Both the position numbers and the translations under genes were made by a program. Source: a virus. From it: a stretch of DNA of 51,805 bases. A model generated the notes under the pieces. That model made no database searches, was not told where the DNA came from, and was given only the letters and a program-made list of their open reading frames with translations. The stretch covers positions 1 through 51,805 of IMG/VR virus record IMGVR_UViG_3300022752_000104. One strand, given 5' to 3'. Shown here piece after piece: positions 1-51,805 of the stretch; position 1 is the stretch's first letter, and every line of letters begins with the position of its first letter.

Positions 1-837
1 GGTATGAGCTTTGAAGAAGTCTACGATGATTTGTTTAAAGATGCTAAGAAGATCCCGCTCAGTGAGCTTATGAAGCAAGTGCTCGATGACCACCTTGAGC
101 CCGAAGAAGGCGATGGTGATGGCGATGACGGTGATCATGAAGGTAACGGTGGGCGGCCGCGTATCAGTAAAAAGTTAGCCAAAGAAATCCGCGACGAGAT
201 CAAGGATGCTGTATTACAGGCTGCTCAGGCTGTTGGTGCAGGTAATGTGCCCGCAGGCGTTCAGCGTCTAATCAAGGATATGACTGAGAGTGTAATTGAC
301 TGGCGTGAGTTACTGTTACAGCAAATACAGAGCACTATCAAGTCAGACTTTAGTTGGCTGCGTCCTAGCCGTCGTAGCTGGCATATGGATGCCATCTTGC
401 CTGGCATGAAGCCGGGAGAGACTATTGACATCTGTGTAGCAATTGATACTTCAGGTAGTATTGGTGAAACCGAGCTTAAGATCTTCTTAGGCGAGATTCA
501 AGGTATCATGGAAAGTTACGACGAATATAAAATTAGGGTTTGGAGCTTTGATACCGAAGTCTACAATGACCAAGAGTTTAACAGTGACAACATGGCAGAG
601 ATTGGTGATTACCAACCCAAAGGTGGCGGTGGCACTGACTTCGATGCTAACTGGCGTTATATGAAGGAAGAGGGCATTGAGCCCAAGAAGTTCATTGTGT
701 TTACAGATGGATACCCTTATGGTTCTTGGGGCGATCCCGACTACTGCGACACTGTTTGGATTATCAAAGGCAATACCCATGCCCAACCGCCCTTTGGTAT
801 TTGGGCTCATTATGAACACGCAAAGAAAGGTAAGTAA
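1..837 (+). CDS. vWA-domain protein, DUF2201-type putative metallopeptidase partner (5' end cut)
   Basis: The C-terminal half is a von Willebrand A-type domain with a metal-ion-dependent adhesion site. DTSGS lies at about residues 148-152 counted from the ATG at 4, a GGGGT segment places the second-loop Thr near 211, and FTDG places Asp near 235. A highly acidic Asp/Gly/Glu stretch (about residues 33-50) precedes a helical linker. This layout fits the vWA-like proteins of the DUF2201 family in T4-like marine phages, which normally carry an N-terminal metallopeptidase-like region. That region is missing here, and the codon before the ATG is open and in frame, so the gene most likely begins left of the window. 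The role in the phage is unknown; a chaperone- or AAA-linked remodelling role is only inference. It is followed after 2 bases by the next gene, whose ribosome site (AAAGG) lies inside this gene's end. Confidence 0.75.
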   Translation, partial: GMSFEEVYDDLFKDAKKIPLSELMKQVLDDHLEPEEGDGDGDDGDHEGNGGRPRISKKLAKEIRDEIKDAVLQAAQAVGAGNVPAGVQRLIKDMTESVIDWRELLLQQIQSTIKSDFSWLRPSRRSWHMDAILPGMKPGETIDICVAIDTSGSIGETELKIFLGEIQGIMESYDEYKIRVWSFDTEVYNDQEFNSDNMAEIGDYQPKGGGGTDFDANWRYMKEEGIEPKKFIVFTDGYPYGSWGDPDYCDTVWIIKGNTHAQPPFGIWAHYEHAKKGK

Positions 838-839
838 CA

Positions 840-1130
840 ATGGAAATTCGTGATCCAAAGTCAGTTAAGAAGATTTCTGAAGCTCGTGAGCTTGTTGGTG
901 ATCTTCAGCGCAGATTGTACAAGTGTGAGGAATCATTAGATGACCTAGCTCGTGCTGTTGAAATAGCTATGGTTTCTGGACAGTACCAGTTACTACTTGG
1001 TTTCCTACAAAACGCACGAGTTCAGCTAGAAGATAGGTTAACGTTACCTGAACTTAGCCAAGAGGAACTAGATCGTCCTATTACTATTATTGAAGATGAT
1101 CGTAAGCATGAGACAGGTCAACCCGCTTAA
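840..1130 (+). CDS. Small conserved phage protein, unknown function
   Basis: A 96-residue soluble protein with no signal peptide or membrane segment. It is predicted mostly helical: a charged N-terminus, a heptad-like region around residues 12-45, and an acidic tail. The ATG follows AAAGG at a fair distance and lies 2 bases after the vWA gene, so the two are probably co-translated. Its end overlaps the next gene by 23 bases in another frame. I do not recognise a named family. Being packed between conserved T4-like genes supports it as a real gene. Confidence 0.7.
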   Translation: MEIRDPKSVKKISEARELVGDLQRRLYKCEESLDDLARAVEIAMVSGQYQLLLGFLQNARVQLEDRLTLPELSQEELDRPITIIEDDRKHETGQPA

Positions 1131-1374
1131 TTTGTTCAACTTACGACGGCTTGAGCATTGTCCACCGCATTTCTTTGCGGTGGACTTTAATATTTCCACA
1201 GGCGAAAAGAGAATATCAGACTGGATTTACGAACACTTGCATGGAAGATTTTATCTCGGTGATGCCTGGGTAGTTGAAGCAGATCAGAGACAACTCAACA
1301 AAAGGGCGGCATTTGAAATTCACGGGGAAGCTACATTATTTGCTTTACAATTAGATACTATTAACAAATTTTAA
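1108..1374 (+). CDS. Small conserved phage protein, unknown function
   Basis: An 88-residue protein beginning MRQVNPL. An in-frame ATG at 1090 would add six residues, but the 1108 start gives a smaller overlap (23 bases) with the previous gene and a more natural N-terminus. The sequence is mixed alpha/beta with several aromatic residues (HCPPHFFAVDF near residues 14-24 and a YLGDAWVV strand) and ends in an amphipathic segment. No catalytic motif is visible. It closes the first translationally coupled group; a 49-base gap with a strong ribosome site follows before the next gene. Confidence 0.6.
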   Translation: MRQVNPLNLFNLRRLEHCPPHFFAVDFNISTGEKRISDWIYEHLHGRFYLGDAWVVEADQRQLNKRAAFEIHGEATLFALQLDTINKF

Positions 1375-1390
1375 AGCCAAAGAAAAATAC

Positions 1391-1398
1391 AGTAAATA
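1391..1398 (+). promoter_or_regulatory. Possible late-type promoter element (AGTAAATA)
   Basis: AGTAAATA lies in the only sizeable gap of the left + strand block, about 26 bases before the ATG at 1424. It is a weaker match to the ATAAATA element seen repeatedly in the - strand gaps. A clear TTAGGAG ribosome site follows at about 1408-1414. It is listed as tentative because it differs from the others at the first conserved position. Confidence 0.3.
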
Positions 1399-1423
1399 TC
1401 TACATAGTTAGGAGATATCAATA

Positions 1424-1657
1424 ATGTCTGAAGTTTCAAATACAGAAGCAGAACCTGCGCCCGACACTGATAAAAAACCAAGCATTAATTTGACTGATAT
1501 CAGTCAATGCGTGGAGGTTATTCGAGTGTGTACCGAGCGTGGCGTCTGGCGTCCTAGTGAATTAAGTGGTGTTGGTCAGCTCTATGACAGGCTTACAAAT
1601 TTTTTAACTGAGGCCGGTGTAGTGCTAGACCAAAAAGACAACACACAAGGACAATAA
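1424..1657 (+). CDS. Small conserved T4-like phage protein, unknown function
   Basis: A 77-residue protein with an acidic, Pro-rich N-terminus (residues 1-22) followed by a compact helical domain containing ISQCVEVIRVCTERGVW and ending near FLTEAGVVLD. I recall small proteins of this shape, with a disordered head and a short domain around 'RG.(W/F)...E...VG..Y..L..FL', as recurrent in marine T4-like phages, but no function is established to my knowledge. The start is well set by TTAGGAG about 9 bases upstream. The next gene begins 1 base after its stop, indicating coupled translation. Confidence 0.7.
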   Translation: MSEVSNTEAEPAPDTDKKPSINLTDISQCVEVIRVCTERGVWRPSELSGVGQLYDRLTNFLTEAGVVLDQKDNTQGQ

Positions 1658-1658
1658 T

Positions 1659-2315
1659 ATGTTAAAACATATAGGTAAGCATAACGACAAAAAAATTGTT
1701 TTATTGTTTAGAGAGGTACCAAACGAATCTCATATGTGTCTGCTAGTTTACAGCGACCTGTTGCCTAGGTTATATCATGATGAAATTATGAAACTAGTTG
1801 AAAGTCGTGCTGGTCAAGATACTAATAGTTTTAGTGACTTATTACATCGCAGTACATTTAGCGACGGAGCTAATTGCCTGCTGACCTTGCACAAGAGCGG
1901 ATGGATTCGTAAAGTGCGTACAGACCAAGTTCGTATGACTCCTAATACTCGTAGCAGTATTTTGTTAAATGAGCTTAACAAATTACTAAATGAGATGGAG
2001 ACCGGTGATAGTGCTAAAAAGGCCATGGAGAATATCGAATCTGGTGTTGCAAAATCTAAAGAAGAAGTCATACGCGAAGTGGGAATGCCAGCTTCCTCAA
2101 TAAGTAATACTAGTACAGATGGTATTCTAACTGATCAAGATTTAGCTCGAGACCGTGTTAGACAGGCCGAAAGAATGCGAGCAGATGCTGCTAGATTGAT
2201 GGCCGAGGCAGATAGTTTATTATCAGAGGCTGTGCAATTGGACCCAACAATAACAACAAATGACAAACCCAAGCCCGCGAAAAAGAAAGCCCCGGCCAAA
2301 GCTAAAAAAGATTAA
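1659..2315 (+). CDS. Conserved T4-like phage protein, possibly structural
   Basis: A 218-residue protein. Residues 1-115 form a mixed alpha/beta domain starting MLKHIGKHNDKKIVLLFREV. I recall proteins with this start in cyanophages, sometimes listed as virion proteins. Residues 115-155 are a linker, followed by a long helix rich in Ala, Arg and Glu (about 160-195, likely coiled coil). The tail is strongly basic and rich in Lys, Pro and Ala (about 200-218). No catalytic residues are evident. Its last 56 bases overlap the next gene in another frame. A virion role is inference from memory of relatives, not visible in the sequence. Confidence 0.6.
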   Translation: MLKHIGKHNDKKIVLLFREVPNESHMCLLVYSDLLPRLYHDEIMKLVESRAGQDTNSFSDLLHRSTFSDGANCLLTLHKSGWIRKVRTDQVRMTPNTRSSILLNELNKLLNEMETGDSAKKAMENIESGVAKSKEEVIREVGMPASSISNTSTDGILTDQDLARDRVRQAERMRADAARLMAEADSLLSEAVQLDPTITTNDKPKPAKKKAPAKAKKD

Positions 2316-2607
2316 CACATCAGTAAAGCACCAATGGCAAAGTATTTTAAATGATATTGACACCGATAACATACCAATTAGATTACTACAATCAGTAACG
2401 GTAAATCTAATAGATGAAACTCGTGTCAATATCAATGTACGTGCGCTACTTGATGAAGGAAATGATCCAGATCAATTAGAGATTGCACTACGCAAGAAAT
2501 TCGATGAACTTGATGATTATATAACTGACGTTGATTTTTACATTAGTATTGATGCAATAGCAGAAGCAGTCCAACCCATAACCGACCAAATTTTAAAAGA
2601 TTTATGA
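2260..2607 (+). CDS. Small conserved T4-like phage protein, unknown function
   Basis: A 115-residue protein with a basic N-terminal tail (residues 1-20, PRKRKPRPK) followed by a domain with VKHQW and VNLIDETRVNINVR strands and a very acidic C-terminal half. The core pattern 'VKHQW..I.....D..P..L......NLID.T.VN.N.R.LLDEG' matches my memory of a family found beside thyX-type genes in marine T4-like phages. It overlaps the previous gene by 56 bases and the thyX start by an ATGA. There is no good ribosome site before 2260, so translation probably depends on coupling to the upstream gene. Confidence 0.65.
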   Translation: MTNPSPRKRKPRPKLKKINTSVKHQWQSILNDIDTDNIPIRLLQSVTVNLIDETRVNINVRALLDEGNDPDQLEIALRKKFDELDDYITDVDFYISIDAIAEAVQPITDQILKDL

Positions 2608-3278
2608 ACGTACGACTTGTAAGTTACAGCCAGCCCACTGAAGAATTTAGGCAAGAAGGTATCGACAATGCCTTAGATTTAGTAGCGTTTTGTGCTCGTG
2701 TTAGTAATCCTAGCAACCAATTCAATACTGCGACTAGTGCTAAGTTAATCAAGTACTTAATTCAACACAAACATTGGTCACCATTAGAGATGGTGTCAGC
2801 ATGTGTTGAGATCACTACTACCAGAGATATTGCTCGTCAAATACTTAGACATCGTAGCTTTAGCTTCCAAGAGTTTAGCCAACGCTATGCTGATCCAGTT
2901 AAAGATTTGAACTTTGTTCATCGTGAAGCCAGGTTGCAAGATCCTAAGAATAGACAAAATAGTATTGCCACAGATGACGAACTATTACAAAAGTCTTGGC
3001 AAGGGCTACAAGATAATGTCATTAGTGCTGCTCGATTTGCCTATGAATGGGCTATTAAAAATGGTATAGCCAAAGAGCAGGCTCGTGCTGTATTACCCGA
3101 AGGCTTAATGGAGAGCCGTTTATATATGAACGGTACTTTAAGAAGTTTCATACACTATATTGAACTAAGATCAGAAAATGGCACTCAACAAGAACATGTC
3201 GATGTGGCTAGAGCCTGTGCGACAGTTATCGCAGGAATCTTCCCCCTCGCCCAAGAACTCTCGTCAGGAAGCCATTAG
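2604..3278 (+). CDS. thyX: Flavin-dependent thymidylate synthase
   Basis: This enzyme methylates dUMP to dTMP using methylene-tetrahydrofolate, FAD and NADPH, supplying thymidine for phage DNA synthesis. The ThyX signature RHR-X7-S is present as R82-H83-R84 followed by S92 in RHRSFSFQEFSQRY. The upstream segment HKHWSPLEM (about residues 55-63) matches the family's folate/FAD-side helix. Near the C-terminus, NGTLRSFIHYIELR followed by TQQEH corresponds to the conserved arginine block that holds dUMP. At 224 residues it has the usual length for the family. The ATG overlaps the preceding stop as ATGA, so translation is coupled. No key residue appears to be lost. Confidence 0.95.
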   Translation: MNVRLVSYSQPTEEFRQEGIDNALDLVAFCARVSNPSNQFNTATSAKLIKYLIQHKHWSPLEMVSACVEITTTRDIARQILRHRSFSFQEFSQRYADPVKDLNFVHREARLQDPKNRQNSIATDDELLQKSWQGLQDNVISAARFAYEWAIKNGIAKEQARAVLPEGLMESRLYMNGTLRSFIHYIELRSENGTQQEHVDVARACATVIAGIFPLAQELSSGSH

Positions 3279-3513
3279 GCATCAAGTAGTACATTCTTTT
3301 AGATTAGGCGATGTAGAAGATCCCGAAATCTATGCCGGGCAGGGTCTATGGGAATTTGAACAAAGCGAAAAAGGTCAGTGGGTCATGGCCACTGCTGTAG
3401 AAACGCCGGTTTGGACTATAGCTATAGATCCGGCCTATTATGGCTATCAAGTTAAGATCGCTGCACGGCTATATGAAAAGGATCTTACTTACTTTCTACT
3501 TAAGTGGCGTTAA
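3178..3513 (+). CDS. Small conserved T4-like phage protein, start uncertain
   Basis: The conserved part begins around RQEAIRHQVVHSF and continues with DVEDPEIYA, a KGQWVM segment and YGYQVKIAARL. I recall proteins of this form in marine T4-like phages, of about 80-90 residues and unknown function. The longest reading starts at 3178, with other ATGs at 3196 and 3202. All three lie deep inside thyX, and none has a good ribosome site. The conserved core has no ATG, GTG or TTG just ahead of it. The true start may be a rare codon or one of the internal ATGs. The stop at 3511-3513 interlocks with the stop of the convergent - strand gene. Confidence 0.6.
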   Translation: MALNKNMSMWLEPVRQLSQESSPSPKNSRQEAIRHQVVHSFRLGDVEDPEIYAGQGLWEFEQSEKGQWVMATAVETPVWTIAIDPAYYGYQVKIAARLYEKDLTYFLLKWR

Positions 3514-5588
3514 GGGAATACTCTTATATTAGCAGTTCCAACAAACAGTCCGTTATACGTAGCACCAACTTTAGCGCCTAATTTAAACCATTCTTCGGGG
3601 TTCGCACTAGTGTAACCTGCATTTACAGTTATGGTAAACGTATGAGTATAACTGTTCGCCGATGGAGCTGTAAAGAATTGATTGCCAACTGTAATATCGT
3701 TAGCACTTATTGCTGCACCGGTTCCATCGGGTGGCATTATTTCCATCTTAAACGGAGTCCCCGCCCATGCTGAGCTAAGAACAGTAAAGCTCATTGTATG
3801 AGTATAACCAGGCACTAGGTTAATAGGTCCCGGATTAAAGTCCCCACGTATCTGGCTTGTATCGTTAAATAGGACATTTGCATTTGCTACAATAGGGCCA
3901 TCATGACCTTCTGTTCTAATTAGAATATTAGCTGTCTGCGGTCCTTCGAATCTACTATCATATATAACAGTTCCATTCACTGTATAGGTAGAACCTGTAG
4001 TAAGAAAATCTCCGGACCGTCTATAACTGGCGCCGCCTGCTCTATATGAAGCAGCTTCTGGTAAATTATATACTTGACTATCAACGTCGTTTAGTGTGGT
4101 AGCATTTGTTAATAAATCTGCAACATATCCATCTACTACACTGCTATTTTCCGGATGCCGACCCAGTTGTCGTAGATAAATTAAATTTATCCAACCTTCG
4201 TAATGTGAAGCTTGGATATTTGATGTTGGGTTCGATCCACTTAATGTTGTACTAACATACGTTCCGGGATTGGTAGTAAAATCTATTGCTTCAACACTGT
4301 TAAACCACCAATAAAGTCTAGTTCCGATTGGCACATTAGTTGTATTAACATTGAAAGAAAGAGGCTGACCTTCATCAATTGCGTATTGTGATGGTACAAC
4401 TTCAAATGTACTTAAAGTTCCCGGGCTAGAATCGCTAAAAAATAACCCAGAAATATCTGATGTTTTTGCTTTTGTGGGTGTGCTATACTGAAAGTTAAAA
4501 CTAGCAGGCCCTGTTACTTGAATGTAAGTCATCCTAATTGGATACTTAATGCCAGCAGTTAAAGGAATACTGTAAGAATTGGCCCCACCTAAGGTAACCA
4601 CTAGGTTGGCCGAAGCAGAATCATATATGTTAAAACTGGGATTTAGCGTATGGTCTCCGATCCAGAGGAAAAATACATCATCAACCCCGTCACAATAGAA
4701 AGTATAAGTTTCTGTGGTAGCCGCAAACAAGTTACCCACCCAGTGTTGTGTATATCTTCCTTGTGGTACGTCATACACAAAACCTTTTGGATCCGTTGCC
4801 GTTCTAACTCCTTCTAGTGTCGGTACAGCATCGATACTTTTTTCTATAAGCAAACTTGTAGTTGGCCCAATATTAGAAAATGTTGACCTAAATAGTCCCG
4901 GACTACCGGCCGGCAATGTTGATGTAGTGGTACTTGTTGATGTTGTTGATGTGGTTGAAGTTGATGTAGTGGTTGAAGTTGTTGATGTGGTTGTAGTTGT
5001 GAAAATTTGGACAAAACTACGATCAAAATAAAATCCGCATCCTTCTCTTCGATCAAAGGTAGTAACGCCATTTGCAGTGTTAGATTTAAACGATAGCACA
5101 ATAGGATCTACGTTTTTATAATATTGCTTACTAATTCTTTTGACAAGAGCATTTAGACCGACAGGCACAAGCCCAGCATGAACTACTGCTGCACCAAGAT
5201 TAGAATCTTCCGAATATGGAGTGTTCGAGCCCCCGCCAAACACATTGCCCGAAGTTGTCCCAGTTACTAAGACAATAGATCTATTGTCGTAACATTCAAA
5301 GGTCTGTGATGAGTCACTAACGGCTGTGCTTGCAATCGTTTTCTGTTGGTAAGCTAATTGTGACGCCGTCGGTATTATATCCCCAAGTTTAGGATTCGTA
5401 AAAGTATTAGGTAATGAAGTTTTACTAGGTAAATTTTCAACTGTTACTATTTGCGACGTTGCTAATATTTGCCCAGATGGGCCGCCTCGACGTAATTTTG
5501 CTATAAATTTACGGCCAACTTGTTCCGATACCGTTTCTTTAATCGGTATAAACGGTGCCTGTGTGGTGGTAGTTGTACTAGTTGTCAT
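3510..5588 (-). CDS. Modular tail-fibre/adhesin protein with LCCL-like and PA14/GLEYA-like domains
   Basis: A 692-residue secreted-type beta-rich virion protein and the last gene of the - strand late block. Visible order: a Thr-rich start (residues 2-10); an LRRGGPSGQILA module (about 30-50) shared with two upstream genes; an LCCL-like segment (about 105-190) with YSEDSNLGAAVVHAGL and a late NGVTTF; a Thr/Ser linker (about 195-225); a PA14/GLEYA-like domain (about 228-375) with HWVGNLF, TYTFYCDGVDD and WIGD; a Calx-beta-like stretch with IDEGQPLSF; a DUF4214-like segment (YLRQLGRHPE, about 465-520); and C-terminal Ig-like repeats. The likely role is binding a host surface glycan. Its ATG overlaps the preceding gene's TGA. 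The domain names are by-eye calls; the beta-rich structural nature is firm. Confidence 0.7.
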   Translation of the reverse strand: MTTSTTTTTQAPFIPIKETVSEQVGRKFIAKLRRGGPSGQILATSQIVTVENLPSKTSLPNTFTNPKLGDIIPTASQLAYQQKTIASTAVSDSSQTFECYDNRSIVLVTGTTSGNVFGGGSNTPYSEDSNLGAAVVHAGLVPVGLNALVKRISKQYYKNVDPIVLSFKSNTANGVTTFDRREGCGFYFDRSFVQIFTTTTTSTTSTTTSTSTTSTTSTSTTTSTLPAGSPGLFRSTFSNIGPTTSLLIEKSIDAVPTLEGVRTATDPKGFVYDVPQGRYTQHWVGNLFAATTETYTFYCDGVDDVFFLWIGDHTLNPSFNIYDSASANLVVTLGGANSYSIPLTAGIKYPIRMTYIQVTGPASFNFQYSTPTKAKTSDISGLFFSDSSPGTLSTFEVVPSQYAIDEGQPLSFNVNTTNVPIGTRLYWWFNSVEAIDFTTNPGTYVSTTLSGSNPTSNIQASHYEGWINLIYLRQLGRHPENSSVVDGYVADLLTNATTLNDVDSQVYNLPEAASYRAGGASYRRSGDFLTTGSTYTVNGTVIYDSRFEGPQTANILIRTEGHDGPIVANANVLFNDTSQIRGDFNPGPINLVPGYTHTMSFTVLSSAWAGTPFKMEIMPPDGTGAAISANDITVGNQFFTAPSANSYTHTFTITVNAGYTSANPEEWFKLGAKVGATYNGLFVGTANIRVFP
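4917..5001 (-). repeat. Thr/Ser linker repeat
   Basis: Near-repetitive DNA coding a Thr/Ser linker of about 28 residues between the LCCL-like and PA14-like domains of the fibre gene at 3510-5588. Units vary at third codon positions but keep the ACN/TCN pattern. Confidence 0.8.
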
Positions 5589-8410
5589 TGTGTAAACTGT
5601 GTTGGGGTTTCTCGTCTAGACTCAAACGTAGGAGTTGTTGAACTTATAATTTTATTATGCGATATAAATCCATTAGCTACGTAGGTGTGCGCTTGATCAA
5701 CTTCTAATCTAACTACGTAACCTACCCCCATTTTTGCTAGACTTGTTACTGTTGCCGATCCTTCAACTGTCTGTACTGAACTGCCCTGTCTTAGATCTCG
5801 AGCCGATGTCCAAATTTCTCCTGCTTGTAAGAATTTATGACTAAGACTCACTGTTATTGATTTTCCTGTATCAAACGTTACTCTTAATTTTGGCTCTTCG
5901 ACTAATTCTGCGTGAGTAATAGCATAATAACCATACTCTAATCTATGTTCGTGTACAGTATATATCAAATCTCCAACCGCTAATTCACCGGCAAGGCGCG
6001 ATTCTGTAGGCGATATCGATATAGGAGTTTGTGGATCCGGGCAACTTTCGGCCCCTCCACCAACTGTGACCGGAGTTTGCACAATAGTAAATGTAACTCT
6101 ACGTACATTACCTGTGGCTCTAAAGGTGAAATCTAAGTTCACAGTGCCTAAAAGACTAAATGGACCTATGATAGAAGTTGCACTACCATTTGTATCTAAA
6201 GTTACACTAGGATATCGAGTAGTGCCATCATAAACATCAACAATATCATTACGCACACCGCCGCTGATAAGAAATACAAGACTGTCATCTCGGTAATATG
6301 GGGGCTGGTCCGCATCAGCGATTTTAACTTGTTCATTAATACCTGAGCTTGCGTCTGTGATACTTATAACCGGTGAGACATAAAAACTATTAGTCCCTGC
6401 CCACATATCTGCGCTAGATGTGTAAAAAACCACAGTAAATGTTTCGGTAGTTTCGAATACTGCATCGGCTTTGGCCTTAACAAAAACTGATCTACCAACC
6501 GAACCAGCTACAGTTTGTATAGTCCCGTTAATGGGACCATCATAATCATCGACAGTATTGCCACCGCTACCTGAAATTTTCCAATACACCACTCTCGAAA
6601 TAGTATCTGTGATAGTAAACGATCCTGTAAATTCAGGACTAGTAATTTCATTTATTGTAGTACCGGGACTGCTTGTCCAATTAGTGATTGATGGTGGTGA
6701 CGCCGATACTTCGTCTAATTTAATCACATTACTAAAACTAGCAACCAAGAAATCTGGGTTAGTGTTAGCAAAAAACGTATTTGATCCAGGTTCATTTTGT
6801 ATCAACCAAGTGTAAACTTTTACTGATACAATCTTAGGATCATTTCTATTATCACTTTTAATTTTAATAGCAGCACTTCCACCTGGTGTATTAGTCCATG
6901 AATTTGCCGCATCTAAAACATAATTTAATCCAGTGGGATAATTAGCATTAACTGTTGGCGAAACTGCCAGAGACTTCACTGTACCTGTTGGTATATTAAA
7001 TTCTGTATCTACTATGACATCATCAGTGTCAACGTTAGATAAGTTTATTAAATATCTGCGCCCACTGCTACCAAGATCATACGGCGTAAATCGTCTATTA
7101 GGTGTGGTAAAGGCCACTAAAATATATGGAGGTTCCGGTGTTATTGACGAAGACCCTTCCTCAATCGAATACTGTGTAGCGTAAGGCTGTAACCCCTGCG
7201 GTAGCACAAATTTACCAACGCCAACTATATAGTCAATTTCTCGACTTCTCAAATTAAAATATTTTCTAGGTTCCGAATTCAATGTTTGTGGTATCAAGGT
7301 TCCGTAATTAACAGTAATTGGATTTAAACCATTACCGTCACACAAGTCAAAAATGTACCTAGGAACAGCGTTATCGGGTGAATAATTTATATAATCAGTT
7401 TGGGACCATGTTCGATTAATTTGGGCATTGGATTGAACTGGTAAGTTGATGGTTTTACTACCCCTAGACGCGACAAAAGCGTAGTACCATACATGTTCGG
7501 TTGCATTTAAACTTTGGTAAAAAGGAAATATAGATGAGCCTAGTGACCCGCCTTTTATCCAGCCTTCATATGATGAGGGTTTCGGACCATTTAACAAATT
7601 AATATTAAACCACTCATCTTTGGTAATTTGAGTTCTACTGGTAGGTTGTGCAAAATGCTGCATACGTAAGCTATAACTATTGCCTACTTTAAGATTTGTA
7701 AGGGTAACTGTTACTGTTTCGCCGGGCTTAATACTTGAATTACTATCTGTAGCAAATGTTGTAGAATCGCTTGTTATGGTAATAGTTTCAACTAATACGC
7801 CAATTTGTTGATTTAGTGTTACTATATTTCCTGCCCCATATGTCCAATTGACACTATTAGGGAATCTAGCTTCATAAGTCACTAGTGCAGGTTGCGTGTA
7901 GCTAACTGCCGCTCCTGTGTAAGTTCCACTTGCTGTTAAATTAGCATTACTAAACTTATTTAATTCACCTGTATCACTTATCCATGTATCAGCAAGATAA
8001 GTTAACCCAAAAAAACCATTTATACTAGCACGTTTTCTAAATTGTATCTGCACTACATTACCAGAATTCACAGCAGCAGTAGGTCCACCAGTAATTGTTG
8101 TTGAAGTAGGAACGTTGAGTGCCACTTGCGTAGGGCCCAACACTGGACTAAAAACAGGCAATGTACCCGGGGCCTGAGTTGTAGTAGATGTAGATGTAGT
8201 TGTAGTTGTTGGTAATGGATAAAGAGTTGTTTTTAAAAAATTTGCTACACGATTCGCTGTGGTAATTTTGCCTTGCAAACGGCCATCAGTAAAATTTGAC
8301 GGGAAAATATTACCTGTCACCGGACCAGCTAAAGTAATTACTTGTGAGTTAGCTACAATGTCTCCGGTAGGACTACCCTTTCTTAATCGTACAACAAATT
8401 GCTTAGACAT
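5585..8410 (-). CDS. Modular tail-fibre protein ending in a Hint (intein-like) domain
   Basis: A 941-residue protein. It opens with KQFVVRLRKGSPTGDIVANS (residues 3-22), the module also present in the two neighbouring fibre genes, followed by a Thr/Ser linker (about 66-78) and a long run of beta-rich Ig/Calx-like segments. Residues 790-919 form a Hint domain. Cys790 begins CPDPQTPIS, then comes LAVGDLIYT, a LSHKFL block corresponding to the intein block B histidine, and HTYVANGFISHN ending in His918-Asn919. The residue after Asn is Lys, not Cys, Ser or Thr, so full splicing is unlikely; side-chain cleavage or cross-linking as in bacterial intein-like domains is more plausible. It overlaps both neighbours (TAATG and ATGA). 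The function is probably host contact or fibre maturation. Confidence 0.75.
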   Translation of the reverse strand: MSKQFVVRLRKGSPTGDIVANSQVITLAGPVTGNIFPSNFTDGRLQGKITTANRVANFLKTTLYPLPTTTTTSTSTTTQAPGTLPVFSPVLGPTQVALNVPTSTTITGGPTAAVNSGNVVQIQFRKRASINGFFGLTYLADTWISDTGELNKFSNANLTASGTYTGAAVSYTQPALVTYEARFPNSVNWTYGAGNIVTLNQQIGVLVETITITSDSTTFATDSNSSIKPGETVTVTLTNLKVGNSYSLRMQHFAQPTSRTQITKDEWFNINLLNGPKPSSYEGWIKGGSLGSSIFPFYQSLNATEHVWYYAFVASRGSKTINLPVQSNAQINRTWSQTDYINYSPDNAVPRYIFDLCDGNGLNPITVNYGTLIPQTLNSEPRKYFNLRSREIDYIVGVGKFVLPQGLQPYATQYSIEEGSSSITPEPPYILVAFTTPNRRFTPYDLGSSGRRYLINLSNVDTDDVIVDTEFNIPTGTVKSLAVSPTVNANYPTGLNYVLDAANSWTNTPGGSAAIKIKSDNRNDPKIVSVKVYTWLIQNEPGSNTFFANTNPDFLVASFSNVIKLDEVSASPPSITNWTSSPGTTINEITSPEFTGSFTITDTISRVVYWKISGSGGNTVDDYDGPINGTIQTVAGSVGRSVFVKAKADAVFETTETFTVVFYTSSADMWAGTNSFYVSPVISITDASSGINEQVKIADADQPPYYRDDSLVFLISGGVRNDIVDVYDGTTRYPSVTLDTNGSATSIIGPFSLLGTVNLDFTFRATGNVRRVTFTIVQTPVTVGGGAESCPDPQTPISISPTESRLAGELAVGDLIYTVHEHRLEYGYYAITHAELVEEPKLRVTFDTGKSITVSLSHKFLQAGEIWTSARDLRQGSSVQTVEGSATVTSLAKMGVGYVVRLEVDQAHTYVANGFISHNKIISSTTPTFESRRETPTQFTQ
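8179..8214 (-). repeat. Thr/Ser linker repeat
   Basis: Short Thr/Ser tract after the first module of the Hint-domain fibre gene. Confidence 0.7.
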
Positions 8411-10935
8411 TATGTTATAGTGGGCATGTTACCAGCATTTATACTTGGGAATGTTCTGTTCCTCCCCCAAATAATTCTTACTGCTCCACCTCCACCAGGA
8501 TTTGCTTGCGTAGCTGGCCCACGTGCTCCGCCACCACCACCGCCATATGTACGACCTAATCCACCACTGCCAGCTGAACCGCTTGGATCCGCTGCTCCTC
8601 CAATCCCACCTGCACCATTTCCACCTTGACCTAAGATACCAACACCACCACCGTCACCTTTAACATTAAGTGATGTTGACATACTACCTCCACCACCACC
8701 CCCACCATTGCCGTTAGAGCCATTGGACTGATTACCGGTACCACCTTGACCTGCATAACCTGCTGCACCACCACCACCACCACTAGCAGCACCAAACCCG
8801 CCTAAGAAAGAAGCACCGGACCCAAGCCCGCCAAGACCAGCTCCCGACAATGATCCATAAGTACGATAACCGTTACTAGCATGTCCGCCGTATGCCAGTA
8901 CGTTGGCAGTATTCAATGTAGAAGTAAAGCCAAATAAAGATAGACCGCCTTCTCCGCCAACACTGACTGTAGCATTACCAGCAGTGCCACCTGCACCAAC
9001 TATAACTGTGTAGGCTTGTCCGGGTACAACTGGAATTTGATTGACATAGGTTAAACTACCGCCACCCCCCGATCCGCCAAATGCAGGGTCAAAACCGCCA
9101 CCGCCGCCTGCACCAACTGCCACCACATTCACCGAATAAACACCGGTTGGTGCTATCCAAGTATGTGTGCCGGGTGTGGTAAACTCCACCTGTCCTTGAT
9201 AGTTTTTATCAACTAAGCCTGAATCAACAAATGAGACTCTGCGCCCTGTTACTAGTGAATTTGCCCAGATTTCCATACGCACTATTCTAGGGTTATTCGG
9301 TATAGAAATTTCTTGTGTTTTGATTGTTATTTGGCCAACACCGCTGTTCATTACAACTTGACCAGATAATGGATAAGTTCCTGCCGTGCCGCCTTGGAAA
9401 TAATTTTCAGTATTTACAATTCCAGTCCATCCACTAAACAGTTGCAATCTCCAGAAAAACGTCCCGGTAAGTGCGCGAGTATCCCTCACAGTAAATGTAA
9501 CTTGATCGCCTTCAAAAATAATTCTTGTTGCGGGTGCGTATCCTCCCGGATTGTACCCAAGTGATGCTACTGTAGGTGCCGATTCGGCCAATACTGATAT
9601 TGGCGTAGTGACTTCTAATTCAATAGCTTTTAATCCGCCAGTACCTAATCCACTTACCACAGCACTGTAATATAAACTACTCGGCTGTTCAGAACTATCA
9701 GGTAAACGTACCGTTAGCCCTTCATACGAATAAGTAAAATCACCATTAGGAGCAATTGGGTTATAGTTAGTGCCGGTTGGATTGACATGTAAAGGACCCG
9801 GTAACCAAAGGTTATTATTTTGACCAAAACCAGTTACAGTTTCAATAAGAGCTCGATTACCAGGTTGTGCGCCAGTTACGCCAAATTTAAAGTTGTCAAA
9901 TATATTGACTTTGTATTTGAATACTTGACCGCCCTGTGCTTGCCCGATACCGTTAAATACACCAGGACTCACATACAAGGCTTCGTTACCATTGTAAGTG
10001 TAACTTTGCGTAGTTGTTGTGGTTGATGTGCTTGTTGTAGTCGTTTGTCCTGGAGCTAAGGTAAACTTAGTGAGAGTAAAGTTATCTAAATATAGATAAG
10101 CACCAACTTTCATTCCACCTGCGCTGTCATATGATCCATGTACAACAACAACACGATATTGCCCAGCTAATGCTCCATTCGTTAAAGTATAATTTACTGT
10201 TTGCCACCCAGAGTTAGTTCCATATGTGTCTAACAAAACAATAGAACCGCAGGTTTGAGTATTTAATAGGTAAATCATAACCGCGTAGGTATCGCCTTGC
10301 GGATCTTTGGCAGCACGCCAGTTAAAGGTTATTTGGTCGCCGGTAGTGAATGCAAAAGAATTATCACTAATCATAATGGGACCGCGCATGATCCCAAAAG
10401 CATTAGGATTGGTTTGACTTACTACACCAGCGAACACGCCAGAATTCTTTAACTCGACAATATACTTTCCGGTGCCACCGGGTACAGCTAAACTAGAATA
10501 TAAAGGATTAGAGGTGTCAAGTATACGTACACTGTAACTAGGGTTGTTAGTTAAATTTGTACTGAAGGTTACGTTATCGCCGGGACTGCTGAAACCAGCT
10601 GGTGGAGCCGGCGTAGGACTAACTGTTAATCCCGGTGTGAAGCAATTTAATATCTGAGCATTTCCAGCTAAACGTGTAACTTGCTTAAGTACCTTCCAGC
10701 CTAATAGATTATATCTAAAATTATCCTCAGTGATACCGGTTACAATTTCAAAATCACCATTAATAATTTGCCCGGCATCGTAAGCAGCGCCATAAAAATT
10801 GCTTAGTGCTAGCCTTCCGTAGACTGGTATATTGGTCCTTACACCATAGGGATAACCTACTGTGCCTAAAGGGATTATCCCTGCACCGGCATAGTAAGAA
10901 CTTAATCTAGTTGATCCTGAGCAATTATTTGGCAT
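8410..10935 (-). CDS. Tail fibre with jelly-roll module and C-terminal Gly-rich adhesin domain
   Basis: An 841-residue protein. The N-terminus (residues 1-50, ending LALSNFYGA) resembles the attachment end of other phage fibre proteins. Residues 55-295 form a jelly-roll-like module (NGDFE, FGIMRGP, TGDQITFNW, GAYLYLDN) that recurs in the gene at 18604-21777. A short Thr/Ser linker (about 297-309) and Calx/Ig-like segments follow. Residues about 590-841 are very rich in Gly, with runs such as GGGGGAAGYAGQGG, and end in GGGGAVRIIWG, a pattern typical of Gly-rich phage adhesins that fold as bundles of polyglycine-II helices. The C-terminal tip is the likely receptor-binding surface. An ATAAATA element lies just upstream. 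Confidence 0.75.
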   Translation of the reverse strand: MPNNCSGSTRLSSYYAGAGIIPLGTVGYPYGVRTNIPVYGRLALSNFYGAAYDAGQIINGDFEIVTGITEDNFRYNLLGWKVLKQVTRLAGNAQILNCFTPGLTVSPTPAPPAGFSSPGDNVTFSTNLTNNPSYSVRILDTSNPLYSSLAVPGGTGKYIVELKNSGVFAGVVSQTNPNAFGIMRGPIMISDNSFAFTTGDQITFNWRAAKDPQGDTYAVMIYLLNTQTCGSIVLLDTYGTNSGWQTVNYTLTNGALAGQYRVVVVHGSYDSAGGMKVGAYLYLDNFTLTKFTLAPGQTTTTSTSTTTTTQSYTYNGNEALYVSPGVFNGIGQAQGGQVFKYKVNIFDNFKFGVTGAQPGNRALIETVTGFGQNNNLWLPGPLHVNPTGTNYNPIAPNGDFTYSYEGLTVRLPDSSEQPSSLYYSAVVSGLGTGGLKAIELEVTTPISVLAESAPTVASLGYNPGGYAPATRIIFEGDQVTFTVRDTRALTGTFFWRLQLFSGWTGIVNTENYFQGGTAGTYPLSGQVVMNSGVGQITIKTQEISIPNNPRIVRMEIWANSLVTGRRVSFVDSGLVDKNYQGQVEFTTPGTHTWIAPTGVYSVNVVAVGAGGGGGFDPAFGGSGGGGSLTYVNQIPVVPGQAYTVIVGAGGTAGNATVSVGGEGGLSLFGFTSTLNTANVLAYGGHASNGYRTYGSLSGAGLGGLGSGASFLGGFGAASGGGGGAAGYAGQGGTGNQSNGSNGNGGGGGGGSMSTSLNVKGDGGGVGILGQGGNGAGGIGGAADPSGSAGSGGLGRTYGGGGGGARGPATQANPGGGGAVRIIWGRNRTFPSINAGNMPTIT
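10009..10047 (-). repeat. Thr/Ser linker repeat
   Basis: Short Thr/Ser tract directly after the jelly-roll module in the Gly-rich fibre gene. Confidence 0.7.
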
Positions 10936-10941
10936 ATCTTA

Positions 10942-10949
10942 TATTTATT
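10942..10949 (-). promoter_or_regulatory. Late-promoter-like ATAAATA element before the Gly-rich fibre gene
   Basis: On the - strand this reads AATAAATA and lies about 7 bases before the ATG at 10935, in a 28-base gap. It resembles the T4 late promoter TATAAATA. With so short a distance, transcription from it would start at or inside the gene, so it may instead serve a downstream start, or be chance in AT-rich DNA. It is included because the same element recurs in the other gaps. Confidence 0.35.
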
Positions 10950-10963
10950 CACTAAAAATTATG

Positions 10964-13900
10964 TCAAAGTCCATGTCTTGTACGATAAGCAGTAAACTCG
11001 TTAGAAACTTCTATCGCCGACAACGCACGTGGCCATATCCTAACAATGCTTATCTTACCTTGATGTACAGAACTTCCCGAAACGTAGGTTCCGACCGTGT
11101 ACGGTTTTGATGCACTGCTAACATAGGTACTGCCTGCAACCGGTGTGCCTACGGCGTTACCATTAATGTATAATTTTAATGTACCGCTGTTGCTGACAGC
11201 AGTGATTTGACACCAAGTTGGACTAATAAAGGATGATAGCACAATGTTATGCGGAGCAGATGTTTCTATGACTGTTCCGCCAGTTTCTCTGCGCCTAAAA
11301 TATACATTAGTATTGTCGTACCATATGCCGTAACTATCAGTAGTAAAATCTCCCTTACCAAAAACTCTTATAGTTCCGGCAGGAGGTGTTGTTAGAGATA
11401 TCCAAATATCTAATGTAAGATCTCCGGTTATGTCATACAGACTATGCGTACCTGAAGCATCATACCCTTCAAAGAATATAGTTCCACCGTTAAAGTTCAA
11501 TCCACGACCCACACCAACTGTACTTGTGTAAGTTATCGAAGTACCAACACTACCCCCATTGGTTCTAGCCTTTGTTGCACTACCTGATAGATCATTCCAA
11601 TAATCAATATTTGAGGCACTTGATAAGTCGGTTCCCGGATAGCTTGATGTCGAAGCACTGTCTAAGAACAATATCGGTGCCAATGAAATAGTTGTAGTAC
11701 TGGTCGTAGTTGTTGTGGTACTAGGGCCTGCTGTAGTTGTTGTAGTTGTAGTTGGACCCGATGTAGTGGTTGATGTGGTGCTGGTACTTGTTGTACTAGT
11801 AGTCGGGTTTAGAGCCGGCCCTAGAGTATTAGAGTACGCTGTCACATTACCATTTGGGCTGCGCTTTCTTAGCCTAAAGTAATAATAAAGATCTAAAGGT
11901 GTTAGGGTGTAAGAGTTATCAATGTCGCCGGTATTGGTCCAAATATCATTTGGTGGCAGGTCGGGACTACGTTCCCACATACTACCTGTGCTAGATCCGG
12001 CTGGATCCCAAACAGCGTCAGCAGTCATAACTAAATTGCCACCAATATAGGCACTGCCGCCTATAGTCGGACTCGATAGCAATAGATACGTAGGTGCGAT
12101 GGTTGTAGTTGAGGTAGTTGTGGTACTTGACGTTGTTGTAGGACTGAATGGTGACGAACTTGTAGTGGTACTAGTTGTACTTGTTGTACTAGTGGTTGTA
12201 GTTGTTGGCAACGGCATCAATGTCGTAGTGCTAGTAGTGGATGTAGAAGTACTAGTTGATGTAACAACAATTATGTTCAAAAACAATTGAGCAGTTACTG
12301 GTGCCGATAATGATAATAATCTCAACTCAACTACAATTGATCCTAGCCCAGTTGTGTCAAAACTGGTACTCGCTGCATAGCGTGTTCTACCGGGTACTGT
12401 CGGTGTTGAATCTGTGTACAACGGCCCTTGCCTATTTGGTGCTACTGTACCGCCGCCAGTGACTGTAACATAAAATAGTACGTTTGGAAAATCGCTTTCA
12501 ACATTTACTGTAATTGGTTGTCCAATTACATAAGAACTCGATACCCCAGTGTGCGTAATAACCCAATTGCCTGCGTTTGTTGTAGTGGTAGTAGTGGTCG
12601 AAGGTAATGTAGTTGTACTTGTTGTAGAGGTACTCGTGGTTGTTGTTGATGTTGACGTTGTAGATGTTGTAGTTGGAGGTGGTGCTATTGTAGTTGTCGT
12701 TGATGTTGTTGTTGATGTACTGGTAGTACTTGTGCTAGTTGAAGTTGTACTAGTGCTTGTACTAGTTGTGCTAGTTGAAGTAGTACTTGTAGTCGTGCTA
12801 GTTGTTGTACTCGTAGTGGTTGTGGTAGGTGTAGCACTATAGTTTACATTAGCTAACTGTTGAATACTTAATCCAACGTAATTTGATTGTGTTCTCACCG
12901 GAAAAGTGAACTGCTTACCAACAATATCATCTAATTGTAAACCACCAGTTCCTAAATTCAATACATCAACAATTTGTGAATTAGCTACAATCGGACCTGT
13001 AGGACTTCCTCTACGTAGTCTTACTATAAATTGTTTAAGATCATTTTTATAACGTCCACGGCTAATCTGTGCTATGTTAGCTGACTTGTATCCAATATGA
13101 TTTATGTTAGTAAAAGTGTTGCCGCTGGCAATGAGTGCATTGGCTAAATTAGCGTAATCAAATGAAGATTGACCTAAAGAATTTATAGTAACTATTTCAC
13201 TGTTTGCTAGTATCTTACCTGTTGGTCCATTCTCACGGATTCTTACTACAAATCTTTTGTTACTAGATGTGTAGTTACTAACTTTGGCATCTAACGTTCT
13301 TAAAGTCGTATTTGACACAAACGTAGTAGGAAAATTTACTAGAAAGAATACCGAGCTGCCTTTGGGTACTGTAGCATCAAAATACAGTCGCGCATCTACT
13401 ACAGCTGATCCGAAATCATTTAAGTTACCAGTAAAACTTCTAACAGTTCCTGTAGGAAGATAAACATTTCCGGTAAAAGCTAACCTAGGTGGCCCATCGG
13501 TAATTTCTAAAAATAATGGAGTTTCAGATGGTGCATAGTTACTTTCAAAACTCACGCCAGACATTGATATAAAGCTAGAATTCTGCGTCAAGTGCCTATT
13601 GGCTAGATATCCGGTGGTTATAAGATCTGCTGATGTAAAAAACGCATCAAGTAATGCTGTATTAGCAATAGAGTAACCATTTACTAGCGAATAGTTTACC
13701 CAGTAGGCCAAACTTAATGAGTCTGGAGTTCTATATTGACCGTATCTTATACCAGAACCAGTGGTGTAAGCAGAGTTAGTCGTAAACAATGGAACAAGAT
13801 TAGCAGTTTTTTCAGTATAAACTGTTACGTTGGCATTTGTTGTGTTAAAATCGGGATTGTTTATCCATCCGGTCACAAACTCAGAAATGCTAAAAGTTAT

Positions 13901-13996
13901 ATCAGATGAGCTCGATCCTTGTATATTAAGCCGCGGAAAGTAAGTACGCGAATAAGGCGCAGTTGTAGTTGATGTGCTAGTAGTCGTTGTAGTCAC
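10964..13996 (-). CDS. Modular tail fibre with five Thr/Ser linkers and a LamG-like C-terminus
   Basis: A 1010-residue protein with the densest linker content in the window. It starts at a GTG directly inside a Thr-rich tract; no other start gives a longer protein. Order: Thr linker (2-13); DUF4214-like segment (about 68-140, with RTPDSLSLAYWVNY); two consecutive copies of the RLRRGSPTG-type module (about 245-265 and 318-340); a long Thr/Ser linker (about 388-473); an Ig-like domain; linker; a fibronectin-like domain with FRLRKRSPNGN; linker; and a concanavalin/LamG-like domain (about 770-1010, with LTLDIWISL and KLYINGNAVG). This last domain probably binds glycan. The upstream gap has TATAAT-like sequence instead of the ATAAATA element, and no clear ribosome site. 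Confidence 0.7.
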   Translation of the reverse strand: MTTTTTSTSTTTAPYSRTYFPRLNIQGSSSSDITFSISEFVTGWINNPDFNTTNANVTVYTEKTANLVPLFTTNSAYTTGSGIRYGQYRTPDSLSLAYWVNYSLVNGYSIANTALLDAFFTSADLITTGYLANRHLTQNSSFISMSGVSFESNYAPSETPLFLEITDGPPRLAFTGNVYLPTGTVRSFTGNLNDFGSAVVDARLYFDATVPKGSSVFFLVNFPTTFVSNTTLRTLDAKVSNYTSSNKRFVVRIRENGPTGKILANSEIVTINSLGQSSFDYANLANALIASGNTFTNINHIGYKSANIAQISRGRYKNDLKQFIVRLRRGSPTGPIVANSQIVDVLNLGTGGLQLDDIVGKQFTFPVRTQSNYVGLSIQQLANVNYSATPTTTTTSTTTSTTTSTTSTSTTSTSTSTTSTSTSTTSTSTTTSTTTTIAPPPTTTSTTSTSTTTTSTSTTSTTTLPSTTTTTTTNAGNWVITHTGVSSSYVIGQPITVNVESDFPNVLFYVTVTGGGTVAPNRQGPLYTDSTPTVPGRTRYAASTSFDTTGLGSIVVELRLLSLSAPVTAQLFLNIIVVTSTSTSTSTTSTTTLMPLPTTTTTSTTSTTSTTTSSSPFSPTTTSSTTTTSTTTIAPTYLLLSSPTIGGSAYIGGNLVMTADAVWDPAGSSTGSMWERSPDLPPNDIWTNTGDIDNSYTLTPLDLYYYFRLRKRSPNGNVTAYSNTLGPALNPTTSTTSTSTTSTTTSGPTTTTTTTAGPSTTTTTTSTTTISLAPILFLDSASTSSYPGTDLSSASNIDYWNDLSGSATKARTNGGSVGTSITYTSTVGVGRGLNFNGGTIFFEGYDASGTHSLYDITGDLTLDIWISLTTPPAGTIRVFGKGDFTTDSYGIWYDNTNVYFRRRETGGTVIETSAPHNIVLSSFISPTWCQITAVSNSGTLKLYINGNAVGTPVAGSTYVSSASKPYTVGTYVSGSSVHQGKISIVRIWPRALSAIEVSNEFTAYRTRHGL
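11690..11808 (-). repeat. Thr/Ser linker repeat
   Basis: About 38 residues of Thr/Ser broken by GP turns, joining a fibronectin-like domain to the LamG-like end of the gene at 10964-13996. Confidence 0.8.
12098..12263 (-). repeat. Thr/Ser linker repeat
   Basis: About 55 residues of Thr/Ser with Pro-containing breaks, between the Ig-like and fibronectin-like domains of the same gene. Confidence 0.8.
12578..12834 (-). repeat. Longest Thr/Ser linker repeat
   Basis: The longest tract in the window, about 86 residues, almost all Thr and Ser with two Pro-rich interruptions. It contains imperfect DNA repeats built on GTACTAGTTG-like units, with one 14-base segment (GTGCTAGTTGAAGT) present twice. 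Confidence 0.85.
13964..13996 (-). repeat. Thr/Ser tract forming the start of a gene
   Basis: The GTG start of the gene at 10964-13996 is itself inside a Thr-rich tract, so the protein has a linker but no module before it. Confidence 0.7.
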
Positions 13997-14021
13997 AATT
14001 GTGTATTATACCAATTATAGT

Positions 14022-16628
14022 TTACCCACTAACCAACGACGAATCGTTTGAAGGATTAACTACAAAAGTTACATTCTGAGAAATTTGAACAACTTGATCA
14101 GATTTGCGTCTTATGCTAATCCTTGCTACATTTGTGCCGATGCCAGTTGCCTTAACAAGTACCGACGAATACAATGACCTAGCAGTGCTCCAACTGTACC
14201 ATGTGTTCATGTTATAGGTAACACCGAGCGTAGTAAGCCCATTATCGGCAGTGATTGTGCCACTAATTTGTTCAACCTTAAATTCAAATAAGCTGCTTAA
14301 GTTTTCGTATTGCAGCGTGGACCAAGGGATTCCAGGGAAGTTAGTTGTACCGTTCCAGTAAAGAATTAAACTAGCAATGTCGTAATCCACTATATCGCTG
14401 GTGGGTAGTTGTAATTGGAATGTTGGTAACGGCAAGTCTGGTAACTTTGTTGCGTCCCATGCCTCAGACAAATTAGTTGTCCAGTATACAGCAATAGCAC
14501 CTTGTGTGCCGGCTGTACTAGGTACTGTAGTAGATAGGGCTCCAAATCCACCACAACCATAATAATTTTTATTTCCGGATATACTTGGTATTACTGAAGT
14601 GTAAGAATGTTGTGTTAAATCTAGTGAAGTAAAGACTGCTGAATTAGTTGCAGTTGATCTTATTACTAGAGCGAATCCACCTACACCACCTGTGTTATTT
14701 CCGGTCATTGCAAGAAGATGAGCACCTGCTGCTACATTGAAAGTACCGGATGATACTACACTGTAAGAATTACTGGTGCCAATTACAACATTATCAATCG
14801 AAAAAGAACCCGAATTATCAACTGATAATTCCCATGCGTATGTTCCTGCTTCTAAATATAAAGGAACAGAAACACTAAACGATCCTGCGTTAGAATAAGA
14901 TTGCCATACAGCATAAATTTGTATAAATTCGCACCACCCGTTATGAATCACCGTACCTGTTCTAAGGATGTCATCTCTAGCTGTAGCTAAAGGTTCATAA
15001 TAATCAAACTTGCTCCAGCTACCGCTATTCAAGATTTGACTGGTATTTTGAACAGGACGTCCGCTAACACCGCCTGTGGCTTTAATGTTTCCTCTAACAT
15101 CATCACGTCCTGCTGTACCTGCAGCTCCGGCACCTCCACCTCCACCTCCACCTCCACCACCGTCATCAGTTGCCGGTGCAGCGTCTTGACCATCTAAATT
15201 AGATAAACTGCTGTATGCTAACGGAAGACCTGTGCTTGTTACTGCGTGTCCACCATTTACTCGTAAACTACCTCCACCTCCACCTGCCCCACCGCCAGCA
15301 CTAGCAACTCCATAAGTGGTGCTACCTACACTAACAATTAACGCTGTTGAACCACCCCCAGCACCACCTCGCCCGCTTACACCGCGTGGTCCATCTGTAG
15401 AACCATTACCACCGCGTGACGAATAGCCAACCCCTGAGGGAAAACTAAATCCTATACCACCTACTCCATAATCCACTGCACCGCCCAAAGATCTAATGCT
15501 TTGGGCAATGGCTCCTCCTGAGCCAACACCACCTTTCAATATCTTAGGTTCAGATGTTGCTGGTAGAGTAACTGTACCAAGCAAAACACCACCACCTAAT
15601 CCACTACCGCCCTGAGAACCATCATCAGAGCCACCACCAGAACCACCTCCACCTATAAGTCTAAACATAACTTTAACAGAAGCTGTTGGTAATGTTGCAG
15701 TACCTGTGAGTGTTTGAATTGAACCATTAGTAATCAAATATGCAGTACCAGATAGTGTTGATGATGTATCATTAATTACAAGAAACGCGGTTGCAAGGAT
15801 GATTGGTGATGTTCCTAAAGTAACAGTTAAAGTTTCTGTACCTTCTTGAGTAACATCTGCACTTAAGGTAACTGTTAGAGAAACAGTTCCACCCACTATG
15901 AAGCTGCCCGTTAACGACGGGCTACCAACTAGGTCGGCTTGGCTGATTCCGGTAATAGAATACGGTACACTAGTTCCATTGGCAACATTAGTAGTTGTCA
16001 TTTGAATTCTAATAGTGTCGCCTTCGTTAGCCGATGTTATAACTGCATTACTTGCGTTGAAGAACTGAACATTGTAAGTTGGTAACGCAGTAGTTGTAGT
16101 TGTAGTAAGCGCAATTACAGACACTTCTAATGTTCTAGTATTTCCACTAGTAACAACTTGCCCAACTAAAGGAGTAAACGTGACCACAGCCGATAGCAGG
16201 CCAAGAGGGAATAGTGAACTAGAATCAACCGGACTTGTATAGGTTCCTGATACCGATAATGTACCAGTTATAGTAGCTGTAGTAGAGTTACTGTAAGTAA
16301 CAAGAATACTAAAGGTAGCACCAGGTGGCCCGCCTGAGATTTCATAACTGTAATTGTTGCCTTTTATATAACTACTAATCGAATAAGTTGTTTGTGACCC
16401 AGACTTCAAAGTTGCAGGGAATCCAGTAAATGTTATGCTTGGGTTGTAATTAGATGGTGCTAGTGTTGTAGTTGAAGATGTTGATGTAGAAGTTGTAGAT
16501 GTTGTTGTACTTGTTTGCGGAGCCTGTGTAGTGGTAGTAGTAGGGGGCAACGGAACACACCCGAACTCGATCTGCAATTCACTTAGTGCTAATGATACAG
16601 GAGGATTAACCCAGGCTTTTATAGTCAC
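14022..16628 (-). CDS. Modular tail fibre with Gly-rich and PA14-like domains
   Basis: An 868-residue protein that starts at GTG (16628) after a TAGGAT ribosome-site-like sequence. Order: short head (1-26); Thr/Ser linker (about 27-58); Ig-like domain (60-175); short Thr linker; Calx-beta-like domain (about 185-295, with ANEGDTIRIQ, TQEGTETLTV and INDTSS); a Gly-rich domain (about 310-530, with several GGGGSGGG-type runs); and a PA14-like segment (about 530-690, with LEAGTYAWELSVDN and GGFALVIRS). A C-terminal beta-rich region follows. The Gly-rich domain sits in the middle here, unlike the C-terminal position in the neighbouring gene, which supports module shuffling. The likely role is host-surface binding. 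Confidence 0.7.
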   Translation of the reverse strand: MTIKAWVNPPVSLALSELQIEFGCVPLPPTTTTTQAPQTSTTTSTTSTSTSSTTTLAPSNYNPSITFTGFPATLKSGSQTTYSISSYIKGNNYSYEISGGPPGATFSILVTYSNSTTATITGTLSVSGTYTSPVDSSSLFPLGLLSAVVTFTPLVGQVVTSGNTRTLEVSVIALTTTTTTALPTYNVQFFNASNAVITSANEGDTIRIQMTTTNVANGTSVPYSITGISQADLVGSPSLTGSFIVGGTVSLTVTLSADVTQEGTETLTVTLGTSPIILATAFLVINDTSSTLSGTAYLITNGSIQTLTGTATLPTASVKVMFRLIGGGGSGGGSDDGSQGGSGLGGGVLLGTVTLPATSEPKILKGGVGSGGAIAQSIRSLGGAVDYGVGGIGFSFPSGVGYSSRGGNGSTDGPRGVSGRGGAGGGSTALIVSVGSTTYGVASAGGGAGGGGGSLRVNGGHAVTSTGLPLAYSSLSNLDGQDAAPATDDGGGGGGGGGGAGAAGTAGRDDVRGNIKATGGVSGRPVQNTSQILNSGSWSKFDYYEPLATARDDILRTGTVIHNGWCEFIQIYAVWQSYSNAGSFSVSVPLYLEAGTYAWELSVDNSGSFSIDNVVIGTSNSYSVVSSGTFNVAAGAHLLAMTGNNTGGVGGFALVIRSTATNSAVFTSLDLTQHSYTSVIPSISGNKNYYGCGGFGALSTTVPSTAGTQGAIAVYWTTNLSEAWDATKLPDLPLPTFQLQLPTSDIVDYDIASLILYWNGTTNFPGIPWSTLQYENLSSLFEFKVEQISGTITADNGLTTLGVTYNMNTWYSWSTARSLYSSVLVKATGIGTNVARISIRRKSDQVVQISQNVTFVVNPSNDSSLVSG
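16462..16547 (-). repeat. Thr/Ser linker repeat
   Basis: About 28 residues of Thr/Ser after the short head of the gene at 14022-16628. Confidence 0.75.
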
Positions 16629-16640
16629 GACTCTATCCTA

Positions 16641-17801
16641 TTAAACAGCCCGAGCGTTTTTTAATACATTAACCTCGGCTCTTAGTTCTTTAATACCTTC
16701 GACTATCAAACCCATTAAACGTTCATACCTGACTGCTAATAAACCATTCTGTCTACGCTGTGTAGCTTCTGGCAACACACGATGTACACCACCAGCTAAA
16801 AGTCCAGTTTCACGTTGTTCTACTGTTTTACCATGTTCTTCAGCTTGTTCATTCCAATTGTACAACACACCTTGTAATTCTTCTATTTTATCTAGGGCGT
16901 TTTCAATTTTTACAATATTAGTTTTTAGGCGTTCGTCACTTAGACTAAATCCAATTATATCACCTTTTACTTCAAAGTCACCATTGTCATGTATAATTGC
17001 TTTAGCCTCAGTAACTGTGGTACCATTTTGTGTCGTATGGAATTCAATTTTAACTCCATTAGCTGCACCGGTCCAAGTTTGTGAACTTATCATTCGTATG
17101 ATTGCACGATCGGTACTAAAGGCACTGCCCGAATGGCCACGTGCAGTAACATCGGCTAGTACTGTACCTAACTGAGTAGCAGCAGTAGTACCAGTGAGCC
17201 CAAACAATGGCCCACGTCTAAATGTCATTGTTGGTGTAGCAGTTAAACCAGAACCATATCCATCTAACAATACACGAACACCTACTTGATCTTCACTGTG
17301 AACGTGTAGAGCTGTGTTAGGTAAAGTTGCGTTAAGCGTTCTTGTTGCACTAACACCGTTATTAATTTCTAGTTTGCTTGTTGCTGCTGCGGTTTTATTA
17401 ATACCAAAATTACCAGACTGTGGTTGAAAACTTAATCCCTTTTCTTTAGCAACTTTAGTTGGTGGCAGGCCGGTATCTGTTTCAACAAATGTAGTATAAT
17501 GAACTGTGTTACTAGTTTTATCTAATTGCACCCCACCGCCTGAACTTACAAAAGCACTACCGTCGTAGACCTTCAAAATTTTGTTAGTAGAGTCATACCA
17601 TAATTGCCCAGTAAGTGGATTGGCTGGTTGTGTACTTCTGCTAAAGTTTTCTAACAGTTTGACAAAGTTTTCGTTAAAATATTCACCGTAACCGGCAAAA
17701 TTCCTACCTATAAGTGCGAGACTCGTAGAATTAAGGTCAGCGGTACCATCTTCTAGGGTAACAAGTAAGTCGCCGTTAGACTTATTAATACTGTAAGACA
17801 T
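16641..17801 (-). CDS. Tail fibre protein with C-terminal S74 self-cleaving chaperone
   Basis: A 386-residue protein. The N-terminal part (about 1-85, with LTGQLWYDST and LKVYDGSAF) is a form seen in many marine T4-like fibre proteins. The middle is beta-rich, and the last ~100 residues match the intramolecular chaperone of the peptidase S74 family. The sequence SDERLKTNI holds Ser288 and Lys293, the same five-residue spacing as the Ser911/Lys916 pair of the endosialidase chaperone. A helical C-terminus (LMGLIVEGIKEL) follows. The known mechanism is trimerisation followed by self-cleavage just before the Ser, releasing the ~99-residue chaperone. An ATAAATA element lies upstream and GGAG precedes the ATG. 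Confidence 0.88.
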   Translation of the reverse strand: MSYSINKSNGDLLVTLEDGTADLNSTSLALIGRNFAGYGEYFNENFVKLLENFSRSTQPANPLTGQLWYDSTNKILKVYDGSAFVSSGGGVQLDKTSNTVHYTTFVETDTGLPPTKVAKEKGLSFQPQSGNFGINKTAAATSKLEINNGVSATRTLNATLPNTALHVHSEDQVGVRVLLDGYGSGLTATPTMTFRRGPLFGLTGTTAATQLGTVLADVTARGHSGSAFSTDRAIIRMISSQTWTGAANGVKIEFHTTQNGTTVTEAKAIIHDNGDFEVKGDIIGFSLSDERLKTNIVKIENALDKIEELQGVLYNWNEQAEEHGKTVEQRETGLLAGGVHRVLPEATQRRQNGLLAVRYERLMGLIVEGIKELRAEVNVLKNARAV

Positions 17802-17825
17802 TAGATTCTAAGCTCCATATTATTA

Positions 17826-17833
17826 TATTTATT
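17826..17833 (-). promoter_or_regulatory. Late-promoter-like ATAAATA element before the S74 fibre gene
   Basis: It reads AATAAATA on the - strand, about 25 bases before the ATG at 17801, right after the stop of the preceding gene. GGAG lies between the element and the ATG. The arrangement (element, short leader, ribosome site, ATG) is the best formed of the fibre-region copies. Confidence 0.5.
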
Positions 17834-18445
17834 TTAGGATAATCCGGTTAGATTTGTTAAACTTTGAATTCGTATGGTGTAATCAATTTGAATTAACCTG
17901 TTTAAACTCTTTTGTATAGGATGGAATACTACGTGGGTAAGCAATTTACCTTTACCAGGTCCACTTGGATTCCAGGACTTAAGCCCAATTTCATCAAAAA
18001 TAAATGTAGAGTCAACTGTACTTAAATTATCAAATGCAGTTTGACCACTCGGTTCACCATAATCCAGCAAACACGTACACAAGATATCAGTGTACACAGT
18101 ACCAGGAACGTGCCTAACGGTCATACTATTACGAACTGGATCAGTATTATCTGCATCAGTGTCATCTATAATTTTGAAGAAACTAGGATTATATAAATCG
18201 GCATTCTGAGTGTTAGTGTTAGTTGGCAAATAATTAATAACACCAGTGGTGTCAAAGCTAGTACCGCCACGACCGAAATGCATTTCGGTTATAAAATTGG
18301 TTTTCTTATTAGCTAAACTGTAAGCAAGGGCTTCGCTTATATTTTCAAAATGGATGGCGTTATTTTTGTCTAAAAACACTTCACTGTTTTCTGGATCAAA
18401 AATACGTACATGTCCTACTATATTAAGTACAGAATCTGTTTTCAT
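17834..18445 (-). CDS. Conserved marine T4-like virion structural protein
   Basis: A 203-residue protein starting MKTDSVLNIVGHVRIFDPENSEV. The N-terminal strand-turn motif 'G.(V/L)(R/K)I.DP..(G/S)E' is followed by a segment with NAIHFENISEALAYSLANK, then a Gly-rich FGRGGTSFD loop and a C-terminal beta-rich half. I recall this family as widespread among cyanophage and pelagiphage structural genes without an assigned function. Its ATG overlaps the TAA of the 50-codon gene upstream (TAATG), so the two are translationally coupled. The position among fibre genes suggests a small connector or baseplate-associated protein, which is inference. Confidence 0.7.
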   Translation of the reverse strand: MKTDSVLNIVGHVRIFDPENSEVFLDKNNAIHFENISEALAYSLANKKTNFITEMHFGRGGTSFDTTGVINYLPTNTNTQNADLYNPSFFKIIDDTDADNTDPVRNSMTVRHVPGTVYTDILCTCLLDYGEPSGQTAFDNLSTVDSTFIFDEIGLKSWNPSGPGKGKLLTHVVFHPIQKSLNRLIQIDYTIRIQSLTNLTGLS

Positions 18446-18597
18446 TATGCTCGGCCCTGCGTATAAATTTCTCCGGTTTCAGGATCTGATATTTTTAAAA
18501 AACCTTGAAACATGATACCAGAATGATCATCTGGTTTCTTTTCTTCGGATTTCTTGTCTGAATCTTGTGGTTCAATCGGTTGTTCTGTATTTATCAT
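18445..18597 (-). CDS. 50-residue small protein related to the N-terminus of its downstream neighbour
   Basis: This small gene encodes 50 residues. The first half is charged and probably disordered (Glu, Lys, Asp, Pro). The second half contains GFLKISDPETGEIY, which closely matches GHVRIFDPENSEVF near the start of the 203-residue protein it overlaps. The overlap is a TAATG, strongly suggesting co-translation. The shared motif and adjacency suggest a truncated paralogue, or two proteins pairing through the same small fold. I recall similar mini-proteins beside this family in other marine T4-like phages. The start is the only ATG in frame; a promoter-like ATAAATA overlaps it. Confidence 0.65.
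   Translation of the reverse strand: MINTEQPIEPQDSDKKSEEKKPDDHSGIMFQGFLKISDPETGEIYTQGRA
18588..18595 (-). promoter_or_regulatory. ATAAATA element overlapping the start of the 50-residue gene
   Basis: It reads GATAAATA on the - strand and coincides with the first codons of the small gene (ATG ATA AAT A). If it is a promoter, transcripts would begin inside this gene and serve the 203-residue gene about 140 bases downstream. It could equally be coding sequence by chance. Confidence 0.25.
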
Positions 18598-18603
18598 AGT
18601 AAT

Positions 18604-21600
18604 TTATGGTAATGAAAGTTGTATTGCACACCAGTTAGTAGACCATACTGTTGTAGTTATTCCATTAGCTGTGGTGCTTGTGAATCCCCCATTTTGTACC
18701 CCTAACACTGTAAACTTAATGGTACCCGTTTGACCAACTGTGAGTAGTCCGGCATGTACTGCGGCCACCCTCCAGTCGCTGTCATCAGTATATGGGTTAC
18801 TACCCCATACACTACTACCAGATGCCGCACCAGTAATTGTTCTAGTAATAACTTCATTAGCTATACAACTAGGTGATATAACATTACTTGGCGCAGCTGG
18901 ATCTATTGTACAAATAGGTGACCTAGCTAACACTGTTCCATTTAAATCGCTGCTTGTAATCAGTACTTGGAAATTCTCTGCTGCACCAGATACTTCCCCA
19001 GTTGGAATATTAATAACTCCTGAGGTGGCCGATGTTGGCAAATTATTAGGCGTTCCTCGATGACCTGCACTAATACCAGAGCCCGAAAAAGCTGTATTAG
19101 TGCCCGGATCAACAATAAACCATCCTTGAGTCGTGCCTACCGCTCCGGCTGGTGCGTTCCAAGTAAATGCAAATGTACTACCTCCAGATTTATTTGTTGG
19201 AGGTGTCACAGTAATGGACCATGGCGGCGGTGCTGCACTAATCTTATCTATGTTATCTAAATAAAGACTAGCGCCTAATGCAGTACCACCTGAAGCATCT
19301 TGACTACCACAAATAAACACAAATCTATATGTGCCAGTTTCGTTTGACTGTATTTCCTTCTCAACACGTATCCATGGTGTAAATGTATTGCCAAAACTAT
19401 ATGAACTAGAGTCCAATAACTCTATTGTTCTTCCGTTTGATGTATCTAACAAGTAAGCATAAACATCATAGTCATCTCCACCAGCTTCGGCCTTCCAATG
19501 GAAGAATACTTTATCCCCAGTGTTACAAACAATGGGATTATCGGCTACAAGATATGGGCCACGGACTATACCAAATGGTACGCTGGTCCCGCTACTAATT
19601 AATCTTATCACATTAGCGCCACCAAAATTACCTGCGCTATCTGGAACCACACTAAACGAATAACTCATACTAACTGGTGCATCTTGATCACCGTATGGGG
19701 CAGGCGTTGATGCATAACTTGGCGTAGGATCATTGGGTGTTGGCCACCCTAATATAGTACTAAAGCCATTCAATCGTAAATGATTTGGTGTAGTTCCTAC
19801 ACCTGGTTTATATATACTCCAACCAGGGATATGGTCAACTCCGTTGCCGTCGGTAGTTCGAGGGCTAAAAATTTCAAAGTCGCCATTAAAGAAGTTAACT
19901 AACGCAGCCCCAGGCGGAGGTGTAGCTACAGGACTAAGAGTGGTAGTTGTTGTAGTAGTGGCTTTACTTTCATCGCCGACTGTTACAGTAGAAGTTCTTA
20001 ATGGTGCTGGTGCTGGAATAGCATTGGGGTTAGACAAGTAAATGCCTAAAATAATTGTTTCCGACCCTTCTTCAACAGCACCAGGGTCAACACTGGTGTT
20101 AGGGGTGTAATCTTCACTTAGCGTGAAACTTATGCTTGCAACACCGGCTCTATATCCACCACTTACAGTTAGAGTATTTGTGCCTGGGTAATTATCAAAA
20201 TCTCCACTTGTGGTCGTTCCTACGTTTTTCCAGTAAATAACGTTACCGGGCCTAATTCCATCTGTATTAATATTGAAGGTTACTGTTTGCCCTTCATTAA
20301 TTGTTGCGCTACTTGGAGTAATAACCACTGTAGGAGCTACGCTTGTATCAGCTATGTTTAATGTAATGGGCCCTGCTACAAGACTATTAGCGTCGAAAGT
20401 AGCTGTAGCATGAACATTGGCAAAAATTATTTCTGCACCTTCAGTAAGGTAATCTTCTACTAGTGTAATAGTAACATTTGCACAGGCACCAAACGTAGTA
20501 CCTGTAGTTGTCATTGTACCCCAGGTCAATGGCAGATTGTAATCAACATTAGAACTAGTTCCTGTTAAATTATAAAAAAAGGTAGTATTGGCTTGTATGC
20601 CAGTAGTGTACAAATCTAAACGGACAGTTTCACCTTCATTGACCATGAGAATTTGTCCAATACCAGCACTCGACAGATAACTTGTAATTGTGGCAGTAAG
20701 TCCATAGCTAGGATCAGGCGTGTCTGTAATATACACTACGTTCGCGGTTTTCAGAATAGTTCCAGATGCAGAACCAGAACGCAAATTCAATACAATAGAC
20801 TTGGTTGCAGTGGCACCAGGACTACGAACAGTGTCTAATTTAATTAACCCAAAACCAGACGCATACCCGCCACCCATAACTACACTACCTGAACTAGTTT
20901 GAACAGCAAAGTCAGAAGGCTGGCTAGTTCCTGAATTAGTCCAATATAGAGTAGTACCAGCAGCAATACCTCTTGTAGTTACGTCATATATAATGCTTGA
21001 ACCTTCACCTATACTAGTAACCCTAGGTACAATGTAATATTCAGGAACAACACTTATATCATTAATGGTAACGGTTTCTGCTGTAGCAACAATTGGTCCA
21101 GATACGGACCCAGTGCGTACATTAAAAATTATTGTTTCAGAGCCTTCGGTGCTAACATCCATTGCAGGTGTAAGGTTAACACTGGCAGTCCCATTATTAT
21201 AATCACCTGTTACTTGGAAACTACCATTATTTGTATATCCCAATCCAGCGCCAACAAAATCAATTAATTGGCTAGTTCCGTCGTTAGTCCAATACAAAGT
21301 AGTACCAGGCACTAGATTTATTGTATTAATTTGAAAACGAATAGTATTGCCTTCGTCCACTGCCGTGGCTGCTGGAAAAGCTGCGTATTGTGGTCCTGGT
21401 GCATATTGTCCAGTGTTACTATAGCGCAATGGACCGACATCTTCTACATCTGATCCAACAAGATGTACGTCAGGAACCCCGGTACCACCAACCCCTCTAC
21501 GAATACGCCCTAAGCGATTATTTTCTTTTTCATAGTAAATAATACGCTCGCCATTCACATGGATAATACCAGGTAGCGGTACCGATGGATCTGGAGTTCC

Positions 21601-21777
21601 TAGCACGTTTCCATCTGTTACAAATACATTTGTATTGGCTAGGTACAGTGGTTGCGACAACTTTACTACATAGGTGTTATTAAAGGTTGAACGAAATCTC
21701 TGTTCGTTCATATCAACAAATACTCTAAAACCACTAGCAAACTGTTCGTCACCGTAACTGATGTTGGTTAATTGCAT
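18604..21777 (-). CDS. Long structural/adhesin protein with four Calx-beta-like repeats and an LCCL-like C-terminus
   Basis: A 1057-residue protein. Residues 1-115 form a conserved virion domain (with VTDGNVLG, GIIHVNGERIIYY and a GRIRRGVGGTG loop) that I recall from marine T4-like structural proteins. Four tandem Calx-beta-like repeats follow (about 135-600), each with '(D/N/G)EG..(I/V)' and a 'LYW.N.GTS...DF' strand. Then come a short Thr linker (about 605-614), a jelly-roll-like module (about 625-840, with NGDFE, FGIVRGP and GASLYLDN) also found in the gene at 8410-10935, an Ig-like segment, and an LCCL-like domain (about 980-1057, with VWGSNPYTDDS, AAVHAGLL and NGITT). This would form a long rod with a binding tip. 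Confidence 0.72.
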   Translation of the reverse strand: MQLTNISYGDEQFASGFRVFVDMNEQRFRSTFNNTYVVKLSQPLYLANTNVFVTDGNVLGTPDPSVPLPGIIHVNGERIIYYEKENNRLGRIRRGVGGTGVPDVHLVGSDVEDVGPLRYSNTGQYAPGPQYAAFPAATAVDEGNTIRFQINTINLVPGTTLYWTNDGTSQLIDFVGAGLGYTNNGSFQVTGDYNNGTASVNLTPAMDVSTEGSETIIFNVRTGSVSGPIVATAETVTINDISVVPEYYIVPRVTSIGEGSSIIYDVTTRGIAAGTTLYWTNSGTSQPSDFAVQTSSGSVVMGGGYASGFGLIKLDTVRSPGATATKSIVLNLRSGSASGTILKTANVVYITDTPDPSYGLTATITSYLSSAGIGQILMVNEGETVRLDLYTTGIQANTTFFYNLTGTSSNVDYNLPLTWGTMTTTGTTFGACANVTITLVEDYLTEGAEIIFANVHATATFDANSLVAGPITLNIADTSVAPTVVITPSSATINEGQTVTFNINTDGIRPGNVIYWKNVGTTTSGDFDNYPGTNTLTVSGGYRAGVASISFTLSEDYTPNTSVDPGAVEEGSETIILGIYLSNPNAIPAPAPLRTSTVTVGDESKATTTTTTTLSPVATPPPGAALVNFFNGDFEIFSPRTTDGNGVDHIPGWSIYKPGVGTTPNHLRLNGFSTILGWPTPNDPTPSYASTPAPYGDQDAPVSMSYSFSVVPDSAGNFGGANVIRLISSGTSVPFGIVRGPYLVADNPIVCNTGDKVFFHWKAEAGGDDYDVYAYLLDTSNGRTIELLDSSSYSFGNTFTPWIRVEKEIQSNETGTYRFVFICGSQDASGGTALGASLYLDNIDKISAAPPPWSITVTPPTNKSGGSTFAFTWNAPAGAVGTTQGWFIVDPGTNTAFSGSGISAGHRGTPNNLPTSATSGVINIPTGEVSGAAENFQVLITSSDLNGTVLARSPICTIDPAAPSNVISPSCIANEVITRTITGAASGSSVWGSNPYTDDSDWRVAAVHAGLLTVGQTGTIKFTVLGVQNGGFTSTTANGITTTVWSTNWCAIQLSLP

Positions 21778-21784
21778 AATTTAA

Positions 21785-21792
21785 TATTTATT
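21785..21792 (-). promoter_or_regulatory. Late-promoter-like ATAAATA element before the Calx-beta gene
   Basis: It reads AATAAATA on the - strand in the 23-base gap, about 8 bases before the ATG at 21777. The very short distance makes an ordinary leader impossible, so its function is doubtful. It is listed because it fits the recurring pattern of gap elements. Confidence 0.35.
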
Positions 21793-21800
21793 GATCGATT

Positions 21801-24800
21801 TTATGTACCTATGTTGTCGCTGGTTTCATTTACACCAAAACTACTTATATAATTTAGTAGAGTTCTTGGCGCACCGGGTATGTCTGCGACTGCTAGCGAT
21901 TGGTAGCCTGAATCTAAATGAGCCGTTGGGGTACCACTGGTTGGCGTAAACAAACTAGTGTGCGAAGTGAAAGCAATTTTATCTATTGGTAGTGTATCGT
22001 AATAGGTTTGTTTACCTAGACCACCATTATTAATTCCTCCAGCCTTGAACCAGTAGCCGTTTCTATTATTAAATGCACCGCCATCATTACCTAATGTCAA
22101 TATATATAATATATGCCAGTTACCAGCCGTATATCCCCATATTCCACCATGCGTAGCACCAACACCACCTTGGCCTCCACTAGCAGTAGTTTCCCCGCCA
22201 AAGTTCGATGAAGTTGAGCTACTGCCAAGATAGTCGCCGTTATTATCCGCACCAAAATTAAACACTGTCCAATCGTCAGCATCTTCACTACCATCACCTT
22301 GAATTATTTTTACCCTACCTAATTTAAAATAATTTCCTGTACCATTATCTACTTTATCATATAACGGAAGAGAGGCAAAACCAACATTCCAGGGGTCGGC
22401 AGCTAAAGTAGTTGTAGTAGTGGTTGAACTAGTGGAAGTAGATGTAGAAGTTGTAGAAGTTGTAGAAGTTGTAGAAGTTGTTACTGTGGCAACAGCTATA
22501 GACAGAGCATGACTAGGAAGATTTGGATTTCCAACAGCATCATCAAATTTACTGTCATCTATATACAATTTGATAGATCCGTTTGTATTAGCAGTTGGTG
22601 TTACTTGAACTTTATACAAATTATCGCGAACAGATCTAAAATTGCTTAAAACTCCATCACCGGTGACTGTTATATCACTTAGATTAAAATTAGACGTAAC
22701 GTTTGATGTAATAATCATAACATTGGTTGTTTCGCCATACGTCAGGTACTCGTCATCACTGAACATTGATACCCAAGGTCTTCTAGTGTCATAGTATAAT
22801 GTTAAGTCATTACTACTGGTGTTTGGATTACCGTTAGCACTGGTGTACGCTGCGGCTTGAACATTAGCGACAATATTACCGGTGAGTCCTTGAACATTGC
22901 CCCGGGCCCAACCTTCGGTGCCTGTCTTAATTATTTGTTCGTAAGCTGGAACTTTAAAATCACTTGAAACTAAGACTCGAGCATGGGTGACATACATGGC
23001 CTCATCACTTTGAGCTTGGTCTGCACCAAAATACATATACAAATTAGCAGTAGAAGCAGTGTGACTTATCCAACCTGTATCTACTATAAAATAACCATCC
23101 CTGGTGTCCCCAGAAAAAGGACTATAACTATAGGTGTTATCTTCTACCCACTGAAATACCGAACATAAGTTAGTTGTTATTTCTGCGGGATTATTTAAAT
23201 AACTATATTTCACGAATCTAAGATATTCTATGCCATCAATGGTCAATGTATGCTCTTCGCCGTCTATACTGTCAACAAAATGCCAATAAAATTTATAACG
23301 TAGTTTTGTGTGTGCAGGTATGCTGGGAACTTCAAGTTTAAATCCGGTTTGCGGTGAATATCCATGCCCGGTTCCTGTACCTAATGCCCCGTATGTCATT
23401 GTGTATGTTGTACTGGGTGTCCAATAAGATAATGTAGCAGTTGGATCTAAGACTTCATCAACTAATACTGTAGATGTATGTTTATATCCAATAAACACAT
23501 GACTATATCTTAAAGAAGACCAAGTATCAGTTCTAACTCCACCAAAGTTATCATTTAGTATATTTCTTAACCCAACATTACAACTAGTTGCATCAAAACT
23601 TGTCATAACCAATAAATTACCAGTTGGTATAGCAGTAAGATAATTCATTAGATCACCAACTTCGGTGATACTGCCATAAGTGTCTTTGGTAACAGTGCCG
23701 TCTAGATCAAACACATTTGTATTTGATTCCACGTCAAAATAGGCCACAATATGGCCTCGACCAATAGTTCCGATTGAGGTACCATTTAACTTGATGTAAC
23801 TGACAAATTCCCCGGAAGGTTGATTATAATTACTGGCCTGCACTTCGATTTTACCTTCGGGCGGAGTGTAGGTAGCTGTATATACCGTATTGCTACCAGA
23901 AAAATTATCTATGGTACCAAAACCAAATTTAGATATATCTGCCAATACAAAGTTAGTTGTTGCTAAATTACTTGTAAATGTCAAAGTTGAAGTTTCATTA
24001 TATTTTAAGAATAAATCAGTGGCACTTATTGTCATTGTAGGAAAACGTGTATCTACTGCTATAGTCAGTAAATTACTGTCACGGTTCCTATTGCCAATAG
24101 TGTTGGTAAACTTACCAGCTGCAACATTAACCGATAAAGTCCCCAAAGAATTAACATTCCCTGTTATGTTTGCGTTATAAACTGTAGAACTCACTGCAAC
24201 AAAATTGGAAATAAAACCCGGACCTGAGCAAGAAATGTCTACATTAGAAAAATTCGATGTAGCATTACTTGTGGTAAATGTTAGCATAGCGACATCACCA
24301 GATTTTAGAGCATTGTCATCAGTTGTAATTGCAATTTCTGGTCGTATAGTGTTTAGTGTAAAAGTTAGTGTATTAGAACTTGAGTTCCATACTCCGCTAC
24401 CGCTAGCAGTTTTAAAACTACTACTCGGTAAAAATACACTAAATGATCCTGTTATATCGACATTAGGTTCTAGCATCATTGTAGCTGTTGTACCATAATA
24501 ACTAAATGATGTAAGATTACCTCGACCCCCGGCTATAAAATCGCTCAAAGTAAATTGCACTGGATCAGCTGGCTCACTTAGTAAAGCAGTTATAATAGGT
24601 CTTTGATGAGCTAATATTGTACCTGACAAATTGCTACTTAAAGTCACAGTTAATGGTGCCGGCGAATCTGTAGTTGTAGTTGACGTGGTTGATGTAGTAG
24701 ACGTTGTTGTCGTAGACGTTGGTATAGGGGGTATGGTGGTTGTAGTATTAATAATAACTGGACCCGGAATCGCACCACCTATATGATAATGACTGAACGC

Positions 24801-25454
24801 TACATTTTGAGACTGACCAACTAAGTTAGCACTGAAAACAAACCTTTGTGTACCTGGAAAAGAGTTGGCCTTACTAGCATCTAACCGCAATATCAAACCA
24901 TTAGATATAAATTGACCAATTGGTTGATATAGTTCAATACTAACATGACTTAGATACATAGCTTCGTCACTTTGCCCTTGGTCATGTCCTAGAATATGAG
25001 TAGCAGTAAATGTCGAACTCATATGATTTATGAAACCAGTATCAAATTCCACATACCCATTGGCAGTACTATTACTTCCCCACGGCGCATAACTGTAAGT
25101 TGCTGGTACCCAAGTAGCAGAGGAAAATCTATTATACGTGAATAAAGGTGCTCCGGGTGTGCCTGCACCTGGGAATCCGGTCTTAGTAAACTGAGCATAA
25201 ACCTGCCCATCTAAACTTAAGCTACTTTGTTCGTTATCTAAGCTATCCACAAAATGCCAAAACACTCTATAACGCAATCTGGAATGACTGGGTAAATTAT
25301 TTAGGGTTAAGGTATAAGTTCCAGAATTAGGGCCATGGCATGTCACTGTACCTAACCCTGTTATACTAGACATAGTATAGGTGTTGGAATTAGACCAATT
25401 AACCAAATTAGTATTGGCTAATGCACCCTCGTCGTAATAACTTATTGTCGGCAT
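21801..25454 (-). CDS. Modular adhesin with Ig-like repeats, a FAM3/ILEI-like domain and a duplicated lectin-like domain
   Basis: A 1217-residue protein. Residues about 20-185 and 665-845 are two copies of one domain, each with HFVDS(L/I)D.E, a GY..(F/V)DTG..(N/S)H stretch and a (G/A)(H/D)(D)QxQSDEAMY end. Between them are a Thr/Ser linker (about 238-262), three Ig-like repeats of the 'Big' type (for example LKSGDVAMLTFTTSN) and, at about 555-660, a FAM3/ILEI-like domain (RGHIVAYFDVES, KDTYGS, LMNYLTAIPTGNLLVM and HVFIGYK). A fourth Ig-like repeat, a second Thr/Ser linker (about 989-1016) and an unrecognised C-terminal domain follow. In known proteins the ILEI fold binds sugars in at least one member, so glycan recognition is a reasonable inference. 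The start lies 3 bases after the giant gene's stop. Confidence 0.7.
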   Translation of the reverse strand: MPTISYYDEGALANTNLVNWSNSNTYTMSSITGLGTVTCHGPNSGTYTLTLNNLPSHSRLRYRVFWHFVDSLDNEQSSLSLDGQVYAQFTKTGFPGAGTPGAPLFTYNRFSSATWVPATYSYAPWGSNSTANGYVEFDTGFINHMSSTFTATHILGHDQGQSDEAMYLSHVSIELYQPIGQFISNGLILRLDASKANSFPGTQRFVFSANLVGQSQNVAFSHYHIGGAIPGPVIINTTTTIPPIPTSTTTTSTTSTTSTTTTDSPAPLTVTLSSNLSGTILAHQRPIITALLSEPADPVQFTLSDFIAGGRGNLTSFSYYGTTATMMLEPNVDITGSFSVFLPSSSFKTASGSGVWNSSSNTLTFTLNTIRPEIAITTDDNALKSGDVAMLTFTTSNATSNFSNVDISCSGPGFISNFVAVSSTVYNANITGNVNSLGTLSVNVAAGKFTNTIGNRNRDSNLLTIAVDTRFPTMTISATDLFLKYNETSTLTFTSNLATTNFVLADISKFGFGTIDNFSGSNTVYTATYTPPEGKIEVQASNYNQPSGEFVSYIKLNGTSIGTIGRGHIVAYFDVESNTNVFDLDGTVTKDTYGSITEVGDLMNYLTAIPTGNLLVMTSFDATSCNVGLRNILNDNFGGVRTDTWSSLRYSHVFIGYKHTSTVLVDEVLDPTATLSYWTPSTTYTMTYGALGTGTGHGYSPQTGFKLEVPSIPAHTKLRYKFYWHFVDSIDGEEHTLTIDGIEYLRFVKYSYLNNPAEITTNLCSVFQWVEDNTYSYSPFSGDTRDGYFIVDTGWISHTASTANLYMYFGADQAQSDEAMYVTHARVLVSSDFKVPAYEQIIKTGTEGWARGNVQGLTGNIVANVQAAAYTSANGNPNTSSNDLTLYYDTRRPWVSMFSDDEYLTYGETTNVMIITSNVTSNFNLSDITVTGDGVLSNFRSVRDNLYKVQVTPTANTNGSIKLYIDDSKFDDAVGNPNLPSHALSIAVATVTTSTTSTTSTTSTSTSTSSTTTTTTLAADPWNVGFASLPLYDKVDNGTGNYFKLGRVKIIQGDGSEDADDWTVFNFGADNNGDYLGSSSTSSNFGGETTASGGQGGVGATHGGIWGYTAGNWHILYILTLGNDGGAFNNRNGYWFKAGGINNGGLGKQTYYDTLPIDKIAFTSHTSLFTPTSGTPTAHLDSGYQSLAVADIPGAPRTLLNYISSFGVNETSDNIGT
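22406..22488 (-). repeat. Thr/Ser linker repeat with a perfect 9-base tandem core
   Basis: Codes about 27 Thr/Ser residues before the C-terminal domain of the gene at 21801-25454. Positions 22444-22479 are four exact copies of GTAGAAGTT (+ strand), the most perfect tandem repeat in the window. Gain or loss of a unit would keep the frame. Confidence 0.9.
24667..24742 (-). repeat. Thr/Ser linker repeat
   Basis: About 25 Thr/Ser/Pro residues after the first lectin-like domain of the gene at 21801-25454. Confidence 0.7.
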
Positions 25455-25457
25455 CGA

Positions 25458-28400
25458 TTAATCCATTGTGTTTGATGAAGCAGAATCGCTGTTAGTAACT
25501 CCGGCACAATTATCTGGTCTTGTATTACCACCAGTTGCATATATAATTTCTGTGCCTGCGCTATTACAGAAACTACTCCAACCACCACGCCAAGGAGCTT
25601 GATCTACTCCGTATGGAGGACCGCCTGCTGCGGAGCGAGTAGTCGATTGCAGTCCACCTTGTCCACCTGCACCTACTTTAATTATATATTGTGTTCCTGC
25701 TGTAACCGTGTAATTAGTTAACAAGCCAGCCCCGCCACCACCACCGCCGGCGTTAACACAAGGCCCAGTAGCTCCGCCGCCACCGCCAGCAATGATACCT
25801 ACACTAATCTGAGTGACACCCACCGGTACTGTAAAGTTTCCTATAAGAGCACCATCATAAACATTGGATGAACTGCGCTTAGTTGAACTAGCACTATTAT
25901 CCCATTCTATAGCTTGACCACCATTAATTAATCTTGTAGCTCCAAACGTTGTTAGATCACTGTTAGTAAACACATAGCTACCACCTGTTATTGTAATTCT
26001 AACTAGACCGCCTGTGCCATCGCCACCATCAATTGGTGCTGTGGTGGCATTAGCACTGTCGGTTTCTACACCACCGCCACCATTACCTACCCCAGTTGCG
26101 TTAATCGTAGATGAATTGTATCCAGAAAGACCCCCTGTGCCTGCTGAACCTGCTGTGGTATATCCGCCACCTGAACCGCCTGTTCCGTAAGAACCGTCAG
26201 TGCCGACCAAGCTGCTCCAAGATCCACCGCTACCACCTAATGGGCTAGCACTACCACCACCGGCATTACCTAAGTGCCCGCCTGAAGCTGAATATCCACC
26301 TCTATATCCTGTAAATAAACCAGGAGAAGCTAATGGCCCAAACCCATTACCGCCCCAGGCTGCATTAGTTGCAGGGATACCAGGAGGAACTGGTGGCTGC
26401 GGTGGTAAAGTAGTTGTAGTTGTTGTAGTTGATGTTGAAGTAGTCGTACTTGTAGTTGACGTAGTTGTTGCTGGAGGACCATAACGACTGCGTGTAGCAA
26501 AATACATATCAACAACTTCATCGTCGGTCAACGAACGATTGTAAACATAGACTTCACCAATATCGCCATCAAATTCATATCTATCCGGGGTAGCACTAGG
26601 ATTAGTAAAGTTAGCAAAAGTTATGCCAATACCTGCTGTGCCAGATGTTGCTGAGCCGGTTACTTGAACTAAAGTACGCTTACCACCGTTAATATATAAC
26701 TTGTTGTTGTTTACATACGTACTACCACCAATTGTGTTATGGAATACAGCTACCACAAACATCCAAGAATTTTGATACATGGACATCTCTGATGCAGGTA
26801 CACCGTACAAATCACCAGCACTATTGTTAAAGCCTAAAGATCCAGATGGCATCCATAATCTGTAACCAGTTTTCCACTCCATTGGGAACCCGTTAGTTTC
26901 AGCACGCCAACGCATCCACATACAAACAGTATTGTACTCGCCTGGTGTTGTGTTAATACCGTTCATTGATGTAATAGATGTTGCGCGATCATTTACTGCA
27001 TTATTAAGACCAAAACTGAAAATACCTTGTTGCTGTATCGACCAAACAGGACTATTATCTAATAACTGGAAGTGGTTTTGATATGAGCTTAAATCGTACC
27101 AAGTGCGACCTGACAACATATTATTATTAGTAGTAAATCTTACCACACGTTGCTCACCAGGCAACATTGTAAATGCGCTTGGTGTAACATTAGCTGTGCC
27201 TCCACCAGGTGCTTCCACAAGACTAATAGTAACTGGATATGGTACAGGATTGCCGGAACCGGTTAAACTGAGTGTAAATGAATCTGAAGTGCTTAAATTC
27301 GATTCTGTGTAAGGTACCTCAATTGAACTGGAACTGGCACCTAATATACTCAAAGTAAGCGGACTTGGACCAGATGTTGTAGTCGTTGTTGTGCCTATTG
27401 CAGCATTAGATTGTGATAAGACACGAATACTTAAGCTATCATATATAATACCGGGCAATAATTCTTCAGGCGCACGTGAGAAGATTCTGTCAACAAATTT
27501 ACCACCTGCTACTCGAATATTACCAGCACTTATACCTGCGTTACTACCAAAAGTGTCACCTATTAAGATAGTATCTTGCCCGGTACTACTGCCCACAGTA
27601 AATGGGTTAAACGGGTCTATACCCGGAACTAGTCTACCTAAGTCTTTGGGTATATTACCATTATCTGTACTAGGAGCATAATAAGCAATAATACGATCGT
27701 TAGCATTGTCAAATTCATCACTTGTAACTAAACGTAAAAGACCTGGTGTGAATACCGAAGAATTATAAGCACTATCAACAACTTGATAGGCCCGATTATT
27801 ATAACTTAGATAAGTACCAATTGGATAGTTTACATTAGGTTGCCAATCTTGCACCTTACTTGTGTATTGTATTCTATCAAACTTGATGGTGGTCTTTATA
27901 CGACGTACTTTATTATTAGTTAATCTAGCCGATAATACAGCAGACCCAACGTCTTTAGATGTGTCTAATGAACTTGTAACAATTTTCTGACTACGCCAGG
28001 CCTTACCATCAAAAATATAGACTCTTTCACCATAAGTGATGCTTTGCCCGGTCTGCGGTGATGTTGGTACTGTAAGTGGTGTAGAGAATACATAGTTTTT
28101 AGGATCAGCTCTTAACGCTGCCAGGTACCCGCGTTCAATCTTAAAGGTCACGCTTGCATAGGCATCGGGCGCATTATCAAATGAACCTGCATAGTGTTCA
28201 ATACCACGACCAACACCTGATCCCGGGATACCAACCAAAATATAACCACTTCTAAACTTAAATGTAGTTTCTGCGGCAGCGGGCTTACCGAAAACTTCTT
28301 CACTTGCACCACAACGTTGTAGAGCAAGATGTAGATCATTTGTTAGACGATTTCTGTAAGCGTCATCATAGGTATGAACTACAACTACATAATCATCACT

Positions 28401-31400
28401 GGTATTGTTAAGGTCTCTTGCTAAATCTGCACTAGCTAACCCTATATATCCGGATCGATTTTGGCTATAAACATCGTAAACTTGACTAAAGACCACTCGC
28501 CCATCGCTGCGCCTAATGCGATGCATGTGGTAGCCACGTGAATTATTGCTATACTTAACATCTTGATATGGTCCGTAATCCAACAATTGTCTTATTGTTG
28601 GTTCAGCTCCATCTACAACTTCAAATCTAGGAAACGCAAACTGACTGCGAGTGGTATTATCATTGCAATAATAATGGTAACATCTCTGCATGGCCTCTGT
28701 AGCATTAGCAGGAAACTTTCCGTCGTTAATATTTCCATTATTAGCTAAGACTTTTCCGCCAGTGCGAGTATATATACCGCTGTCAGGGTGAGCAGTTATG
28801 CCAGTATAGTTTGCAGGGAAAATATGCCCTACATGTAAGTACCATACATCTTTATCATAATCACCGACACTTCGATAGTTCCAATAAGGGTTATATTCAC
28901 CTTGACCGTCACTTAATCTACGCACACTGCCATTAGGTGAATAGATATTTGTATAAGCAGGATAAGTCCCGTTAGTAAACAGACCATGGTATAAAGTACC
29001 ACCGGTACTATTGCTTGTTCGCCGCATCCAAACTACGCTACGATATGTTTTTGTAGGATCAATACTGAAATTTACACCATTCCAACCGCCATCGGCATAA
29101 TTATCACCACTGGGTCTATTTTCCCAAACTATACTGTTTTGGTTCCACGGATCAATGGCGCGAACACGCTGGTTTTCAGTTGTTAGACCATTCTGTGGGA
29201 ATGTTGGCGTACCACCAGAACCTAGAGTCCAATCTAATGTTGAGATGCGCGAACGCTCGTAGTTCCTAACAAGAGCCGAATCTCCCGGACGTCCAAATAA
29301 GCCGAAACTTAATTTATCCCTGGCACCAACTGTAAAATAACTGTAACCTTGTGTAACAACAGTAAATTCGTGTCGGTCATCGTCGCGAAACGGTACACTA
29401 CCTGCGCCGATTACAGCTACCTGCGGCGTTAGAGTATAATTAGTTCCAGGTTGATCAACGTATACTTTACTAATTCCAAAATTTATGTTATCAAGTTTTA
29501 TACTTACATTTGCGTCAATACCTGCATTGAAATCATTACGTAAGACCTCAACCACAGGCACAATAGCTCGATTGTCCCCAGTTTGATAACCATAACCAGG
29601 TTTACTGATAACAACATCGTTTAGTTCTAACTTGTAGTTCTCTACCCAATCACGATATTGTGGCTTTTGTAGTTCAACTAAGTCAATTGATGGGAACTCA
29701 CCGCTAGGGCTGCGATAAACAGCAAGTGATCTATCATAGTATGCTGGCAGGTCAAAGTCAGTTATAGCACTAACAAAACTATCTTGTTTACCATATGAAG
29801 TTACAAACTCGCGAATCTTTGTCTTGTAGGGTTTAACTTCTTCAATATAAGATTCAACTTGTTTTTGTCTATCTTTTACTGTACCAGTCATTACGCTAAG
29901 ATCATGTATTTTTTGGTTAACAGAAATAAAGCTAGTTTTGAAGAACCAATCAATATATTTCTGCTCTGCTAAGATATAATCTATCATAGCAAATAATAAC
30001 TTGTTCCATTCTTCTTTTAACTCTTGTACAAAAATATCTTCTTTAAGAGCTTGGAACACATAACGTAACTCGATGCTATTTGCGAAGTCGTATACGTGAA
30101 CGTCAAAGTCTCCTGTATCAAAACCATCTGGTTCATAAAATACAGGTTTGAACTGTATGGTTTTCTTTTCTAACCCAACTAACTTTAGATTTACTATACC
30201 ATTCTGATTAGTATATTGGTATAACTCCCATGTGGTGGGAACTTCTTTGTTACCAATACGATTATTACCTAATGAAACATTCGTGCTTGTTACATTGTTA
30301 ACACGTATGATATCGTTGTTGACTAAACTTAGTTGATAGATATCTTTAAATTCATTAACAATGTGATTAGGCTTCACGCTGGATGTGAATCCCAATGCAT
30401 ACCAATCTTGGTACGTCCATAAGTTAGCTACATTGAAACTTTGTTTTTTAATTAACTCTAGTGTAGTGTTAGCAGCACTGGAAACAAGTCCAACTGTACC
30501 AGTTCTGCGGTATATACTCCAGTAACCGCCTAAGGTAGAATCGGAACGAACAAATATTCTAATTGCTTGGGTTTTCTGTGAAGGCGTATAGATTTCTGAG
30601 TAGGTGTCTACAGCTACGTCATATTCTGTACTATCTGGGTCAGATTGTTTAGCAAATAGGTTATCGGAAAAGATACGATCACGATCTATAACTCTGTTAG
30701 CAATAGGATATGCATTTAAAACATCATTGACATATTTTATAATATTTTTTCTAGCGTTTTGTAGATTAACTATTAAGGTTTGTCTTGGTCTTAACCCTAA
30801 ACCAATTCTGCTTTCTCGAGGTAGTTTTTGATCGGGTACTAGTTCACCGTTAATGTCTGTGCCTATAATACTGTCAATCAGTTTTGTTTCAATTAATTCT
30901 GGGAATTCGCTTCGAACATTACCTTGTTGAATCAGTTTGAAGTCGCTGTGTATTAACCCGTCGCGCTCATTTTTTCTAGTGGATAGATAGACAACGCTTC
31001 TATCACGTTGGTTATATATTCCTGTTCCAAATAAAGCAACTGCATCGTCGCGCAGAGCACACATGTAGGCAATGCCTTGCTTATCTGGATTAGCAATCAT
31101 GTCAGCTAACACTACGGTGCTAGCTGCTTTCTTACTTGCGGTTTTATTAGTAACGCCCTTAACCCAGTAGAAATAACGACTTACAAAAGCACCTGTATTA
31201 GGATCAATAAATACAGCATCGCTATAGTATTCATCGTTAGGATACAACGGTTGACCTTCGCGTCCCTGGCTTACATGCACACTAGGTAATACATCACTAG
31301 CAACCCACTCATAGACATCAATTGAACTACCTGGGAATAATTCACCCCAATGATTTTTACGATATTCTAAGTCACCTTGTTCATAATCAACGTATCTTGC

Positions 31401-34400
31401 AGTGTCAGTGTTCCACCAATAGGTTCCAACTTGGTCGGCTGCCCAATAAATTTCAGTGCTAAAATTATAACTAGATGTTGTATCTGTGTTTCTATACTGT
31501 GCAGGATCACGATCCGTGATAATGTCGATTTCGGCACGAGCTTGACCTAGTATTTTTCCTTTGGCCGGATCATACAGATCTATTCTAGCTTGAATATTCT
31601 TTTCTTTTGAGTCATAAAGATACAGATTATTGATACTTTCGATGTCAACAATTGGTTCCCAATGTCTAACCTCGGTGAATGAATATATTGGTGTTCCAAC
31701 ACTAATAGTTGAATTAGCAAACGAGCTTACTTCGCCATCAATCACAGGTGTACTAGCAAGATCGGCTGTGGTGGCTGGTTCAATTGTATAGTATAAGTCT
31801 TCACTATTGTCAAAGCTAAAAACACAGAAATTAATTTCTTCTCTTAGACCAACTGAGCTTACTAAACTATTAGCAACAATACAATTAACACCGACAATGC
31901 TATATGCATTACTAACAACTACATTACTGTAGAAAATATTTTCATAGGTTATGTCCAGAATCTCGGGCTCATAGACATACCATGTTCCGGGCAGACTCTG
32001 CCTATCTACATAAATTCTATCAGACCTATCAGTATTAACTTGACGTTGTCTGTTTATACCAATCCATCCATGTTTAGGCTTGTGAGCAGTGAGGTCTTCG
32101 TAGGTAGCAAAACGCAAAATCTGCATGTCAAGCAGTTGCCCACTGGCATTAGTTACCTTAAAGTTAGAAGCTAGGCCCCTCTTAATTACAGTAAATTCGT
32201 AGTCTGAGACAGACACTACTTGATAAAAACCATTTATGCTGGTATCAAGATTGCGTACAGCAACAACGTCTAGAGCATTTACATAATGCAGATTATCACA
32301 AGTAAAAACTAATTTATTGTTTAGGTCTGCTCTTGCCGATGTTATAACTAAATTGTTAACATATACTCGATAAACTTGCCAATCACGATTATATGTCTTA
32401 GCTACCCAGATTCTTGTTGTAGTCTCTAGATCTGCTAGCCAACTAGAATCAATTCCACTGGTGTCTGATATGTCATAGATAAATTTGTCAACTTCATCTA
32501 GGCGAGCATAGCCGGCCGATCTCAAATCATCTTCATAGTAACGCATTGAGCTAGCAATCTTACCATCAATCGCTTGTTGTATGATCGGTACTAGTCCCTG
32601 TTCAACTATTCGTTTATAACCTTCTTGTGTTGGATGAATTCCATCAACAGAGAACAAGCTACGATAGCTATCAAATTTAGTTATATCTACAACAAAATCT
32701 CCGTACTCTAAAGCTATAGAACTCATAGCTCTTTGATAAGCACTAAGATCATTTGTACCCGGTGCTATAACAGCAGTATTTGTATTAGAATCATCAAGCA
32801 CAGGCAATTGCCAAATTACTGTAATTGAATTTGGTAGTCTATTTCTAATCTCACGTAAATTATTGGTATATGTGCCTACGCTGATGCCTTGTCTTGCATC
32901 GTTTAATCCGTGATTAATGACAATAAGATCTGCTTCAATGCCATCAGGCCAAACACCATTCACCCCATCAGTGCCATTTAACAAATCACTTGTGGTTGAA
33001 CCTTCTGCCGATCTAGTAGTGATAGCGACCTTGTAGTTACTTTCTAAGCTAGTGTAAAGCAAATAATCCGGTGGTAATTCTACACGACCTGTAGTTTTAT
33101 CGTTTATACATACAGCAGAATTAATAGTATCCCCTAATCCAGTAATACCAGTAAGTGGCTGATCCGTATCGGAAATTTCTTCAATGGTCCAATATAAATT
33201 TTCTGTATCTAATACACTATTAATTTCTAAATAGATATTGTCGCCCATTACTACAGAATCAGGTAAGAATGTTGAGCCATCTTCTGACTTAGATTCACCG
33301 GTGTCTGATGCAGTAACAGGTTCAAAGCTAACGTACACACGTTCGTAGGGTATCTTACTAGTTACTTGTAATGATATTTCAGACTCGGGCAACAACGTAT
33401 CTGTTGATGTATACACTGTACTAGGAGCACTGCGAGATAAAGGAACGTCTGTGCTTGTAGGACTTTCTAAGGTAATGTACAATTCCTCATTTGGGTACAA
33501 AGAACTAAATTGCACACCAAAACTTTCATTGTTGAAAAGATAAGTTTTTGGCTCTTGGTTGTAAACACCAGTTACCATAACGCTATAAGCGTTCTTAGTC
33601 TGCATGTCAACGCTGTAACCGTGTCTCTTAACAATGCTAATAGCGTACTGCTCGGGCAATACCTCTTTACCACACATAACGCTATCGCCAAATAATTCGA
33701 TTTTCCAAGAACGTTGTGTTTCTACTGCATTTCTGTTCTTGAAGATTTTGGGACGATAGTCATTGGGTGCGGTGAGCAAGTCAGCAGGTTTAAGACCAAT
33801 GAACTCATTGCTTTCTATTTTGCCTTCACTGGTAATGAACTGGTATAGAAGAGGATTATCGTCGGAGTTGGTGTTTTTTAAAGAAAATGTATATTCTGGG
33901 TTACTGTCAATGGCGCCATAACTTCCGATCCTGGCTCCCCATTCTTCGTATAACTCAATATCAGATTCAACATTATCAAACTGAGCACGAGCAAATGCTT
34001 GAATAGCATTTGGTGTGCCTTTAGACTTAATGTAACCTTGATAAAACTTAATCTGGCTGATTTCACTAATACCTAAATTATCTAAGTACTCTCTTGGCTT
34101 AAACCCAATTAAACTATTACTGTAGCTTGCTAATGTTTCATTGGTAGGTAAAATATCTACATCATAAATTTCTGTGAATTTAGCTGCATTCAAACTAAAA
34201 TTAGGAGCCAACCCTTGTCTAAACACACTGTCTAACTGAGTCCAATAATTAAAGTTAAACGATTCAGCACCGGGGATGTCTTCTAGTGCGCTGTAATTAA
34301 ATCCTTTATAACTTACAATTGCACCCTTTTTGTAATCGTAGTTGGCCTGCCACTCGTCTATAGTACCAGAACTATAAACGAAACCAGGAGGTGTAAGATC

Positions 34401-37400
34401 ACCATCCCATGAATCTGTTATCGATCCAACGATGCGAATACGTTGTTGACGATCCCCAATTTCTGGACTATATAAGGTATCATTAAAGATTGTACGATTT
34501 TCTAAAACAAGTACGTGTTCAAATTGAACTAAATTAATTCTAGCTAAAGCAATAGTTTGTTCATTAATAGTTCTAATTGTAGTACGCTTTGAATCGCGAA
34601 TAACAGTGAAGTCATTGTTTCTAATGACATTAAAATTAGTGCCTATTACCTGTGATCCATACACTGAATTATCAATGTAATCAACAAAGTAATTCGGTGC
34701 ATAAACAGTTAGAGTATCAAATATAGGACTTAATACAAGAATGTTACCAGTAGGCCAACCTTGTTTTGCCCATGTAACAAATTCTTGAACGCTTAATGTC
34801 CAGTTACGAACTTGTCCTAAATTGCTATCGTAGCTGTCAAATACTAAACCTTGTGCTACAAGATAACGTTGATAGCTTACTAGGAAGTCGACTACTTGTT
34901 GTACACTTGTAAATTCAAAACCATAAGGTATTCTAATTTTTTGTGGGAAATATCTTTCAAAAATAGTATAGGTAGAACCTAATACTTCAATCTTAGAACT
35001 AGGGCCTGTGCTTTGACTTGGAATAATTGTAAAGTAGGGTAAACGTTGATCGTATCCATTTACACTGTATCCATTAGCAGTTTTCTCAACAATAACTGCG
35101 CTGTAGGCAATACTTTGTTCAGGTAAGCTCTTACGCAATAAAATGCTATAACTTTCATCAGGTAAAATTACACTTTCACTTGTGCTAGTTAAACTTATTT
35201 GATCAGATAATACCTTAATATAGTTTTTATCCGTAAAGCCGGCAAACTTGTAAGCTAGGTTTACAGTGGAATTATCGATCAATGCTCTAATCTTTGACAC
35301 TGGATCGATACCTAACCCAACCAAGTAACCATGTATCCAATTAATATAACTGCTAGTTCTTGATGTAACATTATCTACTGTTTCACCATTAATAGCTAAC
35401 TCGCTAAATGACAGCCTGGTGTTGCGATTTCTTAGGAAGTATTGGCTTAGACCGCCAACTGTTCTGCGTTCATATCCATATGAATCAGCTAATAAACCAA
35501 AATATTTGGCAGGTTTCAATAAAGCAAATGCTCTTTGAACAGCGAACGGGTAATCACTTGACCTAGCCCATGCTGCTTCTACTGGGCCATAATCACCAGT
35601 GGTAAAGTTTCTAGATAGCTTGGAGCTATCGAAACCACCAATAACACATCGCTGTGGAGACAACAAGCGACCATTTGTATCTACTGGAACATATTTTCTA
35701 AAGTTTGGTCTCGCTGCACTTATTCTAATTTGTGTTAGATATAACGTGCTTGTTGGCTCGTTAATACGTCCATTTTCAATCGCAGTAATAAGCAACTGTC
35801 TTTTTGTAGGATCAGTCCAAGAATAATGTGTATCCCACCACAATGGCTTGATAGTGTACCCCAAAATTTCCCAAGGATGGCTATGAGGACGATCGGTGTC
35901 ATAAAAATAACGATAAATTCCTCTCCAGTATCCTGGTACTCTTTGATTATCTAAATCTTGTGCTTGATTGTAATTCCAAGACCATTCGTCATTTGCAGAA
36001 AAATACTCATTGGTATTATAATTAATTTGGTATGCACCAACCCATTTTAAGAATTCGCTACCTAGAACACTAGTGAATTCTGATCTATTGTAATCTGTAT
36101 TTCTAAACTTACCAGGAGTGTTAGCTGCAATGCTAAACAAAGAGTCAGTATAATTGACCTTTATATTATTATAAATTCTAGATTCTAGCTCTAGGACTAT
36201 GTTGTCTCTTATGTCATTAAAAGCAGGTAACAAGCTACCATCATGACCTTGTAATAGATACAAGCCGTCACGGTCAGTTTCATCTAAGATTTTTTCTGGA
36301 ACAAAGCGTGGATACAAACCCAACTTACTAGGCGTTTCAGGAACGTAACATCCGTCAGTATCAGTGTATTCTTTAATAACAACTATATCGCCTTCATTAA
36401 CTTCAACAGAATTCTGAATTGTAATGGTCGGGCTAGTGTTAATGACATAGTCACGATCACGAACTAATATTTGATCATTCAAATATACAACAATAGCTCG
36501 ATTGCTGGGACGAAATTCAAACGTTTCATTGATGTTATAAATTCTTTGTGCTGAATTAGAAACACGCAATCTAGTTGTTAAAACTGAACGACCAAAAGGC
36601 ACCATGTCTGAATAGAACCAGGGAAAACTACTGTTCTTAACTTCAGCAAAACTAGTAAGAATTTCATCTACAGCATCAGGAACTTGAGATTGAGTAATAT
36701 CTAAATATCTAGCAGTAGCGTCTAAAAATTTATATTTAAACCTAGAGTATTCTTTTTGTGCATATTCAACAGCATTTACATAATTGGCATGCTCATCTGT
36801 CAAAAATGCTAGCGCAGGTAATAGACTAGCACTGTGCTGTAGAATAAGGCCCGGTGTGTTTCCAACATTAATGTCACGTATGTTGCTAGTGCCAAAAACA
36901 TCACCCTGGATGAAACGATTTCTTTCACCTATTTTACTTAGGTGATTTCTCATTTGACCAAAACTAATTAACTTGGGTACCCGATTATCCGGATTAACTT
37001 CTAAATTTTGTGGAACAGTATAATATGCCTGTGGCGAAACACCGCTGGCATGTATAAAAATATCAATACGATCATTGACACTAAGCAAAGTATAATCAAT
37101 ACGCAATGCTGTTCTGTCGCCCACTCGTTCAACTGAATATTCGGTGCCAGTGTAGCGCAACAGATCGCCATTAACATACACACGTAAGTTTGAATCTACA
37201 CTAGACGATGCTATTGGAACTTGCCCAATTTCAAAATAATTGGTTACAGCGTCGTAGATAGCGGAAATATGCTGGAACTGCCTGCTTTCGTCTGGTACCC
37301 TAACATAATTTGTTAAGAGCGCGAATTGATTAATTGTAATATTTTGTCTAATGTACCCAACATTAATAAATTCACTAACTTTATCATCTAAAACATTTTC

Positions 37401-39908
37401 AGTTCGATACCTAAAAGTATCTACATCAAAATTATTTTCAAATACGATATCGCCACTTAATCCAGAATCACCAGATACAGTTATAGTAAATCCAAGTGCT
37501 TTATCAACCTGCCCCGATCCCAGGCGATATCCAAAAATATTTGTTCCAGTGAACGAACTTTCGTTGTAGGATACAGAAATACTTTGACCGGTTTGTGTAA
37601 CAATATCAAACTTTGGTGCTTGGTTAAGGGTCAGTTTAGTTTGCGCTCGAGTCCATGAAAGCGACTTGTTAAAGTAATAAGTAAGGCCTTTGTTGGTACC
37701 GGCATTTACAACAATAGTTTCCCAAGGTTCGCAAGTCTTTATTGCTGCAAGGCTAGCACGAGCGCGATTAAATTTATTTCCGCTCGCGCCACTAATATTA
37801 ATAGTAATTGGTTCAGTTAACAATAACTCGTTTATACCAAGTATTCTCTCCACTCTGCCTAGATATGCGTTATCTGACAAATATATATCATCACCAGGAC
37901 TCAATTCAGTTACAAAATCAGTACCCACACCAGTTACTCTTGCACTTTGAGCAGTCATGCTAATAGATCCACTTAGCGTTCCGTCAAATAATGTAACACC
38001 TATTTGATCTAAGTAATTAACTTGATACACTCTTCTGCGTACATCACTATTGGCGTCCCCGGCAAATACTGCTAGTGAGCCTGGTTTTATATAAATGCCT
38101 AAGCCGCGTAAGTCTGAAAATCGAGCAGTTTGTAATGTTGCTAAGGCATCGGTTAACTCTGTGCTTTGACCATTCAAACTATACCTAAAGTCGCTGTCAA
38201 AGAAATTTTCTACAAATTTAGCGAATTGGCGGCCCGAATTAAACAATTGCAGATTGGGCGCGAATTCGATAATCGGTCTTTCTGCTCTACGGTACCCGCT
38301 TAAATCGATAGGATATCCATTGCTAGACAAAGCAGCAATTACTACATCTTCGTGGAACCAACGATTAATTCTGGACCAGGCATTACGATCCATGCTGGCC
38401 CTGTTTATTACTAAGTAGTCTGGTTCAGCTGACCCCGATAATGCTTCATCGTAACTTCCGACATCAAATTGTTTTGTATCAAAACTAATTTCTGCGACAC
38501 TTCCTTGCGCTTCGGGACTGGCTAATTCATCTATGCTAACTAATTTAATTCCCGATCCAACACCCTCAACATAATAAATTTTATTTCTATATTCAACAGG
38601 TGTAGCAGTATCATCAAATGAAACTTTCATACCATTTGAAAATTTTATACCCGTAGGAGATGTGTAATTAACAGATCCTAATATGGCAGATACGTTAACT
38701 TCGTAGCTATCGGCGTTTTCAACGATTTCTATTTCACCATAGAAATCGCGACCACTATGCTGATAAAATAAACGATCGACTTCAGCAGTTACTCCGTTGT
38801 ATTCTTGGAATTGTCCCGAAGTTACTGTGTACTGCTTTCCGGCTGCTGAGCCTTGTCCTACTACAACTCTAGTCTGGGCAGGAACATCTCTTACATAGGT
38901 CAAATGCACACGAACAGGCTGACCCGAATACTTAACAGCATTCATTCTCCAAATGCCTGTCCTAGCTGCGCCTGTGACAACTTGTCCGTTTCTGTCAGTC
39001 CAATCGGCTGAATTTGTAGAAGTGTTTAATAAAATTGCTTCAACGCCATCGGGATAAAACTGTTCGTTACTTAAACGATTAGTCATACCGTCGCCAAAGT
39101 TCCAAACAATGTTATCTAATGTAGTTAATGTTTCAGAAAGCGCATACTCTACATGATCTAAAACTGGGTAGCGTAAGAGTTGATCTTGTGCAGCTTCAGT
39201 TGGCGGTGTAAAAGTTATTGTGTTTGATCCATTATTAACAACACCAGCAACTTGTCTGCTTGACACAGCAGGAGAATATCGCTTTGTTCCTGTACGACCG
39301 GGCTCGGTTTGGATAAACAAATTACCACCAAACATGCTGGCATTGAACGTATATGTGACACCACGGCGTAATACTAGTTTAGGATTAGCTTCAGTGCCAG
39401 TTACATTAGTTGTAATAAAACTGTATTGGTCAACAAAATTATAAGTAGTGGCGGCAAAAACACGTCGTCCTGTAATCTTAATAGTATCAGGCCCTACCGG
39501 TAGCCAATAATATTTTTTATAATTAACTAACTTATCTAAATCTATAGGAGGTTTATATGAATAGTATTCGTTAGCAAACAAACGATCATGATTGTTTACA
39601 ATGCCACCATGATAGGAGATTTGGTTAATTAAATCGGTGTACCCAGACTGCCCTATTACTGTTCCATCTTCTTCGCGACGAATCAATGCTACTTCTAATT
39701 GATAATTTTGTCTTTGAGTAGATGGTTCTGCTATGTATGTTTCTGATGGCTTTATGTTAGGTCCAAAAACACGACCTACATAACTGTTAACCCGACGGAA
39801 CTCTGGTTCGCTAACTAGCTGATCTAATGTACTCGATAAAAACTTACGGTTAGCATCAGTTTGAAAAATACTTGGTAAAAATGGTAGCGTTTTTCTATTC
39901 GTAGTCAT
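25458..39908 (-). CDS. Giant (4816-residue) baseplate-associated structural protein with SGNH hydrolase and glycan-binding modules
   Basis: One uninterrupted gene occupies 14.4 kb. The N-terminus (residues 1-165, with FQTDANRKFL and NYKKYYWLP) matches the large virion proteins I recall next to gp6 in cyanophages and pelagiphages. A cupredoxin-like fold follows (about 175-245). An SGNH hydrolase is embedded: FGDS (Ser near 2075), NHGLND (near 2333) and DGIHPT (near 2422), with about 250 residues of beta repeats between the first two blocks. Later come a jelly-roll-like segment (about 3573-3776, with HPDSGIYT), a second FAM3/ILEI-like domain (about 3790-3910, with YILVGIPGSGVGRG), a conserved stretch to about 4165, a LamG-like domain (about 4264-4476), a Thr/Ser linker, and a Gly-rich end (about 4500-4816). 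The likely role is baseplate periphery plus host-glycan binding and deacylation. Confidence 0.75.
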   Translation of the reverse strand: MTTNRKTLPFLPSIFQTDANRKFLSSTLDQLVSEPEFRRVNSYVGRVFGPNIKPSETYIAEPSTQRQNYQLEVALIRREEDGTVIGQSGYTDLINQISYHGGIVNNHDRLFANEYYSYKPPIDLDKLVNYKKYYWLPVGPDTIKITGRRVFAATTYNFVDQYSFITTNVTGTEANPKLVLRRGVTYTFNASMFGGNLFIQTEPGRTGTKRYSPAVSSRQVAGVVNNGSNTITFTPPTEAAQDQLLRYPVLDHVEYALSETLTTLDNIVWNFGDGMTNRLSNEQFYPDGVEAILLNTSTNSADWTDRNGQVVTGAARTGIWRMNAVKYSGQPVRVHLTYVRDVPAQTRVVVGQGSAAGKQYTVTSGQFQEYNGVTAEVDRLFYQHSGRDFYGEIEIVENADSYEVNVSAILGSVNYTSPTGIKFSNGMKVSFDDTATPVEYRNKIYYVEGVGSGIKLVSIDELASPEAQGSVAEISFDTKQFDVGSYDEALSGSAEPDYLVINRASMDRNAWSRINRWFHEDVVIAALSSNGYPIDLSGYRRAERPIIEFAPNLQLFNSGRQFAKFVENFFDSDFRYSLNGQSTELTDALATLQTARFSDLRGLGIYIKPGSLAVFAGDANSDVRRRVYQVNYLDQIGVTLFDGTLSGSISMTAQSARVTGVGTDFVTELSPGDDIYLSDNAYLGRVERILGINELLLTEPITINISGASGNKFNRARASLAAIKTCEPWETIVVNAGTNKGLTYYFNKSLSWTRAQTKLTLNQAPKFDIVTQTGQSISVSYNESSFTGTNIFGYRLGSGQVDKALGFTITVSGDSGLSGDIVFENNFDVDTFRYRTENVLDDKVSEFINVGYIRQNITINQFALLTNYVRVPDESRQFQHISAIYDAVTNYFEIGQVPIASSSVDSNLRVYVNGDLLRYTGTEYSVERVGDRTALRIDYTLLSVNDRIDIFIHASGVSPQAYYTVPQNLEVNPDNRVPKLISFGQMRNHLSKIGERNRFIQGDVFGTSNIRDINVGNTPGLILQHSASLLPALAFLTDEHANYVNAVEYAQKEYSRFKYKFLDATARYLDITQSQVPDAVDEILTSFAEVKNSSFPWFYSDMVPFGRSVLTTRLRVSNSAQRIYNINETFEFRPSNRAIVVYLNDQILVRDRDYVINTSPTITIQNSVEVNEGDIVVIKEYTDTDGCYVPETPSKLGLYPRFVPEKILDETDRDGLYLLQGHDGSLLPAFNDIRDNIVLELESRIYNNIKVNYTDSLFSIAANTPGKFRNTDYNRSEFTSVLGSEFLKWVGAYQINYNTNEYFSANDEWSWNYNQAQDLDNQRVPGYWRGIYRYFYDTDRPHSHPWEILGYTIKPLWWDTHYSWTDPTKRQLLITAIENGRINEPTSTLYLTQIRISAARPNFRKYVPVDTNGRLLSPQRCVIGGFDSSKLSRNFTTGDYGPVEAAWARSSDYPFAVQRAFALLKPAKYFGLLADSYGYERRTVGGLSQYFLRNRNTRLSFSELAINGETVDNVTSRTSSYINWIHGYLVGLGIDPVSKIRALIDNSTVNLAYKFAGFTDKNYIKVLSDQISLTSTSESVILPDESYSILLRKSLPEQSIAYSAVIVEKTANGYSVNGYDQRLPYFTIIPSQSTGPSSKIEVLGSTYTIFERYFPQKIRIPYGFEFTSVQQVVDFLVSYQRYLVAQGLVFDSYDSNLGQVRNWTLSVQEFVTWAKQGWPTGNILVLSPIFDTLTVYAPNYFVDYIDNSVYGSQVIGTNFNVIRNNDFTVIRDSKRTTIRTINEQTIALARINLVQFEHVLVLENRTIFNDTLYSPEIGDRQQRIRIVGSITDSWDGDLTPPGFVYSSGTIDEWQANYDYKKGAIVSYKGFNYSALEDIPGAESFNFNYWTQLDSVFRQGLAPNFSLNAAKFTEIYDVDILPTNETLASYSNSLIGFKPREYLDNLGISEISQIKFYQGYIKSKGTPNAIQAFARAQFDNVESDIELYEEWGARIGSYGAIDSNPEYTFSLKNTNSDDNPLLYQFITSEGKIESNEFIGLKPADLLTAPNDYRPKIFKNRNAVETQRSWKIELFGDSVMCGKEVLPEQYAISIVKRHGYSVDMQTKNAYSVMVTGVYNQEPKTYLFNNESFGVQFSSLYPNEELYITLESPTSTDVPLSRSAPSTVYTSTDTLLPESEISLQVTSKIPYERVYVSFEPVTASDTGESKSEDGSTFLPDSVVMGDNIYLEINSVLDTENLYWTIEEISDTDQPLTGITGLGDTINSAVCINDKTTGRVELPPDYLLYTSLESNYKVAITTRSAEGSTTSDLLNGTDGVNGVWPDGIEADLIVINHGLNDARQGISVGTYTNNLREIRNRLPNSITVIWQLPVLDDSNTNTAVIAPGTNDLSAYQRAMSSIALEYGDFVVDITKFDSYRSLFSVDGIHPTQEGYKRIVEQGLVPIIQQAIDGKIASSMRYYEDDLRSAGYARLDEVDKFIYDISDTSGIDSSWLADLETTTRIWVAKTYNRDWQVYRVYVNNLVITSARADLNNKLVFTCDNLHYVNALDVVAVRNLDTSINGFYQVVSVSDYEFTVIKRGLASNFKVTNASGQLLDMQILRFATYEDLTAHKPKHGWIGINRQRQVNTDRSDRIYVDRQSLPGTWYVYEPEILDITYENIFYSNVVVSNAYSIVGVNCIVANSLVSSVGLREEINFCVFSFDNSEDLYYTIEPATTADLASTPVIDGEVSSFANSTISVGTPIYSFTEVRHWEPIVDIESINNLYLYDSKEKNIQARIDLYDPAKGKILGQARAEIDIITDRDPAQYRNTDTTSSYNFSTEIYWAADQVGTYWWNTDTARYVDYEQGDLEYRKNHWGELFPGSSIDVYEWVASDVLPSVHVSQGREGQPLYPNDEYYSDAVFIDPNTGAFVSRYFYWVKGVTNKTASKKAASTVVLADMIANPDKQGIAYMCALRDDAVALFGTGIYNQRDRSVVYLSTRKNERDGLIHSDFKLIQQGNVRSEFPELIETKLIDSIIGTDINGELVPDQKLPRESRIGLGLRPRQTLIVNLQNARKNIIKYVNDVLNAYPIANRVIDRDRIFSDNLFAKQSDPDSTEYDVAVDTYSEIYTPSQKTQAIRIFVRSDSTLGGYWSIYRRTGTVGLVSSAANTTLELIKKQSFNVANLWTYQDWYALGFTSSVKPNHIVNEFKDIYQLSLVNNDIIRVNNVTSTNVSLGNNRIGNKEVPTTWELYQYTNQNGIVNLKLVGLEKKTIQFKPVFYEPDGFDTGDFDVHVYDFANSIELRYVFQALKEDIFVQELKEEWNKLLFAMIDYILAEQKYIDWFFKTSFISVNQKIHDLSVMTGTVKDRQKQVESYIEEVKPYKTKIREFVTSYGKQDSFVSAITDFDLPAYYDRSLAVYRSPSGEFPSIDLVELQKPQYRDWVENYKLELNDVVISKPGYGYQTGDNRAIVPVVEVLRNDFNAGIDANVSIKLDNINFGISKVYVDQPGTNYTLTPQVAVIGAGSVPFRDDDRHEFTVVTQGYSYFTVGARDKLSFGLFGRPGDSALVRNYERSRISTLDWTLGSGGTPTFPQNGLTTENQRVRAIDPWNQNSIVWENRPSGDNYADGGWNGVNFSIDPTKTYRSVVWMRRTSNSTGGTLYHGLFTNGTYPAYTNIYSPNGSVRRLSDGQGEYNPYWNYRSVGDYDKDVWYLHVGHIFPANYTGITAHPDSGIYTRTGGKVLANNGNINDGKFPANATEAMQRCYHYYCNDNTTRSQFAFPRFEVVDGAEPTIRQLLDYGPYQDVKYSNNSRGYHMHRIRRSDGRVVFSQVYDVYSQNRSGYIGLASADLARDLNNTSDDYVVVVHTYDDAYRNRLTNDLHLALQRCGASEEVFGKPAAAETTFKFRSGYILVGIPGSGVGRGIEHYAGSFDNAPDAYASVTFKIERGYLAALRADPKNYVFSTPLTVPTSPQTGQSITYGERVYIFDGKAWRSQKIVTSSLDTSKDVGSAVLSARLTNNKVRRIKTTIKFDRIQYTSKVQDWQPNVNYPIGTYLSYNNRAYQVVDSAYNSSVFTPGLLRLVTSDEFDNANDRIIAYYAPSTDNGNIPKDLGRLVPGIDPFNPFTVGSSTGQDTILIGDTFGSNAGISAGNIRVAGGKFVDRIFSRAPEELLPGIIYDSLSIRVLSQSNAAIGTTTTTTSGPSPLTLSILGASSSSIEVPYTESNLSTSDSFTLSLTGSGNPVPYPVTISLVEAPGGGTANVTPSAFTMLPGEQRVVRFTTNNNMLSGRTWYDLSSYQNHFQLLDNSPVWSIQQQGIFSFGLNNAVNDRATSITSMNGINTTPGEYNTVCMWMRWRAETNGFPMEWKTGYRLWMPSGSLGFNNSAGDLYGVPASEMSMYQNSWMFVVAVFHNTIGGSTYVNNNKLYINGGKRTLVQVTGSATSGTAGIGITFANFTNPSATPDRYEFDGDIGEVYVYNRSLTDDEVVDMYFATRSRYGPPATTTSTTSTTTSTSTTTTTTTLPPQPPVPPGIPATNAAWGGNGFGPLASPGLFTGYRGGYSASGGHLGNAGGGSASPLGGSGGSWSSLVGTDGSYGTGGSGGGYTTAGSAGTGGLSGYNSSTINATGVGNGGGGVETDSANATTAPIDGGDGTGGLVRITITGGSYVFTNSDLTTFGATRLINGGQAIEWDNSASSTKRSSSNVYDGALIGNFTVPVGVTQISVGIIAGGGGGATGPCVNAGGGGGGAGLLTNYTVTAGTQYIIKVGAGGQGGLQSTTRSAAGGPPYGVDQAPWRGGWSSFCNSAGTEIIYATGGNTRPDNCAGVTNSDSASSNTMD
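26407..26472 (-). repeat. Thr/Ser linker repeat in the giant gene
   Basis: About 22 Thr/Ser residues between the LamG-like and Gly-rich domains near the C-terminus of the giant protein. Confidence 0.8.
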
Positions 39909-39919
39909 TACCTAATCCA

Positions 39920-42900
39920 CTAGTTCATACTAGGTTGAAGATCCAAAGCAGTGATTGTTGACACAATTTCAACATCATCTACTGTGGCTGCACTTATTAC
40001 AAGTTCATATGGCTCAGCATTTACCTGATATAAATTACCAAATGACCTTGCAACATTCTTACTTACTATAACAATACTTGCTATATTTGGTGTTAATACT
40101 TTGTGTAGATAAGCAGCTAATTCACTGAAATAAAAAGTATCACCAAAATCCCAATTCTCACTAGCGAAATACTGGTTTATCGCAGCAACTACCGACGCTT
40201 TAACATCGGCGTCTGTTAAACTTAAACTAGGATTCTTTACAACTTTAAATGTAGCTTGATATTGAGTATCGGCTTTAGCACCAAATAAAGGCTTGTATCG
40301 TGCAGATTGAATAACTAGTGTATCACTCACACTCTTATAATTTTGCAAGTCTGCATAACGAGTAGATAACGCTAAGTCGGTAGGCGCCTCGGGTTCTGTC
40401 AAACGCTGCGTGGTATCTGCCAACCATAGTCTATAATCAGTTTCATACTCGGCTGTGAGCACATAGATATCTATTATATTACTAATATTAGGATCAATTC
40501 TATTTGAGTTAGGACTATTGTGTCTGTATTGATAGTATAGATTTTGTCTACCAACATGAACTAGATAATTTGGCACTGCATTTACGCTTGTCAAATTAAG
40601 CCCATCGCTTACTACTTTATCACCTAAACTATTAGTTGTACATTTATAGAATTGGTCGTCACCTCTAGCATAGAACAATTGATCGAGATTGTAATTCCTA
40701 ATGTCTTGTGCTATTTCAGATTTATTGTTATAGTAACTTATTACTGTATTCGAATCAATTAATTGATACTCGTTACCGTAATCAGTTTTAACTAATCGGA
40801 AATAAACTAACTCACGTGCGGTAATTTTCCCATTACGCTTTAATTCGGCCTCAGGAAGCGCCCTAATAAAGCCCAGTGCATCATTAATCGTAAACAAACC
40901 TTGAGCTACACCATTAACATAATAATTTAATTCATTTAAATTAGGATATCTTCCCACTGTTTTCTTAAATTCATAGTTAATTGTAATAGCTGTTTTTTGT
41001 GCAGGAACTCCAGGCACTGTTGTTCTATATGGTCCGCCTAATACTGCTCTATCAAACAAATTAGGACTATCAGGTACGCCATCTTGGTTTGAGTCAGCGT
41101 AGGTCAAATATACACTACGATTTTCTACATACCCATCGGCTCGTTTAATTTCTTTGTAAATAAACCAATCTAAATCCATGTTTAGGCCAGAGCCCACCGA
41201 ATCTGGTGATGAATTCGTACGCAGCAACTTAATTGAATCGTTTATTATTCTATTGTTTACACTATCATAAATTTGCAGAGCATGATCAAAGAAGAAATTA
41301 GTTTCTAATGGACTATGGAAAACATAACGCAATGATCTATTACTAATAATATAGTATTGATTCACCGAGTTCCAATCAAACTTTACATGGTAGTTACCTG
41401 TTCCAGTAGACAATGCGTCTACTAGAATCCAATTCTGCTGACTCGAGCTGTACAGTAATCCAAAATTTGTTTTATTGTTGATTAATGTAACCATTTCATC
41501 AACTATAAAGTCGCGCAAAGCAGTTTTGTAGCTAGGATACATTACTTCAACTAATGCACCAGTGGGAATTGGTAGATTAATTGTAACTGGACCTTGTCCA
41601 TTTGAAAAGTTTCCTAGCCCGTTATTTGTACCGTCACCATAAATTTGGCTTATACCAACAAACTTCTCTGCTGAATCACCTGCGCTAAGATTTGGCCCAG
41701 GGATCATATTGAAATTACTATTAAATCTATAACCAACTTCTGGAGTAAATTTTACCATAGCACCAGTGGCAAGGAATCGTAAACTACCAGAAACCCCTAG
41801 ACCAATACTGGTCGGTATTCCATTATAGCTAAAATACCCTGTTGATTGTCCATTACCAATAGTAGATTGATTCCATTTGAGACTTGTTCTTACGGTACCA
41901 GAACCATATGCCTCAACAACTATATTACCAGCTAATGAGTTTGTGCTCCATCCTGCAGGAACGTTCCTAAATCCACAGGTACCATATGTGCCTGCGTCAA
42001 AAGTTTTATTTGGACTAAGAGAACGATCTAGTTCTGCGGAATTTACATTAGCAAAAAAAGCAGTATAAAAAGTTAAAGACTCAGGGTCTATTGCCCTATC
42101 TAATGCATAATTCGTCCAGTATGCTAGACCACTATGATCTGGGTTGCGAAACAGAGCATATCTTACCTCACCATTGGATAAAATATAAGAATTATTTGTG
42201 TTGTAGTATAGTAATACTTTAAGAGCTTGAGCACGATATATAGCTTCAGGATATGTACCACGATATTGATTAACAAATGCAGTCATATCATAACAATCAC
42301 CGGCATAATTGCGGCTTACATAATAGTAGGTGCCGGCCGGCACATTAGTAGTGTCCCATGTAACTTTACCAGAGCTAGCCCCGTTATTAGTCACAACACC
42401 AACTGTGACGTTTGCAAATACACCACCAGTACGTGAGCCCTTAATATGTATCGGTTGTCCAGATGTTTTAATATCTAATATTAATGTTTCGCCAGTTTTT
42501 ACTGTTATAGTAGGGTTGTATGCAGCAGCATTTGAATTTAATACAAATGCTGCTGTATTATATGTGTCTACCGAATACGTTCTTGTACTTAAACTATTAT
42601 CTGTGGCTCGAAACACTGTGCCAACAGTGTTTGTAGCAGCACCATACTTAGTAAAATTTGAAGTGCCGACCGTAGTGATTTGATAAAACTCACCACGCTT
42701 AATTTTTTTTTCAACTATATCATCTAAGTCAGGTATTTCAGGACTTACATTTTCATAGTAATAGTGCATCAAATTTTTATCATCAATAATATCGGGAATG
42801 AATGTATTGCGTAAGAACTTGCGAATGTCTATTTCGTTTTTGTATGTAAAATTTCTAGTTTGTAATTGGTTTTCAGAGTAGAGAACACCGTCCTCACCAA

Positions 42901-44332
42901 AAATGTTTGTGCTTGAATATTTTCCTGTTGTATCTAAAACGTCAAGATATCTACTTAGACCTGAACTAATCCTATTGATTGCTTTAACTTTGCGTATATC
43001 ACTATAGGTTGTGTAAGGGAAGATATTATAATCTTCCCCTGTGACCATACGATTTTGTGTATAGTATTGTTGCGGGGCACGTTGTTTAATTTCGTCTGCG
43101 GTTTCTCTTGCGTTGGCGTTGGCCACTGTGTATCTTAGACTAGCACGGAACGATATAGTTTCAACTCTATTAGTTCTACTAATATAATCAAAACTTATTT
43201 CTACGCCACGTATTTCGTCGGGTGTAATTTTGTAGTTTAATCCGTTGCTTACTCGATAATATAATTTAAAACGACCTTGTGGTATATTTGCAAAACTGCC
43301 ATCACCAAATACCAAACTAATTTGGTCTCCGGCTCTTGTGTTTACCTGGTATAAATTTTTTAAACTTCTGTTATTGTAGATAACATTAAGTCCATTAGTT
43401 GTAGGTACTTGTTCCCATATTTCATCTGTAAATCCGTTGCTGGTTAAATTGTATAACCAAACATCGGAGTTATTGATATTGTCGATATCGATGTTAACAA
43501 CTTTATTTGGTACCATTGCGTCGATACCGAAGTCATAATTGTTTAACTCGCCTTGCTTGAAGTAAAAGAAAAATCCGGTATTGTTACTACCATTTCCATT
43601 TCCATCACTACGATATAGAATATTGAAAGGGCGGTTAATATCAGGATTGGCTTCGTAAACGTAATTCTTACCAGAACTTGTGGCACTAACTGCTTCGAAT
43701 GTTGTGTTTAATCCATTGACACTGGTTTCAAACTTATAAACAGGTACAATATTGTTGATTAAATTAATGCCATATTCGTCTGTGCGTATACGGTTTATGA
43801 TTTGACTGTTAGCAGGTCTTCCAAAATTTTGTTGTTTTAACAAACTGGCATTCAAAACTGTTACAAATTGCTCAAACCAATTTGAGTTACTAACATCATT
43901 CCATAGTATAATACGATTGCTCAAATCAAAGCCATCACTGTCGAAAATAGTTTCTGTAGTGCTGACACTGTCTATTTTTAAATAGCCCGAAGCAGGTACG
44001 TTGCGCTTGGGATTGTAGCTTATTAAACGTGCTAGCTTTAGTATACTATCACGCCGTTCAGCTGTGTCAATAAAGTTCTCTCTAGCATTAAGATCTGTTC
44101 TAAAGGCTAGACTCTGTCCCAAGAATGCTATTAGATCAATGAGAGCAATAAATTCGCTGCTCTCTGTATAGTCGTTAAATTCCTCAGCATAATTTATCCT
44201 TAGATAATCGATCATGGTCTTACGTAAAGACTCGAAATCATATGAGGTGAAATCGGCTTCTCTAAAGGTTTGATAGACCTTTTTCCAATTTTCGGCTGCT
44301 AGGGAACCGGTTTGACGACTAGTAATTGGCAT
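39920..44332 (-). CDS. gp6: Baseplate wedge protein gp6-like, enlarged by a long insertion
   Basis: The first ~540 residues and the last ~215 match gp6, which dimerises around the T4 baseplate to hold the wedges together. The N-terminus has ENWKKVYQTFREADFTSYDF and AFLGQSLAFRTDLNARENF, both typical of the family. The C-terminus carries a NWDFGDTFYFSELAAYLHK segment. T4 gp6 has 660 residues, while this protein has 1470. The extra ~700 residues include a module with TTVGTSNFTKYGAATNTVG (about 548), a cupredoxin-like domain (about 605-685) whose usual metal-binding end is altered (YYYVSRNYAGD), and two DUF4214-like segments (about 725-790 and 1120-1175). An ATAAATA element precedes the gene. Insertions probably decorate the baseplate edge. 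Confidence 0.9.
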   Translation of the reverse strand: MPITSRQTGSLAAENWKKVYQTFREADFTSYDFESLRKTMIDYLRINYAEEFNDYTESSEFIALIDLIAFLGQSLAFRTDLNARENFIDTAERRDSILKLARLISYNPKRNVPASGYLKIDSVSTTETIFDSDGFDLSNRIILWNDVSNSNWFEQFVTVLNASLLKQQNFGRPANSQIINRIRTDEYGINLINNIVPVYKFETSVNGLNTTFEAVSATSSGKNYVYEANPDINRPFNILYRSDGNGNGSNNTGFFFYFKQGELNNYDFGIDAMVPNKVVNIDIDNINNSDVWLYNLTSNGFTDEIWEQVPTTNGLNVIYNNRSLKNLYQVNTRAGDQISLVFGDGSFANIPQGRFKLYYRVSNGLNYKITPDEIRGVEISFDYISRTNRVETISFRASLRYTVANANARETADEIKQRAPQQYYTQNRMVTGEDYNIFPYTTYSDIRKVKAINRISSGLSRYLDVLDTTGKYSSTNIFGEDGVLYSENQLQTRNFTYKNEIDIRKFLRNTFIPDIIDDKNLMHYYYENVSPEIPDLDDIVEKKIKRGEFYQITTVGTSNFTKYGAATNTVGTVFRATDNSLSTRTYSVDTYNTAAFVLNSNAAAYNPTITVKTGETLILDIKTSGQPIHIKGSRTGGVFANVTVGVVTNNGASSGKVTWDTTNVPAGTYYYVSRNYAGDCYDMTAFVNQYRGTYPEAIYRAQALKVLLYYNTNNSYILSNGEVRYALFRNPDHSGLAYWTNYALDRAIDPESLTFYTAFFANVNSAELDRSLSPNKTFDAGTYGTCGFRNVPAGWSTNSLAGNIVVEAYGSGTVRTSLKWNQSTIGNGQSTGYFSYNGIPTSIGLGVSGSLRFLATGAMVKFTPEVGYRFNSNFNMIPGPNLSAGDSAEKFVGISQIYGDGTNNGLGNFSNGQGPVTINLPIPTGALVEVMYPSYKTALRDFIVDEMVTLINNKTNFGLLYSSSQQNWILVDALSTGTGNYHVKFDWNSVNQYYIISNRSLRYVFHSPLETNFFFDHALQIYDSVNNRIINDSIKLLRTNSSPDSVGSGLNMDLDWFIYKEIKRADGYVENRSVYLTYADSNQDGVPDSPNLFDRAVLGGPYRTTVPGVPAQKTAITINYEFKKTVGRYPNLNELNYYVNGVAQGLFTINDALGFIRALPEAELKRNGKITARELVYFRLVKTDYGNEYQLIDSNTVISYYNNKSEIAQDIRNYNLDQLFYARGDDQFYKCTTNSLGDKVVSDGLNLTSVNAVPNYLVHVGRQNLYYQYRHNSPNSNRIDPNISNIIDIYVLTAEYETDYRLWLADTTQRLTEPEAPTDLALSTRYADLQNYKSVSDTLVIQSARYKPLFGAKADTQYQATFKVVKNPSLSLTDADVKASVVAAINQYFASENWDFGDTFYFSELAAYLHKVLTPNIASIVIVSKNVARSFGNLYQVNAEPYELVISAATVDDVEIVSTITALDLQPSMN

Positions 44333-44351
44333 AAGCGTTAGGGTAATATAT

Positions 44352-44359
44352 TATTTATC
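44352..44359 (-). promoter_or_regulatory. Late-promoter-like ATAAATA element before gp6
   Basis: It reads GATAAATA on the - strand, about 20 bases before the ATG at 44332, in a 35-base gap. The spacing suits a late promoter with a short leader, although the ribosome site (CCTAACG) is weak. Confidence 0.5.
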
Positions 44360-44367
44360 GACCGATT

Positions 44368-44733
44368 TTAAGCTACTCGTTGGTTACGATCGAAATTAAT
44401 TTTCATTAGCTCGGCTTGATTAGTTGGCACATATCTTACAGTTAATTCAACTAAAAGTCCATAATCTTGCTCATGCACATCAATATTTTCTGCTACCAGT
44501 CTCGGGTCATACGAAACAATTCTCTTTATATCTTCGGCCACTGCGTCTCTAGTTGATATAGTAAAAGGTTCAAATAGTATGTTCCATATAATGGTCCCGA
44601 ACTCGGGATTCATCAACTTTTCACCCTTACGAATGTTAAAGTAGTTGAACAAATCTTGTTTGGCAAGTTCAAAGTCAGTTAACCTAAACCTGCGCGAACG
44701 ATTATATGTACTATGGCCGCGATAAGTAATCAT
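44368..44733 (-). CDS. gp25: Baseplate wedge protein gp25-like
   Basis: A 121-residue protein, close to the ~130 residues of T4 gp25. This small wedge protein, related to a part of the type VI secretion sheath base (TssE), starts sheath assembly. Typical features are GEKLMNPEFGT near residues 37-47, followed by WNILFEPFT, where many relatives have an EPR turn; here Arg is replaced by Phe. A late beta-hairpin (LLVELTVRYVP) also fits. It lies between gp5 and gp6, the usual order in marine T4-like phages. Its promoter-like element overlaps the stop codon of the gp5 gene. Confidence 0.92.
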   Translation of the reverse strand: MITYRGHSTYNRSRRFRLTDFELAKQDLFNYFNIRKGEKLMNPEFGTIIWNILFEPFTISTRDAVAEDIKRIVSYDPRLVAENIDVHEQDYGLLVELTVRYVPTNQAELMKINFDRNQRVA

Positions 44734-44739
44734 AATTAG

Positions 44740-44747
44740 TATTTATG
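44740..44747 (-). promoter_or_regulatory. Late-promoter-like ATAAATA element before gp25
   Basis: It reads CATAAATA on the - strand, 7 bases before the ATG at 44733, and overlaps the stop codon of gp5. As with the copies before 10935 and 21777, it is too close to the start for an ordinary leader, unless transcription begins nearly at the ATG. Confidence 0.35.
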
Positions 44748-46926
44748 GGCCACGTCCTAGGCGTTTTACAGCATCAGCCCCTTGGTTAAACAACTTAGTA
44801 GCAGTAACACCATATGCGTTGACTACTGTAGATCCAGTCATACGCCACTTAGTGACATCGGTTATTGATAGTGTAGCAGCAGCATTTAACATACCTCCAA
44901 CTGTACCCTTTGGATCTGTTAGTTTAAGTCCGCCACTGTTAAGCAAACTTCGGTATCCGGTCTGTAAACTTTCAAGTTTAATCTTACTTTGTATGCTCGG
45001 GCTTGCAAGTAAAGAATCGACACTTTTCATACCATCCTTACCAGTCCAAGAAACTTCGTCAATGATTGCTTGATTAATATTATCAGCGTATTGTTCGATA
45101 CTAGCCCTACTTAAATACCCACTTTCTACTAAATGCCCGGCATTAAGAGCATAGGCTCCTACAGCATTATCAGACAATATAGCACCATAATCACCATCTG
45201 ACATTTGCTGCCCGGCTAACATTAAAGCCTTTACTTCTACAGGATTTAATGGACCAACTGTTTCTTCAACGCTAGGCGCATCTAAATCCAACATATCAGC
45301 TTCATCAAGCAAGTCAGCGCCTTGCAAAGACTCGCCTACTGCTTGCTCAATGCCAGGATCCAAATCATCTTTTATGATTAAGTCACCTTGAGCACCAATG
45401 TTTACACCGTCAGCATACTCGAGTTCATAATCATTGTCATATGACGCCTCTGTTGTATCCACTGATGTTTCTTCTTCGATGTTGGTACCATCATAACTAG
45501 TGTCTTGAATAGCATTACTGCCACTGCTAGCAACACCAGCCTTGCGGTTCCAAGGTTCATGAGTAGGCACAAGACTAGCAACACTTTGAATTTTGTTTTC
45601 TTCAACTTCCCATTGGCCACTGCTATTTTTCTTAGTGTCGGCCGAGCTCTTGAGCGGTAAGTCTCTTGGCTTAGTCACTGATGGCCCTGAACCTGAGTTA
45701 AGTCCAATAGTGCTGCCAGTCATCATAAGGCTTTGTTTAGCAGTAAAACTTCCGCCGCCTGTAGTGTATAGATCTAATCTGCCATCACTGCCTAACTTTA
45801 AGGTTCCACCATACAATGTCACTGCATTTTTGCCACGAGCAGTAATACTAGCACCCTGTATATTAACAGCATTTTTAACATTTACATTTAAGCTACCGCC
45901 AACATTTATATTCATGTTACTGTCAGCGTGGAGATTGAATTCGGCTTTTGTTCTAAGATTTATACTATTACTAGCGTAGATATTGATGTGCCCTGCCGCA
46001 TTCATTTCAATATACGATGTACCCGAACTATTGGTAATGTATATCATCTTTTCTGTGTCGTCCATCAGGATTTGATGTCCGCCTGCACTGCGCCAGCGAG
46101 TTAGATTGTTTTGCCCAGTTTTGTCACCGTCGTCCATGACAAAAGTATGGCCACCTAGACGAGTTTTAACTTTACGTTCTTGACTAGTGGCGTTTGCAGC
46201 CGGATAAGTACCCGCTGGTCTACCCGGGGTACTAAATCCAAATACTCCGCTTGGTGTTTCGCGCTGACTACTTGTACCGATGATACCTCTCGAGCGTGTT
46301 AGGCTTTTACGATCTAGACCCTGTTCTAATAAAATCTTTAACTGCGGCTCGTGAATTGGTTTTTTATTTTTCTGTATGTCGGTCCAATTAATGTTATTAG
46401 CATATTCATTAAATTCAGCTACAGGATAAGGCTCGCCAGATGCCACTACACGTTTTAACAAAGGATCATCTGGTTGCTCATATTCTGTGCTTGATCCTAT
46501 AGCAGGAACCATATGATGCCCTAACTGGTTAGGTATACAAGCAAACCAATACCCACGTGCAGGATCGCCACCAACAAAGGTACACAGGACCCAATTATCA
46601 AGGTCGGGGACATTGAACCACATACCATAAGTATGTCGTACATTTTTAAAACTGTTTTTATCTGAAGAATTGGCGCTAGGTGCTTCTTGTGCCGCAGGCT
46701 CTTGTACTGTGCTACCTATGTAAGGACCTGCATAACTTATAGTACGCCAGAACTTAGGATCAGTTTCTATGCCGCCAAACTCAGGTATCCATACCTGTAT
46801 ACGCCCCGATAGTAAAGGATCTCTATTTTCCTTAACTATCCCAATATATGGGCCTGCATCAAGACGTTCACCCTCTTGTGCTTCAGTCCAATCTGCTACA
46901 CGATTAGTTCGATTATTAGTTGCCAT
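44743..46926 (-). CDS. gp5: Baseplate central spike gp5-like with a lysozyme-like C-terminal domain
   Basis: A 727-residue protein. Residues about 25-150 form the OB-fold domain (GPYIGIVKENRDPLLSGRIQ and WFACIPNQLGHHM). Residues about 255-420 are the trimeric beta-helix spike, recognisable from short repeats such as INIYASNSINLRTKAEF. An acidic linker follows. From about residue 560 there is a lysozyme/transglycosylase-like domain: VGAYALNAGHLVESGYL corresponds to the 'VG.YQ(F)....L..(L/G)GY' block, and WTGKDG and a GGMLNAAATL helix follow. The expected catalytic Glu in 'A..ES.G(D/N)Y' is Met575 here (QQMSDGDY), so the domain may be inactive. Spike proteins pierce the outer membrane during contraction. 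It overlaps none of its neighbours but is tightly spaced. Confidence 0.88.
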   Translation of the reverse strand: MATNNRTNRVADWTEAQEGERLDAGPYIGIVKENRDPLLSGRIQVWIPEFGGIETDPKFWRTISYAGPYIGSTVQEPAAQEAPSANSSDKNSFKNVRHTYGMWFNVPDLDNWVLCTFVGGDPARGYWFACIPNQLGHHMVPAIGSSTEYEQPDDPLLKRVVASGEPYPVAEFNEYANNINWTDIQKNKKPIHEPQLKILLEQGLDRKSLTRSRGIIGTSSQRETPSGVFGFSTPGRPAGTYPAANATSQERKVKTRLGGHTFVMDDGDKTGQNNLTRWRSAGGHQILMDDTEKMIYITNSSGTSYIEMNAAGHINIYASNSINLRTKAEFNLHADSNMNINVGGSLNVNVKNAVNIQGASITARGKNAVTLYGGTLKLGSDGRLDLYTTGGGSFTAKQSLMMTGSTIGLNSGSGPSVTKPRDLPLKSSADTKKNSSGQWEVEENKIQSVASLVPTHEPWNRKAGVASSGSNAIQDTSYDGTNIEEETSVDTTEASYDNDYELEYADGVNIGAQGDLIIKDDLDPGIEQAVGESLQGADLLDEADMLDLDAPSVEETVGPLNPVEVKALMLAGQQMSDGDYGAILSDNAVGAYALNAGHLVESGYLSRASIEQYADNINQAIIDEVSWTGKDGMKSVDSLLASPSIQSKIKLESLQTGYRSLLNSGGLKLTDPKGTVGGMLNAAATLSITDVTKWRMTGSTVVNAYGVTATKLFNQGADAVKRLGRGP

Positions 46927-46929
46927 TGT

Positions 46930-49587
46930 TTAACCCGAAGGGAACGGGAGATCAGATAAATCTGTAACTTCCCTTGTTTCCCAATTTTGATAAAAAGCAT
47001 ATTGCCTGGCATCGGGATCTCCGCCAGGCTCTTGGTCTTGACTATTGGTCGCTGTGTTGGTCCTTGACTCACGTTCTTCGTACTCATTCAGAGCAGCTTG
47101 ATTAAGAGAATCTTCGTACTCGTCCGATGAAACTTCAAGCCCGCCCGAGTCTGAACTATCACGAGCAGCATCAAGAGCAGTGTCATTAGTGCCTCTACTG
47201 TTTTTGTCGTCCTCTTGATTAAACAATCTATTACAAGTTAGACGCTGAGTAAATGCCCCGTTTTTAAAATTGTTTTCTATTAAAATTACTTCGTATATCC
47301 CAGAAAATGAACTATTAGTCTTTTCAAAATCATATAATCCACGATCTAAATTTATATCAACTGGTATCTTAAAATCTAACTTAATAAACAACTGACGTTT
47401 ATCAGAAGACCTGCTTAGTTCTGCTTCAATTGTGTCGTTTACACTAGGAGGAAAGAATACATCATCTTGTTTGATAAAATCAGGATCACCAGCAATCTCA
47501 AGCGTAAGTGTGACCATATCACCGCCAGTTTTATTGAATATTGAAGTCCATAAGTCCACTGCTTGCACCGATTTTCTACTACCATCATTTAACTGATTGC
47601 TTGCCTTTGATGTTGAGGTTGTTAATGTTTTTAAGGGGAATATTTCTGCCTTGCTTGTTTTGCCTTTACTGGTAGCAACAATAGGACGATTACTGCCAAA
47701 CCCACCAGCGCTAGTGCTTGGGTCAAAACCATACTGATCTTCTTCACGTATATCTAAATTATCTTCAGCAGTTTTTGTTTCAAAACTTGTCAATGCTTGA
47801 AACCATAGAGTATTAAATTCAATTTTTAAATCCCTTAACTGTTGGTTGTCCTGCATGTACATGTATTTGTAATAACGCTCTATTCTCTCAGGAATACTTT
47901 TTCTAGTATTAGGATACTTGTCATTATGATATTCGTATTTTTTAATATAATAGGTTATTCGTTTGCGATATGTTTTTCTTATACTATCCCATTCGTCCAG
48001 GAATTCTATTCTTGGAATAATTTTGTGTATTGAGATAGGTTTGTTTTTTTGTACCTTTTCATCTTCGCCTTGAACTTTAGTAGTTTCAATTTTTTGTCTA
48101 AAGTACTCACTACTGCGTATAACTTGGTTAATAACTTCAATAAGATTTGATCCAGCATTGATGGGGATGACACCTTTATTGATGTCAATGTTTTCATTTT
48201 TTGTCTTGTCGTTTTGTGCCGGGGCACTGGACAAATTGTGCTTATCGGGAACAAAAATTTTACTGTCAGCTATTTCTTTGTCAATCACAAACACATATTC
48301 GTCGGCAGTGTCTTGATATCTTTTACCCGGGCGCCCTTTTACCAATGCACGTTGGAACTCATTCATAGCGTCGGCTAGACTTAGAGTGGAGATACCTTTA
48401 GGTCGACTGACCTTTTCAGTTTTATTATTTTCATCCCTGGTTGCAGCACCAGAAGTAGCAGCGGTATTTTCATAAGTGGCTAAGTCAATACCAATTTCTG
48501 CACCAGTACTAGCAAAAAAATCGCCAACGGTCTTGGCAGTTACTTCAAAATTCGCCGGCACGGCGACAGCGTTTTTCTGCAATGCTGTGTGACTAACTGG
48601 GATAGCTAAACATTTATACTCTGATCCACGTGGCGTAATCTCTAATCTAAGATCAGATAATTTCACACAAATAAACTTACTAAGTCCTTCTAATGGGGTT
48701 TCTGCATAAGTACCATCTTCATTTTGTCCAAAGAAATCTATCTGTAAGATAAGCGGCATTTCGATCCAGGCCTGAATATCATTTTCCCTAGCTAAATTGA
48801 CTAGACGCTCGAGAAAACTTGCGCTTAAGGGTTCGATGATAGTAAATTCAATTTGGATACTATTGGTACCTTTAGTTTCTGTGCCTACACCAATGACTGT
48901 AACCATTTTAAAATCAGTGATGTACATGTCTAGTTCAAAATTTCTATTACGAACTAGATAGCTGTTCCTTCTTCCGCCACTGGCAATTATAACTCGATTG
49001 TTTTTTGGCGTGTACGGCATTTTGTTTGTTATAAACAAATTATAGTCAGCCATTGTCATATAATGTAAACTAATGCCATATGTATAGGTTAAAAATTGTT
49101 CTAGAGGATTTGTCCCAACACCCCCGCCAACATCCACAGTAGTGACATCTTCGCCACCGTCATTATATGATGATTCATCATCGTTTGAGCCACTAACTGC
49201 AACTGCCACCGGACTGTCATCGGATCCAATTTGTTCTCCTCGCTCAAATCGTTCTCTTTCTTCGGCCGTAAGTTCACGTTCATTCTCACCGCCCCCGGCA
49301 GTTTGATTAGCAGCGTCCGTTTTAGTTGCATTATCAGCAGCAGCTAATTGTGTTCCGGCAAGATTTGTATAAGCCAATGCTTGGGCAGTGTCACTACTTA
49401 GTCGGTTGTAAACAGCAGTGTCAATACTGCTCTGCGCCATTTCAATTTGGCGTGCAGTTTCTTGAATATCTCTTACTTGTGCAGCTACTTCATCTTGATT
49501 AGTTGGTGTTTGGAATTCAGCGATTCTAGTTACCGAATCTGCAAGATCTTCTGTAGATGACGTACGAGTATAAGTAAATCCAACCAT
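46930..49587 (-). CDS. Baseplate hub-like structural protein
   Basis: An 885-residue protein between gp53 and gp5, the position of the hub protein in marine T4-like phages; T4 gp27 holds the gp5 spike. Residues 1-165 are helical and then acidic low-complexity. The central region has strand-rich segments including YGISLHYMTMADYNLF and VRNRNFELDMYITDFKM, and the later part has GIYEVILIENNFKNGAFTQRL near residue 775, a strand pattern typical of hub and tube-end domains. The last ~100 residues are again disordered and acidic. The identification as the gp27 counterpart rests on position and fold-like patterns, not on clear sequence identity. The ATG follows the gp53 stop immediately. Confidence 0.65.
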   Translation of the reverse strand: MVGFTYTRTSSTEDLADSVTRIAEFQTPTNQDEVAAQVRDIQETARQIEMAQSSIDTAVYNRLSSDTAQALAYTNLAGTQLAAADNATKTDAANQTAGGGENERELTAEERERFERGEQIGSDDSPVAVAVSGSNDDESSYNDGGEDVTTVDVGGGVGTNPLEQFLTYTYGISLHYMTMADYNLFITNKMPYTPKNNRVIIASGGRRNSYLVRNRNFELDMYITDFKMVTVIGVGTETKGTNSIQIEFTIIEPLSASFLERLVNLARENDIQAWIEMPLILQIDFFGQNEDGTYAETPLEGLSKFICVKLSDLRLEITPRGSEYKCLAIPVSHTALQKNAVAVPANFEVTAKTVGDFFASTGAEIGIDLATYENTAATSGAATRDENNKTEKVSRPKGISTLSLADAMNEFQRALVKGRPGKRYQDTADEYVFVIDKEIADSKIFVPDKHNLSSAPAQNDKTKNENIDINKGVIPINAGSNLIEVINQVIRSSEYFRQKIETTKVQGEDEKVQKNKPISIHKIIPRIEFLDEWDSIRKTYRKRITYYIKKYEYHNDKYPNTRKSIPERIERYYKYMYMQDNQQLRDLKIEFNTLWFQALTSFETKTAEDNLDIREEDQYGFDPSTSAGGFGSNRPIVATSKGKTSKAEIFPLKTLTTSTSKASNQLNDGSRKSVQAVDLWTSIFNKTGGDMVTLTLEIAGDPDFIKQDDVFFPPSVNDTIEAELSRSSDKRQLFIKLDFKIPVDINLDRGLYDFEKTNSSFSGIYEVILIENNFKNGAFTQRLTCNRLFNQEDDKNSRGTNDTALDAARDSSDSGGLEVSSDEYEDSLNQAALNEYEERESRTNTATNSQDQEPGGDPDARQYAFYQNWETREVTDLSDLPFPSG

Positions 49588-49890
49588 TTAGACCCCTAGT
49601 GAAGAGACCAAACTAGCTTCATCGGGGATATAAATTTTAGTCCCAACTTTAAAATCAAAGATAGGATCTTGTATTACGTTAGGGTTTCTAGCAGCAAATA
49701 CCCACCATAGGCTAGACTTACCATACAGGTCACTGGCGAGCAAGTCGGGCCTATATTCGTAGAACTTAGTAATTTTGAATAATCGATCTTGACTGTTTTT
49801 TGGTACAGCTCGATTATTCATTACATCTAAAAAATTACCAAACCTTTCGGTAGTATAGTATGGGCTGTATTTGCTGTATTCTGCGGGCAT
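49588..49890 (-). CDS. gp53: Baseplate wedge protein gp53-like
   Basis: A 100-residue protein matching the short form of gp53 common in marine T4-like phages; T4 gp53 is 196 residues. Typical sequence includes YYTTERFGNFLDVM, the block YRPDLLASDLYG, SLWWVFAARNPN and the end KVGTKIYIPD. The end resembles a LysM-like fold. gp53 binds the wedges to the central hub and completes the baseplate ring. Its ATG overlaps the TAA of gp48 (TAATG) and its stop abuts the hub gene, so all three are co-translated. Confidence 0.92.
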   Translation of the reverse strand: MPAEYSKYSPYYTTERFGNFLDVMNNRAVPKNSQDRLFKITKFYEYRPDLLASDLYGKSSLWWVFAARNPNVIQDPIFDFKVGTKIYIPDEASLVSSLGV

Positions 49891-50798
49891 TATATAAATC
49901 TTTTACTTGTTAGTTTGCCTTGTGCAAAGTCATTCAAATTAAATTCAGTTAGTGAGCGTTTACTGTAAACTGGTTGCAGTGCAACAATAAATTGACTTAC
50001 TGTAGGTACTTTAGTTGTGCTAGTAGTTTTCGATCTTGTTAAAATACCAGAGTTACCGGAACTACCTTGTTCATGGCTACCAAACTCGCCGGCCCCGGTA
50101 GAAGTATCAAACCCAACTTTTCTATAATCATCACTAGCCCCAACACTGAAAACACTAGCGTCTATATAGTCAACCTCTTGTGGCATGGTGTGAGTAAACG
50201 TAGTAATAACGCAAGGGACATTGGGAAAATAATGTTCGCCGTATCCATTTAGAAACACAATAGGGGGCGGGTTTCCGGCAAGCTCGCCTTGCCCAAAAAA
50301 CATCTTAGTCGCTGCCCTAAAGAAATAAATACAGGCTAACACATATCTTGCTTCATTTTCGTTCTGAGCAGTAAAATCTGCGCTAATTTGGATTTGTTGA
50401 ATTTCAGAATTATCATAGCTGAGATGTGTGTAATTACTGTGAGTAAACCTTTGACTCGTGTACATTGCTTGATATGTTGTAGTAATTTGTGGTGTGTACG
50501 GGAATACAACACCGCCAGTCTCAGCCAAAGGGTTCAATAATCCACCAGATGCATCGTTGTATAGAATAGGACTATTTGGAGCAATGCTTATTCGCACTTT
50601 CCAACTATTTTCATTAGCCGAGCTTCCGCCCCAAAAACGTACACTAGGGCCCAAGCTGGTTCGTGCAGATCCAAGTCCCGAAGACATCAATCTAGATATT
50701 GCAGGATTTGCAATAGGGCCTAGAGCACGTGATACCATGTTAGCGCCAGCTACAAATGGTGCTGCTACTGTGCTTATTACGTCTTGTAAATCAGGCAT
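49890..50798 (-). CDS. gp48: Baseplate tail-tube cap protein gp48-like
   Basis: A 302-residue protein. Residues 1-60 are a helical, low-complexity N-terminus. The core (about 65-230) has WKVRISIAP, GGVVFPYTPQITTTY, QISADFTAQNENEARYVLA and a late EVDYIDASVFSV. This pattern is shared by tube-initiator and tube-like folds, which cap the baseplate and start tail-tube assembly (T4 gp48 and gp54). A disordered Ser/Thr/Gly stretch separates a C-terminal IVALQPVYSKR segment. It is the first gene of the - strand block, reading away from the sigma-factor gene, with a strong ribosome site (AAAGGAACC) and an ATAAATA element upstream. Assignment to gp48 over gp54 follows usual marine-phage annotation. Confidence 0.82.
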   Translation of the reverse strand: MPDLQDVISTVAAPFVAGANMVSRALGPIANPAISRLMSSGLGSARTSLGPSVRFWGGSSANENSWKVRISIAPNSPILYNDASGGLLNPLAETGGVVFPYTPQITTTYQAMYTSQRFTHSNYTHLSYDNSEIQQIQISADFTAQNENEARYVLACIYFFRAATKMFFGQGELAGNPPPIVFLNGYGEHYFPNVPCVITTFTHTMPQEVDYIDASVFSVGASDDYRKVGFDTSTGAGEFGSHEQGSSGNSGILTRSKTTSTTKVPTVSQFIVALQPVYSKRSLTEFNLNDFAQGKLTSKRFI

Positions 50799-50816
50799 GT
50801 TGGTTCCTTTATCTAT

Positions 50817-50824
50817 TATTTATT
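50817..50824 (-). promoter_or_regulatory. Late-promoter-like ATAAATA element before gp48
   Basis: It reads AATAAATA on the - strand, 18 bases before the ATG at 50798. AAAGG follows, giving a compact leader of roughly a dozen bases. It is the head of the whole late block and the strongest candidate for a gp55-dependent promoter in the window. Confidence 0.6.
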
Positions 50825-50845
50825 GCCTTAAAAAACGGTTGCAAA

Positions 50846-50854
50846 TGCTATAAA
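50846..50854 (+). promoter_or_regulatory. Extended -10 promoter candidate for the late sigma-factor gene
   Basis: The + strand has TGCTATAAA: TG, one base, then TATAAA, an extended -10 element. No good -35 is present at the usual distance. Transcription would begin near 50861, just before the hairpin at 50868-50880 and the ribosome site at 50884-50887. It would be read by the host sigma-70 polymerase, before late promoters are used. Confidence 0.5.
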
Positions 50855-50867
50855 ATCGTGTTAAACT

Positions 50868-50880
50868 CCGCGTTACGCGG
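50868..50880 (+). promoter_or_regulatory. Short GC hairpin in the sigma-factor leader
   Basis: CCGCG-TTA-CGCGG is a perfect 5-base-pair stem with a 3-base loop, the only GC-rich spot in an AT-rich gap. It lies between the predicted transcription start and the ribosome site. It is not followed by a T-run on the + strand, so it is unlikely to be a terminator. It may protect the 5' end or tune translation. Confidence 0.55.
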
Positions 50881-50894
50881 CTGGGAGAATAAAA

Positions 50895-51758
50895 ATTAAA
50901 CACAACTACCTTAATAACAAAGACATTTTAAAGGAAATACATCGCAGCAAAAACACATATTGCAGTTACACAACCCCCGATGTTGCTGATTATGACATTA
51001 TTATCCATGGCGTAAATGCTATTACTGCCGATGTTATAGAACAGGCAAGACAAAATCGCGCGGATCGTTTAACAAAGCTGGCGTGGGACGAAAGCCAACA
51101 GCGAGGAGAGAAACGTAAGCTAGACGAATTTAATGTACCGGTAGAAAAAATTAAAAGGGCCGACATAGTTATACGTGTTATGATGTGGGATCATATCCCA
51201 TTGATGACTGTTACAAAAAAGCCTAGTATTTTAGACATTGAAGACGATGAGCCCACTGTGACCGAATATGACGATGATACTGTTCCGGTACCAGTAAAAT
51301 ATGTTAAATGTAACTTCCCACCATTTCAACACTATAAAATTGGTTTGAGAAGTAAACCTTACTGTGTAGGTAAAAGCCACTGGCAAGGTGATTTAGAAAC
51401 AGGGTCATATAGTAGAGACCATGGTACAATGACACGCACTTTAGCCCATATGTTCATAAAACTTTGTGAGCGTTACGCTACTCGTAGCAATTGGCGTGGT
51501 TATACTTACAATGATGAAATGCGTAGTCAAGCTCTACTACAACTAAGCCAAATTGGCCTACAGTTTGATGAAAGCAAGAGTCAAAACCCTTTTGCCTACT
51601 ACACTGCTGCTATCACTAATAGTTTCACTCGGGTACTTAATATAGAAAAGCGTAACCAAAATCTACGCGATGATATTTTAGAAATGAACAACTTTGCTCC
51701 TAGTTATACTAGACAAGGAATGTTATCAGGTGGGCATATGCATGACGATCATGACTAG
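50895..51758 (+). CDS. gp55: Late-transcription sigma factor gp55-like, probable ATT start
   Basis: The frame is open from 50863 to 51758, but its first ATG is at 51180. The 95 codons before that ATG encode KHNYLNNKDILKEI, which aligns with the T4 gp55 start YNYVNNKELLQAI, so the true start must be upstream. ATT at 50895 lies 7 bases after GGAG (50884-50887), an ideal spacing; ATA at 50889 is too close. The result is 287 residues, against 185 in T4, with an extra middle segment containing VMMWDHIPLM. The sigma region 2-like core lies in the C-terminal half (LAHMFIKLCERYATRSNWRGYT, then NPFAYYTAAITNSFTRVL). gp55 directs host RNA polymerase to TATAAATA late promoters, and such elements occur in this window. 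Confidence 0.85.
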   Translation: MKHNYLNNKDILKEIHRSKNTYCSYTTPDVADYDIIIHGVNAITADVIEQARQNRADRLTKLAWDESQQRGEKRKLDEFNVPVEKIKRADIVIRVMMWDHIPLMTVTKKPSILDIEDDEPTVTEYDDDTVPVPVKYVKCNFPPFQHYKIGLRSKPYCVGKSHWQGDLETGSYSRDHGTMTRTLAHMFIKLCERYATRSNWRGYTYNDEMRSQALLQLSQIGLQFDESKSQNPFAYYTAAITNSFTRVLNIEKRNQNLRDDILEMNNFAPSYTRQGMLSGGHMHDDHD

Positions 51759-51775
51759 ATTTTCGTCTACCAATA

Positions 51776-51784
51776 TGTTATACT
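51776..51784 (+). promoter_or_regulatory. Extended -10-like element before the last gene
   Basis: TGTTATACT matches an extended -10 element. The predicted start would fall at about 51791, directly at the ATG at 51792, giving an almost leaderless transcript. An AGG at 51785-51787 could be a weak ribosome site if transcription starts earlier. Low confidence. Confidence 0.25.
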
Positions 51785-51791
51785 AGGTGCT

Positions 51792-51805
51792 ATGGCAAAT
51801 CTATT
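51792..51805 (+). CDS. Start of a further gene, cut by the window edge
   Basis: An ATG followed by codons for Ala-Asn-Leu begins 33 bases after the sigma-factor stop, with AGG 4 bases upstream. Only 14 bases are present, so nothing can be said about the product. Confidence 0.35.

Follow-up and report, generated by a model that had tools for sequence, protein, structure and literature searches.

Exchangeable tips and Thr/Ser linkers in adhesin-like genes beside the baseplate genes of an uncultured jumbo myophage

The distal tail fibre and gp38 adhesin of T-even phages are shuffled (Tetart, Desplats and Krisch 1998, doi 10.1006/jmbi.1998.2047, cited in PMC6363177 and PMC3797505); as the citing papers present that work, it concerns one small adhesin in which recombination at conserved-motif joints swaps the parts that set specificity and the rest is kept. 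In the modular receptor-binding proteins of Klebsiella phages an N-terminal anchor carries an exchangeable C-terminal specificity module, and these modules, which are depolymerases, are spread by horizontal transfer (PMC8262889). Mosaicism among tail fibre, tail spike and baseplate proteins, with fragments common to non-homologous proteins, was described by Smug et al. 2023 (PMC10684548), a paper that is agnostic on mechanism and in which the word linker is absent.

The cluster described here lies in IMG/VR record IMGVR_UViG_3300022752_000104, a linear genome fragment of 51,805 nt that was analysed as a whole (the window). Like gp38 as portrayed in the citing papers, it appears to exchange putative specificity parts at conserved joints, probably by recombination, and to keep the remainder, and it shares with the Klebsiella phage proteins (PMC8262889) the combination of an N-terminal anchor with an exchangeable C-terminal module. 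In contrast to gp38, its joints are low-complexity Thr/Ser stretches that occur in a giant structural protein as well as in several other genes, with no DNA identity across linkers, and its tips, unlike the Klebsiella depolymerases, are lectin-like or unknown domains among which no depolymerase was recognised. The proteins belong to the functional class treated by Smug et al. (PMC10684548), but their seams have been mapped to linkers. The general kind of system is already known (Tetart et al. 1998 as cited; PMC10684548); compared with those sources as far as they are represented here, the Thr/Ser seam in several genes is what differs.

Phage and baseplate context

The cluster belongs to a jumbo myophage known solely through metagenome DNA. 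Judged by hub and anchor proteins, the isolates nearest to it are Sinorhizobium phage Phosso and Agrobacterium phage Atu_ph07, followed by phages of the 121Q/RaK2 types, and its baseplate genes are related to those of Atu_ph07/Phosso/RaK2-type jumbo phages; a megablast of the window against INPHARED phages gave zero matches. The minus strand, on which all features below lie unless stated otherwise, encodes T4-like baseplate proteins (gp53-, gp5-, gp25- and gp6-like, some named by eye from the sequence). The baseplate order of Atu_ph07 and Phosso was found here as well: the gp25-like and gp6-like wedge genes, a giant structural protein and a phrog_11259 gene, with the gp5-like hub nearby. The giant protein (25458-39908, 4816 aa, phrog_10938 virion structural protein) adjoins the baseplate genes; the phrog_11259 gene (17834-18445) is the cluster's best-conserved anchor gene, and next to it a tail protein bearing an S74 (endosialidase-type) chaperone (16641-17801) is a conserved framework gene.

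Phosso and Atu_ph07, too, have the phrog_11259 anchor gene after the giant protein, either immediately or with two small genes in between, and beyond it come one more gene of ~610-630 aa and then unrelated genes; an adhesin cluster of the window's kind is absent downstream of the anchor gene in these two phages. Because just one ~610-630 aa gene occupies that place in them, we regard the cluster as a feature of the window's clade. The adhesin-like proteins probably sit on or near the baseplate.

Several further observations concern this neighbourhood. A ThyX-like thymidylate synthase gene (2604-3278, plus strand, named by eye from the sequence) lies beside the cluster, and in RaK2, too, the anchor gene has a thymidylate synthase in its vicinity. 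The gp6-like wedge protein (39920-44332) has a DUF4214-like module in common with gene 10964, a module located in the giant protein in the relative G004, and the wedge gene of another relative, G006, contains long T/S/A/P tandem linkers.

Architecture of the adhesin-like genes

Seven genes (3510-25454; named by their lower coordinate) and the C-terminus of the giant protein encode module-linker-module, adhesin-like proteins, which confirms the architecture that the earlier note had described for at least six neighbouring genes and the giant C-terminus. Linkers, defined as runs of at least 10 aa with ~80% or more Thr/Ser, were found in genes 3510, 5585, 8410, 10964, 14022 and 21801 and in the giant protein (aa 4173-4182 and 4479-4502), with a short one in gene 18604; as had been claimed, they flank recognisable modules.

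Gene 3510 (3510-5588) starts in a linker and continues with an LCCL-like domain (aa 98-188), a second linker (4911-5006, aa 195-226), a GLEYA/PA14 domain (aa ~276-384) and Calx-beta-like modules, while gene 5585 (5585-8410) has a short Calx-like N-terminus, a linker (8171-8215) and a C-terminal Hint/intein-like domain. In gene 8410 (8410-10935) a module (aa 59-290) that recurs in gene 18604 is followed by a linker (9997-10050) and a terminal Gly_rich_2 domain. Gene 10964 (10964-13996), also starting in a linker, contains a DUF4214-like module, Calx-like fragments and two ~100-aa modules that sit exactly between linkers at aa 387-475 (12572-12838), 577-634 (12095-12268) and 730-772 (11681-11809), the last of them ahead of the terminal LamG_3 domain. 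Gene 14022 (14022-16628) combines a conserved N-terminal part (aa 1-172, including a linker at 16458-16520, aa 37-57), a short T linker (16092-16112, aa 173-179), a Calx-like module and a central Gly-rich module. Four Calx-beta-like repeats, a short T linker (19930-19968), the shared 215-aa module and an LCCL domain form gene 18604 (18604-21777). Gene 21801 (21801-25454) is built of module A1, a conserved linker (24660-24725, aa 244-265), Big_12-like repeats, an ILEI module, a duplicated A1, a second linker (22401-22490, aa 989-1018) and a lineage-specific tip. The giant protein carries GDSL lipase, CBM5/12, ILEI and LamG-like domains and a Gly-rich tip behind its last linker (26403-26474, aa 4479-4502); CBM5/12, a GDSL lipase/acylhydrolase and an ILEI-like domain were noticed in its interior (aa 1852-2436 and 3791-3896).

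Genes 10964 and 3510 begin (at 13996 and 5588) directly within a Thr/Ser linker, and therefore gene borders, too, coincide with linkers; in-frame stops are present immediately upstream of gene 10964. Pieces of an N-terminal motif, SLxxxQxEFG...YYAGG...FYGA, are divided over the N-termini of genes 14022 (16628) and 8410 (10935), and the same motif is undivided in gene 23976 of G006 and gene 108638 of G011.

The order of modules varies between genes, as had been noted: the Gly-rich module, present in gene 8410, gene 14022 and the giant tip, is terminal in the first (aa 580-834 of 841) and central in the second (aa 293-483 of 868). Calx-beta-like repeats recur in genes 18604 (four), 14022 and 3510, LCCL in genes 18604 and 3510, an unnamed ~215-230-aa module in genes 8410 and 18604, and GLEYA in gene 3510 and in the G012 counterpart of gene 14022. 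Modules common to several window genes have ~30-60% amino acid identity, with no near-identical DNA. On sequence grounds this sharing is old, and recent copying between window genes was rejected, as no near-identical DNA was found within the genome. The GLEYA module gave no match among phage isolates, nor did gene 21801 in bacterial genomes; an IMG/VR scan with the tip of gene 21801 found nothing, and one with its pre-linker module returned G012 again and nothing further. AlphaFold models of two tips (mean pLDDT 49 and 30) were too poor for use.

The Hint domain of gene 5585 (5651-5995, aa 806-920) starts with Cys and ends in His-Asn, and the C-terminus of the protein matches the intein_Cterm model, with weak matches to phage TerL and UvsX genes. 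Because the residue at +1 is Lys, not Cys, Ser or Thr, we classify it as a Hint domain and reject a splicing intein; it probably self-cleaves instead. This domain was not found in the relatives examined.

Tip replacement and exchange tracts among relatives

As the earlier note had proposed, the locus was aligned with relatives, namely four IMG/VR records: G012 (3300023179_000258), G020 (3300023179_000409), and G002 and G013 (metagenome 3300010354). Their giant-protein frameworks show 55-60% amino acid identity to that of the window, and the framework tree is ((G012,G013)99,G020)100, with the window and G002 outside that group; the comparison thus rests on five lineages, with only a small number of tip events that are independent. 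A further contig, G001, represents the same phage as the window and ends within the giant protein at aa 4358; it stems from the metagenome that also yielded G012 and G020.

Module identity differs among these phages. Conserved N-terminal parts are followed by C-terminal parts that vary, and replacements by unrelated modules occur at linkers at three sites, the giant tip, the tip of gene 21801 and the second linker of gene 14022. The giant frameworks align as far as the linker at aa 4479-4502, beyond which the window, G013 and G020 have a common Gly-rich tip (72-76% aa), an unrelated module plus Gly-rich stands in its place in G012, and G002 has no tip, its protein ending at '..RDRYSL', immediately before the linker site. 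Because G012 groups with G013 and G020, the most plausible reading is that the replacement in G012 happened independently of the absence in G002. In gene 21801 the linker-masked homology among the window, G012, G002 and G013 stops beside the linker in 6/6 pairs (at aa 988|989, 982|983, 812|813 and 808|809, respectively), and four unrelated tips follow this one linker. In gene 14022 a GLEYA module between two linkers in G012 (aa 173-186 and 355-372) takes the place of the Calx-like module of the window, with its seam at the short T linker; the Gly-rich module after this site is common to both. As in gp38-type swapping, replaced segments have their junctions at the joints, but this was observed for tip replacements only.

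A second type of change was observed in gene 21801, where the window and G012 have exchanged segments as a mosaic although the phages are otherwise divergent. Only one long DNA match of at least 80% connects them (blastn; window 22408-23926, 86.4% over 1526 bp), and it resolves into a tract at 23590-23840 (~95-98% nt; aa ~540-624, the ILEI module) and another at 22487-23144 (86-100% nt; window aa ~771-988) that ends at the linker, within which identity fades across ~35 nt. Between the tracts (23145-23588) identity is ~72% and upstream of them ~56%; identity at fourfold sites is 0.90-0.93 within the tracts vs 0.28-0.33 outside. The tract ends near aa 540, 625 and 775 lie where there are no linkers, and most breakpoints of recent exchange tracts fall outside linkers.

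Could the mosaic be an assembly artefact of mixed phage populations? The common source metagenome of G001, G012 and G020 speaks for this, as does an exact 127-nt match between window 23911-24037, at the start of Big_12 repeat 3, and the contig end of G020 (L217, 13535-13661), which might be an exchange tract or an assembly-graph junction. A length of 127 is a common assembler k-mer. Because the match has exactly this length and lies at a contig end, we take it as suggestive only, and it is likely an assembly-graph junction between two related phages. The window/G012 tracts, on the other hand, are interior to both contigs and carry 2-5% scattered differences, and since their longest exact runs (120 and 116 nt) lie away from the tract borders a k-mer chimera is unlikely as their source. 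The differences among giant-protein tips, moreover, recur in contigs of two metagenomes. An artefact as the explanation of the mosaic as a whole is accordingly very improbable.

The linkers and the mode of diversification

The earlier note had proposed that diversity is driven by recombination between the linkers of different genes through their repetitive DNA. Recombination is indeed visible and tips do change at linkers; the linker-to-linker step did not hold up. Repetitive DNA exists within single linkers, where tandem units differ between relatives (a 9-bp unit in the window, a 30-bp unit in G012), but not between genes. The mean longest common substring of cross-gene linkers is 11.4, vs 11.0 ± 0.3 after synonymous-codon shuffling, and the maximum is 17 nt, vs 18.5 ± 2.1; linkers as true DNA repeats were therefore rejected. 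Each linker has short in-frame microhomology with the rest, the runs of different genes sharing at most ~10-17 nt. The joints of T-even gp38 are conserved glycine-rich motifs; homologously recombining joints of that type were not found here, 17 nt being the longest shared run in the window. As regards a diversity-generating retroelement, which has a reverse transcriptase and a template/variable repeat pair, DNA repeats of at least 60 bp at 80% identity were absent from the window, a genome fragment, among whose genes no reverse transcriptase was noticed. Linkers with homologous flanks in gene 21801 (aa 244-265), gene 14022 (aa 37-57, the same place in G012) and gene 18604 (aa 604-616) have never moved. 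While the seams of non-homologous tip changes, the variable tandem units and the microhomology would suit recombination driven by the linkers, the cross-gene similarity at shuffle level, the fixed linkers, the recent tract ends lying mostly outside linkers and the lack of any genome with near-identical modules in two of its genes make it distinctly unlikely.

At the other extreme, the linkers could be mere flexible spacers (providing reach, protease resistance or possibly glycosylation), with shuffling occurring anywhere and seams simply marking domain ends. Their conservation in place agrees with this, as do exchange tracts beginning near module borders that have no linker, the ~155-aa A1 insertion (a duplication) of gene 21801 in the window and G012, which lacks Thr/Ser linkers at its borders, and the Gly-rich junction of gene 14022 at aa 293, without a linker in the window. 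Yet wherever one module has clearly given way to an unrelated one, at least one of the two partners has a linker at that point, and the non-linker borders of genes 18604 (collinear between the window and G012) and 21801 are mostly collinear, so that we consider a pure spacer role rather unlikely. Approximately 3/10 distinct breakpoint sites fall at linkers, vs 6.2% of residues within 5 aa of a linker, an enrichment (P ~0.02 by rough arithmetic) that exceeds chance for random positions but becomes much weaker if only domain borders are possible sites, and is not decisive against that null. Any such Thr/Ser run was present in 7/91 loci compared, which is why we do not ascribe the distribution to chance; several runs occur only in the window, G012, G002 and G006, and G013 and G020, added after that comparison, have Thr/Ser runs as well.

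The reading that we favour, with moderate confidence, is that of modular adhesins whose frameworks are patched by homologous recombination and whose tips are replaced at linkers acting as tolerant seams, not as recombinogenic repeats. Conserved frameworks would end in flexible Thr/Ser linkers bearing exchangeable C-terminal tips. Recombination between related phages, probably homologous and presumably during co-infection, patches framework modules, as is seen in the mosaic of gene 21801. The alignments also show directly that linkers are the seams at which one tip gives way to an unrelated one or a tip is gained or lost, and rare in-frame joining within linkers may be the molecular step. Since the Thr/Ser runs are presumably disordered, joins inside them would be tolerated, leaving both adjacent folds intact, and selection on receptor or glycan binding would retain the products.

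The benefit may be a change of host receptor, a host-range role suggested by domain types and gene position. The folds of LamG, GLEYA/PA14, CBM5/12 and Ig-like domains bind glycans or surfaces in a generic way, and such generic binders would equally suit modular adhesins that fix the phage to decoys, particles or the matrix of biofilms, with the host being selected by other fibres. RaK2, a distant relative, recognises its primary host through a separate fibre cluster (PMC10253068). However, rapid tip turnover beside baseplate genes is typical of receptor-binding proteins, and this fragment is without another fibre cluster; a role apart from host range thus seems unlikely to us.

We put forward, as a speculation of low probability, that the Thr/Ser linkers are an evolved general-purpose joint which this jumbo-phage clade has placed in many baseplate-associated and adhesin genes and at which microhomology joining trades tips; if so, repertoires would be built across genes and phages without a dedicated enzyme. 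In these uncultured jumbo phages the locus offers a natural system for comparison, which displays both homologous patching of adhesin modules and, at a defined protein seam, wholesale tip replacement. If the linkers are permissive joints, they would account for the ability of very large phages to build and renew several glycan-binding tips with neither a retroelement nor an invertase.

Follow-up and report, generated by a model that had tools for sequence, protein, structure and literature searches.

We found that a giant baseplate-region protein encoded in the DNA stretch analysed here (the window, 51,805 nucleotides of the IMG/VR virus record IMGVR_UViG_3300022752_000104) carries an SGNH/GDSL hydrolase domain that is itself split by a repeat-bearing insert, and that most phages sharing this module have lost residues of its catalytic site. 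We lean towards reading the module as a once-acquired SGNH esterase with a recognition insert, which trims acylated surface polysaccharide and which in several relatives only binds. In the mechanism we propose, an SGNH carbohydrate-esterase domain would have entered the giant protein in a single event, within a small set of uncultured phages of the jumbo type. The accessory repeat insert, placed directly behind the nucleophile block and held at its base by two cysteines, would grip the acylated surface polysaccharide from the virion, and adsorption would be helped by deacylation at the Ser-His-Asp site. Several relatives, having lost catalytic residues, could use the module for binding alone. 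A receptor-trimming type of enzyme would here be placed in a baseplate-region giant and not on a fibre.

The giant gene is preceded by an adjoining baseplate gene:

25458..39908, minus strand: 4816-aa giant structural protein of the virion (baseplate region), occupying the gp7 position (phrog_10938, 1037 bits)
39920..44332, minus strand: gp6-like baseplate wedge subunit (phrog_10646, 958 bits)

Upstream there are also genes for a gp25-type wedge protein and a hub/lysozyme, and fibre-like genes follow downstream. Assignment of the giant to phrog_10938 is based on both the profile match and the position after the gp6-like gene; the whole protein gave no match when compared with PDB sequences. 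Homologues of 3.3-3.9k aa in PA5oct, PBECO4, SCTP-2, Serratia phage BF and others sit directly 3' of baseplate wedge genes, with neighbours similar to those in the window, and the annotation of the PA5oct homologue notes its detection by mass spectrometry. From gene order, we infer a T4-type baseplate-region protein equivalent to T4 gp7. The virion location assumed in the earlier note is well supported by this gene order together with the PA5oct annotation, and the SGNH module is presumably exposed on the virion surface. Elsewhere in the giant, an ILEI match (residues 3791-3896), a CBM_5_12 match barely over its cut-off (1852-1874) and a Gly_rich_2 match (4691-4808) form a chain of several possible sugar-binding modules, and a Thr/Ser-rich linker lies near residue 4520.

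The SGNH module occupies a site at which relatives run from 'FLNRD/E' straight to 'ENDI/TAGY':

32550..33725, minus strand: inserted SGNH module, residues ~2062-2453
31944..32528, minus strand: conserved domain (AGY...IWVAKxxxxDWQVYR) following the insertion, residues 2461-2655, common to relatives without the SGNH module

About 392 residues separate NRNA(2061) from SSMRYYEDDLRSAGY in the window, against none in relatives. The site was empty in 46 of the 47 relatives surveyed, and the only GDSL match in the 47 scanned inserts came from the window's own duplicate contig. A viral scan with the single sequence likewise recovered the identical contig only, and both scans of genome contigs yielded little. 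With a pattern derived from a two-sequence alignment, the split module turned up at the identical site in seven additional contigs, namely L118, L119 (also L102), L120 (L103), L121 (L104), L122, L123 (L105) and L127 (L110). In a tree of the flanking sequences (75 rows), the eight carriers formed one clade with 99% support, accounted for by one change, and L015, the nearest outgroup, is without the module. The module was therefore acquired once. Unsplit domains, 39-45% identical, open separate proteins in L106-L109, where SGNH is followed by ILEI, laminin-G (LamG) and Ig-like domains in a fibre-like arrangement; on the contigs of L106, L108 and L109 the giant's site is empty too. Given these unsplit versions in separate proteins and the empty giants beside them, the domain has probably passed from one tail gene to another among related phages. 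Judging from these sequences, the internal insert was probably gained around the entry into the giant or later, either order of the two steps being possible.

Further downstream, FG-GAP repeats (propeller type) occur in 42 of the 47 giant-family inserts and are absent from the window and the seven SGNH-carrying relatives. The region bounded by the AGY domain and the second anchor (31632-31943 in the window) lies in a stretch that varies from 253 to 1609 aa between anchors among L015-L093; in one of the 47 a YHYH domain replaces FG-GAP, and L015 shows DGYPIYGPFGY. This stretch looks like a cargo-swapping site. The SGNH module itself marks a defined cargo site in a protein family that hundreds of uncultured phage contigs share.

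The earlier note had taken FGDS, GLND and DGIHP for blocks I, III and V of an SGNH esterase, in the right order, and this identification held. The motifs start at residues 2073 (33692), 2334 (32909) and 2422 (32645), inside a region (residues ~2066-2453) that Pfam and AlphaFold2 both assign to an SGNH/GDSL domain:

33663..33713, minus strand: SGNH segment 1 (residues 2066-2082), containing strand 1 and FGDSVMCGKE of block I
33681..33683, minus strand: catalytic Ser2076, from alignment
32550..33113, minus strand: SGNH segment 2, first helix and blocks II, III and V, residues 2266-2453 (PF13472, AlphaFold2 core)
33000..33002, minus strand: block II Gly2303, from alignment
32901..32903, minus strand: block III Asn2336, from alignment
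32634..32645, minus strand: block V Asp2422-His2425, from alignment

Two Pfam profiles exceeded their cut-offs on the local segment, PF13472 (Lipase_GDSL_2) with 57.1 bits where 32.9 are required and PF00657 with 33.6 where 23.6 are required; since block I is placed ahead of the insert, the profile match begins only at position 25 of the profile. The nucleophile Ser2076 in the GDS of block I, the oxyanion residues Gly2303 (block II) and Asn2336 (block III), and Asp2422 and His2425 in the DxxH of block V fall on the catalytic positions when aligned with 12 unsplit relatives. Structure prediction had been suggested as the check, with refutation expected if the blocks did not form one domain; instead, a single alpha/beta/alpha core joined both segments across the interruption. 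This core is confidently predicted on both sides (116 residues >=90), whereas most of the insert falls below 50. The best structural matches listed for the core are SGNH enzymes (Z 17.5-20.9) that span both sides of the insert, the top one being 1yzf, aligned over model residues 5..386 with a Z of 20.9. Many of the matched SGNH structures are carbohydrate esterases, acetylxylan esterases, carbohydrate esterase family 3 and Ape1 among them. No hemagglutinin-esterase was among the Foldseek matches listed, which counts neither for nor against a likeness to that family.

We then compared the catalytic residues across the carriers. Ser, Asn, Asp and His are intact in the window, L119 and L121, and with its complete site the esterase of the window phage is probably still active. 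A key residue is lost in five of the eight carriers: Ser in three (Gly in L120 and L123, Asn in L127), the block III Asn in two (Glu in L118, Thr in L122) and His in two (Tyr in L123, Ile in L127). At least four independent loss events are implied by the tree. Ser, Asn, Asp and His are all retained in each of the 12 unsplit relatives, and the difference (5/8 against 0/12) gives a Fisher p of 0.0036 with shared ancestry ignored; as the scan patterns favoured Asn-keeping unsplit relatives, Ser or His loss alone (3/8 against 0/12) can be set beside it, with p about 0.05. An SGNH lipase became inactive when Ala replaced the corresponding Ser, Asn or His (PMC10779480), and Glu or Thr in place of the block III Asn might leave some activity. 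The putative deacetylase role put forward in the earlier note is therefore complicated by the relatives. Since five of eight carriers are without Ser, Asn or His, catalysis is not what keeps the domain in this group. The SGNH core is 38-68% identical among carriers, with pN well below the saturated pS. Even between L123 and L127, which lack both Ser and His, core identity is 53% and non-synonymous changes are few although synonymous sites are saturated; the fold is therefore still under selection. A domain retained by most carriers despite lost residues suggests a drift from cutting host sugars towards binding only. An incomplete literature survey found no report of catalytically dead SGNH domains in phage tails.

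These losses could be carried further, the module being a recognition or structural domain in all members, the window included, with the intact residues as leftovers of a vestigial esterase. The repeated inactivation in a clade that kept fold and insert speaks for this, as does the conservation of the L123/L127 core, and it is countered by the complete sites of the window, L119, L121 and every unsplit relative; we consider this explanation possible but rather doubtful. Intact and inactivated copies within one clade make the point at which a virion enzyme turns into a pure receptor-binding domain testable.

The recognition role that we propose falls to the internal insert, which is absent from the 12 unsplit relatives:

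33114..33662, minus strand: internal insert (residues 2083-2265), separating block I from the first helix of the SGNH fold
33378..33521, minus strand: repeat 1, residues 2130-2177 (single-unit profiles)
33237..33377, minus strand: repeat 2, residues 2178-2224 (single-unit profiles)
33123..33236, minus strand: repeat 3, residues 2225-2262 (single-unit profiles)
31692..31835, minus strand: repeat 4, residues 2692-2739, where most relatives have the FG-GAP propeller
33672..33674, minus strand: Cys2079, at the insert start
33108..33110, minus strand: Cys2267, at the insert end

Relative to the unsplit proteins, ~183 extra aa follow GDSVMCGKE and precede both the first helix (ELPPDYLLYTSL) and block II. 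The spacing of about 250 residues between the first two motifs, described earlier as far above the usual, is confirmed (260 residues from Ser2076 to Asn2336), while the usual value of ~60 given for comparison was slightly low, unsplit relatives having ~76-86; the excess is ~180 residues. The three repeats reported in the insert, ~38-48 residues each, and a fourth copy reported near 31810 were both recovered, since single-unit profiles detected the other units and the fourth copy in carriers with scores above all 160 shuffled sequences. HHalign probabilities between units were 96% (1-2), 74% (1-3) and 41% (2-3), and the units matched neither Pfam nor PDB profiles. The repeats are probably beta-type; copies were looked for in relatives without the SGNH module and were not found. 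Cys2079 and Cys2267 are the sole cysteines of the SGNH domain, one at each end of the insert. The pair is kept in seven of the eight carriers, both being missing in L120, and cysteines also stand at both equivalent positions in the four nearest unsplit proteins. It is reasonable to infer that the two may form a disulfide at the neck of the insert.

An active esterase could also carry this insert as a mere spacer or as a contact to the trimer or a neighbouring protein, with no sugar binding. The insert predicted alone reached a pLDDT of 42 only and a PDB profile search gave it no solved relative, which would suit a spacer, as would the fourth repeat copy outside the SGNH domain. However, the insert is 16-59% identical between carriers and diverges faster than the core in every pair, as expected of a recognition part, and its position beside the nucleophile block matches that of an accessory beta domain in Ape1. 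We therefore rate a spacer function as improbable, slightly more so than a vestigial site in all members. Chance motifs or an assembly artefact, for which nothing speaks but the earlier note's reliance on short motifs, can be dismissed as virtually impossible in view of the Pfam and structure matches, the homologues, the identical second contig and the seven diverged contigs with the same arrangement.

An esterase with a recognition insert has several counterparts. In NmApe1, a peptidoglycan O-acetylesterase, the SGNH domain is interrupted by an accessory domain (residues 104-221) that lies between Ser80 of block I and Gly236/Asn268 (PMC6174289), and the insert described here likewise lies between block I and block II (Ser2076, Gly2303). 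NmApe1 differs in being a periplasmic housekeeping enzyme with one CBM35-like domain (beta-sandwich), in place of repeats in a phage giant. CE20 carbohydrate esterases, which are bacterial polysaccharide enzymes, are also reported to have an ancillary domain within the SGNH domain (PMC12313940). The split that the earlier note thought unusual is real, but accessory beta domains within SGNH folds were already known (PMC6174289, PMC12313940), hemagglutinin-esterases being a further case. New here are the location in a giant, the repeat insert and the recurrent inactivation in a phage lineage.

In hemagglutinin-esterases, a receptor-binding domain lies inside the SGNH esterase chain and specificity rests on that domain (PMC9487903), and in HKU1 HE and influenza HA one half of the esterase/receptor pair is vestigial (PMC7495468). 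The HE/HEF proteins and influenza HA resemble our module, with its proposed recognition insert, in joining an SGNH esterase to a receptor domain within the chain, with a vestigial half possible. They differ as animal-virus glycoproteins to which no sequence relation was found, and sialate specificity is not implied for the window domain. The hemagglutinin-esterase insertion point also differs from that of the window domain. That family is defined by a jelly-roll receptor domain inside the SGNH chain and by specificity for O-acetyl sialate; the window domain does contain an insert, and we do not assign it to the family. We tentatively speculate, while thinking it unlikely in full, that a baseplate esterase gained a recognition insert within its own chain, that binding was then selected, and that catalysis was lost repeatedly and independently, giving a phage counterpart of the hemagglutinin-esterases. 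If so, living lineages show the steps from an active enzyme to a vestigial esterase.

SGNH domains on virions are known from the fibres G7C gp63.1 and Possum gp66, which deacetylate host polysaccharides (PMC9569702), and from two fibres of Klebsiella prophages, which are active esterases (PMC13123978). Those are fibre or spike receptor-binding proteins, whereas the window domain is part of a giant baseplate-region protein. The phrog_10938 giants of PA5oct/PBECO4/SCTP-2-like jumbo phages belong to the same family and share the gene order of the window, but those examined are without the SGNH module at its insertion site.

Several other proteins of the window carry recognisable domains. The protein next after the giant (21801-25454) matches the Ig-like Big_12 three times and ILEI below threshold, and a fibre-like protein (18604-21777) has an LCCL domain near its C-terminus (30.5 bits, cut-off 22.6), a domain best known from eukaryotes. 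The protein at 3510-5588 contains GLEYA (58 bits), a domain of adhesins that is known chiefly from fungi. A Peptidase_S74 (endosialidase chaperone) domain ends a fibre-type protein at 16641-17801, which suggests self-cleaving trimeric fibres.
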